Assembly: GCA_027405735.1 (NCBI GenBank)
Contig: JAPEHQ010000001.1
Span: 2,728,001-2,792,000, forward strand
DNA: 64,000 bases
From: Mucor racemosus
Taxonomy: Eukaryota; Mucoromycota; Mucoromycetes; Mucorales; Mucoraceae
Reading direction: 5' to 3'
Part shown: one piece after another, positions 1-64,000 of the stretch
Layout of the letters: every line of letters begins with the position of its first letter
Numbering within the stretch: the stretch's first letter is position 1
Notes under the pieces: model-generated
The model's database searches: none
What the model was told of the DNA's origin: nothing
The model's input: only the letters and a program-made list of their open reading frames with translations
Position numbers and translations under genes: made by a program

Positions 1-966
1 TTGAGGGATCTTAAATCGATGTTTGGCTGTATAAATGACATTGGCCGCTATGTAAACTCTCAAGTAACGTAGTGCTTCTCTATTAAAAAGCAAAAAGAGG
101 TCGAATAAAATTTTCAAATGTACAAAAGATCATGCAGCTCAGATGCATAGTAAACCAAATCTTTCTGGAACGTCCAGATTTATTATTTGAAATTCATGTT
201 GGCAAAAAAAAAAAAAAAAAAGCATTAATACACCCCCCCCCCTCTCTCTCTCTCTCTCTGGATAAAGCCAAGTAATTTTGCAAACTGATAACATAATACT
301 ACGATTTAAATTGTCTACTCAGAATTTGAGTGCACCGTCGCATGCATAAATAACCCCAAAATTAAAACCGAATTTCGCTTGGTCTTGGGTTCAACTATTG
401 CATTTTAAGGATTCATTTCGACACATTTCTGTAGTCATCCTTTCTCGCAAAATTGTGTTTGAAGCTTTCACAGTTTTTCATTGGCATTTGGGCACATTAG
501 GGAAACTTATCCAAACCTTAATGTATCCCCTGTTTATTTAAAAAATCAAGCCTTAGAATGAATACCAATTCATCAATAAAACGATTTTTACAAGATAAAT
601 ATATCTCATTTGATAACCTTGAAACCTTGATGTGCATTTTTAAAATGGCTCTGTCCCTGTGATTATTATGTGGAATCGAGAGGTTGATTGCCACTTTGAT
701 ACTTGCACGCATGATGCGATTGATTTAAGTAATGTCTTTGGCTACCAATGTCTTTCATTTAAACAATATGTAAAGACAACAAATAAATAAAATTGATTTT
801 CTAGATACAAGTACTTAAAATAAAACAGTAATAAAATATGGTTCAAATGTGGTTATCGTAAAAATATTTATTGGATACTTTAATATTTAATTGGATTCCT
901 CAGTAATTTGCTTTGATCTTCTGCTGAGTTGCTTGTTATTATTATATTTAATTGTCCCTCAGTATT
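1..966. other. Intergenic, no gene seen; simple repeats
   Basis: No credible coding region. It holds an A-tract followed by a C-tract and a CT microsatellite around 205-260, then AT-rich DNA. It lies downstream of the minus-strand KDM5 gene and probably contains its 3' untranslated region. The short minus-strand ORF at 518-712 has no recognisable motif and looks like chance. Confidence 0.6.
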
Positions 967-5370
<4,404 letters not shown>

Positions 5371-5529
5371 TCAATTAGTATTTTAAAGTGAAAAATGAAT
5401 AATTTGATTATAGATGTTGGGATAATAAAGAAAAAAGAGAGAGAGGGAGGGCGAACAAAAAAAAATGATTGCGAAGCAACCAAAAATTATTTTCCATTGT
5501 CATGGTGTGTGTGTATATAGAAAGAAATT

Positions 5530-6698
5530 TTACTTGCCAAGTCCAATTAAATTTGAATGCAACATGGTCAACACTGGAGAACATCCTACTTCACCTTTCC
5601 ATTGCATCAAATCATCAGCTCTGGTGGGTCCTTTAGTAATAATACCAATTGGCTTATTCAATTGACTTGCTAATCGCAATAATCGATAAGAAGAATAAGT
5701 TGCTAATGATGAGCCAATCACTAAAACTGCTGAACTATCACGTACGAACTTTTCTGCTTGATCTGTCACTTGATGCTTAATATTCTCTCCAAAGAATACA
5801 ACCTTGGGCTTCATCTTTTGACTGCCACAACTTTGGCATGGTGGTATATCAAACTCATCATAAGATGCTCCCTTGGGAAGTTCAACATCACCATCTGGAT
5901 TTATTTTACTTTTCCCAATCATATCTTTCCAGCTAGGATTTCTAGCATGTAATCTATGTTGATATTGATTTCTATCGGCAGAGGTATCTCCACAGTTCAT
6001 GCATTCTACTTTATACAGTGTTCCATGTAATTCTAATAGTCTTTGATCAGGTGTGCCTGCTTTTGAATGTAAATTATCTACATTTTGCGTAATAATATTT
6101 TGTATATAGCCATTGTCAATAAGTTTTTTCAATATATCATGAGTAGCGTTAGGTAGAGATTCCGACATTTTAGGCCAACCTAAATAACTGCGAGACCAAT
6201 ATCTCTGGCGATAATTATGAGAGGAAGCAAGTTCATGATATAAAATTGGTCGATGATTTGGATTACGAACATAACTAGATTAAAAACATTATTTTTAAAG
6301 AATTTTCTCTCGACAACTATTTGCCTTACGTTCCCTATAACGCAACTTATAATGTTAGCAATATTTGGCCATCAATCAGACTTTTTTTTTTAATACCTGA
6401 TCCCCTCTATAGTCGGGTATGCCAGAATCTGTAGAGACGCCTTGTAAAATTAAAATAAAACAATTGGTTACGGAGCATAATTAAGATCGTTGGCCACATG
6501 TGTCTGCCTACCTGCACCCGTGACAATTAATAAACGGCCTCTATGTTGCTGAAACATGTCTGTTGCCATAGAAACAACCTGATCAACATCAAAAGAAGAT
6601 GTAGTTGCTGGCAATGTCGTTTTTAATTCTGGAATTTTGATTGTGGCATTCCACACTTTGTTTGATATGTGCCTTGCAACTAAAGTTGGATAAACCAT
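5530..6698 (-). CDS. Class II (SIRT4-like) sirtuin, NAD-dependent deacylase
   Basis: NAD+-dependent protein deacylase/lipoamidase-type sirtuin; the best match from memory is the SIRT4-like class II group, which is mitochondrial in animals. Exons on the minus strand: 6698-6512, 6440-6397, a 5-nt microexon 6334-6330, and 6274-5530, giving about 326 residues. The microexon (GGAAC) is needed to join the GIPDYRGDQ motif in frame to YVRNPNHRP; direct splicing of 6397 to 6274 gives an immediate stop. Hallmarks: GAGVSTDSGIPDYRG (NAD binding), TQNVDNLHSKAG, the catalytic His in ELHGTL, four zinc cysteines (CMNC and CQSC), VVFFGEN and VIGSSLA. The N-terminus (MVYPTLVARHISNKVW) could be a mitochondrial targeting sequence, which is inference. 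It is divergently arranged with the PSP1-domain gene. Confidence 0.9.
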
Positions 6699-7230
6699 AT
6701 TAATTAATTAAGAACAAAAACTCTTAAAATTGTAAACCCTACACCATAGAGATGGGCTGCTGGGATGTAAGAGCATCATTTTGTGCACGTTTGCACGTCA
6801 TTGATAAGATTGAATTTATTGGAGACCAGTGAGACATTTTTTTCAAGTAAAATCTCCCTCTTCTCTCTGTAATCTTTTTTTTTTTTTTTTTTTTTTTTTT
6901 CTTATTTGTTAACCTTTCCTTTCATTTGATTATCATTGCATCTTAATAGAAAAAAAAGGTATTTTATTATATAAATTAGTCTTTTAAATTATATATGATA
7001 AAATTAGCATATTATTTATATTTCTAAACATCAAATGAAGTTTGAGAAAGTTTTACTTTCCCTGTTTATAGATTATTTAGATATTTAGAGTGAGAGAAAA
7101 AAAAAGCGAAAGGTAAATGCATACATATGTAAAACCTACTGGTTAAAATAACGTTTTTTTGTTTTTTTTTTTTCCTTTAGTTTTAATAGAATAATACTAA
7201 AAGTCTCATACAAAAAGGCATAAAAAAATA
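6699..7230. promoter_or_regulatory. Divergent intergenic region between sirtuin and PSP1-domain gene
   Basis: About 530 bp shared by two divergently transcribed genes, so it should hold both promoters. It contains a long T-tract (about 6869-6900) and AT-rich DNA. I could not assign a specific factor site. Confidence 0.45.
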
Positions 7231-9307
7231 ATGGCACAACAACAGCAAAAGGTAGATTTATGGTAACTGTGTTCATTTTCATATTATTAATCTTTTTTGA
7301 TGTGTAGAATAAATCCAAAGTGAGTTGTATTTAGATATTGACATTGCATTTTATCACTAACGTTTATTGCAGACCGAGGATGAGAGCAATTTTGTTGGTG
7401 TCCCAATCATAAATAGCCCAAATCCTGATAATGCTTGGAAAGCTGTGGGTAGCCCCTCAAGAAGAGGAAGCACAACCATGCCCTTCTTGGATACTAATAA
7501 AAAGTCAAGCCCTAATGATTCTCCTGTAAATGATCATGTTGATATCATTAGAAGGTCCTCTATTGTATCCGAAGGTAATATCAACAACAACAATAGTAAT
7601 AATTGGGGTTCGTTTGGTGGTTTTCAATGGGAGGGTCCTTCTATTTTTGATGAAGATGGCAAACCTGTTACTGTCCCACCTACTCAGCCTGCTCCCGACG
7701 ATGCTCAAGCAGTTTTTAATACAAACTATGACATTCTCTCGGTTCCCATGTTACCTGGTGTTTCACTTGAACCTATATACCGCCAACAACGTAGTCTTTC
7801 ATTTTCAATGGGACAGGACCCCACCTTTTTCGGTTATGATGATTATGATGAACATCCTCAACAACAGCAGCAACAGCAACAACAAAATCAGTATCAATCT
7901 ACTTTTAAGTCTAGTTTAGCCCCTATGGAGGAAGAAGAGGATGCTTATTATGATGAATTTGATCATATTAGATCTAGATCAAAGTCTTCAGGTGCTGCTT
8001 TTGGTTTGTTATCTCAAAATCAACATTCCCGTCTAATGAACAATGGCCACATTAGACGAGGTTCAGAACAACAAGACGATTTGTTGATAAATCAACGCCG
8101 TCGCTCATCATCCAGATTTTTCAATACAGGCGACAATCCAATGTCCTTGGGTGATAAAGAAAGATTAGATATTTTACAGCGTCGTTTATCTCAACAGGAA
8201 TACTCTTTTCCTGATAATATTATGAGAAGGCAATCCTTAACTTTAAGCGCTCACCCGCCTAGTAATATTCAACAGTTAGCAGATCAACTGGAAAATACAC
8301 ATTTGAGAACAGATTTGCCAAATCTTGGCTCATTTCAACCACCTCCTCAACCCCAGCAACCTCAATATAGATCTGATCTTTATGCTCAACATTTGCAACA
8401 ACAACCACTCTTCAATAACGGACCTCTCAGTTACCACCAGCAGCCAGTTCAACAGACACAGCAACAACAACCACAACATCAATCACAACACCATTATCAG
8501 CAACAGCAGCGACAACAACAGCAGCAGCAGCAACAACAACAGCAACAACAGCAACAGCAACAAGTTGCTGATGATTATTTTGATACTGATCCTAGAGGAT
8601 TTCAAGATCTTGGAAAGGGTATTCCTATTCATCGTTTAGATCCAAATGTTCCGTTATACATGGTTGAGTTCAAGGGTGGCAGAACTGATTTCTTCTATGT
8701 CATTGATTCTAATCAATTCCATCCCCAATTGGGGGATCTTGTTATTGTTGAAGCTGATCGTGGTAAAGATCTTGGTAAAGTGGCCTGTAATACATTGAAT
8801 ATTGATCAAGTTACTGTTTTGGAACAAAAAAAGCAAGCTCAGTTACAGCAATTAGAAAACAATGATAAAGAAAAAGAAAAGGAGGAAGACACTCCTGCCA
8901 AAGCCCAAAGAGAACTTCATATTAAAAGAATATTCAGATTAGCCGCGTCTGATGAAGTGAATCTATTGTTGGTTAAAGGTCAAGACGAACATAAAGCACT
9001 TGTTGTTTGCCAACAAAAGACAAAACAACGAAAATTGCCCATGGAGGTTGTGGATGCTGAGTATCAGTGGGATCGTCGCAAATTGACTTTTTATTTTGAA
9101 GCTGAAAACCGTATTGATTTCAGAGAATTAGTTCGCGAATTATTTAAAATTTACAAAACTCGTATTTGGATGTAAGTGTAATCTACCGTTTTTCATCATT
9201 AAATTAACTTTTTTTTTTTTAGGTGCGTTGTAACTGCCCCTATTACCATAGATGATATTAGCAATACTGCGACTACAGCTACCATAACTGCACCATCTGA
9301 AATCTGA
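7231..9307 (+). CDS. PSP1-domain protein with polyglutamine tracts
   Basis: Protein with a C-terminal PSP1 domain, found in bacterial RicT/YaaT and in S. cerevisiae Psp1; the biochemical role in fungi is poorly defined. Three exons: 7231-7251, 7373-9171 and 9223-9307, about 634 residues. I chose ATG 7231 because the long reading frame has no ATG at its beginning and starts right after TTATTGCAG, a good 3' splice site. The 21-nt first exon (MAQQQQK) joins it in frame across a 121-bp intron. The N-terminal two thirds is low-complexity, with RRGS/RRSS-like Ser motifs and CAG/CAA-encoded glutamine runs near residues 170 and 384-404. The PSP1 domain is roughly 434-606 (GDLVIVEADRGKDLGKV is visible). 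The last exon adds a short Thr/Ala-rich tail. Confidence 0.87.
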
Positions 9308-10226
9308 TGAGCTAATAATATAATATTTAAGAACTTATTTGTTTTATATCAAATTCCTTAAATTTGGCAAGTTCCCTTCTGTCATTCCTCTCTTTCCAAG
9401 TTTAGATCATTAAACCCCATGTATTTTTGTAATACTTACAATTTAGTTGTATCAAAAATCGATGCCCCTTCTTTAATAAATTGAATAAATTAACTTTTAC
9501 AGATTGTTTAAGCTTTCTTCCAAGGCATGTGAAAGCCTTGAAGCTTTTTACTAAATACAGATATGAGTTCTACTTTCAATTCAATTTAGTAGCTGGTAAC
9601 CACATTAAATAAAGACCTATCGTAGTTTGCATCAAACATTATTTGAATTGATTACTTATGAGAGTGTTATAGCTTTCTGAGCTAGAGTACATACTGTCAT
9701 TGTCACGAAATAGACGTTTTAATAATCAATAAAATGAAATATCAACATTATCTCTCTTGTCAACCAAATTAGTGAATTGGGATGCATGATTGCAGCTACA
9801 TTAAGTGGCATATCTTCAGTTATGGTTAAATGGAACATTCAAAGTACTAATTTGTGACAATTGATGACACTTGATATGTACTTTATATCATTTTTTTTTT
9901 TCAAGTTTTCAGACGTATTCTACAATATAGCTTGTGGGATTCTTCAACATTCAAAGGCCCTGACGACTGTAAAGAAAAGTGTTAAAAATTCTGAATATGA
10001 CAATAATCATACTGTATTAAAGGCCAGAGGACCCTATCCATATCATAAGCATTCAATTTTTATTGTACTTATGAAACTATTTCGCTTCCCGAAAGGACTC
10101 TGCTTCACTCCATTCTTTCTTTTCATCTGTTTTGCTCATAAAGATATATCCAGACACACTCCTAATATATAAAAGCCTGTGCAGTTAACACTAAAGTAAC
10201 GCTATCAATCTATAATATACGACATT
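9308..10226. other. Intergenic, VPS54 promoter side
   Basis: About 920 bp without a supportable gene. The ORF at 9861-10172 has no recognisable motif and overlaps the probable VPS54 promoter. AATAAA-type polyadenylation signals for the PSP1-domain gene lie near 9474-9488. Confidence 0.5.
10165..10174 (+). promoter_or_regulatory. TATA box candidate of VPS54 gene
   Basis: TATATAAAAG lies about 53 bp upstream of the chosen VPS54 start codon and is the clearest core promoter element in the interval. Assignment is by position only. Confidence 0.45.
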
Positions 10227-13200
10227 ATGCCCAATAATACAACACCAACAAGGGCATCAATAGATAATACACGTATGACTCGTACGGCCTCAGGTGTTAA
10301 ACTGGCTTATTTAGCATCTTCACAACAAGGCAATTCTACAAGTATACCTGCCCTTTTATCTCAAAACAATGACCCTAGTAATCATATAGGCGTTATACCA
10401 CCTTCTAATAATACAATTAATAACAATATCAACAAACCTCTAGCTCGTGAAAGACCTTTTGCTCGCGATGACTATAACAACACAAATTCAAACAGTCGGC
10501 CACCTTCTATTAGATCTGCCACCTCATTTGGAAGACCATTAAATAGATTTATCCCCGGGAATCATGCACGCCATCATTCCAATTATTCAAATTTTAGCAC
10601 AATGAGTGAAACTGCGTTACCATGGACAACCCGAGATATAGGGTTTAATGCTATCTCAGGTAAACTAACTTCAATATATATGAAACATAAACTAATAAAA
10701 ACTTGTAGGCGTACTAAATGACCCTGTAAAGTCTAAAGATTTAACCAGACCGAATAAAGTCGATATTCCACCTGTCTCGCATGCATCTATTCCTCGTATT
10801 AAACCTAGTGATTTTGAGTCTTACTTGAGTCATATTGGCCCAGCATTTGAAAGATATCAACAATATAAACTCTCCAATAAAGACGAAGATACGAATTCAT
10901 ACCCGCCTACACCAAACGCAACATTAACAGTAGTAGAAGATGAAGAGCCTTTCTCTCCGTTCGGAAGGCATCCAATAAAACGTACGGGTCGTAATCCTTA
11001 TAGTTTACCACAACATATTTTATCAAGTGAGAGCTTACTAGACGAAGATGTGAAGACTCCCCCACGAGAATTACCTATGATTGAAAATGTACCACCTATC
11101 TTTTTTGAGCCAGACTTCTTGCTTGAAAATCCACAAGTTTTTGATACTGTATGCGAAGGTGCAGATATTATTGGAAATAGTGGACCTAATCCATCCGTTT
11201 CTACCAATTCAATCTTACAAGAAAAGTTATCTTATTATTTGGATACTGTCGAAGTACACTTACTTGGAGAAATTGAGAATAGATCATCTTCATTCTTTGA
11301 AGCACTTAGTAATTTACAAGCTTTACATCAACAAACTTTAGATTGTGTCACACAAATCCATACCATACGTCAAAAAATGAAGCAGATTCAAAATACGGAA
11401 TGTAAGGATGGGTTGGAAATTATTCGACTTCAAGTGAGAAAACGAAATCTAGAAAAACTGCATCGAGTAACTGAAATAGTCAAAGATATTCGATCAGCTC
11501 AACCAATGATACAAATCTTGCTTGGACAAGGCGACTATTTTGCTGCATTGGATTTGATTGATGAAACTAGAGATATATTGAACGGTAGGAACGATAGTGA
11601 TGACCAAGGAGCTATTAACTTGACTTCGGTTAAAGCATTGTCGAATTTTTCAAGTCAATTGGATGAAATGGAGAAGGCTGTTGGTGTTATGATGCAGCAT
11701 GATTTTCTTAGTATACTTTTATCAGACTTATCATACAAAATCGAAAGTTTAGACCCTGAAACAGCAAAACAATTGCTTTTAGATTTAGCAGAAAGAACAA
11801 CGAATACATATGTCGACAATATAAGTGTAGATGACAAAGAGAATGATTTGAAGGAAAGAATGATACCTAGCACGCTTGGATTATTGCGCACAAACATGTT
11901 GTCAATTACATTACAAGGATATCGCGAAAGACTGATGGTTGAAATCAAAGATATAATTCGCAAACAATATCCGCCTACGTCTGCTTCGACATCATCAGTA
12001 TCTTCTTCTGACGAGCATATGGGTAACCTTGCAAAGCAGTTAAAATCTATGCCCTTTTCATCATTTTTTCAAATGTTACTGGAAATTTTTTCGACATTAA
12101 TGGAAGCCATTCAACGAGCATCAGTTTATCACCAACTGCTAATGCTAATTATCGAAACACAATGCCCCAAACCTGATTTTTTAATACAACTAGGCAAAGA
12201 ATCTGCTGACATTATTTTTTCTGCTGCTGATTTGGCTCATGTACGATGTGGAAAATTAATTAGTTTTCGTAATGATCAAAATACATTGCTTAATCCAACC
12301 GATTTCTATCGACTTTCTAATGTGGTGCGTACATTTATTTCACAATGTGAAATGTTTTCTGGTCGAACTTGTTTTGGTCTTAGAGGTACAGTCTTGTCTC
12401 AGCAAAAAGCATTCGTTGAACATTTCCATATGGAACGTGTAAAACAAGAAGCACAACTTATAGAAAATGAGCAATGGGCAGCAAGCGAAGTACCTTCCGA
12501 CTTTCAATTGATCGTCGATCGTATATGCGAAGGGCGTATCGATAGTTTTATTAGTGGATCTGTTCAGCCGGAATCTTCTGCTGATGGTATTAAGTCTACA
12601 AAGCATTTAATCATTGATGGACACAGTTATTATATTGTTGGTTGTAGTTTATTGATCCTTAAAATGTTTGAAGATTATTTAAAATGTATATTCAACTTGG
12701 AAAATATGACATTGGAGATCATGCAGAAATTGATGGAATTATTGAAGGTACATTGGAAGTATATCGTAAATAATCCTTATTAACGTGTTTTGGAAGCTAT
12801 TCAATTCAAGGGTATGTCAAGTTATTTTGGGCGCTGGTGCAATGCGTTCTGCAGGTTTGAAAAATATTACGGCAAAACATTTAGCATTAGCTTCACAATC
12901 TCTTGCTGTCATGATTGCTTTGATCCCGAAGCTAAAAGAATGCATTAGTCGCCATTTAACACACAAACAGGCAGCCCACCTTTCTGAATTCGATCGAATA
13001 GTAAATGATTACAAAAATCATCAAGGTGAGATTCATGCTAAACTAGTAGCTATTATGAATGAAAGGTTTGCTGCTCATGTCAAGGCAATGCAAGCAATAC
13101 AATGGGATGAAGAAGATCCTCAGACTGGTAAAAATGCAAACATGTATATGGAAACCCTTGTTACAGAAACTGTCCGATTACACAAAGTACTTGCTAAGTA

Positions 13201-13539
13201 TTTGCCAGTAACTGATTTGAAGGTATAAGAAAGAAAAAAAAAGAGTTGGAGAAAAGATTTTCGCATACTAAACTATTGTAGTTTGTCATGTCTCAAGTAT
13301 TTCAATCATTCACATCTCAATTATCAGACCAAATTAAGCATACAGATATCAGATCAGAAAGAGGGAAAAGTCGTTTAGCAAGAGATGCTGCCTATTTCAC
13401 TCGACGCCTGAAAGCACTGCATTACGTTGATCCGCCTTCGAACTCTGTTATAGAAGCCGTGGACAATGTAATAATCATCGAACCAGAGACAACAGAATCA
13501 CCAGTAATTGATAAGAATTATACATCTGATCAAAAATAA
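10227..13539 (+). CDS. VPS54: VPS54, GARP tethering complex subunit
   Basis: Large subunit of the GARP complex, which tethers endosome-derived retrograde vesicles at the trans-Golgi network. Exons: 10227-10659, 10709-12747, 12797-13222, 13282-13539; all joins keep frame and give about 1051 residues. The region after residue ~280 matches VPS54: the FFEPDFLLENPQVF segment followed by QEKLSYYLDTVEVHL and helical coiled-coil sequence. Exon 3 carries the conserved VPS54 C-terminal core (LFNSRVCQVILGAGAMRSAG, then GEIHAKLVAIMNERF). The N-terminal ~180 residues are low-complexity and Asn/Ser-rich. A TATA-like element precedes the start codon. The intron at 12748-12796 is only 49 bp, so the continuing frame past its donor to a stop at 12783 is an artefact of reading through. 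Confidence 0.92.
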
Positions 13540-13709
13540 ACCAGCGTTCATTGTATTTTACACGTTGCTTTTTTTTTTTTTTTTTTTTTTTTTTTGCGTT
13601 CCAAGACGTGTAATTTGAATAGTGTTGCACGCGCTTTTTAACATCAAAGTCCCCTTTACAGAAAGAGAAAAAAAAACTCTTTATTTTTCTTTTCCAATCA
13701 AAAAATAGG

Positions 13710-14081
13710 ATGGTTCATGTTGTAGTCCATTCTCAGAGGCATTCTAACAAAAAAGAAGAGCTCATTTATCTTGACTTTCAAGGTAGTTTTGATGTGGGAG
13801 ATGAACCGCAATTAGATAATTTGGAAATAGGCGATCTCACACTGCAAGGAGAATCTGCAATTCTCATTATTGGGCACCATAGACTTGTCGGTAAAAAAAC
13901 GAAGTTAACAAAACCATTCGCTGTAGTTCACAAAAGAAAAACAGATTTGGATATATTAGAGGAGCAAGATGGTGTTTGCTATGATGTTGTTACAATTTTA
14001 AAAGAAAAATATGTTTTTCCAAATAGGCCTGGATTAATAGTACAAGAAAGTTTGCGTGGTTTAGCAAGGATAGGCAAATGA
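13710..14081 (+). CDS. CTF8: CTF8, alternative clamp loader (Ctf18-RFC) subunit
   Basis: Small subunit of the Ctf18-Dcc1-Ctf8 replication factor C variant, which loads PCNA and supports sister-chromatid cohesion. Single exon of 123 residues, about the usual size for the family. Visible family features are the LIYLDFQGSFD start region, the GDLTLQGESAILIIGHHRLVG core and a C-terminal YVFPNRPGLI segment. The start codon follows a T-tract and A-rich leader. It is encoded 170 bp downstream of VPS54 on the same strand, with a 22-T tract between the genes. Confidence 0.87.
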   Translation: MVHVVVHSQRHSNKKEELIYLDFQGSFDVGDEPQLDNLEIGDLTLQGESAILIIGHHRLVGKKTKLTKPFAVVHKRKTDLDILEEQDGVCYDVVTILKEKYVFPNRPGLIVQESLRGLARIGK

Positions 14082-15061
14082 GCAATATTATTTTATTTTA
14101 TTTATCTTTCTCTGTATATAATTCTCATGAGTAGGCTACAATAGAGCAGCATGCATAATAAAAACTTGATTTACTCATATAAAAATGTTTGAAAGTATAC
14201 AGAATACTTTTTTATAAAAATCTCTGTCAATTTGAATTGCTATTTTAAATGCTCTTTTTTGTTCTTGTTCCAAATTGCAAATTGCAAAAAAAAAAAAGCA
14301 AAGATCATGATCGTGTTTCTTTGGATTGCCAGACAAACATTTTACTTTTCATATTATGTATCATATATATACCTTCTTTGAGACCGATTTATATGCAACT
14401 AACCCATGTCACTGTTTCGACATATAAAATTTGTGCATAAAAATGTAATGCAGCAAATATAAGCTTTGATAAAATAGACACTTGTTATAGAGGTAATCTT
14501 GATATCCTTTTTTCGTTGCTTCTTTTGGACAAGGTTCATATTTGTATGAGGATAAATGATATATGTATGCCATAGCCTTTGTCTTGAATTGTAATTAATA
14601 ATATCTTCTCTCCTTTATCCTAGGCTTCTTACATGTGAGTTTCCCTTATATTTTCATAAATTGACAGCATTGAATGCACATTAAAAAGAGTTAAAAAGGA
14701 GAAAAGATAAAGCCACTTGGATCAACTGGGATCAACTGGGATCAACTCCTTTTTTTAATTTTTGACGTTACCATTGCTTAGTTGCTCTCTTCTGTCTACA
14801 TGTTTCACCTATGTCTTTTCGAGTTCTGTGATAAATTGAATCATTTTAATGCAAAGTATGGGAAAACTTGCTTGAAATGAATATTTAGTTCTTTGATCTA
14901 TTGTCATTTGATAGTGAAAGTAATAAAAAGGCTCATTTTTAAAATTATTGCTATCGCTTTCTTCTTTTTTTCTATATTCTTATTTCATAAAAGATATTAC
15001 AATGACAGGTAGGAGAAATGAATACAAACACACAAAGAAAAATATAACAATATTTTAAAAA
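14082..15061. other. Long upstream region of the GATA factor gene
   Basis: About 980 bp with no supportable gene. It includes a triplicated 10-bp unit (GATCAACTGG type) at 14719-14747, and GATA-containing words such as AAAAGATAAAGCC next to it, which would be compatible with autoregulation (inference). ORF 14249-14440 has no recognisable features. Confidence 0.5.
14719..14747 (+). repeat. Triple tandem 10-bp repeat in GATA gene promoter
   Basis: GGATCAACTG is repeated three times in direct tandem about 320 bp upstream of the GATA factor start codon. It could be a transcription factor array or a slippage product. Confidence 0.6.
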
Positions 15062-16182
15062 ATGAATATAGATTATTTTGGGCCTCCTCAGTTTTCAAAT
15101 AACATCATTAGCAACTCTGCTACATCTGGTACAAGCGATCGTATCTTCTATGATGAAGATGCGGGTTCATCTGCTGCTTCCACATCTCCAGTTGGAGATC
15201 TCGCTTTGAGCTACCCTCAAGGTGTGAATCCGGCTGCTGTATATTATACTCCTACGCAAGTTCCTTTTTTTATGAATACGTACGATTATTATAGTGGCAC
15301 AACATACAATCAAGCTTATGTGAACCAACAGCCAATGCCCTATACCCCATCTATGTCATCAGAAGAACAACTGTATTTTATAAATGGCGATGTAAATACT
15401 ACTACACCATCTCCTTCATCAAGCATGTCTTCTGTTTACGCTTCAAATATGTATTTGAATAATACGAGAGAAACCCCCCTTTTAGCTGACTCTGCTGTTC
15501 ATGAACACGCAGAAACTATTGTTACCTCTCCAGTTTCTGATTCCCCTTATCAGAAGAAAAGAGTTGCAAATTACCAATCTGCATTTAGCCATCTTACCTT
15601 GGCAGATTCGGCTGCATTGGTTAGTAACGATTTTTCCGATAAACAACGCTCTGAAACTAAGAAACCAAGTTACTTTTTATCCTATAAACACCATGACAAT
15701 TGTCATCGTCAGCATGAAAAGTCTGATGTCAAGAGGGCACATCATATTAAGAAATCATCTCGTAGCAAGGGTAAAAAGAAGTGCAGTAATTGCCATGCCA
15801 CTGATTCACCATCCTGGAGACGCAGTATTTGCAAATCATCAAAAGGAGATCTTGTTTGCAATGCATGTGGGCTTTAGTAAGTAAAAAAATACTCTATGTC
15901 AATTTTATAGTTATTAACGCTTTTGAATTAATTAACAAGTGAAAAAACTGCCAAAAGAAAACGCATGCTTGTCACTAATGATGATGGCACAACTAAGGTT
16001 GTTAGAAAACGTGACCCAAGAGGATTTTGCTGCTCTAAATGTGGAGCAAAGGATTCTACCCGTTGGAGAAAACTGCATGACAATACTGTCCACTGTAAGT
16101 TGATACAAGTTCATGTTAAAAACATATTTATACTCATGTTATTTGACCATTAGGCGAGAAATGTGTTCGAGGTCGCAGATAA
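15062..16182 (+). CDS. GATA-type zinc finger transcription factor, two unequal fingers
   Basis: Probable DNA-binding transcription factor. Exons: 15062-15876, 15940-16094 and 16154-16182, in frame, giving about 332 residues. The N-terminal two thirds is Ser/Thr/Tyr-rich with no domain I recognise. A basic stretch (KKSSRSKGKKK) precedes finger 1: CSNC, 21 residues, then CNACGLY, typical of GATA except for a long loop (18-20 is usual). Finger 2 is CSKC, 17 residues, then CEKC, and lacks the NACGL signature; its last cysteines are in the tiny third exon. Fungal GATA factors with two fingers exist (SreA/Fep1 iron regulators), but their spacer motifs are not evident here, so I do not assign a pathway. 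Confidence 0.8.
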
Positions 16183-16682
16183 TTGATTTTTTCAAATTTT
16201 TTGCTTATATAATATTTCAATAAATTCTTTCTCGAGCTAATATTCGTATCTTTGTTTGTTATACCTTGCCCATAATTGAACATTATTATGTATATAATCT
16301 GAAAAGATGTTAAACTTGGATCTTTCGTTTCATTTTCGCGAATCCTGTCTTTTTAACTTTCAATACAGTACTTTGCTGGTACTAGTGGCTATCCAGAATT
16401 ACAAAATACGAGACGAAAAAGATAAGAAATAAAAAGAAATTATATGCTCATCAGTACTTACTGGTTATTTCAACATATTTCAAGGTAACAAAAGTTAAAA
16501 AAAAATGATTCATTTGTAAAATGCTCGCTATTTTTTAGTTATACTACAAGAAAGTATTGAAGCATTCTCTAGAATTTGGCTTTTAAAAATGAAAGGCAAA
16601 TATTACATAAAGATATGGAAATTAAAGCATGATTTTCATGGAATATAGTTGTAAATATATTGTCAGAAACACACAGACTATA
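16183..16682. other. Intergenic, nothing recognised
   Basis: About 500 bp of AT-rich DNA between the GATA gene and the first transposon fragment. It probably holds the 3' untranslated region (AATAAA near 16218-16225). No gene or RNA seen. Confidence 0.5.
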
Positions 16683-17095
16683 CCATTACCTCTCGCATGG
16701 GTCCTCCATTGAAATTGCATACTCATTTGCTTCTTCCTCCTTCTTTATGGCGTCTTTCTGACTTCTTCCTATGTCTGCAAAGGTTTTTACACCATGGTGG
16801 TGTTTATTGCATGACCGTATTGGTTTTTGTTCGTTAAACATGCTTGATCTAGACGACGATGTTCTAGTTGTACTTGGAGCTGCGTACTCAACGCTGTGGG
16901 AGTATCATTGGGAATGTGTCATTGACACTGAGCCTTGAATTGCTTCTTCAATTTTAAACATGGTTAGACAAGACCATGGTTTACTTTTTTCATCCCTTTT
17001 TCCTTCCGCAGATGATGCTCAAGGTAATATCTTGACCCTACCTCTAATTGATACATAATCTCCCCCTTAAAAATTAATAAAAGATACACGCAGAC
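16683..17095 (+). mobile_element. Decayed LINE 3' end (LINE-A/C family)
   Basis: This stretch parallels the 3' end of the LINE-A copy around 29095-29700: the ATGGGTCCTCC start, the WW-type TGGTGG segment, CTGTGGGAGTATCATTGG, ATGGTTAGACAAGACCATGG, and the end AATAAAAGATACAC. About 200 bp covering the C-terminal zinc knuckle is missing, and stop codons are present. It is therefore a dead fragment, outside the left tRNA-Phe gene. Confidence 0.75.
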
Positions 17096-17242
17096 TTTGT
17101 GTGTAACCTTTTTGGTTAGAATAAATTATCAAAACATATGATGATAATAAATATAGTCTTTTGTATACATTTATTTGAATCAACTACATATAAATAAAAA
17201 TGTCTAGAGGCACTACAAATTTGGTAATTGTTAAAAATAAAA

Positions 17243-17315
17243 TGCGGCTAAAGTGGATCGAACACCTGACCTTTAGATCTTCAGTCTAACGCTCTCCCAG
17301 CTGAGCTATACCCGC
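17243..17315 (-). tRNA. tRNA-Phe (GAA)
   Basis: 73-nt cloverleaf on the minus strand with anticodon loop CTGAAGA (GAA anticodon), D arm GCTCAGCTGGGAGAGC, T loop TTCGATC and discriminator A. It is identical to the copy at 57659-57731. Both carry a G5-G68 mismatch in the acceptor stem. Internal A and B boxes are intact. A CACTA transposon terminus begins 58 bp upstream of its 5' end. Confidence 0.93.
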
Positions 17316-18089
17316 AATCTGATATTTTGATACATGCGTATGTATTGATGTGTAAACTTGTAAAAAAATCTTTCACTACAGCTTATAGGTGTCTGAGGTT
17401 GTATTAGGGAACCCTAATACGCCTTCAAAATATTTTATAGTGGTAAGGGTAATAAAGTAATTGCTCAAATGTCGGTGGAAAAAGAATTAAATCAAGTATC
17501 ATTGATCACTTATAAGAGGCATTAAGTAATTTTTTAAAAAAAGTCATTTATTGTGTATAAAAAAAGGTTTTTATTATAAATTTACTAGAGCGAGGCAATA
17601 ATTATTACAAAGTTTCTATAAGATATGTACAGTATAAATAAACCAAACAGTAGAAGATTAATATCATCATAAACGAAATTAGCAATTATGTCAGTACATG
17701 TCCTTCAAATTACTAATACGATACATTTTGAGTGTGATGATTTTACTTGCTTTTTTTTATTAATAAAGAGAGATAAAATATGATGAAGGAAAGAGAAAAA
17801 AAAAGGAGGCATCATTATGGAAAAAATAACGATAAAATATTATAATAAATAATTTAAGTAAATGTAATTAAATAATCTCATTTATTTATTGCATTATTAT
17901 AATCTTATTATGGTTTTCCCAGTTAAATAATGTTAAAAATCAAAAGTAGTATTATTTTCATGATATCATATATATATTTATAATTTTTTTCCATAGTGTG
18001 TTTATGTATTTACAACAAAAAGAAAAAAAAATCAACAGAAAAGAACAAAAAGCTACCTTTTCCCTTTTTAGAGAGTGTAATAACTAAGC

Positions 18090-18608
18090 CTTGTACGCAT
18101 CCACTCGATCACCGAAAAGACCTTATCTAAAGGAAAAAAGCACGGAACCGGAAGTAAGAGCCTGTTGTACAATTGCTATGGCCTTACTTGCCAAAATTTG
18201 ACCTTTAAGGTCGTCATCTTCATACAGAATAGATCCTACCAGTGGATAAGTAGAGACCGTCGAGTCCGTTATTTTTCTCTTGGTTTGCAGGAAAGAACAA
18301 ACTTCCCCATAACGAGAAGCCATTTCAGCCCAAGACAATGTGTTATTGCCAGACATGGAGTGTAACAAAAATCGACATGGAGTGTAACAAAAATCGAGTG
18401 TGATTAAAATTAAAAAAGTTGAAGTTGTTAAGATGGGAGATATAAAGCTGAGATTAAAATATATTGTAAATCGGAAACGGATGTATCTAAAATCATTTGG
18501 ATGTGAGACGGATGTAGCCCAGTTGTCGAGATATAGTTGTTCAAAAATGGCGTATTTCAAAACATATTAAAAGTGATGGATACGCCAAAGAGTCTTATTT
18601 TTTTTTTT
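18090..18608 (-). mobile_element. Inserted LINE 5' fragment (5' UTR + ORF1 start) with 16-bp TSD
   Basis: Flanked by AGTGTAATAACTAAGC at 18074-18089 and 18609-18624. On the minus strand it reads an A-tract (11), then GACTCTTTGGCGTATCC, a 5' UTR matching that of LINE-C (ATCTCGACAACT shared), and ORF1 from the SWAEMA region to GSVLFSFRK and on, with a frameshift, to DAYK. The A-tract sits before the 5' end instead of after the 3' end, which is not the normal target-primed product. Confidence 0.75.
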
Positions 18609-18624
18609 AGTGTAATAACTAAGC

Positions 18625-20134
18625 GAAAAATTCAATTTATTGCTTTTCCCACATTAAAAGCTGTAGCTAAAACCCCACTAAAAGAAAATATGCAGTGAAA
18701 TTATCACCCTCACTAATAAATCTGATTTGATTGGCTGTTGTATGCTGTCAGATGTCTTAAAATACTTATTTAGATAACTGAATATTACATAAATCTGTAT
18801 TTACCCATTATATAAAAAAAAGGTACAACTTTTTAGATTCAGATCAAAAAAAAAATTATCCATTTTCCCCAATTTTAGCATCAATAAATCAAAATACATA
18901 ATTATTCTGAAGCTATAAGCTCTGTTGGCATTGTTCATTGTTGAAAATATTAATGCGGTCCCCCCCCCCGCCGGGCTTACAAAAATCGTGACAAAGTTTT
19001 GAAAAAAAAATTTTTTTTTTTTTTTTGTACCTTTTTTTGTATATGTTTTCAAGTTACCTAGCTACCATTTGCATTTACATAGATTGATATCATTAATGCA
19101 TTAACGGTTTCAAGTTTATTTGATTTTAAATAGTCGAATTTGTGCCCCTGGATATCAAAATTACGTTAAAAAAAGAATTACCAGGAATTTGAGCAGAAAC
19201 ACGAATATTTTCAAAACAAATTATTGGTTCGTATTATTTTATGTGATATTGCTACAATAATATTGACATTTCTGATTTTTATGAATAGATTTTTGATGCT
19301 AAACAGTAGTAGTTGAAACCAGTAACTATTGCTCTATTGATTGATAATATACTTTGCATTTCAACCATGTGGATTATCGCTGAAAAAAAGACCAAATGGA
19401 GAATAGATTTGGCTTGATAAATATTGGTATTATGAGAAAATGATGAAGGAAATGAGGATATGCTTTGACAAAATGTTTTAAATAATAATGGAAAAGGTAA
19501 TTAAGAGTATTTGGAGCTTTTATGGATTGATTGTATTGCATTTTGCAGCAAAAAAAAAAAGATATATATGCAACAATTAGACTTTTTGGGGGAAAACATA
19601 GTACATATTTTGGATGTAAAAACAACATTTTTACAAATAAAAGTAGAAACAAAAAATATCACACCAAAGAGAAGCATTTAGACTTTATTTTAGAATATAC
19701 ATTGTATAGTTGATTGTGTCAAATTTGGGTCATAAAAATTAAAATTAGTATAAATTTTTTTTGCTTATCTGATCAAAACAACATGGGATTGTTACGATTT
19801 CGACAATGAAGGCATGTCTAATGATTTGAATCAATATAAATATACAACTTTGTGATATGCAGATAATAAACTACAAATTTAATTTAAATTTATATTGAAT
19901 TCATTTCCATTTATGAGCCATTTCAATTTGGAAATTGACATTATTTTTTAAGATACACCACCTATACTTTCCACTGAATTATTCTATAGCCAATTTAGCT
20001 ATAAATGTAATACAAATTCATACAAAAACCTAAAAGCACAGATTGATATATGCATTAATTTCAAAAATACGCGTATTCTGTATTCCTCAATTTTAATTTT
20101 GCGTGCAATTATTGTAACTGCAGGCAATTTTTTT
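18625..20134. other. Interior of gutted CACTA copy, no gene recognised
   Basis: AT-rich non-coding sequence with homopolymers (C-tract near 18960, T-tract near 19009). Short ORFs lack motifs. It has no counterpart in the intact CACTA copy, so it is either captured host DNA or older decayed repeats. Confidence 0.5.
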
Positions 20135-21466
20135 ATTTGATAATGTTATTATTTTGTATGTTTATAATGTTTTGGGAGTTCTATACAAGGAAATCAAGCT
20201 TTCGTATCACAGAAAATGGAGTATATAAAAATGATTTACATTTGATTCTTGCAAATTTTCCTTCTTCTTCTTATTCTCCTATCTTTTATTATTATTATTA
20301 TTATATATATATCCAACGCCCTCTATTTCGAGTCTTCTATTTTTTACAAGGTAAATGCTGTACAATATAACAAAAATGTTTAAGCATATAAGCATCTAGC
20401 ATTAGCCTTTCCTGTGTATAATCCAACTTGATCACTTCATGGTAAGATTTATATATATTATTCATGCTCTGTACTTTATCTGACATTGTCAACTTTTAAT
20501 ACTAGATTTTTACTGTTTATGCCCACTGGTTTCAGGTAAAACGTCTACTCTTTCTTACGTTTAAGTGTATACTCATCTCTTTTTTATTATTTAATAGATT
20601 GGACCTTCAGGAATACCTTCTGTTTCTTGCGCTGGACCTTCAGCGATGTAATAATGTATGTATATAATTTGATAATCTTTCTATTTAAAAGAAATTTGAA
20701 TCTTAGCTAATGATTTCTCTTTTGATGTAGCCACTCTGTATTTGATTAGGAGCATCCTTTATAAGCACAGACTAGATTACTGTAGGTTCAATGTAATAAA
20801 ACTCAAGGTAGGTGTTGTCGTGTTGTCTTTATATCTTCCGCTATGGTAATGACACCCAAGCCAATGCATATAATATACATATTGCCATAGCCACCATTAA
20901 TACTACTATTCTTTTAATAAAATCCTTTTAATCTACAACCATACAATGATCCATTAATGTATTTTTCATATACCCATAAAAAAAGATTATGGCGTATCTG
21001 CTATCTATTCATAGTTGAGTATCAATCAATAACAAATATCGTAAATATCAGCCAATACTGTATGGATTTGATATATATAGAATCCAGTAATATGTAAACA
21101 TCTACATCTAAAATGCAAATAAAAGCCAATAATTTAACTGAAAAATACGTAATCTGATGGAAAGATATAATAATAAGCCAATGAACAAATGAAAATATAC
21201 GTGATTTTGATGAAAAAATATGATAATGGTCCAATTAGACAATATAGAACAGAGTCTAATACGGCTGTATTAGAGGTGTATTAGGGTAATACGGTAGCTA
21301 ATCCTGCTGTATTAGAGTTGTATTAGGGTATTTTACCCAGCCGTATTAGGAGTGATATTAGGGTATACCCCAAAACGTTCATTTTATGACTACCCTAATA
21401 CAGCATCTAATACGGCCATATTAGGGTTATATTATGGGATATTAGGGTGATCATAAAGCTGTAGTG

Positions 21467-23128
21467 TTTAAATTTCTATAAAAGGAAACTGTCTTTTAAA
21501 TGATTGTATCTACATTTTGGATTGAATTGGTGGTTATTGTGGTTATAATTGTGTATGTTTAGATTGGAATTATATTGAAGATGTATTGTATAAAATTTGG
21601 AAGCAATTGATTCTGTTTAGGACATAGACTATACTGGGTACATGTATTACTAGTAGAAGTGCTTAAAGGATTATGTAGACATTATTCTTAGCATAGAAGG
21701 ATGAGTATGAGGTGATAATGATGTATGCCAATTTTATTTCATTTAGTTATGTTACATTTAGTCTATGATGAAATGGTGTAGCCTGAGATCCTGAAGTGAG
21801 CCAATCATGAACTCGTTCCTGGAAATGGAATTCAACTATTCCTTTTGTATCAACATTCACAATCTAAAGTAAATCAAGCATGAAGATCCTATATACTTAA
21901 CTTGGTCGTATCCTACTAAACTTGCTATGGCCAACCTATTATATCATCATGTTGTAATCAACTAGTTCTTCAAGAAGATGAAATCATACTTTCATACACT
22001 CTGTATTGTAGACTCTATATCCACGCTTCCAAAACATATAAATACCCTGAATCCTGATGTCGTTCGAGATGGATTCGTTATCTTTTTACCTACAATATAC
22101 TCAATAAATATATCTAGTTTTAACTTTATTTTCTAGTTATTCATTGTGTATATTTAAACAGATTCAGTGGAATTATGGAGTTAGGTGGTGTTTATCCCTT
22201 TCAAGAATTTTCACTCAAGATCTAGTGATGGGATTTTTATTCTCTCAACGGTTTTGAATGTGTTATCATTCATTGTATTAGTCTATATTTTTATTTGGAA
22301 GCTGAAAATGGTTTACTTGGAGTTTTATGAAGTTTTCAAGGTGAATTTACCAAAATTGTATTGAAACAGCGATTGGCTGTGCGTTATTCTAATTTGGCTC
22401 AAGTTTGATGGTGTTTTCACGGGTAATGGAATGAACATTTGGATGGATCGAGGTTCGGAAGGTGTTCTATGCAAGAATGCAATTAATGGTTAGTTTGTCG
22501 TTGTTATGAACTTGCATTTAATTGTCGTCTGGGTACTCACTATTGTTGAATTCATTGTTTGGGGTTAGTTTGATCTATATTGCTAAATTTCAAGGGGAAT
22601 TGCCATTGTTGGTTTTGAAAGAACAATGGAGTGCTCGGGTCAATGCACGAGAAGATCAGCTAATACTAATTTGAGAAGAACAAGACAATGGATTTGCGCT
22701 CAGTCTACACGGGTCTACTTATTTTTGCATGTTTATTTCATCAAGATTACTCGGGATCAATTAGTTATTTTGGGAAACATTTGTTGTTAACTCAAATTAA
22801 TGGGTAACTGAGGACTTTAAGTACAGAGCAATGGAATATTTCAATAATGGATAATCATTTAGAATTTGCATTACTATAAATATTGTTTCAATTTTGACAG
22901 TTCAATAAACTTGATCTTATTTTTAATCTTATTTCTCGGATAACTACTTAGTTGTTGAATACCTATTTAACACGAACTCCTGAAGAAGAAATACTTTTAT
23001 CTCATAATTATTGGAAATAGTTTCTTACAGTCTTACTATTTCATTTCAACATTAATTATATCTTGTCTACCGACTTATCAATTTATAACGAAGGTAATCA
23101 TTAAAGAGATATCTGCATATATCAATTT
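21467..23128. other. Non-coding stretch around solo LTR; possible older LTR
   Basis: Apart from the solo LTR at 21614-22160, this holds no coding region I recognise. A TATA-like ACTATAAATATTG (around 22873) followed by CAATAAACTTG (about 22903) suggests the end of another, unclassified LTR. I could not find its borders. Confidence 0.35.
21614..22160 (+). mobile_element. Solo LTR of gypsy-A family, TSD GATTC
   Basis: 547 bp from TGTTTAGGACATAG to TGTATATTTAAACA, flanked on both sides by GATTC (21609-21613 and 22161-22165). It is nearly identical to the LTRs of the complete element at 30948-37420. It arose by LTR-LTR recombination after insertion. Confidence 0.93.
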
Positions 23129-23417
23129 TGTCAAGTGTAATTTTTAGTAAATAGTAATGGTAAATATATTAAGCTCACGTGATATATATCACGTGCATTC
23201 CGACCTGTTCGGTTCGATAGATCTGTTCGGTATTTAGTCATTACTCGTTATGAGTATATAAGCTCATGTTATATACTTCAATAATAAACTTAACTTCTTT
23301 CTAATATAAATCTATTACTACTACATTTATTAATAGTTGTTCCTTACAGACTAAACATATAAAATATAACTAAAATACCTAATAGCCTTCGGCTATAGGT
23401 ATATAACAGTTATGACA
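23129..23417 (+). repeat. R-D repeat copy (LTR-like, 289 bp)
   Basis: Starts TGTCAAG and ends TTATGACA (inverted TGTCA/TGACA). Inside, in order, are the palindrome CACGTGATATATATCACGTG, a TATATAAG box and AATAAA, an LTR-like layout. The flanks are ATTT on both sides (possible 4-bp duplication). The other copies at 47824-55558 (split) and 57358-57646 have the same 289-bp length. Similarity to the 57 kb copy continues ~17 bp past the TGACA end, so the border is uncertain. No tRNA gene was found next to this copy. Confidence 0.65.
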
Positions 23418-23480
23418 ATTTTGATAAGTATGTAGTTTTTTATGGTTTTTAGCTTTACTTGTAGCGCGCAGCACATGTTA

Positions 23481-23652
23481 GACTACAGCTTATAGGTGTC
23501 TGAGGTTGTATTAATGAACCCTAATACGCCTTCAAAATATTTTATAGTAGTAAGGGTAATAAAGTAATTGCTCAAATGTCGATAGAAAAAAAATTAAATC
23601 AAGTATCATTGATCGCTTATTAAAGGCATTAAGTAATTTTTTAAAAAAAGTC
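23481..23652 (-). mobile_element. CACTA copy 3, terminal remnant
   Basis: About 170 bp matching the tRNA-proximal end of CACTA copy 1 (17374-17545), starting GACTACAGC in place of CACTACAGC and containing the GTATTA...TAATAC palindrome region. It is cut off by a rearranged gypsy LTR. Confidence 0.75.
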
Positions 23653-24073
23653 TGTTTTAATATACACAATAAATATATCTAGTTTTAACTTTATTTTCTA
23701 GTTATTCATTGTGTATATTTAAACATTGATTACAACATGATGACATAATAGGTTGGCCATAGCAAGTTTAGTAGGATACGACCAAGTTAAGTATATAGGA
23801 TCTTCATGCTTGATTTACTTTAGATTGTGAATGTTGATACAAAAGGAATAGTTGAATTCCATTTCCAGGAACGAGTTCATGATTGGCTCACTTCAGGATC
23901 TCAGGCTACACCATTTCATCATAGACTAAATGTAACATAACTAAATGAAATAAAATTGGCATACATCATTATCACCTCATACTCATCCTTCTATGCTACG
24001 AATAATGTCTACATAATCCTTTGAGCACTTCTACTAGAAATACATGTACCCAGTATAGTCTATGTCCTAAACA
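23653..24073 (-). mobile_element. Rearranged gypsy-A LTR with inverted internal block
   Basis: It begins like a reversed LTR (TGTTTTAATATACACAAT) and then switches at about 23671 to the forward-strand LTR end (AAATATATCT...TTTAAACA, to ~23727). It resumes the reversed LTR interior at TTGATTACAACATG up to CCTAAACA at 24073. About 150 bp of LTR is missing and the outer flanks (AAGTC and GGAGC) do not match, so this is a rearrangement and not a clean solo LTR. Confidence 0.7.
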
Positions 24074-24920
24074 GGAGCAACCGACACCGAAATGGAAAAA
24101 ATCTTCCGTGACAACACCACAAAGAGCATACACCGTGTCGTATATTTTCAGGATTGATAAATAGTATTTAAAAAATAATACAATTATAAAAGAATGAGTA
24201 ATTTATCAGTTCTTCAACTGTATAATAAAAACAAGATATCGTTTATTTAGATATAAAAGTATGGCCTTTTATATTGATTTGACATTGAGATCCTGAGATG
24301 TAATCTAAGGCACTATTGAACCATTGGATCTGTTTGATAGTAATATATGGATTGAAATGGATCAATCATAATTTAACCGTTCTTGAAGAGCTTGTTAGTT
24401 GTCTTGTTTCAATGCTGCGCTAAATATGCTTGGATGTTGATTTGATAGCTACTTGATTGGTTAACTGCTGGGATGAAATAATGTGTTGTCATAATTGAGG
24501 TCCAAGCGTTCTTGGTAATTACTGGATTGAACTTGCTACGCTAGGAGTTTCTTATATCCGATATCAAGACTTGCACTTCAATACATGTCGTAGTCAATAG
24601 ATTGTAAGATGTATTGATACTGTAGAAGGTGATAACGTATGATAATAGTAGGTGGAATACAACATACCGGAGAAGAAACTTTCTCAGGCACAATCCTGTG
24701 ACACCAAAATTGATGACCAACGCGGTCGCGTAACAACAGCCACCAGGGAGTGAAAGCCTTTGCAGGCAGAGGAAGAGACTAGAACAAGCGCCACGAAGGA
24801 GGTTGAATACGCAGATGCGTAGGTAATAGTAGTGGAGGGCCCATACTCATGTTCACCACAGAGACCACAAGAAGGAGTAGGATATTGGATCAAAGTGATG
24901 GATACGTGAAAGAGTCTCCG
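24074..24920 (-). mobile_element. Mosaic LINE ORF2 3' fragments, interrupted by a solo LTR
   Basis: Minus strand. From high to low coordinate: the LINE 5' signature ACTCTTTCACGTATCC, then a LINE-B-like zinc-knuckle piece (about 24895-24842), then a LINE-A-like ORF2 C-terminal piece (24841-24665). After a 529-bp LTR insertion the LINE-A zinc-knuckle region continues (24135-24074). Frames are broken. The junction between the two LINE families is within what looks like one 98-residue ORF, so that ORF is chimeric and not a gene. Confidence 0.7.
24136..24664 (-). mobile_element. Solo LTR of a separate family (LTR-E), TSD about CACCG/TACCG
   Basis: 529 bp starting TGTCGTATAT and ending GAATACAACA (TG...CA). 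It splits a LINE ORF2 fragment cleanly and is flanked by CACCG and TACCG (4 of 5 identical). On the minus strand it shows a TATA-like ATAAAAGGCC region and then AATAAA, as expected for an LTR. Confidence 0.7.
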
Positions 24921-25860
24921 CTTTTTTCCTCCCAAACTTTGCTCAAACTCGTGCTCATATAACTTTTCAACCCATGCCAAATATTTATGCGTTACACACC
25001 ACCAACATAAAAATTATGCGTCATAACATAAGATTATCTAATGGAAATTCATACGCTACACAATGAGAAATTCCGTCGATATATGCCTTTTTCTTGTATT
25101 AAACCTTCGACCTATACCAAATCAAAAAATTACCTCTGTGGAGGATACTAGCAAAAAGAAAAAAAAAACCAATGCCACATAAAACATGCGTTACACTAAA
25201 TCTATTCCATTTTATGTACAAAAACTATATTTTAATAATAATAACAAAAAATATGTCCTTTACAAATTGAATTTAACAATAACAAAATATATAAAATAAA
25301 TAGAGTATAATGATATAAACTGTTTTTTGTTTTTACTATTTGACAAAATTAATTTTTGTTAATATAAAATAAAAACAAAATTTTTTAAATTTTCATACAT
25401 TAAAATTATAACAAAATAAAATTTATTAAAATTACATTTTTTATAATTTGTATGTATAAAAATTTTTTATTTTTGTTAAAAATTTATTATGAAAAAAATC
25501 AAATAGTACTTTATATAACACAGCAAAAATAAATTTAAACATTTTGTTAACTTTTAAATTGTTTTACGTTTATTACAATATATTATTAAAAAAATAAAAT
25601 TTTTGCCATTATTTTATTTTATTTATACATTTTATTTATTTTTTAATTTATATTTTGTATTAATTTAAAAAAATTTATATTTTAAATACTTTTTGTTTTG
25701 CTAATTGGAATAAACTAAATTTTTATTATGTATAAATATTATTTTATTGCACTTTTAATTTTTAATTTAATAAATTTAATAAAAAATTTAAAATAAATTT
25801 GGTACGGCAATGTTTTTTTTTTTTTATAGAAAGTTTTAACGTAAATGTAAATTTTTGTTT
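24921..25860. other. AT-rich non-coding stretch
   Basis: 25230-25860 is extremely A+T-rich low-complexity DNA. 24980-25200 contains several copies of GCGTTAC/ATGCGT words also seen right after the LINE-A insertion (TGTAACGCATAATT). No gene. Confidence 0.5.
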
Positions 25861-25876
25861 AATGTTAGTTTGTAAC

Positions 25877-28800
25877 ATTGGACGAGCGTTGTATTGTGGC
25901 ATCTGTGGCAGATACACAATCCAACGTCTTATGCAAGGTAGCCACCATCTACGCTCCTGCACAGTCTTCGGACCGTCCTTTGTTTCTCTCTCAATTTCTC
26001 TCTCTTCCGCTTTGGTCTGAGGTGCTCAACACGCCTTGGATGCTCATGGGTGATTTCAACCTTCACCTACACTCTTTATCTGTCTCTCGCCAACTTGATG
26101 TCGCTCCTTTTGTCCAGTGGTTGCGCACTCATTTTACAAACTGTCATCCTGAAGGTCTTCCAACATTCCCTCGGAGTAGTACTTGTATTGATTACATCTT
26201 TGGTCAGCTGTCTCTTGCTCCTCGGTTGGCTAACAGTCAATTGTTGTATATGCCTAGTCGGTGGACGGATCATTCTCTCTTGACTGTTGATTTGTTGCCT
26301 GCTACAACTAGTATTGGTCCTGGTAGTTGGCGGTTCAATCCAACTCTCCTGGCTGATAAAGAGTTTCTTGCGTTGCTGAATGCCACGGTATCATTGTTCT
26401 TCTCTGGTACTGTTGGTGGTGGGTCTAGGGGTATACATACTAGTCAAGGTGGTAGTGGTGACTCTGAAAGCACTATTGCTCGATGGGAATCCCTCAAGTT
26501 GTTACTCAAGTGCTGTGCACAAAAGTACACTAGAGGCATGAAAGCGCGGCTCAAGAACAAAATCTTTACCTTACAACTGGAACGTATTCGGGCTCTCTCA
26601 TCAACTTCTGTATCGGGTGTTCGGACTGGTGATGCTTCAATTGTAGGTCAAACGGAAAGAGTGTCTACTGCTTCAGGTGATTCTGAGCAGGTTAGGCAGC
26701 TTGAAGTTTTGATTGAGAATCAGATACAGAAAGAGACTAGTCAGAATATGCTTCGCTCTGCTACTCGTTGGCATGAACAGGGTGAGCGTAATAACAAGTA
26801 TTTCTACCGTGTAATCAAGGAGCGGCAGTCTCAACAGACTATCCAATCCTTAAAGTGCTCTACTACTGGAGATATCTTGGTGGATGCAGCAGCTATTAAC
26901 AGGGAGGCTCAAGGTTTCTATCAAAAGCTATACACCCCTGATGCTGTCGATGTTGAAGCTATCGATACTCTCCTAGGGAATATTCCTCCTGAAGTCTGTC
27001 TTTCATCTTTGGATGCAGATAAACTAATGGAGATGCCAAGTCGTGATGTTGTCTTTGCCTTGCTCACTCACTCTCCCAAGTCTAAAAGTCCAGGTCTCGA
27101 TGGTTTACCATTTGAGTTGTATCAATATCTTGCTGGTTCTTGTTCTGATTTTCTTGATTTACTTGTGGATGTGTTGAGTGATGCTTTTAATGGTGTATTT
27201 CCTCCTTCGTGGCAGCAGACTAGAATGGTACTATTGTTCAAGAAGGGTGACCCACAGTTGTTGGTTAACTGGAGGCCTCTGTCCTTAATTAACAGTGATG
27301 CCAAGTTATTTACAAAGCTCATTGCTAATCGTATGAACAAGGTCTTGCCAAAGTTGATCAATCCTTATCAAACTGGTTTTCTTCCTCATCGTCTTATCTC
27401 TGATAATGGCTGGCTAAATCAATTGTTAATGTCTCATTTGCGTGTAGTTGCTCCTGATTTGCCTCAAGTAGCTGTTCTCTTAGATCAAGAAAAGGCGTAT
27501 GATCGGGTTCATCCTGAGTACCTTCGTCGTGTTTTGCTTCGTTTTGGTTTTCCTGATGGTCTGGTGTCGTGTCTGTTGTCTTTGTTTTTTGGAACAAAGA
27601 TTTCAGTATCTATTAATGGTTGGCTTGGTGCTCCCGTGCCTCAGCTGCGTGGTCTCCGTCAAGGTGATCCTCTTTCGCCGCTGTTGTTCAATTTGGCATT
27701 TGAGCCCTTGCTTCGTTCTCTTCTTGCTTGTCCTGGTTTGTCTGGTGTTTCTTTGTCCGCTGTAACCGTACCCCCCAAATGGAAGCCTTCTCCGGTGACT
27801 GTAAGGGATTTTGATGCGGCTACAATGCAATGGCCCATAGATTTTGTCAGTAGTTCTGGTTCGCCAACTCCTGTCAAGATTCTAAGTTATGCCGATGATT
27901 TGGAAGTCTTTCTTTCTTCTCCTGCTGAGTGGTCTGTTCTTTTGTCGTGGCTTGATTTATATGGTCGAGCGTCTAACGCAAAAGTCAACATGAACAAAAC
28001 TGTTTTGGTGTCGTTGTCTGGTGTGTCCCACCCCACATGGGTTTCTTTGGCTAGTGATGCTGGTTTCCAGTGGCATGATGCTGAGTCCAGTGGTTCTGTG
28101 AGATATTTAGGTTATCCTTTATATCACACTGATAGTCAACTTAAAAATTATTTGGATGGTGTTCTGGTGAAGGTCCAAAGACACAGTAATATTTTGAAGC
28201 AAAGAAATCTCTCCATAAGGGGAGCTGGACTTGTGGCTAATTCATTACTGTTGTCCAAGGTGTATCACTTGCTTCGTGTTGTTCCTGGCGGTAGAACTAC
28301 TGATTCCTGGGTGAGGGATCTCAAAAAAGTAGTTCGAGAATATGTGGTGTCTTTTCGTCCTGGTGTTGCTTGGTCTACTTTGTGCCTTCCTCGCAAGTTT
28401 GGTGGTGTTGGCTTGGTGGATATATCAGATCAGAGCTTAGCTCTGCATCTAATATATCTCCAACGCTTATTACGTCCGTCCTCCTTGTCGGATTTTGTTT
28501 CACCTTGGTTGGCCTATGCCTTCCAAGTGTATACTGGTCATAAATCCATACTTCCCTGGTTGTCCTTTCCTTCTACATACAAACCTCGTTTAGCTTCTGT
28601 TCCTGTTCTCGCCCATTTGGGTAAGCTTCTGCTTAAACTACCAAAGTTGGTTCCAGCCCCAGGTTGGTCCTCAAGATGGTATCTGGATTTTCCTTTATGT
28701 TGTGTATTAAGCCCTGTTTCTTCTATTTCGTCGTCTGTCAACCCAAAATCTCTTGCTCCAAAATATCTAATTTCGGATATTTGTTACTGGCAAGCTGATC

Positions 28801-29721
28801 TGGGTATTGTTGATGGTGTTTCTGATCGTTATGACTGGTCATCGCTTCTCCGTCGTGTGCATTATGCTATCGGTGATAAGTACGGCCCTGTCTCTCTGGC
28901 TTTCCCTGCATTGCTTGAGTCGAAAATTGTGCTCTCACATGAGAAGTTCTTCACTACGCCTCGATCTGCGGTGGCCACTTCATGGCTCCCAGATTGTTCG
29001 CATTGGACTGTCTCCAACTCTTTTCGTTCTTCTGTCTCTGTTGCTAGTGTCTCTCTAGGTGCTCTTCGTAGATTTTGGCATCCCTCAAAAGATGTCATTA
29101 CCTCACGTATGGGCCCTCCACTACTACTACCTACGCATCTGCGTATTCAACCTCCTTCGTGGCGCTTGCTTTGGTCTCTTCCTCTGCCTGCAAAGGCTTT
29201 CACCCCCTGGTGGCGTTTGTTACACGACCGCATTGGCCATCGATTTTGGTGTCACAGGATTGTGCCTGAGAAAGTTCCTTCTCCGGTGTGTGCTCTTTGT
29301 GGTTTTGTCACGGAAGATCTTTTCCATTTCGTTGTCGGTTGCTCCTTTAAGTCTGAGTACTGGACCTCAGTGATTAATTTATTGTCACTGCAGGATCTCT
29401 TTCCCTCGGATTTGTCCATCTGGATAGCTCTCACAAGTTTTTGCTCCCTAGAAATGGTTGAATTAGAAGAAGACGTGTTAGTGGTTCTGGGTGCTGCGTT
29501 CACAACGCTTTGGAAATATCACTGGCGATGTGTCATAGACACGGAGCCTTGGATATCATCCTTTGTTTTCAACATGGTCCGTCAGGATCATGGTTTACTT
29601 TTTTTCTCTCTTTTTCCTTCGGCAGGTGCTCAAGTTGCTAGCAACTTGGCCCTGCTTGATACATATAATTAATCCTCATTTAGAAGCTAATAAAGATACA
29701 CTTTAATACAAAAAAAAAAAA
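25877..29721 (+). mobile_element. LINE-A copy, 5'-truncated, 16-bp TSD
   Basis: Non-LTR retrotransposon insertion bracketed by AATGTTAGTTTGTAAC at 25861-25876 and 29722-29737, with an A tail immediately before the second copy. The 5' end is truncated inside ORF2 by about 95 codons compared with the LINE-C copy at 45243. Clean target duplications and an open ORF argue for a recent insertion. Confidence 0.92.
25878..29672 (+). CDS. LINE-A ORF2 (endonuclease / reverse transcriptase), N-terminally truncated
   Basis: 1264 residues open to the natural stop, lacking the N-terminus of the apurinic-type endonuclease. Visible: LMGDFNLHLHS (~55) and TDHSLLTVDLL (~132) of the endonuclease; reverse transcriptase blocks FKKGDPQLLVNWRPLSL (~455), GLRQGDPLSPLLF (~592) and YADDLEVFL (~670); a C-terminal zinc knuckle CALC...HFVVGC (~1138). 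The start shown is simply the first in-frame Met after the truncation and has no promoter of its own. It cannot make a full endonuclease and is probably inactive. Family: L1/Tx1-like LINE by gross architecture (inference). Confidence 0.88.
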   Translation: MDERCIVASVADTQSNVLCKVATIYAPAQSSDRPLFLSQFLSLPLWSEVLNTPWMLMGDFNLHLHSLSVSRQLDVAPFVQWLRTHFTNCHPEGLPTFPRSSTCIDYIFGQLSLAPRLANSQLLYMPSRWTDHSLLTVDLLPATTSIGPGSWRFNPTLLADKEFLALLNATVSLFFSGTVGGGSRGIHTSQGGSGDSESTIARWESLKLLLKCCAQKYTRGMKARLKNKIFTLQLERIRALSSTSVSGVRTGDASIVGQTERVSTASGDSEQVRQLEVLIENQIQKETSQNMLRSATRWHEQGERNNKYFYRVIKERQSQQTIQSLKCSTTGDILVDAAAINREAQGFYQKLYTPDAVDVEAIDTLLGNIPPEVCLSSLDADKLMEMPSRDVVFALLTHSPKSKSPGLDGLPFELYQYLAGSCSDFLDLLVDVLSDAFNGVFPPSWQQTRMVLLFKKGDPQLLVNWRPLSLINSDAKLFTKLIANRMNKVLPKLINPYQTGFLPHRLISDNGWLNQLLMSHLRVVAPDLPQVAVLLDQEKAYDRVHPEYLRRVLLRFGFPDGLVSCLLSLFFGTKISVSINGWLGAPVPQLRGLRQGDPLSPLLFNLAFEPLLRSLLACPGLSGVSLSAVTVPPKWKPSPVTVRDFDAATMQWPIDFVSSSGSPTPVKILSYADDLEVFLSSPAEWSVLLSWLDLYGRASNAKVNMNKTVLVSLSGVSHPTWVSLASDAGFQWHDAESSGSVRYLGYPLYHTDSQLKNYLDGVLVKVQRHSNILKQRNLSIRGAGLVANSLLLSKVYHLLRVVPGGRTTDSWVRDLKKVVREYVVSFRPGVAWSTLCLPRKFGGVGLVDISDQSLALHLIYLQRLLRPSSLSDFVSPWLAYAFQVYTGHKSILPWLSFPSTYKPRLASVPVLAHLGKLLLKLPKLVPAPGWSSRWYLDFPLCCVLSPVSSISSSVNPKSLAPKYLISDICYWQADLGIVDGVSDRYDWSSLLRRVHYAIGDKYGPVSLAFPALLESKIVLSHEKFFTTPRSAVATSWLPDCSHWTVSNSFRSSVSVASVSLGALRRFWHPSKDVITSRMGPPLLLPTHLRIQPPSWRLLWSLPLPAKAFTPWWRLLHDRIGHRFWCHRIVPEKVPSPVCALCGFVTEDLFHFVVGCSFKSEYWTSVINLLSLQDLFPSDLSIWIALTSFCSLEMVELEEDVLVVLGAAFTTLWKYHWRCVIDTEPWISSFVFNMVRQDHGLLFFSLFPSAGAQVASNLALLDTYN

Positions 29722-29977
29722 AATGTTAGTTTGTAACGCATAATTAATTTGGTTAAGGTGTGACGCATGATTTTCGCACGCTTTTCGCATAGGTTTGAGT
29801 TCGTATAGGTTTCTTAAAGTCGACTTTTGGCAGCTGAAGATGCACTTTAATCGTCCGTCCTCCTGGTCGGGGGGTTCTTTCGCGTATTCATAACTTTTAT
29901 ATACTTGAAAAGACCAATTTGCTCAAAACAACTTCAAAACAATCACAACTTCGACCCAACACTACTCTCAACTCAAC

Positions 29978-30709
29978 ATGACGACCAACACTCTTGATGG
30001 TTGGTCTACTGTTGCTGCCAGGGGTGTTCACAAAAAAGTTATCACTCCACAAAGACCAGCCGCTAACTTGGACAGCAAGTACAAACTAGTACCAACTTTA
30101 GTATTTGAAAATGAAGATATTAAGGACGAGATTATCACTCTTAAGGCTACGAATATCGTTCAACAGGCCTTGACACCAGGTTCTGTCTTGTTCTCGTTCC
30201 CTTCAACTTTGTTTGCTCACAGAACAGAAGCATACGAAATGATCCAGGAACAGATCTCTTTTGCCGTCCAATTTCGTACGTTGAGCTTGTATAGACAAAA
30301 GCTCGGGAGAGATCTCCTCATTGAAGCCAATTTTCGTAAAGATGAAGAAGCTCTGAAAGCAGTGGAAAAAGGAGTTATCAAATCTGGAGTTGCCTACAAG
30401 GCCTCCCTGGCTAAAGATCCTACCGCTATTAATAAATTAGGGCATGTGCAACTGACAATTGTTCATATTCCGAATATGGAAACTTTCCTTGCCGACCTCA
30501 TGGACTCTCTTTCCTATTATGGGAAGGTATATCAGGTCAAGAAGTACACGTGCAGGGGCCATTTTGAGGGTCAAGTGTCTGTGCTCATTGATACAAGTGC
30601 TAACCATACCAACGCTAAAGGAGAGACGTGTGAGCCTGAACCACTTACTCGTCTTCTTTATCTGAATGCCTGGGATATTTACGTACCAGCCTCTTTTAAG
30701 GGTGCTCCA
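29978..30709 (+). pseudogene. LINE-B ORF1, 5' part (interrupted)
   Basis: First 244 codons of the LINE-B ORF1 nucleocapsid-like protein, starting with an ATG about 75 bp into the element. The region IVQQALTPGSVLFSF is shared with the ORF1 at 42738 and with the fragment near 18.2 kb. The frame is broken at residue 244 by the family B LTR, which adds only LG and a stop. The remainder resumes at 37705 in frame after one copy of the CTCCA duplication. Confidence 0.85.
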
Positions 30710-30947
30710 TGTTTAGGATAGACTAGATTAACGGGCATTATGGATTACATAATGGAGATAGGAAAGATAGCATCATTCACTTAGAGTTATAAATGGATGA
30801 TCCAGACTTGGTCATAGATGTGGGAGATATGGTAAATGATGCTGTAAACTTTATTTCAACATTGGGAATAGGTAGGAGTGGTTTTGTGGCAATTAACCCA
30901 AGGGTTGGGATATTCTTTAAGAATCAGCCAATTAGGAATAGGTATGG

Positions 30948-31494
30948 TGTTTAGGACATAGACTATACTGGGTACATGTATTACTAGTAGAAGTGCTCAA
31001 AGGATTATGTAGACATTATTCTTAGCATAGAAGGATGAGTATGAGGTGATAATGATGTATGCCAATTTTATTTCATTTAGTTATGTTACATTTAGTCTAT
31101 GATGAAATGGTGTAGCCTGAGATCCGGAAGTGAGCCAATCATGAACTCGTTCCTGGAAATGGAATTCAACTATTCCATTTGTATCAACATTCACAATCTA
31201 AAGTAAATCAAGCATGAAGATCCTATATACTTAACTTGGTCGTATCCTACTAAACTTGCTATGGCCAACCTATTATATCATCATGTTGTAATTAACTAGT
31301 TCTTCAAGAAGATGAAATCATACTTTCATACACTCTGTATTGTAGACTCTATATCCACGCTTCCAAAACATATAAATACCCTGAATCCTGATGTCGTTCG
31401 AGATGGATTGGTTATCTTTTTACCTACAATATACTCAATAAATATATCTAGTTTTAACTTTATTTTCTAGTTATTCATTGTGTATATTTAAACA
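30948..31494 (+). repeat. 5' LTR of gypsy-A
   Basis: TGTTTAGG...TTTAAACA, with ACATATAAATACCC as TATA-type promoter and CTCAATAAATATATC as polyadenylation region near the 3' side. Confidence 0.93.
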
Positions 31495-31551
31495 TTTTTT
31501 AAAGTTAATTACTACTTATTATATATTTACAAATCAAAAATTTACTTACTG

Positions 31552-34500
31552 ATGTCCTCATCCGCCTCACCTCAAGATTTTAATGCTTCCTTGTTTCCTG
31601 AAGGATTGGAGGATTTCGAAATGGATCCCATGGTTGTCCCTGCTGGTGATGCAGTTCCTGGTGTTGAGGTTCCTGCTGGTCCACAATTGAATGAAGTTGG
31701 TTCTGGTGGCAGTATTTCTGGTTCCATGGTGCTCTCGCCTATACAAGAAGGTAGTGTGGCTTCTGGTGTTGTTACGAGTAACTCTGTAGTGGATGAATTG
31801 GAGAATGATGAGAGAGCTTTGGTGGAAAAAGCTATTAAAACCATGAGAGAAGAGAATTTGGTTTTCATGAAGCAAGTGGCAAATGCTTCATCGGCAAATG
31901 AGAGACTCGATGCGTTATCTAAAATAGTCAAGAATAAGAAGGCTATTGTAGATTTGATGAGCTACAAAGCGGAAGTGATGAGAGAAACAGATCATGTAGT
32001 ATCCAACAAGAGAGCCAAAGGAGAAAGTCTCGCTCTGAATCGCAGAGACTTACCCAAGTTCCAGTTGTCCTCGTCTGCGGTGAAGGCATTTCCAAATGAA
32101 GAGGTATTCGAGAGTGTAGATCATTACTTACGAACATTTGAGAGCATATTGAACTCGTCTTCGTTGGATTTGGAGTCCCAGTGGGCTAAACTGTTGCCGT
32201 TGTGTATGCCAAATGGAGAACGAGCATGGGTCGACAAGACTCTTTTAAAATGCGTATCTTGGTCAGAAGCGAAGGCAGTTTTTTCAAGACGTTTTGGGTC
32301 GGCGGTGATTACTCGTCGTAATACGGATTTAGTCTTTACAATGACAATGAAGGTTTCTGAGTCGATAATGGATTATTCCTGTAGATTCCAGCAAGCAGTA
32401 TACAATGCAGGTCTACAGCTGGATGATCCTCGTGTGGCCGATCGGTTCATGGCATCTCTTATTTTGCCGGTTCAAACTGCGGTTCGAATTACTTTAGTAA
32501 GAGAACAAGGAGGTGAAGCCTGGACTGTCGATCGTATTACTCAAGTAGCAAGAGATGTGTTGGGTGATGATAATCGCTTCTATGCGCATGCAACTTCGTT
32601 GTTGCCTGGTGCGGCTCCGGTTTCTAATGAAAGAGTCAATGAGTTTCAAGGGCCCTCTGGCAAGTTTTCGGCTTGGAAAAGAGGTGGATCTAAGCGTGGT
32701 GGTGCTGGTGCTGATGCTGGTACTAACGGAGTGAGCAAGAGATTCCATTGTGAGCAGCATGGAAACAATGACACACATGCTACCAAGGATTGCGCTTTCT
32801 TGCGGTTTAAGAAAGCAAGAGCTGAAGGAAAATGCGTAAAATGTGGAGAGAAGTTCTTTCGAGGCCATGATTGTGGTAAGAAGCCCCCTGGTGTCGGTCC
32901 CTCTGGGACTGCTTTATCTCACGAGGTTTTTGCTACGAGTGTTGCGTCTTCTTCTTCTTCTTCTGCCAAGAAAGATGAAGAAAAGGAAAAGAATGATGAG
33001 GAAGACGATCTCATGGAGGAACTTAGTTTCCAATGTAAGTTAGCATCAACTAATGAGAAGAAAATTGAGACTAATTTCTTTACGTTGTTGACCCCTTTAT
33101 TGATTTGTAGAGATGAAAGCGTGTGTAAGGCCATTGGCAAGGTCGATACTGGTTCTCAAATCAGTTGTATAAGTTTAAATTTTTTAATAAACAATTTGAA
33201 AATTAAAAATGTGAAGAAAGTTGATGGTTATCTTAAGTTTTTGTCTAAGTCAGTGAGAAGAATTGCAGTTACATTTCCTTTGAAATTCAAGTATGCGAAT
33301 GGAATCGTATTTGAATATTCTTTAGAAGTCGTAAAATTTGAGAAAGATTTAGATTTTGACATATTACTAGGAATTGATGTGTTACCAAAAATGAACATTG
33401 GGTTAACAGGTGTAGCTTTTCGAATTGATAGTGAGCATCAACATTCGGATGCGACGGAACATGATGAGAAAATGTTTGAGAACATTAATTTAGATTTTGA
33501 AGGTAAAGACTTAGAAGCAGATAATGCACCTGCAGGTACAGTTGAGGAGCGTGAGAAATTTTCATTGTATATTAAGGAATCTTTGAGAAAAAATGATTTG
33601 ATTCCTATTGAATCACATTGCCCATTGCCGGAATCGATTATTAGATTACCAACTAAAGAAGGAGCTACAGCTCATCGTCGTCCGTATCCTATTGCAGAAT
33701 CATTGAAACCCGTAGTAGAGAAGCAGATTAATGAGTGGTTGCGAACAGAAACGATTGGGCGTTCGAGAATTAATTCATCGTTTAATAGTCCTTTATTAGT
33801 AGTACCAAAGCGAGACAAATCGGGAAATATTGTAGATCATCGTGTTTGTTTGGATGTACGGTTGCTTAATAGCATCCTACCTCCACCATATAATTTCCCT
33901 ATACCTTTAGTGAAAGATATATTTGAGAATCTTCGAGGCATGTCCTTTTTTGGGACTGCGGATCTAAAAAACGCGTACCATAGATTTTCCATTGAAAAAT
34001 CGAGTCAAATCAAGTGTTCATTTTCCTTTAATGGTCAAGGATTTTACTTCAAGAAGGGATGTTTCGGATTAAATCTACTTCCAAGCCAGTTCCAGTTTAC
34101 ACTTTCGACTTTGTTATCGGGTTTACAACAAGTCAAAGACAAAGAGACTGGACAAGTAGTTTCCACAACTCAAAATTTTTTAGATGATATAATTATTGCG
34201 GGAATTGACTTCGAGCATTATAAAGTAGCAGTAAAGACAGTGATCGATAGACTCACAGAGGCAAAGTTAATACTCCAACCGAGTAAATGTCATTTCATGC
34301 AGAAAAAAGTGCGTTTATTAGGTTTTGTGGTTGATGATAAAGGTATTAGAGTGGACAAATCGAAATGTACCAATGTCGCCAATTGGCCTAGACCAGTATC
34401 GAAAAAGCAAATTCAACAATTTATGGGGTTGGTAAATTATTTGCGTTCGCACATTCCGATGATTTATAGAGTAGCGGCTCCAATTACAGATTTGATTAAG

Positions 34501-36591
34501 GACAATAAAGACGTTGTGAAGAATTGGACATCGGCTCATACGGAATGCTTTGAGGCAATTAAGAAAATTTTACAAGCAGATTTGTTGTTGAATTATCCAG
34601 ATTTTGAGAAGGATTTTATTATTGCATGTGATGCAAGTTTATATGGGGCTGCAGCAGTAATTTATCAAGAAGATGATAAAGGTCGTCATAAGTATGTAGG
34701 ATTTATTTCGAGTACATTAAGTCCAGCACAACGCCGTTGGTCCACTACAAAAAGAGAGCTTTATGCGATTGTATTAGCATTAAAGAAATTCCGGTCGTAC
34801 ATTTATGGTCGTCCCTTCAGAGTGTTAACGGATCACCGAGCTTTAGTTTATTTGCATTCTCAGAAAGTTGTGAATCCTATGATGGCAGGATGGATTGAAA
34901 CATTACTTGATTATAATTTTGAAGTGATTCATCTTCCTGGAGCGATGAATATATTTCCTGATTTATTGAGTCGGTTGTATCCACCAATCGAGACCAATAG
35001 TAACCAATTGTTGTTAGAAGAAAGTGAGGCACAGAGTAATATGCGATCAAAGAAAAACTTCAAGCAGCGTAAATCAGGAAAAGTGGTGAAGAAGACTAAG
35101 TATAGTAATGACAGAGCCTTAAACATCTTCGCGACCCAATTAGTAGAAAATAAGAAAGAGAATTTAGATTATTTAACACCACCTGATGAAGATAGAGATG
35201 GGATTTTACAAGAAATTCATCAGTTTGGGCATTTTGGAGCGCAAGCTATTGTTCGAGAATTACATTCGCAAGGACTTCATTGGACGAATGTGTATGAGGA
35301 TGCTAGAAGACTAGTGAGTAGCTGCATTGAGTGTCAAAAACACAATATTAGTAAACGTGGATGGCATCCCTTAAAAAATGTGGTAGCGATTCAGCCAATG
35401 TCGCAAGTATCAATTGATTTAGCTGGCCCTTTGACACCGACATTTGAGGGGTATGTGTATATTCTGGTTATTACAGACATTTGTACCAAATATATCATTG
35501 TACGTCCCTTAAAAACAAAGGAATCAACGAGTATTGCTCGAGAGTTAATTAAAGTGTTCGGAGATTACTCTTTTCCTCTTGTCATCCAATCAGATCACGG
35601 TCCGGAGTTTGAAAATGCCGTTTTGCAAGCGATTTCAGCAAATTTGGGTATTCAGCGCAATTATTCGACCCCATATGCCCCAAGATCAAATGGATCTGCG
35701 GAATCAAGCGTAAAGATAGTGTTGAATGCATTACGAAAGATGAGCAAATCAAATGCGAGAGAATGGAGTGATTATTTACCATTGGTACAATTATCAATTA
35801 ATCGATATATCAAGAGCAAATCGTTAACATCTCCGTTTTCGTTGATGTTTGCACGACGTGTTACCTTACCGGATGATTATGCGAACAAAGATAAATATGC
35901 AATTCCGAAAGACATAATGTCAATCGAGGAACTTGAGGAGCGTATTGAATACATGCACAATATGGTGTTTCCTGCAATTAATGAGAGAGAAAAGAAAATC
36001 AATGAACTGATGCGTAAACGGTTTGATGATAATCATATGTTAGTAGATATTCCGGTCGGCTCCCATGTTATGGTCAAAGTGCGTCAAAGGCCAAGTAAAT
36101 TGAGTCCGATTTATGATGGACCTTATACTGTGATTCGTCGAAATCAAGGAGGTTCTTATGAACTCAAGGATGAAATGAATGAAATTTTGCATCGCAATTA
36201 TGTACCGTCCGAGTTGAAAGTTGTAAATGTGGACGAGAAATCTATCGAGGATGAATACTTTGAAATTGAAGCGATTCGCGATCATCGTGGAAAAGCCGCG
36301 AATAGAGAATACTTGATTAAGTGGAAGGGTTACGGTGAAAGAATGTGTTCTTGGATTACAGCGGATGATGTATCTGATCCACATATATTACAGAAGTATT
36401 GGAAAAAACATGTACAGCTTCAAAAACAAGAAGAGGACCGCATATTTCATCAAGCATCGCCTGTGCCTGAGACCAATAAGCGTAAACAAAGTAGCTCAAC
36501 AACGGCATTGCGGAATAATTCTCAGTTGTCTAAAAAACAAAGGACAACCCGAAGTTCAAGTGCGTCGTCAACTGGCCAGTCTGGCGTGTAG
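31552..36591 (+). CDS. Gag-Pol polyprotein of chromodomain Ty3/gypsy retrotransposon
   Basis: Single uninterrupted 1679-residue frame, starting 57 bp after the 5' LTR. In order: Gag capsid-like region (~165-330), one zinc knuckle CVKCGEKFFRGHDC (~427), aspartic protease VDTGSQIS (~530), reverse transcriptase with FLDDIIIA (~876), RNase H (CDASLYGAA ~1025; DHRALVYL ~1093), integrase zinc region (H...CIECQKH ~1220-1265), and integrase core SIDLAGP, SDHGPEF and NGSAESS (~1286-1385). At the end is a chromodomain (YLIKWKGYGERMCSWI, ~1580-1610), which in related elements steers integration to modified chromatin. Gag and Pol are fused with no frameshift, as in some chromoviruses. No stop or frameshift seen, so it could be active. 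Confidence 0.95.
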   Translation: MSSSASPQDFNASLFPEGLEDFEMDPMVVPAGDAVPGVEVPAGPQLNEVGSGGSISGSMVLSPIQEGSVASGVVTSNSVVDELENDERALVEKAIKTMREENLVFMKQVANASSANERLDALSKIVKNKKAIVDLMSYKAEVMRETDHVVSNKRAKGESLALNRRDLPKFQLSSSAVKAFPNEEVFESVDHYLRTFESILNSSSLDLESQWAKLLPLCMPNGERAWVDKTLLKCVSWSEAKAVFSRRFGSAVITRRNTDLVFTMTMKVSESIMDYSCRFQQAVYNAGLQLDDPRVADRFMASLILPVQTAVRITLVREQGGEAWTVDRITQVARDVLGDDNRFYAHATSLLPGAAPVSNERVNEFQGPSGKFSAWKRGGSKRGGAGADAGTNGVSKRFHCEQHGNNDTHATKDCAFLRFKKARAEGKCVKCGEKFFRGHDCGKKPPGVGPSGTALSHEVFATSVASSSSSSAKKDEEKEKNDEEDDLMEELSFQCKLASTNEKKIETNFFTLLTPLLICRDESVCKAIGKVDTGSQISCISLNFLINNLKIKNVKKVDGYLKFLSKSVRRIAVTFPLKFKYANGIVFEYSLEVVKFEKDLDFDILLGIDVLPKMNIGLTGVAFRIDSEHQHSDATEHDEKMFENINLDFEGKDLEADNAPAGTVEEREKFSLYIKESLRKNDLIPIESHCPLPESIIRLPTKEGATAHRRPYPIAESLKPVVEKQINEWLRTETIGRSRINSSFNSPLLVVPKRDKSGNIVDHRVCLDVRLLNSILPPPYNFPIPLVKDIFENLRGMSFFGTADLKNAYHRFSIEKSSQIKCSFSFNGQGFYFKKGCFGLNLLPSQFQFTLSTLLSGLQQVKDKETGQVVSTTQNFLDDIIIAGIDFEHYKVAVKTVIDRLTEAKLILQPSKCHFMQKKVRLLGFVVDDKGIRVDKSKCTNVANWPRPVSKKQIQQFMGLVNYLRSHIPMIYRVAAPITDLIKDNKDVVKNWTSAHTECFEAIKKILQADLLLNYPDFEKDFIIACDASLYGAAAVIYQEDDKGRHKYVGFISSTLSPAQRRWSTTKRELYAIVLALKKFRSYIYGRPFRVLTDHRALVYLHSQKVVNPMMAGWIETLLDYNFEVIHLPGAMNIFPDLLSRLYPPIETNSNQLLLEESEAQSNMRSKKNFKQRKSGKVVKKTKYSNDRALNIFATQLVENKKENLDYLTPPDEDRDGILQEIHQFGHFGAQAIVRELHSQGLHWTNVYEDARRLVSSCIECQKHNISKRGWHPLKNVVAIQPMSQVSIDLAGPLTPTFEGYVYILVITDICTKYIIVRPLKTKESTSIARELIKVFGDYSFPLVIQSDHGPEFENAVLQAISANLGIQRNYSTPYAPRSNGSAESSVKIVLNALRKMSKSNAREWSDYLPLVQLSINRYIKSKSLTSPFSLMFARRVTLPDDYANKDKYAIPKDIMSIEELEERIEYMHNMVFPAINEREKKINELMRKRFDDNHMLVDIPVGSHVMVKVRQRPSKLSPIYDGPYTVIRRNQGGSYELKDEMNEILHRNYVPSELKVVNVDEKSIEDEYFEIEAIRDHRGKAANREYLIKWKGYGERMCSWITADDVSDPHILQKYWKKHVQLQKQEEDRIFHQASPVPETNKRKQSSSTTALRNNSQLSKKQRTTRSSSASSTGQSGV

Positions 36592-36873
36592 AGTATGTCG
36601 GGTTCCTACAAATGTATATAGTGTATATAAGATATTCGGTGTATGTGGGTGTTGTATATAATTTGCTGGTGGCCAAGGCTCTGCCTTTTTCCTTGAGATG
36701 CTTTTGTCCCACAGGGTTTTGCATTTTCACGGTTTTTTACTGGCGAGTAGGATCTCCAGAGATTATATGGTCAACTTATTATCTTTGCAGAATTTTCAGG
36801 GTCATTCCAATTATTGTTTGAGTTATTTATCGAATCACCACCACAAAGTGTTGTCGATTCTGGTGGGGACGAA

Positions 36874-37420
36874 TGTTTAGGACATAGACTATACTGGGTA
36901 CATGTATTACTAGTAGAAGTGCTCAAAGGATTATGTAGACATTATTCTTAGCATAGAAGGATGAGTATGAGGTGATAATGATGTATGCCAATTTTATTTC
37001 ATTTAGTTATGTTACATTTAGTCTATGATGAAATGGTGTAGCCTGAGATCCTGAAGTGAGCCAATCATGAACTCGTTCCTGGAAATGGAATTCAACTATT
37101 CCATTTGTATCAACATTCACAATCTAAAGTAAATCAAGCATGAAGATCCTATATACTTAACTTGGTCGTATCCTACTAAACTTGCTATGGCCAACCTATT
37201 ATATCATCATGTTGTAATCAACTAGTTCTTCAAGAAGATGAAATCATACTTTCATACACTCTGTATTGTAGACTCTATATCCACGCTTCCAAAACATATA
37301 AATACCCTGAATCCTGATGTCGTTCGAGATGGATTCGTTATCTTTTTACCTACAATATACTCAATAAATATATCTAGTTTTAACTTTATTTTCTAGTTAT
37401 TCATTGTGTATATTTAAACA
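36874..37420 (+). repeat. 3' LTR of gypsy-A
   Basis: 547 bp, differing from the 5' LTR at three sites by eye (CCTGAAG versus CCGGAAG, GTAATCAAC versus GTAATTAAC, GATTCGTT versus GATTGGTT). Confidence 0.93.
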
Positions 37421-37704
37421 TATGGGACATTCTACATGAACTGATACCTGATGTAGAAAAATTTTTAAGTCTATTATTCGATCAAGAATATTCTGTATAT
37501 ACTTATCTTTGGATCTCTTGCGGTTACTGGTTCTGGTCAACCTAGATATCCATCCTATATCCGCGCTCTTAAAACATATAAATACACGACCCATTATACA
37601 TTTGATTAGATCTCATCTTATTTTTTCTAAAGAAATATACGCAATAAATATATTGAATTCTGATTTTAATTCTTAGTCTTTATTTCGTATATCTAAACAC
37701 TCCA

Positions 37705-38403
37705 TCAGTTTGCCATTTTTGTCGCCAAAGTGGACATATTCGTGCTAATTGTCCCGTTCTTGCCAAACGTCAATGTTTCAAATGCAAAGGTTTAGGTCAC
37801 ACAGCTCGCTTCTGTACTAAAAAGGAAGAGGTAACCACTATTGAAGAGGATTTCGATGCGTATGAACAAGCTAAAGACAAACTCACAAAGAGTCAAATGG
37901 CTAATGCTCAACAGGAGGAGCATAAGGATACTGTGGATATCGTCGACGAGACCAGTGAGTCCATCACTGAGCCCTTAGATACGGAGGACGCTATAGATGT
38001 TGATGCTAAGGAGACTGATAATGATGACGTTGAAGCAATGGGTGCGACAAGTTCACTTCCTGAAGAAAAGGTATCAGAGGAGGCAACTTCCATGGTTGTA
38101 GATCCTACACCCTTGGCCCGTACAGAGAACGGCTCTAAGGCTTCCAAGTTTGCTGATTATGTAGACGGTACTGCTATGAAGGTGGATTCCAAAGCTGAGA
38201 TGATGAGCTTATCCTCTATTCGTAAGCAAACTGAGGTCAAGAAGGGACTGGCGGCTAAGAGAAGATCTCTTCTTACCGGGAAACCATCAATTCCATGTCT
38301 AGAGGGTGATGAACAGAATGATACAGTTCTTACGGTAAATCCTACATCAAAGTTGTCGACGGCCAAGTCCAAATCCAAGACATCTGCGACCCCTAGGGTT
38401 TAA
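37705..38403 (+). pseudogene. LINE-B ORF1, 3' part with two CCHC zinc knuckles
   Basis: Continues the frame broken at 30709. It begins with SVCHFCRQSGHIRANC, followed by CFKCKGLGHTARFC: two CCHC knuckles expected to bind the LINE RNA. An acidic, low-complexity region follows. It ends TAA at 38401-38403, overlapping the ORF2 ATG by one base (TAATG), an arrangement suited to termination-reinitiation. Joined to the 5' part, ORF1 would be about 476 residues. Confidence 0.85.
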
Positions 38404-41400
38404 TGATAAAAAACAACCAATGTAAAATTGGGTCCTTGAATGTACGGAGCATATTCAAGAAGTCCAAGCAATCAACAAGAAAGGAATTTGGTTCCTTTCT
38501 ACGCTCCAAATCTCTGGGTCTAGATATTCTCTGCTTGCAGGAAGTATCTAAATTCAATCTTCAAGATCATCTTACTGATGATCAAATTCGTTCATTTTCG
38601 TTCATTTTTCCTCGGTGTTCGTTCTTACTATCTAAACATTGCGCTATAATTTGTCTCAAACCAGGCTTAATGTTAGATGGTTGTGCTATTTCTCTGGATG
38701 AAAGGTGTATAACTGCCACGGTTAAAGACTCAAACCAGAAACTATTATGCAAAATCGTAAATTCATATTTTCCGGCTAATGAGAGTGTTCGCCTTCCTTT
38801 CATCTCTCAATTCTTGGGTCTTCCTTTCTGGCAGGATATTACTAATTCTCCTCTGATGCTCATGGGTGATTTTAACATTCATTTGCATGACAAGACCGTA
38901 ACTAAGCATGCTAAGGTGTCTCCTTTAATGGATTGGCTTCAGGTAAATCTTTTCAATTGTTTTCCTACAGGTGAAGTTACTTTCTCCCCTGCTCGAACAA
39001 CAATTGATTATCTCTTTGGTCATCCTTCACTAGCTACACGGCTAGTTAATGCTGAAATTCAGTTTCTTCCGGTCTCCTGGACAGATCATTGTCTTCTAAC
39101 AGTTGATCTTCTTGCCCCTCGTACTCAATTTGGTCCAGGTAGTTGGCGGTTTAATCCAACATTATTCGAAAATCCTCACTTCCTACCTCTGTTGAATAAG
39201 ACGGTATCTGTGTTCTTTGATTCTGTCTCTAAATGGGCTGATGGTGACAAGCCTACGGATCATGATAGTACCAATCAGGATAACTGGGAGGCGCTCAAGA
39301 GGGTTCTGCAATGCTGTGCAAAGCAGTTTACTCGTGGTGGTAAAGCTCGTTTCAAATCAAAGGTGGTCTCTCTCCAGAAGGAGCGTGCTGAAGCTCTTCG
39401 TCTTTTGAAATCTACTAATGGTTCTGATACTCCTGCTTCTGCTGCTGATGTATCTTCCTCTGCTTTTTCTACTCAACAAAAGAAAGTAAAGAATATAGAG
39501 ACATTGATAGATGCTGAAATCCAGAATGAAACTCGTGAATCAATGCTTCGTTCGGCTACTCGGTGGCATGAGGAGGGCGAGCGCAATAATAAATATTTTT
39601 ATCGAGTAATCAAAGAGAGGCAAACTCAACAAACAATCCAGACCTTGAAGTGTTCTCATACCGGTGCTGTTTTAACTGATACTGCTGATATCATGCAAGA
39701 GGCTAGAGGCTTTTACCAAAGACTCTATACGCCTGATGCTATAGACTTGAAGGCGGTTGACTCACTGCTTGAAAATATTCCACCAGAAGCTAAACTGAAG
39801 GACCCTGATGCTAAACGTTTATTGGAAGCACCCTCTCCTGATACCATTTTAATGTTACTGGATCATACTCCAAAGGCTAAATCTCCTGGCTTGGATGGTA
39901 TTCCTTTTGAAGTATACAAGTACCTTGCTCTGAATTCTCCTGCTTTCTTGACCCTTTTGACCGCCGTACTTTCGGATGCGTTAACTGGTAAATATCCTGA
40001 CTCTTGGAAACAGACAAGAATGGTGTTGCTCTTTAAGAAGGGGGACCCTGAACTTCTCAGTAATTGGCGACCTCTGTCAATGATTAACTGTGATGCTCGC
40101 TTGTTTACCAAGCTCCTAGCTAACAGGTTCAACAAAGTCATGCCGTTGCTCATAACTCCCTATCAAACAGGTTTTATGCCTCATCGGTTGATTTCTGATA
40201 ATGCTTGGGTAAATCACTCTCTCATGGCCAATTTACGTTCCACTGCTCCTCTGGATCCTCATGTTGCTGTTCTCCTAGACCAAGAGAAGGCTTATGATCG
40301 CCTAAATGCTGATTATTTAGCTAGAGTGTTGATTCATTTTGGATTTCCTGCTGCTTTGGTGTCTGTGCTCTCATCGTTATTCTTTGAAACACAGATCACT
40401 CTGTCTGTCAATGGTTGGAGTAGCGAGCCCTTGATACAATCTCGAGGCGTTCGTCAAGGCGACCCGCTGTCTCCCCTGCTATTTACCTTGGGTATTGAAC
40501 CTTTACTGCGTACAATCTTAGCTTCACCGCAGATTGTTGGTATTACCATGAACACGGTAGTGCCTCCAGTCTCGACTGTACAAACTTATGGTTCACAGTT
40601 ATCTGTTGCTAATCCTCTGGCGGCTCCTGCTAGCCCTCCTCGTATTAAGCTTCTTAGCTATGCTGATGACCTGGAGGTTTTTCTGTCGTCACCACAAGAA
40701 TGGTATGTCTTGCAAGAGATTCTGGATACTTATGGTCTGGCATCAAATGCTAAAGTCAACCTATCAAAAACTACCTTGGTCTCACTCTCAGGTTATGCCC
40801 ATCCGGCTTGGCAACCGGTGGTGCAAGGAACTGGGTTAGAATGGCATGATTCTAATAATGATAATTCTGTTCGGTATTTGGGCTATTCCTTATATCACAC
40901 AGAAACTCAGCTCTATAGTTTTCTCAATGGCATCAAGCTTAAGGTGGAACGTCATGTTCTGATGTTAAAGCAGCTTCGTCTATCCATACGTGGTCTTGGT
41001 ATGGTAGCTAACTCTTTACTTCTCTCGAAGGTTTGGCATTTGCTCCGGGTTTTGGCAGCACCCGTTACATGGCTGAAAGACATCAAGAAGATTATCAGAG
41101 ACTATATTGTCACTTTCTGGCCAAAGGCAGCATTTAGTGATTTATGTTTAAAACGTAAGTATGGGGGTATAGGTCTGGTTGATCTTGAAGATCAAAGTCA
41201 AGGTTTACATCTGATTTATCTTCAACGGATGCTACGTCCTCCCCTCATTACTGATTTTCTCTCACCTTGGATTAAGCACAGTTTCCAGTTGTATACGGGT
41301 CACTCCAGCATGCTTTCTCTGTTTCTGTACCCGACTCATTATCGAAGGCAATTACAAGCATTACCTGGTTTATGGCAACTCTCAATTTTGTTGGCTCGAC

Positions 41401-42413
41401 TACCTCCCTTGGCACCGGATGATAGTTGGCCTGTTAGTTGGTATTTGGAACTGCCTTTAGTTCGTCTTATTTCGGCTCCTAAAGGTCCTACCTCATATTG
41501 TGATCCGAGTAAACTAGATCGTCGATATGTCTTATCTGATATTGGTCAGTGGTTACCAACATACAATGTTATTTCGTGTGATGATACTCCTGGTCCTGAA
41601 AGTCTCAAAAAATTAACATACGGATTGTTCCCTCTCATGGGTCAACCTTCCTTTTTTGTTCCAGAGCCTCTTCGTAAAAGAACCGGTTTCTGTGGTCCTG
41701 AGGTCTTGGCTTTGGTGGATAATCCTTCTGTTGTGTTTTCTACTCCAACTTTTATGCATTGGACTGTTTTGGCTGGCCCAAAACAAGCTCCAAAAGTTAT
41801 TGTTAATCTCTCTTTGGGTTCTCTGCGATGTCATTGGCATAGGGATATGTCCTTAATCAATCAAAGGCTCCATCCTCCTCTGGCTGTTCCCGCTAGGTTG
41901 GTATTACGTTCGTTCTTTTGGCGACAGTTCTGGTCCTTGGAACTACCGTCTAATGCTTTTACTCCTTGGTGGCGGTTACTGCAAAATCGAATAGGCTATA
42001 GATCGTTTCTACATCATAGTAATCCGATCCAATACCCTACTCCTTCTTGTGGTCTCTGTGGTGAACATGAAGATCTGTATCACTTTGTGATTGGTTGTGA
42101 ACATAAATCTTTGTTCTGGTCTGCCATTATACACATGTTTTCTTTGCATAATAGTTTCCCCACCGATCTATCCATTTGGTCAGGGTTAGTTACTTTGTGC
42201 TCAATGACATCGATACCTTTAGACTCTTCTGTTTTGGTTTTGCTGGGGACAGCTTTTAGCTCCCTATGGAAATATCACTGGAGATGTATAATAGATGAGG
42301 AACAATGGAGAACATCCACAATTTTAGATAGTTTTAAGATAGACAATGCTTTATTTATTTCTTCTTGGACGGTAGCTGCTGGAGTTAATCCTCCTACAAT
42401 AGCTCCTCCATAA
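38403..42413 (+). CDS. LINE-B ORF2 (endonuclease / reverse transcriptase)
   Basis: 1336 residues, apparently intact. N-terminal AP-type endonuclease: KIGSLNVRSI, LDILCLQEVSKF, LMGDFNIHLHD (~153), TDHCLLTVDLL (~226). Reverse transcriptase: FKKGDPELLSNWRPLSM (~543), LLDQEKAYDR, GVRQGDPLSPLLF, YADDLEVFL (~752). C-terminal zinc knuckle CGLCGEHEDLYHFVIGC (~1215). It is clearly a different family from LINE-A/C. The 3' UTR is short and ends in poly(A) near 42483. Translation probably couples to ORF1, which is now disrupted, so the copy is likely silent in cis. Confidence 0.92.
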   Translation: MIKNNQCKIGSLNVRSIFKKSKQSTRKEFGSFLRSKSLGLDILCLQEVSKFNLQDHLTDDQIRSFSFIFPRCSFLLSKHCAIICLKPGLMLDGCAISLDERCITATVKDSNQKLLCKIVNSYFPANESVRLPFISQFLGLPFWQDITNSPLMLMGDFNIHLHDKTVTKHAKVSPLMDWLQVNLFNCFPTGEVTFSPARTTIDYLFGHPSLATRLVNAEIQFLPVSWTDHCLLTVDLLAPRTQFGPGSWRFNPTLFENPHFLPLLNKTVSVFFDSVSKWADGDKPTDHDSTNQDNWEALKRVLQCCAKQFTRGGKARFKSKVVSLQKERAEALRLLKSTNGSDTPASAADVSSSAFSTQQKKVKNIETLIDAEIQNETRESMLRSATRWHEEGERNNKYFYRVIKERQTQQTIQTLKCSHTGAVLTDTADIMQEARGFYQRLYTPDAIDLKAVDSLLENIPPEAKLKDPDAKRLLEAPSPDTILMLLDHTPKAKSPGLDGIPFEVYKYLALNSPAFLTLLTAVLSDALTGKYPDSWKQTRMVLLFKKGDPELLSNWRPLSMINCDARLFTKLLANRFNKVMPLLITPYQTGFMPHRLISDNAWVNHSLMANLRSTAPLDPHVAVLLDQEKAYDRLNADYLARVLIHFGFPAALVSVLSSLFFETQITLSVNGWSSEPLIQSRGVRQGDPLSPLLFTLGIEPLLRTILASPQIVGITMNTVVPPVSTVQTYGSQLSVANPLAAPASPPRIKLLSYADDLEVFLSSPQEWYVLQEILDTYGLASNAKVNLSKTTLVSLSGYAHPAWQPVVQGTGLEWHDSNNDNSVRYLGYSLYHTETQLYSFLNGIKLKVERHVLMLKQLRLSIRGLGMVANSLLLSKVWHLLRVLAAPVTWLKDIKKIIRDYIVTFWPKAAFSDLCLKRKYGGIGLVDLEDQSQGLHLIYLQRMLRPPLITDFLSPWIKHSFQLYTGHSSMLSLFLYPTHYRRQLQALPGLWQLSILLARLPPLAPDDSWPVSWYLELPLVRLISAPKGPTSYCDPSKLDRRYVLSDIGQWLPTYNVISCDDTPGPESLKKLTYGLFPLMGQPSFFVPEPLRKRTGFCGPEVLALVDNPSVVFSTPTFMHWTVLAGPKQAPKVIVNLSLGSLRCHWHRDMSLINQRLHPPLAVPARLVLRSFFWRQFWSLELPSNAFTPWWRLLQNRIGYRSFLHHSNPIQYPTPSCGLCGEHEDLYHFVIGCEHKSLFWSAIIHMFSLHNSFPTDLSIWSGLVTLCSMTSIPLDSSVLVLLGTAFSSLWKYHWRCIIDEEQWRTSTILDSFKIDNALFISSWTVAAGVNPPTIAPP

Positions 42414-43462
42414 TATTTTATTTTCACATATATTTACTCTTTATTTTAATAAAAGACAAATTTACATACAAAAAAAAAAAAAAATAACTTTTATATAACG
42501 CTCTTTCGCGTATTCATCACTTGTTGAAAAATACGCCAACTTTGAACGACGATATCTCGACAACTAGGATACATTCAATTCGCATCCAAGTATATTTAGA
42601 TTCATCCATCGCAGCTGAACAACATATATCAATTTTAGATCTAAATCTTTATTTTCAACAATTCTAATTTTTGACACATCTCATAGCCAAGAATTCTATT
42701 TACTAAATACACTACACGCTACAAACACTATACTTCGATGGCTCCAATGGAATCAACTTGGGCAGAATTGGCTGCTCGAGGCGCTGGATTAAAATATTAC
42801 CAGCCTATTAAGAGACGTTCTGCGGATACTCCCGCTTCTGCTTACCCCTTAGTGAGCTCTATTATGTACGAAGATGATGACTTGAAGAGTCAGATCGTGG
42901 CAAGTAAGGCCATGGCTATAGTGCAGCAGGCACTTACTTCAGGTTCTGTTTTGTTTTCTTTCCGTAAAGGAATCTTTGGTGATCGTGTTGATGCCTACAA
43001 GGCCATTCAAGCCCAGGTGTCCCCCAAGGTGGAATTTCGACCTTTGAGCGATTATGATGACAAGAACGATGGTTCTTTGTTGCTGGAGGCCAAGTTTGAG
43101 GAGGCAACGGCTGCAAACAAGGCTATGAATGAGGGTGTCAACATAGGTGGCATCGTGTACAAGGCGGTCTTTGCCCATGAGAGTAAGGAGTTCGGTGAAC
43201 TGAAACATGTTCAATTCACTCTGATGCGCATTATCAAGGAACCAACTTTCTTGAGGGACTTGATGGTTTCTTTGTCATATTATGGAAGAGTACTGCAGGT
43301 GAAGCAGTTTACTCGTGGTGGCTTCTTTGAGGGCAAGTTTCCGGTCATGTTGGATACTTCGGAGACTGATCAGGTAGAGGATGAGATGCAGGTGGCTAAA
43401 CCTCTGGATAGGATGCTCTATCTCAGCGAGTTTGATTGCTTTGTGGCAGCGACTTACAAGGG

Positions 43463-43924
43463 TGTGGAACAGACAGAGCTATTCACGGAAAAAAGTATAA
43501 AAAAGCAATAGGAATTCGACTAGATAACATTAGGGTTTTATTATCAAGTTAAATTCTACTTGAGGACTTTTGTAATAAATAAATGTCCTCTTTATATAGT
43601 TTTCATCAGAGAGATTAGGTAAGCATTCCTAGGTCCATACATAGCCAATAACACCCCTTGTCAGACATAAATCTTGATAGTAACCAATCGGTGTATTCAT
43701 AGAATTCATGGGTCCTTGATCATAATGGTGTGATTAAATCCACAGTATGTTGATTGGTCTTTAACTATAAGTTGCTAGGATAGAAGCTTGGTAGAAAATT
43801 TATATTAGTATGAATCAGCATATATCATTTAGTAGTGTAATGTCTATTCATGCCAGCTGTACTTTAATTGAGAATCAGATGAAATGGAGATCAATATAGT
43901 GGATAAATGTGTACATATTCCACA
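43463..43924. mobile_element. Solo LTR of family C, TSD AAGGG
   Basis: 462 bp from TGTGGAAC to ATATTCCACA, with 7-bp inverted termini (TGTGGAA/TTCCACA). It is flanked by AAGGG at 43458-43462 and 43925-43929. It interrupts LINE-C ORF1 exactly, because the protein frame resumes after one copy of the duplication. Confidence 0.9.
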
Positions 43925-44622
43925 AAGGGTGCTCCTCCTGTATGTCATTTCTGCAAGCATAGTGGTCATATTCGCGCCAAATGTCCTGAGTTGGCTAAGC
44001 GTAGATGCTTCAGGTGTGGGCAACAGGGTCATATGCTGCGTTTCTGTCCTGAGGCGGGTAAGCAGGCAGAATATGCAAAGAGGCAGAAGGTGAATACTCC
44101 CCAAGATGGTGCTTCTGAGGAGGTGGAAAAGGCTCGTGAGGCTGTGGCTCAAGTGTTAGACTTGATTACTAACGAAAAACTGGGAGAGAGTAAGATTGCT
44201 GATGAGTCCGTAGAAGATGAGGACACCGGGTTGGGTGTGGAGGAAGATAATTATGAGGGGGAACATTCCGATAATGGATCGGTTGTTGGGGAAGACATGG
44301 ATCTTCACAGTGACGACAATATTGATCAGGTAACAATGGAGGAGGTTAAAGACCTTGTCGAGGAAGACACAGTGGTGCTACCAGGTAAGGGATCAGCATA
44401 TTCTAAGTATGCTTCTGCTGCCGTAGCAATGAATATGAATGTGGATTCACCTCAGGAAATGTTAACCTTAACTACGCTCGTCAAAACACGGAGAGGAAGA
44501 GGGCTACTTTTGATGCCAAGCTCCAACAAGGCTCCAAGGCAACTGCTTATAATGGTAATGTCAAGACCGGTAATACTGCTGCTGACGGTGGTGTCTCGGG
44601 TGCTAAGAGCAAGAAGGCTGGT

Positions 44623-45169
44623 TGTTTAGGACATAGACTATACTGGGTACATGTATTACTAGTAGAAGTGCTCAAAGGATTATGTAGACATTATTCTTAG
44701 CATAGAAGGATGAGTATGAGGTGATAATGATGTATGCCAATTTTATTTCATTTAGTTATGTTACATGTAGTCTATGATGAAATGGTGTAGCCTGAGATCC
44801 TGAAGTGAGCCAATCATGAACTCGTTCCTGGAAATGGAATTCAACTATTCCATTTGTATCAACATTCACGGTCTAAAGTAAATCAAGCATGAAGATCCTA
44901 TATACTTAACTTGGTCGTATCCTACTAAACTTGCTATGGCCAACCTATTATATCATCATGTTGTAATCAACTAGTTCTTCAAGAAGATGAAATCATACTT
45001 TCATACACTCTGTATTGTAGACTCTATATCCACGCTTCCAAAACATATAAATACCCTGAATCCTGATGTCGTTCGAGATGGATTCGTTATCTTTTTACCT
45101 ACAATATACTCAATAAATATATCTAGTTTTAACTTTATTTTCTAGTTATTCATTGTGTATATTTAAATA
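44623..45169 (+). mobile_element. Solo LTR of gypsy-A, TSD CTGGT
   Basis: 547 bp, TGTTTAGG to ATTTAAATA (last CA mutated to TA). Flanked by CTGGT at 44618-44622 and 45170-45174, inside LINE-C ORF1. Confidence 0.92.
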
Positions 45170-45242
45170 CTGGTACTTCTGGTGGTGGTAAAGCTGCTGG
45201 CAATTTGCCTACCAAGACAAAACATAACGCCCCTAGGGCTCA

Positions 45243-47275
45243 ATGAGTACAACCATAGGTGTCAAGATTGGCTGTTTAAACTCGCGCAGTTTGTTTATGC
45301 AGTCTAATCCCTCAACATTCAAAGAGCTCTCATCATATCTTCGTTCCAAGTCACTTCAACTAGACATCCTTTGCTTACAAGAGGTGTCTCAATTCCGCTC
45401 TCAATCTACTCTTACTGAGTCCCAATTACGTTCCTTTTCCTTTGCTTTTTCTCGTTGTTCTCTCGTAGTGTCAAAACACTGCGCTATTATATGTCTTAAC
45501 TCTCGCTTTTCCTTGATTGATACAGAGATTCTATTGGACGAGCGTTGTATTGTGGCATCTGTGGCAGATACACAATCCAACGTCTTATGCAAGGTAGCCA
45601 ACATCTACGCTCCTGCACAGCCTTCGGACCGTCCTTTGTTTCTCTCCCAATTTCTCTCTCTTCCGCTTTGGTCTGAGGTGCTCAACACGCCTTGGATGCT
45701 CATGGGTGATTTCAACCTTCACCTACACTCTTTATCTGTCTCTCGCCAACTTGATGTCGCTCCTTTTGTCCAGTGGTTGCGCACTCATTTTACAAACTGT
45801 CATCCTGAAGGTCTTCCAACATTCCCTCGGAGTAGTACTTGTATTGATTACATCTTTGGTCAGCTGTCTCTTGCTCCTCGGTTGGCTAACAGTCAATTGT
45901 TGTATATGCATAGTCGGTGGACGGATCATTCTCTTTTGACTGTTGATTTGTTGCCTGCTACTGTACAACTAGTATTGGTCCTGGTAGTTGGCGGTTCAAT
46001 CCAACTCTCCTGGCTGATAAAGAGTTTCTTGCGTTGCTAAATGCCACGGTGTCATTGTTCTTCTCTGGCACTGTTTGTGGTGGGTCTAGGGGTATACATA
46101 CTAGTCAAGGTGGTAGTGGTGACTCTGAAAGCACTATTGCTCGATGGAAATCCCTCAAGTTGTTACTCAAGTGCTGTGCACAAAAGTACACTAGAGGCAT
46201 GAAAGCGCGGCTCAAGAACAAAATCTTTACCTTACGACTGGAACGTATTCGGGCTCTCTCATCAACTTCTGTATCGGGTGTTCGGACTGGTGATGCTTCA
46301 ATTGTAGGTCAAACGAAAAGAGTGTCTACTGCTTCAGGTGATTCTGAGCAGGTCAGGCAGCTTGAAGATTTGATTGAAAATCAGATACAGAAAGAGACTA
46401 ATCAGATTATGCTTCGCTCTGCTACTCGTTGGCATGAACAGGGTGAGCATAATTACAAGTATTTCTACCGTGTAATCAAGGAGCGGTAGTCTCAACAGAC
46501 TATCCAATCCTTAAAGTGCTCTACTACTGAAGATATCTTAGTGGATGCAGCAGCTATTAACAGGGAGGCTCAAGGTTTTTACCAAAAGCTATACACCCCT
46601 GATGCTGTCGATGTTGGAGCTACCGATACTCTCCTAGGGAATATTCCTCCTGAAGTCTGTCTTTTATCTTTGGATGCAGATAAACTAATGGAGATGCCAA
46701 GTCGTGATGTTGTCTTTGCCTTGCTCACTCACTCTCCCAAGTCTAAAAGTCCAGGTCTCGATGGTTTACCATTTGAATTGTACCAATATCTTGCTAGTTC
46801 CTGCTCTTCTTTCTTGGGCTTACTTGTGGAGGCGTTGAGTAGTGCTGCCTTTTCGGGGGTGTTCCCTCCTTCCTGGCAGAAAACGAGAATGGTCCATCTT
46901 TTTAAGAAGGGTGATCCTCAATTGCTAGTTAATTGGCGGCCTCTCTCGTTGATTAACTCTGATGCCAAGCTGTTTACCAAGTTGATTGGGAATCGTATGA
47001 ACAAGGTGCTACCTAAACTGATCAACCCTTATCAAACAGGCTTTAATGCCACATCGTCTAATCTCAGATAACGGTTGGCTCAATCAGTTGCTGATGTCTC
47101 ACTTGCGTGTTGGTGCTGCTAACTTACCACAGGTAGCGGTACTCCTGGATCAAGAAAAGGCGTATGACAGGGTTCATCCCGAGTACCTTCGCTGTGTTCT
47201 GTTTTAGTTTGGCTTTCCTGCTGGTTTGGTGTCTTGTTTGTCGTCTTTGTTCTTTGAAACAGAGATTAATGTATT
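45243..47275 (+). pseudogene. LINE-C ORF2, frameshifted and 3'-truncated
   Basis: It has the complete N-terminus missing from LINE-A (KIGCLNSRSLF, LDILCLQEVSQF) and is otherwise very close to LINE-A ORF2. Lesions: a 4-bp insertion near 45962, a CAG-to-TAG stop at 46487, a one-base insertion near 47044, and a further stop near 47206. It ends inside the reverse transcriptase at 47275, where an inverted LTR begins. The rest of ORF2 is not found on the other side. Confidence 0.9.
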
Positions 47276-47823
47276 TGTTTAAATATACACAATGAATAAC
47301 TAGAAAATAAAGTTAAAACTAGATATATTTATTGAGTATATTGTAAGAAAAAAATATAATGAGTCCATCTCGAACGACATCAGGATTCATGGTATTTATA
47401 TGTTTTGGAAGCGTGGATATAGAGTCTACAATACAGAGTGTACGAAAGTATGATTTCATCGTCTTGAAGAACTAGTTGATTACAACATGATGATATAATA
47501 GGTTGGCCATAGCAAGTTTAGTAGGATACGACCAAGTTAAGTATATAGGATCTTCATGCTTGATTTACTTTAGACCGTGAATGTTGATACAAATGGAATA
47601 GTTGAATTCCATTTCCAGGAACGAGTTCATGATTGGCTCACTTCAGGATCTCAGGCTACACCATTTCATCATAGACTACATGTAACATAACTAAATGAAA
47701 TAAAATTGGCATACATCATTATCACCTCATACTCATCATTCTATGCTAAGAATAATGTCTAAATAATCCTTTGAGCACTTCTACTAGTAATACATGTACC
47801 CAGTCTAGTCTATGTCCTAAACA
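47276..47823 (-). mobile_element. Inverted gypsy-A LTR without matching TSD
   Basis: TGTTTAAATATACAC to CCTAAACA, about 548 bp. Left flank GTATT (LINE-C ORF2) and right flank ATAAC (inside repeat R-D) differ. The intact R-D sequence has GTCATAACTG here, so ATAAC is the original duplication on the right and the left side was exchanged by recombination between LTRs. Confidence 0.85.
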
Positions 47824-48066
47824 ATAACTGTTATATACCTATAGCCGAAGGCTATTAGGTATTTTAGTTATGTTTTATATGTTTAGTCTGTAAGGAACAA
47901 CTATTAATAAATGTAGTAGTAATAGATTTATATTAGAAAGAAGTTAAGTTTATTATTGAGGTATATAACATGAGCTTATATACTCATAACTAGTAATGAC
48001 TAAATACCGAACCGATCTATCGAACCGAACAGGTCGGAATGCACGTGATATATATCACGTGAGCGC

Positions 48067-48290
48067 CACTACAGCTTTATGATGACCCTAATATCCCATA
48101 ATATAACCCTAATATGGCCGTATTAGATGCTGTATTAGGGTAGTCATAAAATGAACGTTTTGGGGTATACCCTAATATCGATCCTAATACGGCTGGGTAA
48201 AATACCCTAATACAACTCTAATACAGCAGGATTAGCTACCGTATTACCCTAATACACCTCTAATACAGCCGTATTAGACTCTGTTCTATA
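48067..48290 (+). promoter_or_regulatory. CACTA left subterminal iteron region
   Basis: Dense CCCTAATA, CTAATACAGC/CTAATACGGC and GTATTAG words in both directions, more than ten in about 220 bp. They are mirrored in copy 1 at about 21245-21460. Such subterminal arrays bind the transposon-encoded protein in CACTA elements (family knowledge). Many copies contain the hexamer CCCTAA/TTAGGG. Confidence 0.7.
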
Positions 48291-49425
48291 TTGTCTAATT
48301 GGACCATTATCATCTTTTTTCATCAAAATCACGTATATTTTCATTTGTTCATTGGCTTATTATTATATCTTTCCATCAGATTACGTATTTTTCAGTTAAA
48401 TTATTGGCTTTTATTTGCATTTTAGATGTAGATGTTTACATATTACTGGATTCTATATATATCAAATCCATACAGTATTGGTTGATATTTACGATATTTG
48501 TTATTGATTGATACTCAACTATGAATAGATAGCAGATACGCCATTATCTTTTTTTTATGGGTATATGAAAAATACATTAATGGATCATTGCATGGTTGTA
48601 GATTAAAAGGATTTTATTAAAAGAATAGTAGTATTAATGGTGGCTATGGCAATATGTATATTAAATGCATTGGCTTGGATGTCATTACCACAGCGGAAGA
48701 TATAAAGACAACACGACAACACCTACCTTGAGTTTTATTACATTGAACCTACAGTAATCTAGGCCGTGCTTATAAAGGATGCTCCTAATCAAATACAGAA
48801 AGGCTACATCAAAAGAGAAATCATCAGCTAAGATTCAAATTTCTTTTAAATAGAAAGGTTATCAAATTATATACATACATTATTACATCGTTGAAGGTCC
48901 AGCGCAAGAAACAGAAGGTATTCCTGAAGGTCCAATCTATTAAATAATAAAAAAGAGATGAGTATACACTTAAACGTAAGAAAGAGTAGACGTTTTACCT
49001 GAAACCAGTGGGCATAAACAGTAAAAATCTAGTATTAAAATTTGACAATGTCAGATATAGTACAAAGCATGAACAATATATAAATCTTACCATGAAGTGA
49101 TCAATTTGGATTATACACAGGAAAGACTAATGTTAGATGCTTATATGCTTAAACATTTTTGTTATATTGTACAGCATTTACCTTGTAAAAAATAGAAGAC
49201 TCAAAATAGAGGGCGTTGGATATATATATAATAAAAAAAAAGATAGGAGAATGAGAAGAAGAAGAAAAATTAGCAAAAATCAAATGTAGCTCATTTTTAT
49301 ACACTCCATTTTCTGTGGTACGAAAGCTTGATTTCCTTGTATGGAATTTTTCAAAACAATATAAACATACAAAGCAAATATTTTCTTATTCACAAGTAAT
49401 CCCTTTTCTTAATCTCAACAATATT

Positions 49426-50473
49426 ATGAACAGTGATAGAACCATTCCAGTTGTCAGTACTGCTTCTCCCTCGGTTAATAATAGGCAACGATTTATTCCA
49501 GCCGTTCGAAATGTTGATGCCAATAGAGAAATACAAAACGCTGTAAATATAGCAGAATTGCAGAAACAAATGCAAGAGATGAAGAGGCATTTTTCTGTTA
49601 TGTCGAGCACTTCAAAAAAGAATTATGGACCAGATCCGGATCTCCAAGTAAGTAAAGCTCTAAACATCATCCATTTAAATCACTTTTTTTATTGATTTGG
49701 GTATAGAGAAGAATTCACAAAGAATATCAAACTTTTGTCCAAACAACGGGTACCTCTTTTGATTTTATCAAGAAGCCATCTGAGGGTGATAATCAATTGG
49801 TAATTGATGGTTTAGTGGATAAGCTTATTCAGTACAACGCTGGTCGCAAAGGTTTGACGGATAATGTTGTTATACAGGCAGCCAAGTCTGAAATGATCTT
49901 TCGGATCAAGAAGTATCGTGAATATTTGAAAGCGAAGGACAAGCACATAAATACAAAAAGCAAAGAAGATCTTGATGAGCTGGCAATTCAGCGCAAATTG
50001 GCCAAACGAAAGTTAAGAGTGAGTGAACTTTTTCTCAAAACATCATAGAAACTCACCTCTCTTTGTGTAGAAAATAAACTTGAGAAAAGCAGCGTTTGAA
50101 AACATTGGAAATTATCTTTCTCTCCCAGATGGATGTGCTTCTATAGATGAACTAAAAAAGTATATCTTACATCCTGAAGCAACGTCTGATGATGAAGACG
50201 ATGTTGATTCTACGATAGATGGAACGGTAACTCGCTTTGTAACGCAGCAACCTTTATGGAGAAGCGATCATGTAAGTGTCAATTTATCTTAATATCAATT
50301 GCATCCTCTCACCACTCACCTTTATCAAGATTAATTTCTGCTTGAATCGCTTGGATGATTTCAAACCTGCTGGAAAAACTACTGTTGCTCGGCTTCGTGT
50401 ATTGAAGGATGTTCCATATCCTGTAAATAATGTGTTTCCTGCTTGGATGATCAATACAAGTAATGCTTTATAA
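49426..50473 (+). CDS. CACTA-encoded accessory protein, unknown function
   Basis: Not recognised. Exons 49426-49647, 49707-50018, 50071-50271 and 50330-50473 join in frame to about 292 residues. I start at MNSDRTIPV, the last upstream Met before a conserved-looking region; the frame is open further upstream. Features: a coiled-coil-like segment (REIQNAVNIAELQKQMQEM), basic helices (KSEMIFRIKKYREYLKAKDK, AIQRKLAKRKLR), an acidic patch (ATSDDEDDVDST) and a C-terminal VARLRVLKDVPYPVNNVFP. By position it is the counterpart of the TnpA-type DNA-binding protein of plant CACTA elements (inference, no sequence similarity claimed). Copy 1 lacks it. Confidence 0.65.
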
Positions 50474-50938
50474 CTGGTTTTGGTTATTTTTAAAAGAAAC
50501 CCCTACCTTATAATTTCAATAAAGTACCGTCATTTGCCCACTATGTTCAAAACATATAGCGAGAAACGAATTTTTTTGGTTTCGACTGAATTGAAGTGAT
50601 TTTATGTTGTTTTCGTGTGCGATTTTTTTGTTACTGAACGCGTGTGTTGTTTTTAATAAAATGATGCAACTTGATACACAAATAGTATGTAATACAGTGT
50701 CTTTTTCAATAAAACGACGCAACTTGATGTACTAGTATTTAAGGTGATGTTTATTTCAATAATAATGTGAAAAACAAGAAAATAAAATGCAGTTGTTTTT
50801 TTTTTTTTTTTTTGCACCTTCCATTTTTCTTTTTTGCACACCAAAAACCCCGCTTGAACGCTTGTTTGAACTGTAAAAAAAATGAAAAAAAAATCTACAA
50901 AAATTCATTCAAAAAGCCATTGTATTAAATCCGGTAAA

Positions 50939-51529
50939 TTAAGCCACCTTTGGTTTTGTCATCTCTTGCCATTGATTAAACACACTTTCCAATTGAGCCA
51001 GAGACGTGCTTGTTTCTTCATCACTACTAGAAATATATACTATATTACTTTCTTCAACGCTTTCTGCAGAAAGTTTATCATCATCAGAACTTTTTGGTAC
51101 ACGATAGATTTCCATGGACCAGTCTGTGTCAGAAGCAGTACAGATATCGTTGTTTTCTTCTTTATCTTGATTGAGTAACAACAATGCATCCTCGGCATCA
51201 CTGTTTTTTTCATCATTATCACTTACCGCATCATCACTCGCATAATCACTTGCTTCGTCACTTGCTTCGTATAGATTTTCTTTGATAACATCAGATCTGC
51301 GTTGAATATCGTCGTCGTTACAAGACCAAATAATCGGAGGCTGGTCCATTGCAGGATACGAAAACACTACTGATTGGAGCTGTCCACCGTAAACGTCCAC
51401 TGGGAAACCGTTAATCATCATTCTCAGAGACATCGATTGTCGATTATCTTGCTCAACTTGGTAATCAAATAAAAGAATCCCGGATGATCGAACGCAACGG
51501 GTATCGATTTTCAAATTGATAACAGGCAT
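50939..51529 (-). CDS. CACTA-encoded acidic protein, unknown function
   Basis: Not recognised. A single 196-residue frame on the opposite strand between the accessory and transposase genes. The first ~85 residues look like a small folded domain (MPVINLKIDTRCVRSSGILL, then VYGGQLQSVVFSYPAMDQPP). The rest is strongly acidic, Asp/Glu/Ser-rich (EASDEASDYASDDAVSDNDE). It has its own T-rich region on the 3' side (poly-T near 50796-50812). It could be a regulator or an anti-silencing protein, but nothing in the sequence proves that. Confidence 0.55.
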   Translation of the reverse strand: MPVINLKIDTRCVRSSGILLFDYQVEQDNRQSMSLRMMINGFPVDVYGGQLQSVVFSYPAMDQPPIIWSCNDDDIQRRSDVIKENLYEASDEASDYASDDAVSDNDEKNSDAEDALLLLNQDKEENNDICTASDTDWSMEIYRVPKSSDDDKLSAESVEESNIVYISSSDEETSTSLAQLESVFNQWQEMTKPKVA

Positions 51530-51791
51530 TAAAGTGTGGTATAGTGGTATTTTATAAAACTTAATCCAAGAGAGTGAAAGGAGGAAAGTTATTATTATAG
51601 TAGGTCGTCAAGGATCAACATTTGTTGTGCCACCTCAAGATCTCGATTTAGCAAGACAATAACAATAACAAACAGCCCTCATCGATAATAATGCAAAAGG
51701 AGCAATTCGTTTTACTCATTTTATTTTGCCTGTGTATCATAATAAAGCATTTCCTTTTATCTTGTTTCCATCACAATAATTATAATAAAAA

Positions 51792-54700
51792 ATGGTTATT
51801 TGTACCTGTACTACTTGTAAAGCTAAGAATCTTCGAGGTTGTAATGTTGCTAAAGCAACCAGAGTTGCGCATGAAGCAGCAGATGTTTCAGATGCTATAT
51901 CCCAAAATGTCGCCAACCAATTTACTAATGACGATGTTACAGCTATGGACCTTGATAATGATGGTAGGATTATTTTTGTCTAGAATAAAATTGCTAATAC
52001 TGCATCAGACACTAATTCATTACTGCTACTTTGTCTAAAGAAATAACTGAAGAATATAATCAAGTAGACATCGATGATGACGAAGACGATGAAATTGACG
52101 ACAGCATTCACCAAGAAGCTGATGAAGGTATTAAAATTAACATTTATTTATTACATGTGCAATTTATAAACAAGCTGATATCAATATAGGTTCGCAAAAA
52201 CGGTTTTACGATAATTCTGCATTTCCTGTTGAACCTGTACCTTTTGTGTTGTTTATGCTTATTGTCTTGCTTCATAGTACTTCTTATTGTACAGATCAAG
52301 GGCTTGAAATTATCATGCTTTTTCTCAATCAGGTATTGATTTTGACAAATCATACCTATAGGTTTCCTGTCAGGGTTGCTACGTTTGTTCTATGGGCTCA
52401 ACTTAACAAGAAAGTTTATCCCTCCTGTTTAAAGTCGTATGTATGCTGTACAAACTGTCACGCTCTGTATCAATACAATCCACCTGTCATAATTAATAAG
52501 AAATGCTCTTGGAAAGATAGCTTGAAGAATGCAAAACCCTGCTATAACGAATTGTTTTCAAAAACAAAAAACAACGTATATATTCCTAAGCGACTTTTCC
52601 ACTACAATCCTATTGCAAATACTCTTCAAATGTTTTTGCAACGTCCATATTTTGTACATCAATTGGAAGATAAAAGACGAAAGATACCTGGTTTATATTC
52701 TGATATTCAACATGGCCAAATGTTCAGAAACTTCAAAATAGACGAGAATGATGCCCTTCCTTTTGTGGATCAAAGTGCATATAATATTTTAATAAGTGTA
52801 TTCGTAGACTGGTTTCAGCTGTTTGATAACAATTCTCAAGATCTCGGCGGCATATACGCAACTGTGCAGAATATTTCTCCTTCTGAAAGGCATTTAAAAC
52901 ATAATAGCATAACAATTGGCATTATGGGAGGACCTAAAGAAGTTAGCTATCTTCACATTGGAAGGTACACTTTAATTCAGTGAAAATTTAATGAATATTT
53001 ACTCACCATGCTTTTTATTTAAATGTGTAGTTACCTCAAGTTGGTTGTGGATGAGTTAATAACTCTACAAAATGGCATTTACATGACGAATTATCGAGGT
53101 GACAAAGTACTTGTAAAAGTATGTTGTTCTCACATTTCTGGCGATCTTCCTGCTATTAGAAAAGTATGTGTTCCTTGAGTTCTCTACAAATTAAATCAAC
53201 TCACTCACTAGTATTTAATATGAAATAGGTTCTGGGTTTTTCTAATCATAATGCATATATGGGCTGTAACTACTGTTTGAAACCATTTCCAAGTGTTGAG
53301 GTTCAACAGGAAGGATCAATCAAGAATGTTATGGATTATTCAAACTTCCAAATTGACACATTTGAAATCCGTACTAAATTGACCCACTTGAAAGCATCTG
53401 AAATGTATAGAAACGCTGCCAATGCTACCGAAAGAGATGCAATCAAAAAAGCTCATGGAACACTGTATTCTGAATTTCTAAGGTTGCCCTACTTCAACCC
53501 CATATCTATGGGAGGTATAGACGTTATGCATTTGCTCTTGAATGGTATTATTTTTGGAAGTTTATTCATAATCACTTTATAATGCTAACTTTTTATTCGT
53601 TAGGTGTTGCAAAGAGAATCACGCACAACATCTGGATTGGTCTTCATTCTACCGTAGAAACAAATGTTCCCCTCTTGGGTGCTCAAGAGTTGAAGCGTAT
53701 CTCAAGTGTTTTTGATAATTTGATAATCCCACTGAAGTATGAAAACTCTTTACAAAGAAAGATTACGACGGGGGATGGATTTTCCAATCTGAAATCTTCC
53801 GAATGGCTTCTTTATATCATGTTATCGCCACTGGTTCTTATACAATGTATACCCAAGAAACAGTTTATGAATTGGTTGACTCTCGTAGAGATTTCTCATC
53901 TTGTATGTAGCACTTGCATCTCTGAAGCTGATATAGATAATGTGAAAAAGCTCTCCATGAAATTTTTGAAAGATTTTCAAACTATCTACAAAGATCCTAG
54001 GTATCTTTCTATAAATTTTCATATGCTGCTTCATCTTGCTGATGATAACCTTCGATTATTTGGAAGTGGTCCTTCCTCATGGAATTTTTCTTATGAATCA
54101 CGAAACAAGGCTATCAAATCTATATCAACAAATGGCAAGTCTAATTTGGAGCTGACATTGATGAAGAAGACGCTTTTGCAGGTACATTACGAAGACTATG
54201 TCAGTACAATGCCAATGAAAGAAGTGCTTCCGCCATCTATTACTGCTAGTATTTGTTCGCTTATTGGTAACTCTGATCGTGATAATGTCCATCAGATGTC
54301 CAATATTATCAAAGAAGAATATAATAATGCTGTTACTGACTTTGACTTGGATGAGTTTTTATTAACTCGAACCTCCTTGATGTATGGCTTTGAACAACTA
54401 CCCCCAAGTGCCGTCAAGTCTTTGAAGTTTAAAAAATCTGCTGCTATGGCGCATGAAGACTTTAAACTTCTTTTGCAATATTATAACTCTATCTATGATT
54501 TTGCAAATTACATTGGTTGCAGTAGCGGACTCAGTATTGATCACCTCAAAAGCCTAGGCTATATCCAGGTTGACAATACAATTGCCAAATTTGTGTCGTT
54601 TGAGCTATTCCACAATGAATACAAGTCAGCGGAAAGTAGCGTCAAAAACCATCGTGGCTCTTTTGTCTTGGCTTTTTCCAGAAGCAAAAATGGTGCTTTG

Positions 54701-55000
54701 TGTCCAGCACAGATTCAGTACTTTTTTCGCCATGAGGTAGCGGTTATTAATACACAAAATGAATTTGTGGATGTAACCCATACGTTTGCTTTGGTCAAGT
54801 GGTTTAAGCCACCTCATCTCGAGCTTCCTTCCTTCCAAATTGCTGATAAATACATAGAGTTATGCTCCTGTGAATTTGAAGAACCATCTGCTATGTCAAT
54901 TATTCCAGTGCATTACATCCATTCTCCAATTGCCATCAAATTGAATTATATCGACAACATGCATGCTTTCGTAAAAATGCCAGAACAATTGATAATTTAA
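51792..55000 (+). CDS. CACTA (Tnp2/Transposase_21-like) transposase
   Basis: Six exons, all in frame: 51792-51963, 52041-52127, 52190-52964, 53031-53163, 53229-53544, 53604-55000; about 959 residues with no internal stop. The N-terminus has a cysteine cluster (MVICTCTTCKAKNLRGC) like those of fungal Tnp2/KDZ-type transposases, then an acidic segment. Conserved blocks: PFVLFMLIVLLHSTSYCTDQ, CCTNCHALYQ, MGGPKEVSYLHIGSYLKLVV (across an intron), SGDLPAIRKVLGFSNHNAY with GCNYC, GGIDVMHLLLNGVAKRI, and NFHMLLHLADD...WNFSYESRNKAIK. The Asp in GDLPA, the Asp in IDVMH and the Glu in SYESRNK are candidates for the catalytic DDE triad. Assignment to Tnp2 versus related Plavaka/KDZ groups is from memory and would need a profile search. 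Confidence 0.82.
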
Positions 55001-55443
55001 TGCTGCTTCTGCTTCGTTTTTCTCTCTCCTCTTCTTCTCTTTGATACTTAACGCCTGGACATCAACATGGGTTTATATAATATTTATTAATATTTTATAA
55101 ACCTCGGAATTAGTGTGCTTCGACCTTCTCGTGGTTAATTCTGTTAAGGCCATGATAAATTTTTTTATGTGGTAACCAACAAAGCACAACAACATGTAAG
55201 AATTTATATTATGAATATCATGAGCTTTTTAATGCCTTCTTTTTTTTTAGTCCTTTATATATTTGCTGATTCATCTACAGACTACTGCTGGTGCCCTGAT
55301 GAACTACTTTCAAATACTGTAGAATTAGTTGCAAATCTTATATTCTTTGTATTTACGCATAAAATAAAAAATTACCAAATAAAGATCAGATGTTATATGT
55401 TAAAAATTACTGCTTGGGCACTCACTTTACTATTATACTTACC

Positions 55444-55511
55444 ACTATAAAATATTTTGAAGGCGTATTAGGGATCCCTAATACAACCTCAGACAGCTAT
55501 AAGCTGTAGTG
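55444..55511 (-). promoter_or_regulatory. CACTA right terminus with perfect 20-bp palindrome
   Basis: The tRNA-proximal end. Within it GTATTAGGGATCCCTAATAC is a perfect palindrome; copy 1 has the same site with one changed centre (GGGAACCC, at 17401-17420). It is a likely transposase binding site. This end lacks the multi-iteron array of the other end. Confidence 0.65.
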
Positions 55512-55569
55512 AGCTTAATATATTTACAATTACTATCTATTAAAAATAACACTTGATAAATCATATCTG

Positions 55570-55641
55570 TCTTCGGTAGTATAGTGGTGAGTATCCCCGC
55601 CTGTCACGCGGGAGACCGGGGTTCAATTCCCCGCCGGAGAG
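55570..55641 (+). tRNA. tRNA-Asp (GTC)
   Basis: 72-nt cloverleaf, anticodon loop CCTGTCACG (GTC), D arm TAGTATAGTGGTGAGTA, T loop TTCAATT, acceptor TCTTCGG/CCGGAGA with one G-U pair, discriminator G. Followed directly by seven T residues as the RNA polymerase III stop. The only host-type gene inside the transposon island. Confidence 0.95.
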
Positions 55642-55648
55642 TTTTTTT
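55642..55648 (+). terminator. Pol III terminator of tRNA-Asp
   Basis: TTTTTTT immediately after the mature tRNA-Asp 3' end. Confidence 0.8.
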
Positions 55649-56028
55649 GCTTTCTTGTAATATGTGGTGTATGTAGATTATATTGACATTTTGTCGAAGC
55701 ATTTTTGATCTTTTACACACATAAAACTCTTTAAGATGTCCTTTATTTTTATTAAATGATCTAGTACATATTTTAACTTTGAGATTGATGTTATATCAGA
55801 ATCTATATATGGCATTACCGATGTCGATCTATTTTCGTAGTTTCAGTCCTGGATGTACCCATATCATCATTGTATTACTCGAGATTGCCGTCTATTACAT
55901 ATATCCTCACATTGTATATTGAATAAACTCCACCTTTTACTCTTGTTCAATTCTTATTGTTATTGATAAAACAATTGATATAATGCCCTGGCGTAACAAT
56001 TATCACTATAATGATTCACAGCAGTAAT
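55649..56028. other. Nothing recognised downstream of tRNA-Asp
   Basis: About 380 bp of non-coding AT-rich DNA between the tRNA gene and an inverted LTR. Confidence 0.5.
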
Positions 56029-56575
56029 TGTTTAAATATACACAATGAATAACTAGAAAATAAAGTTAAAACTAGATATATTTATTGAGTATATTGTAGG
56101 TAAAAAGATAACGAATCCATCTCGAACGACATCAGGATTCAGGGTATTTATATGTTTTGGAAGCGTGGATATAGAGTCTACAATACAGAGTGTATGAAAG
56201 TATGATTTCATCTTCTTGAAGAACTAGTTGATTACAACATGATGATATAATAGGTTGGCCATAGCAAGTTTAGTAGGATACGACCAAGTTAAGTATATAG
56301 GATCTTCATGCTTGATTTACTTTAGATTGTGAATGTTGATACAAAAGGAATAGTTGAATTCCATTTCCAGGAACGAGTTCATGATTGGCTCACTTCAGGA
56401 TCTCAGGCTACACCATTTCATCATAGACTAAATGTAACATAACTAAATGAAATAAAATTGGCATACATCATTATCACCTCATACTCATCATTCTATGCTA
56501 AGAATAATGTCTAAATAATCCTTTAAGCACTTCTACTAGTAATACATGTACCCAGTCTAGTCTATGTCCTAAACA
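56029..56575 (-). mobile_element. Inverted gypsy-A LTR without matching TSD
   Basis: 547 bp, TGTTTAAATATAC to CCTAAACA. Flanks GTAAT and ATTCT do not match. It shares diagnostic variants with the LTR at 47276-47823 (CCCAGTCTAGTC, GTCTAAATAATCC), so the two belong to one sub-group and may have recombined with other copies. Confidence 0.85.
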
Positions 56576-57357
56576 ATTCTATGCAAATCAATAATAGTAA
56601 TAAACAAAGTATATCAATTTAGTCAACTGCTTATCTATATTGAAGTTGCACTATCAATATAAATAAGGTTCAAGCATATAAAAACTACCCCTTAAAAATC
56701 AAGGTTACATAAAATAGATATAACAGAAATAAACAAAACAACCACTTCCCAAAAGGACGATATTGTCAAACTTGACATACAATCCCTTATGGTCAATGCT
56801 CTACACAATTTACCCCTTAAAATATCAAAAAATCAATAACAATGTACTCAAAACTGGAAGATTACTAAATATACATCCATTCAAGTCTGATGGTATCCAA
56901 GTTCTCCAAATCAATATAAATACCCTCATACTTTTCAATTATTTTAACTCTTCAAAAATCTTTTGTAATAAAAACTTTAGCTGATTATAATTGTATTTCT
57001 ACTGCTTTTATTTTTTTATACTTTTTTTATTTTAGTAAATAACTTCGTCATTTACTGCACCAATGTTATTTATAATTGTTCAAATTTAATATAAATTTTC
57101 AAAGTCGAAATATTGAGGTTTTCTTGGAAATTTCAATATGTTGTAATCATCTGTATGTTCCTGATGAGTCCACATCCATACCTAAATACGTTTATTTGGC
57201 AACAACCACATATACCAACTATTCACATAAATAGCAATTATCCTCCTTCATCATTATACATTTCACTTTGTGAACCTCAAATATTGCAAACTGCTTCTTC
57301 AAGTGCATATTCAAAAAGCACGTGACTAAATAGCAGCAGCTACACACTTATCAAAAC
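56576..57357. other. AT-rich non-coding, no gene recognised
   Basis: About 780 bp with short ORFs lacking motifs. Words like ATATAAATACCCTC resemble LTR promoter regions, but no borders were found. Confidence 0.45.
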
Positions 57358-57646
57358 TGTCATAACTGTTATATACCTATAGCCGAAGGCTATTAGGTAT
57401 TTTAGTTATGTTTTATATGTTTAGTCTGTAAGGAACGACTATTAATAAATGTAGTAGTAATAGATTTATATTAGAAAGAAGTTAAGTTTATTATTGAAGT
57501 ATATAACATGAGCTTATATACTCATAACTAGTAATGACTAAATACCGAACAGATCTATCGAACCGAACAGGTCGGAATGCACGTGATATATATCACGTGA
57601 GCTTAATATATTTACCATTACTATTTATTAAAAATGACACTTAACA
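57358..57646 (-). repeat. R-D repeat copy 12 bp upstream of tRNA-Phe
   Basis: 289 bp, reading TGTCATAACTG at the left and CTTAACA at the right, with the CACGTGATATATATCACGTG palindrome near the right end. TATA and AATAAA signals point leftward, opposite to the tRNA gene. Only 12 bp separate it from the mature tRNA-Phe 5' end. The native upstream sequence AAATATCA(A/G)ATT, shared with the other tRNA-Phe copy, begins right at the junction. Confidence 0.75.
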
Positions 57647-57658
57647 AAATATCAAATT

Positions 57659-57731
57659 GCGGGTATAGCTCAGCTGGGAGAGCGTTAGACTGAAGATCTA
57701 AAGGTCAGGTGTTCGATCCACTTTAGCCGCA
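57659..57731 (+). tRNA. tRNA-Phe (GAA), second copy
   Basis: 73 nt, identical to the minus-strand copy at 17243-17315, including the G5-G68 acceptor mismatch. Followed by TTTTTT. It marks the right edge of the transposon island. Confidence 0.93.
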
Positions 57732-58888
57732 TTTTTTGCCATTTCACAGGAATGTGGTGTTCGTAGTAATTGTTTTTGTCATTTGGTTTGCGCGGCGTGT
57801 CGTAGAAGTTTCACTCTTTTTGTTACGCAATGATAGTGTAAATATTAGATGTCAAATGTCAAACTTAATAAACATTGACTTTTAACTTATAACTGTATTT
57901 GTCTCATTACATTATTATCATCACGACAGGCGACTCTCTAGGTTTATTTACTATAATGCTTCAATTTTATCGGACTCCATCAAGTAGAGCCATTTCAACT
58001 ACATGAGAAATCAATGTTGCCTTTTTTTGTACCAATTCACATCAGAATCGTAAGATGTCCTCACAATCATCTACGATATCAATGTTTTGCTTGCATGACT
58101 TTTATAAAGCAGTTTAATGTGATTCCTGCTTAGATCTCATCTACATAGTGCCTGCAGTTTTTTTGGGTATTAGTCATTAAGTCAGCTATCTGCAAAAGAA
58201 ACATTTCTTAAAGTTATAATTTCGATAAGTTGAATAGTTATGTAGCATCAGTATTAAGCAAGTAAAAGAACTTTTATAAAAATACATCATAAATTATAAA
58301 TACTGTGCATGATATAATATAGCATAATGCCAAGAAAATAAGAGGTTTGATAAGATGTGGCATTATTTACTTAACTTTAAATTGTGATGTAAAAACTCTC
58401 AGCAGGATCATTGCATGTTTCAAAAAGTCTACAGATATAGCGTATTCAACTCTATTTACACTTTTTGTGATTTGAAATGTTGTAAAAGTTACACTTTGGA
58501 CTACTAGCATACATAATCATGCACCGGCATATTAGATAGATCCTCATTCATTATTACTTGTCAAAGATGCATAAGATACTCAAGTTATGCATATTATAAA
58601 ATCTATTGCTCGTATTGTTTCAATCATTCATCATGCTTAAGTTCAGTACGTCAAGCTTCAGAATTAATATATACAAAGTGCCTTTAGCATCGAAAATATG
58701 CTTTCGTTTAATTGTCGAGTCCAATAATCACAAATGTTGGATTTGACCATGAACCAATATTTATACTGTATATTTGGTTCTGTTGTATTGGCACGACTGT
58801 TTTCTAAGCCAGCATTACCGTATTTGAAAAGAATTGATGCTGTACTTTTCAATCATATTTTTTTTTCTAACACAAAAATATATCAAAT
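57732..58888. other. Intergenic, no gene recognised
   Basis: About 1.15 kb of AT-rich DNA between the second tRNA-Phe and MAD2. It should hold the MAD2 promoter. The minus-strand ORF at 58664-58852 and the one at 58867-59058 have no support. Confidence 0.5.
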
Positions 58889-59791
58889 ATGGACCTGAAT
58901 TCCTCGATAACTTTGGAAGGCTCGTCTTCTTTAGTCGTAAAATTCTTTGGTAAGTTTCCATTCGTATATCTAATTAATATAATCGTCTTACGCGTGGAAT
59001 TATAGAGTGCGGTTTGAACAGGTGAGTGAATATATAGATCACTAAACAATAAACACAAGTGAACATCTATCTATATTTAGTATACTCTATCAACGTGGAT
59101 TATACCCTATTGATGATTTTAAAATGACAACAAGATACGGTATGAAAGTACTGATATCAACCAATCCTGAACTTACAGCGTATATCAATACGATCGTTCA
59201 GCAGTTACAAGGTATGATTTTTTGCTTATAACCTTGTTGAAAGCATGCTCTAATAAAATTGGCAGAATGGTTAAAAAGCAATACTATAAGTAAACTTGTT
59301 ATTGTAATCAAGTCAAGAGATACTTTAGAGGTATTGGAAAGATGGAATTTCAATATCGAGGTGAACGGTGAAAATGGTCTTCCAATGGCAGAAAATGTAC
59401 CTCCTGACGAGTAGGAAATTTGCCTTTCCATGTAATTTTTACGCATATCTAATACAATTCGTAGGGCCAATGTTATACAACAAAAGACTATAAAACAAAT
59501 CCAATCGATCCTACGCCAAATTACAGCAAGTGTGTCATTTTTACCTGAACTAGAAGTTGATGATTGTAAGAAAAATCAAATTAAACAAACACTTTTTAAT
59601 AATATAATCTTATAGGTACATTTAATGTATTGGTTTACGCTAATAAAGATGTAGTGGTGCCCGTGACATGGGGGGATAGTGGACCGAATTTGATTGAAGG
59701 AGGTGGGGAACATGTTCGTTTGAAATCATTTAATACTCTGGTACATAAAGTCGATTCATTTGTTGCATATAAAATGGATGAAGGTTTATAA
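58889..59791 (+). CDS. MAD2: MAD2, spindle assembly checkpoint HORMA protein
   Basis: Kinetochore checkpoint protein that binds Mad1 and Cdc20 and restrains the anaphase-promoting complex. Six exons: 58889-58949, 59006-59021 (16 nt), 59081-59211, 59266-59410, 59465-59565, 59616-59791; 209 residues versus about 205 in animals. HORMA hallmarks: FFECGLNSILYQRGLYP near the N-terminus (assembled across the 16-nt exon), the WNFNIEV strand, ITASVSFLPELE, and the C-terminal safety-belt region (FNTLVHKVDSFVAYK). It converges on VPS4, with 85 bp between the stop codons. Confidence 0.93.
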
Positions 59792-59876
59792 AAAAAAAAT
59801 GTTACGAAAGGGCATTTTATAACTATTAAAAAATTGTTCGAGTGTATCCGTATAAAAATCTAATTTTTCCCTTGTT

Positions 59877-61282
59877 TTATCCTTCTTGACCAAAATCTTG
59901 TGTAAAGCTAACGTGTTGTTTGATATCTACATCATTTACTGTAGGGCGAGAGCTTTGAACGGCTTTTAAGAAATCTTGAATTGTTAATTCAGGTTCCAGT
60001 AATTGATCTCCCTCAATATTCATCCAGCTCATAACCTGGGCAGTAGGGTCTCCTGGTGAACATGGGGTAAAGTATTGACTCATTGTTCCTGAATTCAAAC
60101 GAGACGGGGCAGTGACCTAAAATTGATTTTTTATGAGATAATACACTTAATTTAAATACATTAAATACTCATTACAGCTTTAAAATGAGTTGCGCTTTGA
60201 ACTTTTCGAATAGGTTGCATAAGGGCATCTCTAACCAAAACAGCAATATCTGAACCAGAATAACCATCTGTCAGATCGGCAAGTTGCTTAAATTCTGGCT
60301 GTGAAAGTGTACAAGGTGTATTGCCCACATTTAGTGCAAATAAATTGGCGCGAGCATTAGTGTCAGGAAGAGGGATATAAATACGTCTCTCAAACCTATT
60401 ACTTGTCAGGAACTGCATGAAAATCATGTAAATAAAAAATACTGTACCTTCTTCTGATAGCAGAATCAAGCTGCCAAGGTATATTTGTAGCACCAAGTAC
60501 TAAAACCCCGTCCATATCATTTCCTACACCATTCATTTGAACCAAAAATTCTGTCTTGATACGACGTGATGCCTCAGATTCACCCTCACCTCTTGATCCG
60601 CATAGAGAATCAACTTCATCGATGAAAACAATAGCAGGCTTACTCTCTCTGGCCATCTGAAATAGCTGCTTAACTAATCTTTCACTCTCACCAAGCCATT
60701 TTGAAACTAAATCAGAAGAAGATACAGAAAAAAATGTAGCATTCGATTCTGTAGCAACTGCTTTTGCCAAGTATGATTTACCAGTACCAGGAGGTCCATA
60801 AAGTAAAATACCACGCCAAGGCTTACGCTGACCGGTAAAAAGATGAGGAAATTTGATGGGCAAAATTACAGCTTCTTTCAAGGCTTCTTTTGCTAGTTCT
60901 AAACCAGCAACATCGTTCCAGCTCACATTTGGTTTCTCAGTTAAGATAGCACCAGATAAATTGGCTCTCATTTTTTTCATATCAGCATCATCTTCTTCAT
61001 CAGATCCCCCACTAAAATATACATGTAAAAAAAGAGATCAGCATCTGTTTATATGCTTGCTTTGCATGCTAATTTTACACTTTTTTCGTCTTTCCAGCAG
61101 TGGCACCATTTTTGGTGGGACTATTCGCCGTACTTTGCTTATTATTCTCTTCTTGTGTATTCAAAAAAGTCTTTAGAGTTTCAGCCCTATCTAAATATTC
61201 CACAAGCTTCTCACGAATACGTTCCTTTAATCTATCGTTTTTTTCGTCTAAGCGGCAACGAGAAAAAAAGTACATGGATTTA

Positions 61283-61334
<52 letters not shown>

Positions 61335-61545
61335 GATAAAAGTATTACATACATCGTATAGCTGTCATGAAGTATTCTAAACAATTTTGATACAAGTTGT
61401 AAGCATCTTTATAATTTTCATTACGGTCTTCTTCGGTTGCCTTTTTGGCTATATCAATAGCTCTCTATATAATGTATGAATAAACCGGAATATAGAAAAG
61501 CTATTTAAAATACATAGTTACCGAAAGAAAATCTGTATTAGACAT
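59877..61545 (-). CDS. VPS4: VPS4, ESCRT-III disassembly AAA ATPase
   Basis: AAA ATPase that disassembles ESCRT-III at endosomes for multivesicular body sorting and other membrane scission. Exons on the minus strand: 61545-61522, 61464-61353, 61247-61079, 61011-60448, 60395-60176, 60116-59877; 442 residues, close to yeast Vps4 (437). N-terminal MIT domain ([20 protein letters not shown]) and a Lys/Thr/Asn-rich linker. Walker [14 protein letters not shown] (~174), Walker [11 protein letters not shown] (~225), arginine-finger region [14 protein letters not shown] (~290), and the family C-terminal [10 protein letters not shown] 41-T tract (plus strand) sits inside the intron at 61248-61352. Confidence 0.95.
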
Positions 61546-62393
61546 GATTTCTATTTTTTAACCAAAAAGAAGAAAAGAAAAAGAAGTGAAAAAAGGTAAA
61601 CGATTGCCCTTAAAATTTAAAAAGAACAGGTGTTTTTTTCTGGTTTTTTTTTGTTTACCACTGTACACAAAGAGCAGTAGGCCGTTTGTGCACTATGCTT
61701 CGCTGCAAAGTCCTAAAAGTCACACGAAAAAGGGAGATATACTACTGTATCTCTCTTGTTTATGTGCAATATCCATGATCATGTATGACATGACGTATAA
61801 AACATTCAAAAATTCATATTGCATTGTGAGAATATGCTGGTTTGAAGCCTACGCAGCAAAAATCCTTACAAGGTTATCATAGAAACAAAACACAATGATT
61901 GTTTATTCAATCCTTTTGATCACAATAATTTCTTTTTTATGCGCACATCATGTCGGCGATCCATTGTTGTAGTCTTTAATACAGTATTTTCTTTTAAGCA
62001 GAAGTCAGCATATTTTGCTATAAAATAGTATAACAATGATGACAAGGCCTTGTTTGTTGAATATTTTGGTAAAGATTAAATTTTCTCCAAAAGCAAAATC
62101 ACTTTAATTTTTTTCGAAATGTATAAAATAGAATAATTACGTGTTTACATTTAGTCTAAAATGACAAATCAAGTGCATACATTTGCTTTACACATAATAT
62201 TGAGATCGTTGGTATCAAGTTTAGTCTTCTTGAGGAGCTACTATAGGTACTCATTTTAACTAAACATCTCAAAACACATTCATCAACTAGGCAGATGGAG
62301 TTCCAATTATTCTCTTATTATTTCTGAGGAAAAAAAAAAAAAAAAAAAACACTTCCGTTGCCCCATTATCTTCTCTTCCTTCCTCGAAAGAAA
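61546..62393. promoter_or_regulatory. Divergent intergenic region between VPS4 and CLPTM1
   Basis: About 850 bp without a gene, presumably carrying both promoters. A 20-nt A-tract lies just before the CLPTM1 start (62331-62349). ORF 61586-61882 lacks motifs. Confidence 0.45.
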
Positions 62394-64000
62394 ATGCCAG
62401 AAAGTAAAAATTTGGCAACATCTCGACCTGAAACAGGTGAAAATCCTGAGCAGAAAAAGAGCTTCATTCAAAAATATGGTGGCTCAATTGTTCAAATGAT
62501 ATTCTTTTGGTTAGTCATGAAAACTGTAACAGGAGGTAATCTCAGAACGAATATTCACAAAAGTTTATTTAACTAAACAGTTTTTTTTTTGATAAGGCTT
62601 CAATAAACCGTCGAGTGAAATAGTGAATACTAATGCTCCTACTTCTGAAAATGGCGAACCTATTATTGCTAATCCTACATTTACCCCCGGTTCAACAACA
62701 CTTCGCGATTATACTCATGGAATTCCCGATGATGTTTTCTATTATCCTCATCCCAATATTCCTCTTTCTGACCTCCCAGAAAATTTCGTACCTCTTTGGC
62801 AATTAGGCACTCCTTTAGAAGTTTCTGTTTATGTTAGTGAAAATGAATATTTTACAAATTATCAAGCAAAACCTGATTTCAGAACCACTGATATTCATTA
62901 TGGCCAACAATTTGAGCCTAGAGAGCATCATATTGATATCCCCACCACCAAGGTAAGATTATATAAGCTAATACTGTACCATCAACTAAACAAAGTATAG
63001 AACATGCAACATAATGGAACCGTGTATGCTCATGTATTCATCACTCAAAATGGGATGCCAATTGACCCCAATGATGATACATTCAATCCTGATTCAATAG
63101 TTTATTATAGACATGGTAACACATAAAAGAATCAAACAACCAGTCAATCGATCTCATTATAATTCGATTTTTATTTCTAGTTTTGACTAAATTTTATCCT
63201 GCCAAAACAATTGTCAAGCAAAAGAATCTTTTGAAGAAAGGAAGCGAGGAAGAAGAGCAAGAAAATGAAGATGAAAAAGAATCCGTAGTTATTGAAAATG
63301 ATAAAAACGTCAATGAAAATCAAGTTGAACAAGTAATTTCATGACATGGCTATAGATTTACTTAATTTAACATGAATTGATTTTAGGAAGCTACCCCCAC
63401 TGCAGGTCTCGTAGGTCTTGGTGCAGGTCTTTTGGGAAATTTGACTCGTCGTGCTCCTTTGGTAGCTTACTGGCAACAAAATGTAACATTTGCTTTACTT
63501 TCTGATAAAAAGAGCTTACTCCAAAAGAGTGGTTTACAACCTCCAGTTCTCAAATGTAGGTCGTTAGATTTATATGTGTGTATTACGCATTTAACCACTG
63601 CATTCTTTTAGATATTCAGTTTGATCACGGACTTGCTCGTAGTCCTTCAGGAAAACAAGGCTTCTATAGACCTATTGTATTTCCCAACGATTTCTGGGCT
63701 TTGCAACAAAATGCCTTTGCTGTCAATGAGACGGTTGACAGTTTGCCCTTGAATATTATCATTGAACCTATATCCATGTGGAAATTTAACATCTTTGCGT
63801 CTCTTGATGATTCAATGAAGCAGCAAGCTAGTAGTCCTATTGGTGGTATGAGCTCAGGAGATATGGATGAGATTAAACGCATGTTTTTAGAAACAAACCC
63901 TGTGCTTTTGGGTACTACAATTGCTGTCAGTTGTCTTCATTCATTATTCGAAATGCTTGCCTTCAAAAACGATATTGCTTTTTGGAAAAAGAAGCAAAAT
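62394..64000 (+). CDS. CLPTM1-family multipass membrane protein, 5' part
   Basis: Start of a CLPTM1 (cleft lip and palate transmembrane 1) family protein, an ER/Golgi multipass protein implicated in receptor trafficking in animals. Exons 62394-62535, 62597-62952, 63001-63115, 63181-63332, 63387-63555 and 63612 to the window end, in frame for 441 residues so far. A first hydrophobic segment is near residues 31-47 (SIVQMIFFWLVMKTV). Then PLWQLGTPLEVSVYVSE, VYAHVFITQNGMPIDPND, an acidic linker, YWQQNVTFALLSD, YRPIVFPNDFW and a final LHSLFEMLAFKNDI, all in the family order. The remaining membrane segments lie beyond the window. Confidence 0.9.

Follow-up and report, generated by a model that had tools for sequence, protein, structure and literature searches.

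The window, the whole 64,000-nucleotide stretch of Mucor racemosus DNA analysed, contains two copies of a transposon family (f1), each beside a tRNA gene, together with a terminal remnant of the same family and LTR-like R-D repeats. The features are as follows:

17242..17316, minus strand: tRNA-Phe(GAA), target of copy 1 (ARAGORN and tRNA family search)
17317..17373: 57-bp spacer between copy 1 and tRNA-Phe, within an R-F repeat (coordinates and R-F matches)
17374..21466: f1 copy 1, 4093 bp, target site duplication (TSD) TTT
23125..23405 (C1:2751125-2751405), minus strand: R-D LTR-like repeat adjoining the f1 remnant
23481..23652, plus strand: f1 terminus remnant, 171 bp matched, first base altered
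47832..48064 (C1:2775832-2776064), plus strand: distal part of the R-D repeat broken by copy 2
48067..55511, plus strand: f1 copy 2, 7445 bp, limits from the inverted repeats
49430..50470, plus strand: gene A, the first reading frames of copy 2, apparently intron-split, limits set by eye
50939..51604, minus strand: gene B, an accessory open frame, given from stop to stop
51792..54998, plus strand: transposase gene, apparently with introns, limits set by eye
55512..55569: 58-bp spacer between copy 2 and tRNA-Asp, the 3' end of the R-D repeat
55570..55641, plus strand: tRNA-Asp(GTC), target of copy 2 (ARAGORN)
57358..57646, plus strand: R-D repeat without a CACTA insertion, 289 bp, ending 11 bp before tRNA-Phe
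57658..57732, plus strand: tRNA-Phe(GAA) downstream of the uninterrupted R-D repeat (ARAGORN, third tRNA call)

The f1 terminus CACTACAGCTTATAG was matched exactly at 17374 (+) and 55497-55511 (-). As the initial annotation had it, the identical end faces the tRNA in the identical orientation in both copies, and this extends to all six tRNA-linked f1 copies in the genome. Copies 1 and 2 share sequence over ~1.3 kb at the distal end and over ~0.1 kb at the end facing the tRNA, and their interiors differ. The coordinates and TTT duplication annotated for copy 1 were reproduced. For copy 2, the annotated end and the AGC duplication were borne out, whereas the inverted repeats place its start at 48067 rather than 48065; AGC flanks both sides, and the distal side has two further bases, GC, at 48065-48066. 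A spacer of 58 bp had been reported for both copies, which holds for copy 2 but becomes 57 bp for copy 1, with tRNA-Phe at 17242-17316 by ARAGORN. The flanks had also been described as unlike, one native and one a repeat. They are unlike (R-F and R-D, respectively), but both are repeats: the supposedly native flank of copy 1 belongs to R-F, which has 22 genome matches, including two that are the locus itself. The uninterrupted R-D repeat carries an empty AGC site at 57600-57602, 55-58 bp from its tRNA-Phe. Near the f1 terminus remnant no tRNA was found; an R-D repeat starts 65 bp outside it.

The transposase of copy 2 has DDE, C(2)C, and HxxxH motifs (at 52804, 53140, 53262, 54014, and 54089), with the order VDWF, GDLPAIRK, GCNYC, HMLLH, and YESRNK, the three acidic residues being assigned by eye. 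A Pfam scan of eight pieces of copy 2, including genes A and B, returned nothing above the cut-off and no reverse transcriptase match. Four protein homologues were found; P0004, a distant one (24% identity), matched PF02992 (Transposase_21, tnp2) at 1e-16. The predicted fold of an f1 transposase piece was poor (mean pLDDT 48). A second family, f2, has termini CACTGCAACTA that begin with CACTG rather than CACTA, and its transposase is 36-38% identical to that of f1. In the accessible part of PMC12730594, CACTA/EnSpm (CMC) elements are defined by CACT(A/G) termini, 3-bp duplications, and a D-D-E transposase with C(2)C and H(3)H motifs, and by that text the CACTA elements here resemble them. Family f1 has CACTA termini, 3-bp TSDs, and D-D-E, C(2)C, and H(3-4)H motifs, and f2 has the corresponding termini, duplication, and transposase. 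The two families, f1 and f2, are related CACTA (EnSpm-type) transposons.

The initial annotation had allowed that two events could be coincidence and had proposed a genome-wide census of the terminus, with the absence of clustering near -58 as evidence against targeting. Seven places were listed for f1 in the 53.2-Mb genome. Four lie 57, 58, 56, and 57 bp from tRNA genes for Phe, Asp, Asn, and Arg, respectively. Those at Cys and Glu are 349 and 352 bp away, with R-D LTR-like repeats of 289 and 290 bp in between; once these are discounted, 60 and 62 bp are left, including R-D's own ~4-5 bp duplication, which puts both copies in register. The seventh is the remnant without a tRNA. With 3128 first-look tRNA candidates taken as targets in 53.2 Mb, the probability of four of seven copies falling in a 3-bp window is P ~3e-14, which is more than chance, and clustering near -57 is present in the genome. 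All five two-ended copies have inverted termini beginning with CACTA (CACTACAGCTTATAG and CACTACAGCTTTATG), and four have a 3-bp TSD, exact at Phe (TTT), Arg (AGG), and Asn (AGT), and AGC plus two extra bases at Asp; no TSD is present at the C4/Cys copy. No tRNA was found in the stretches next to an f2-like transposase piece at C11 and next to f1-like ones at C17 and C20.

Of 126 candidates in the f2 search, 40 were scored, so that the census covers only the best matches. Among the 41 copies with the best scores, 23 point towards a tRNA gene or tRNA stump (at one of them, the Asn locus, an f1 copy lies between f2 and the tRNA), 17 f2-like copies have a common flank with no called tRNA but with a tRNA-like unit in similar register, and one has no tRNA. 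Likewise, no tRNA was called at L140, L125, or L139, and none was seen at L144. Three of seven further f2 ends face tRNA genes for Met, Tyr, and Gln at 56, 58, and 56 bp, and an 8.8-kb f2 copy with transposase frames lies 57 bp from tRNA-Gly. The copy at L055, with TSD GCT, is reversed relative to the others. The outer flanks of wider f2-like termini contained a tRNA in 0 of 25 cases, which seemed contrary to a general pattern; however, the tRNA-facing end of short f2-like copies proved to be the opposite one, where a tRNA was present in 4 of 20 inner stretches and then at the 23 of 41 copies. The f2 ends at L087, L121, L122, L130, and L141 lie 4-18 nt beyond the aligned part and were placed by extrapolation. 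For the group with CACTGCGGC termini (common flank) and for six divergent elements (L094, L096, L097, L098, L099, and L104), no opposite end was located.

The flanks of all six tRNA-linked f1 copies are other repeats (R-D, R-E, or R-F), and f1 alone therefore does not tell an effect of tRNA distance apart from one of the repeats. The target could accordingly be a sequence within these repeats, which themselves lie at fixed distances from tRNA genes, so that the CACTA-tRNA distance would be secondary. The same R-D site is used by f1 at Asp and by f2 at Gly, and 22 of 30 R-D copies examined are beside tRNAs. On the other hand, the insertion sites in R-D, R-E, and R-F are dissimilar by eye, and two different places inside the R-E LTR took an insertion at similar distances from the tRNA: at Arg, ~43 bp from one end, and at Cys, reversed, 47 bp from the opposite end. 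Furthermore, 16 of 21 measured f2 loci matched none of the three repeat queries (R-D, R-E, and R-F; other repeats are possible there), and at the Thr locus the nearest ~170 bp had no second match among the matches listed, which were mostly to a neighbouring repeat. The two R-E positions and the f2 loci without a match to the three repeat queries led to the rejection of repeat sequence as the main cause, and this explanation is regarded as very improbable. What the sites have in common is the distance to a Pol III gene and not a target sequence, as originally proposed.

Copying of a single transposon-tRNA unit by segmental duplication, which had been named as the other observation that would count against targeting, is refuted for the main set, where flanks, spacers, and tRNAs all differ. 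Two f2 locus pairs (L121/L122 and L133/L134) do look like inverted duplicates, and the 17 f2-like copies have at least the right flank in common, but the other sites have different tRNAs and different spacers, and duplication can practically be dismissed as the general explanation. These 17 copies probably represent one ancestral event. They were at first taken as a non-tRNA control, and Rfam called no tRNA in their flank. Fifteen right flanks were aligned, those of L140 and of 14 of the 17 copies. In these, 62-66 nt come before a box A-like motif (63 nt in eight flanks), the expected box A offset being 56 + 7 = 63. All 15 also have a box B-like motif, and 12 have a T-run. ARAGORN called this unit only at relaxed thresholds and with different boundaries. 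The pattern, spotted after the fact, is only suggestive of a tRNA-like target in similar register.

Across both families, 22 measured sites range from 56 to 67 bp from the tRNA, with 17 of them at 56-58 bp, and include 14 tRNA types; the narrow distance window over many Pol III genes is the behaviour expected of Pol III gene targeting. The transposon orientation towards the tRNA is near-constant, and the duplicated triplets vary (TTT, AGC, AGG, AGT, TAT, CGA, and GCT). Several loci were re-entered at the same nucleotide: the 3-bp duplication is repeated at L089 (TAT) and L105 (CGA), and the order at the Asn locus is f2, AGT, f1, AGT. The favoured reading, held at a probability of roughly 0.7, is that f1 and f2 form a CACTA lineage that integrates ~56-58 bp upstream of the mature tRNA 5' end, regardless of local sequence and repeatedly at the same nucleotide, guided by a tether to a Pol III factor, most likely TFIIIB. 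The transposase complex would dock on this factor. The insertion point, ~45 bp before the expected start of transcription, is near the border of the TFIIIB complex on its upstream side, which by analogy with TRE5-A and Ty3 makes TFIIIB (Brf1/TBP/Bdp1) the likeliest dock. An asymmetric dock would also fix which transposon end faces the tRNA.

Passive access is an unlikely alternative: the upstream edge of the Pol III complex may simply be the only nucleosome-free or bent stretch that an untethered transposase can reach. The varied triplets are expected here, as sequence plays no part in the choice, but 17 of 22 sites within 3 bp and a nearly fixed orientation are better suited to a docked complex. 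Selective retention, in which insertion is random and harmless copies beside tRNA genes survive, has a precedent in the safe-haven logic argued for retroelements (in the available portion of PMC5006619). However, retention does not account for near single-nucleotide precision or serial insertion at one nucleotide, and the 7.4-kb copy 2 is 99.8% identical to the C20 copy at tRNA-Arg, a pair probably too young for strong sorting; retention appears quite improbable.

Compared with known systems, the tethered-integration reading has its closest counterparts among retrotransposons. According to the sections of PMC5911963 that were available, the Dictyostelium non-LTR element TRE5-A integrates in a single orientation, 40-54 bp ahead of the tRNA coding sequence, and its ORF1 protein contacts TFIIIB. 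From the same sections, f1 and f2 resemble TRE5-A in positional insertion upstream of tRNA genes in one orientation, but TRE5-A uses target-primed reverse transcription, whereas f1 and f2 have terminal inverted repeats, 3-bp duplications, and a DDE transposase. Those sections also describe precise positions upstream of Pol III genes for Ty3 (via TFIIIB) and Ty3-like elements (DGLT-A and Tj1), and R-D and R-E occupy a position of this kind here. The Ty3-type elements insert at or near the transcription start, whereas the CACTA elements are DNA transposons at 56-58 bp from the tRNA. With inverted termini, a transposase gene, and no reverse transcriptase match in the eight pieces of copy 2, f1 and f2 belong to neither the TRE5-like nor the Ty3-like group. 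Dada elements, also DNA transposons, specifically target genes for tRNA and other small RNAs (PMC3706591 and PMC8869645, as far as their accessible text goes). By that text, they recognise a sequence within the gene, insert there, and produce 6-7 bp duplications, in contrast to the 56-67 bp outside the gene and the 3-bp duplications of f1 and f2, which sets these apart from Dada. The literature searched contained no CACTA/EnSpm member that targets Pol III genes, in agreement with the initial annotation. This would be, as far as is known, the first DNA transposon with positional targeting in the style of TRE5 and Ty3.

Targeting of Pol III genes by position serves as a model of integration that does no harm, and the published cases found are retrotransposons; the known tRNA-specific DNA transposons (Dada) read gene sequence, not position, in the text accessible. 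If the tethered-integration reading is true, CACTA elements have converged with retrotransposons, LTR-type elements using a second position ~10 bp upstream of the same genes, and cut-and-paste transposases can tether to a basal transcription complex in nature. The local architecture would then be accounted for, with the regions upstream of tRNA genes serving as layered landing pads, where unrelated mobile elements occupy separate fixed positions. Such a lineage would also provide a natural model for targeted integration and a clean system for finding the Pol III factor that acts as the beacon.

The initial annotation had placed both copies of the CACTA family of the window (f1) 58 bp upstream of a tRNA gene. 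Three tRNA genes were called by ARAGORN within the window, and the f1 terminus, CACTACAGCTTATAG, matched exactly at 17374 and, reversed, at 55511. The 58-bp spacing held for copy 2 (48067-55511) and tRNA-Asp, and was one base pair too many for copy 1 (17374-21466), which ended 57 bp from tRNA-Phe. The target site duplication of copy 1 was TTT; copy 2 was flanked by AGC on either side, the distal side carrying two further bases. On sequence features, f1 can be placed in CACTA/EnSpm by its termini, 3-bp duplications, and motif order D, D, C(2)C, H(3)H, E (criteria of PMC12730594). The f1 transposon pieces did not match Pfam PF02992; a protein 24% identical to that of f1 did. A copy on contig C20 was 99.8% identical to copy 2 across 7445 bp, which speaks for recent f1 activity. 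The ~4.1-kb f1 copies (Phe, Cys, and Asn) shared their ends with the 7.4-kb copies and differed in the interior (17374-21466 versus 48067-55511), and are probably a non-autonomous derivative.

Seven f1 places were found with a 127-bp terminal query in the genome (53.2 Mb, 54 contigs; 7/7 candidates scored). Four lay 57 (Phe), 58 (Asp), 56 (Asn), and 57 bp (Arg) from a tRNA, all with the identical transposon end facing it. The same end faced tRNA-Cys at 349 bp and tRNA-Glu at 352 bp, with a repeat, R-D (289 or 290 bp), between element and tRNA. Subtracting this repeat left 60 and 62 bp, including its own ~4-5-bp duplication; thus, the spacing was ~55-58 bp before R-D arrived. The seventh place (the window, 23481) was a 171-bp matched remnant adjoining R-D, where no tRNA was found. 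At the tRNA-Cys copy (C4:16194, L056), the distal duplication did not match (ATT versus TAT), which suggests a rearrangement. Copies of R-D and of a second flanking repeat, R-E, were located as follows.

R-D repeat (289 bp, TG..CA ends): the window, 57358-57646
R-D repeat: the window, 47832-48064
R-D repeat: the window, 23125-23405
R-D repeat: loci L025-L054
R-E repeat (~336-bp LTR): loci L147, L151, L152, and L154-L157
R-E repeat: C20:784220-790886

An R-D repeat on contig C1 broke off at exactly the position that copy 2 occupies in a different R-D copy. The region at this break held an 8824-bp element of a second, related CACTA family (f2; termini CACTGCAACTA, target site duplication GCT), 57 bp from tRNA-Gly and with transposase frames 36-38% identical to those of f1. 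A census with a 336-bp non-autonomous relative as query (best 40 of 126 candidates scored) yielded 49 matches on 41 copies, all examined. Among these best 40 of 126, 23 of the 41 copies turned the same end toward a tRNA: 17 faced an intact gene (this counts both copies of the tandem at L089 and both members of two pairs that are probably inverted duplicates), five faced a gene reduced to its first part, and one was the Asn locus, where f1 had inserted between f2 and the tRNA. No tRNA was called at another 17 copies, which had at least the right flank in common, and none was found at L125. A second search with the tRNA-facing end (best 40 of 77 candidates scored) added seven places, including Met at 56, Tyr at 58, and Gln at 56 bp, and one with an R-E LTR between (50 bp + LTR + 11 bp to tRNA-Gly). 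L140 belonged to group B, the f2-like copies that share a flank without a called tRNA; no tRNA was seen at L144, inside R-D, or found at L139.

Across both families, the 22 directly measured sites with an intact tRNA (duplicates merged) ranged from 56 to 67 bp, 17 of them at 56, 57, or 58 bp; at L087, L121, L122, L130, and L141 the position of the f2 end rests on extending the alignment by 4-18 nt. The five sites with truncated tRNA genes lay at 57-63 bp. Remnants were visible within some of the longer distances: a GCGGCGGCGGCT run at L133 and, at L124, 8 bp that resemble an older terminus. The chance probability of the f1 clustering was ~3e-14, taking 3128 first-look candidates as the number of tRNA targets; the pooled estimate (n = 48, k = 22) assumes that copies are independent and serves as an indication only. 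From the tRNA side, 13 of 63 genes, top-scoring ones rather than a random sample, had an end of either family at a distance of 56-66 bp (14 including Cys, with the repeat between).

The elements might instead recognize a DNA sequence. All six tRNA-linked f1 flanks were repeat DNA, so that for f1 distance is confounded with repeat context: R-D at Asp, Glu, and, as an old 79% copy, Asn; R-E at Arg and, reversed and on the tRNA side only, Cys; and R-F, a repeat and only a candidate LTR, at Phe. Several observations speak against a sequence target, however. Compared by eye, the sites of insertion within R-D, R-E, and R-F were unlike one another, and the entry point in R-E lay ~43 bp from the 3' end in one orientation and, in the other, 47 bp from the 5' end. 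Furthermore, 16 of 21 f2 loci did not match the three repeat queries, and the nearest ~170 bp at the Thr locus had no second genome match among the matches listed, which a neighbouring repeat saturated. R-D itself appears to be the LTR of a targeted element of the Ty3 type: in 22 of the 30 best copies a tRNA lay 6-12 bp past the query match, ~9-12 bp past the repeat end. R-E LTR pairs were mostly spaced 6.4-6.6 kb; among 12 stretches behind R-E copies, four had a tRNA close behind, four (L154-L157) had TGGTAGC, like a primer site, and four had neither. ARAGORN did not call a tRNA in the common GAGGGGACGTTTGTCCTAGTTGC-like sequence that stands behind R-D or R-E copies at L035, L149, and L153; this sequence contains a box B-like motif and is perhaps another Pol III gene.

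Several loci had been entered serially. L089 held a tandem pair of f2 copies with TAT between and after, at L105 CGA separated the f2 copies or fragments and also followed the last of them, and the Asn locus read old R-D, AGT, f2, AGT, f1, AGT, with 56 bp separating the f1 end and the tRNA. Because the tRNA-side duplication retains its distance, repeated choice of one and the same nucleotide is the simplest interpretation. Junction runs of a 3-bp unit at L110, L132, and L133 look like excision leftovers.

Some f2-like copies adjoined tRNA-like units.

Composite repeat (f2-like element, then conserved unit): loci L111-L120, L129, L131, L088, L090-L092, L102, L103, and L140

In the 15 flanks tested, the conserved unit combined a box A-like motif at 62-66 nt with a box B-like motif, and in most cases it also had a T-run; the composite is possibly a SINE that took a targeted insertion along. 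Separately, tRNA-like gene starts (Ile-like, Phe, and Ala at L029, L108, L110, and L128; Val in a variant at L107 and L123) were interrupted directly after box A by another repeat beginning GTTAAGAATTGG or TTTAAAGATTG, at a position like that of Dada A-box targets (PMC8869645).

Dada elements insert inside genes by sequence (PMC3706591, PMC8869645), whereas f1 and f2 insert outside, upstream of the tRNA. Positional targeting of Pol III genes is described for retrotransposons (PMC5911963, PMC7175516). Among the literature matches listed, with subscription journals mostly and Repbase outside their coverage, no account of CACTA elements at tRNA genes was found.

Pol III transcription is expected to start ~10-12 bp before the mature tRNA 5' end, which puts the f1/f2 insertion point ~45 bp upstream of the start, presumably close to the border of the DNA covered by TFIIIB. 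TRE5 elements have insertion points at 40-54 bp and an ORF1 protein that makes contact with TFIIIB (PMC5911963). Open chromatin could possibly direct the f1/f2 insertions with no dock. The best inference, by analogy with TRE5, is that the f1/f2 transposition complex docks on TFIIIB; an asymmetric dock would set which transposon end faces the tRNA, fitting the near-constant facing end, to which L055 is the exception.
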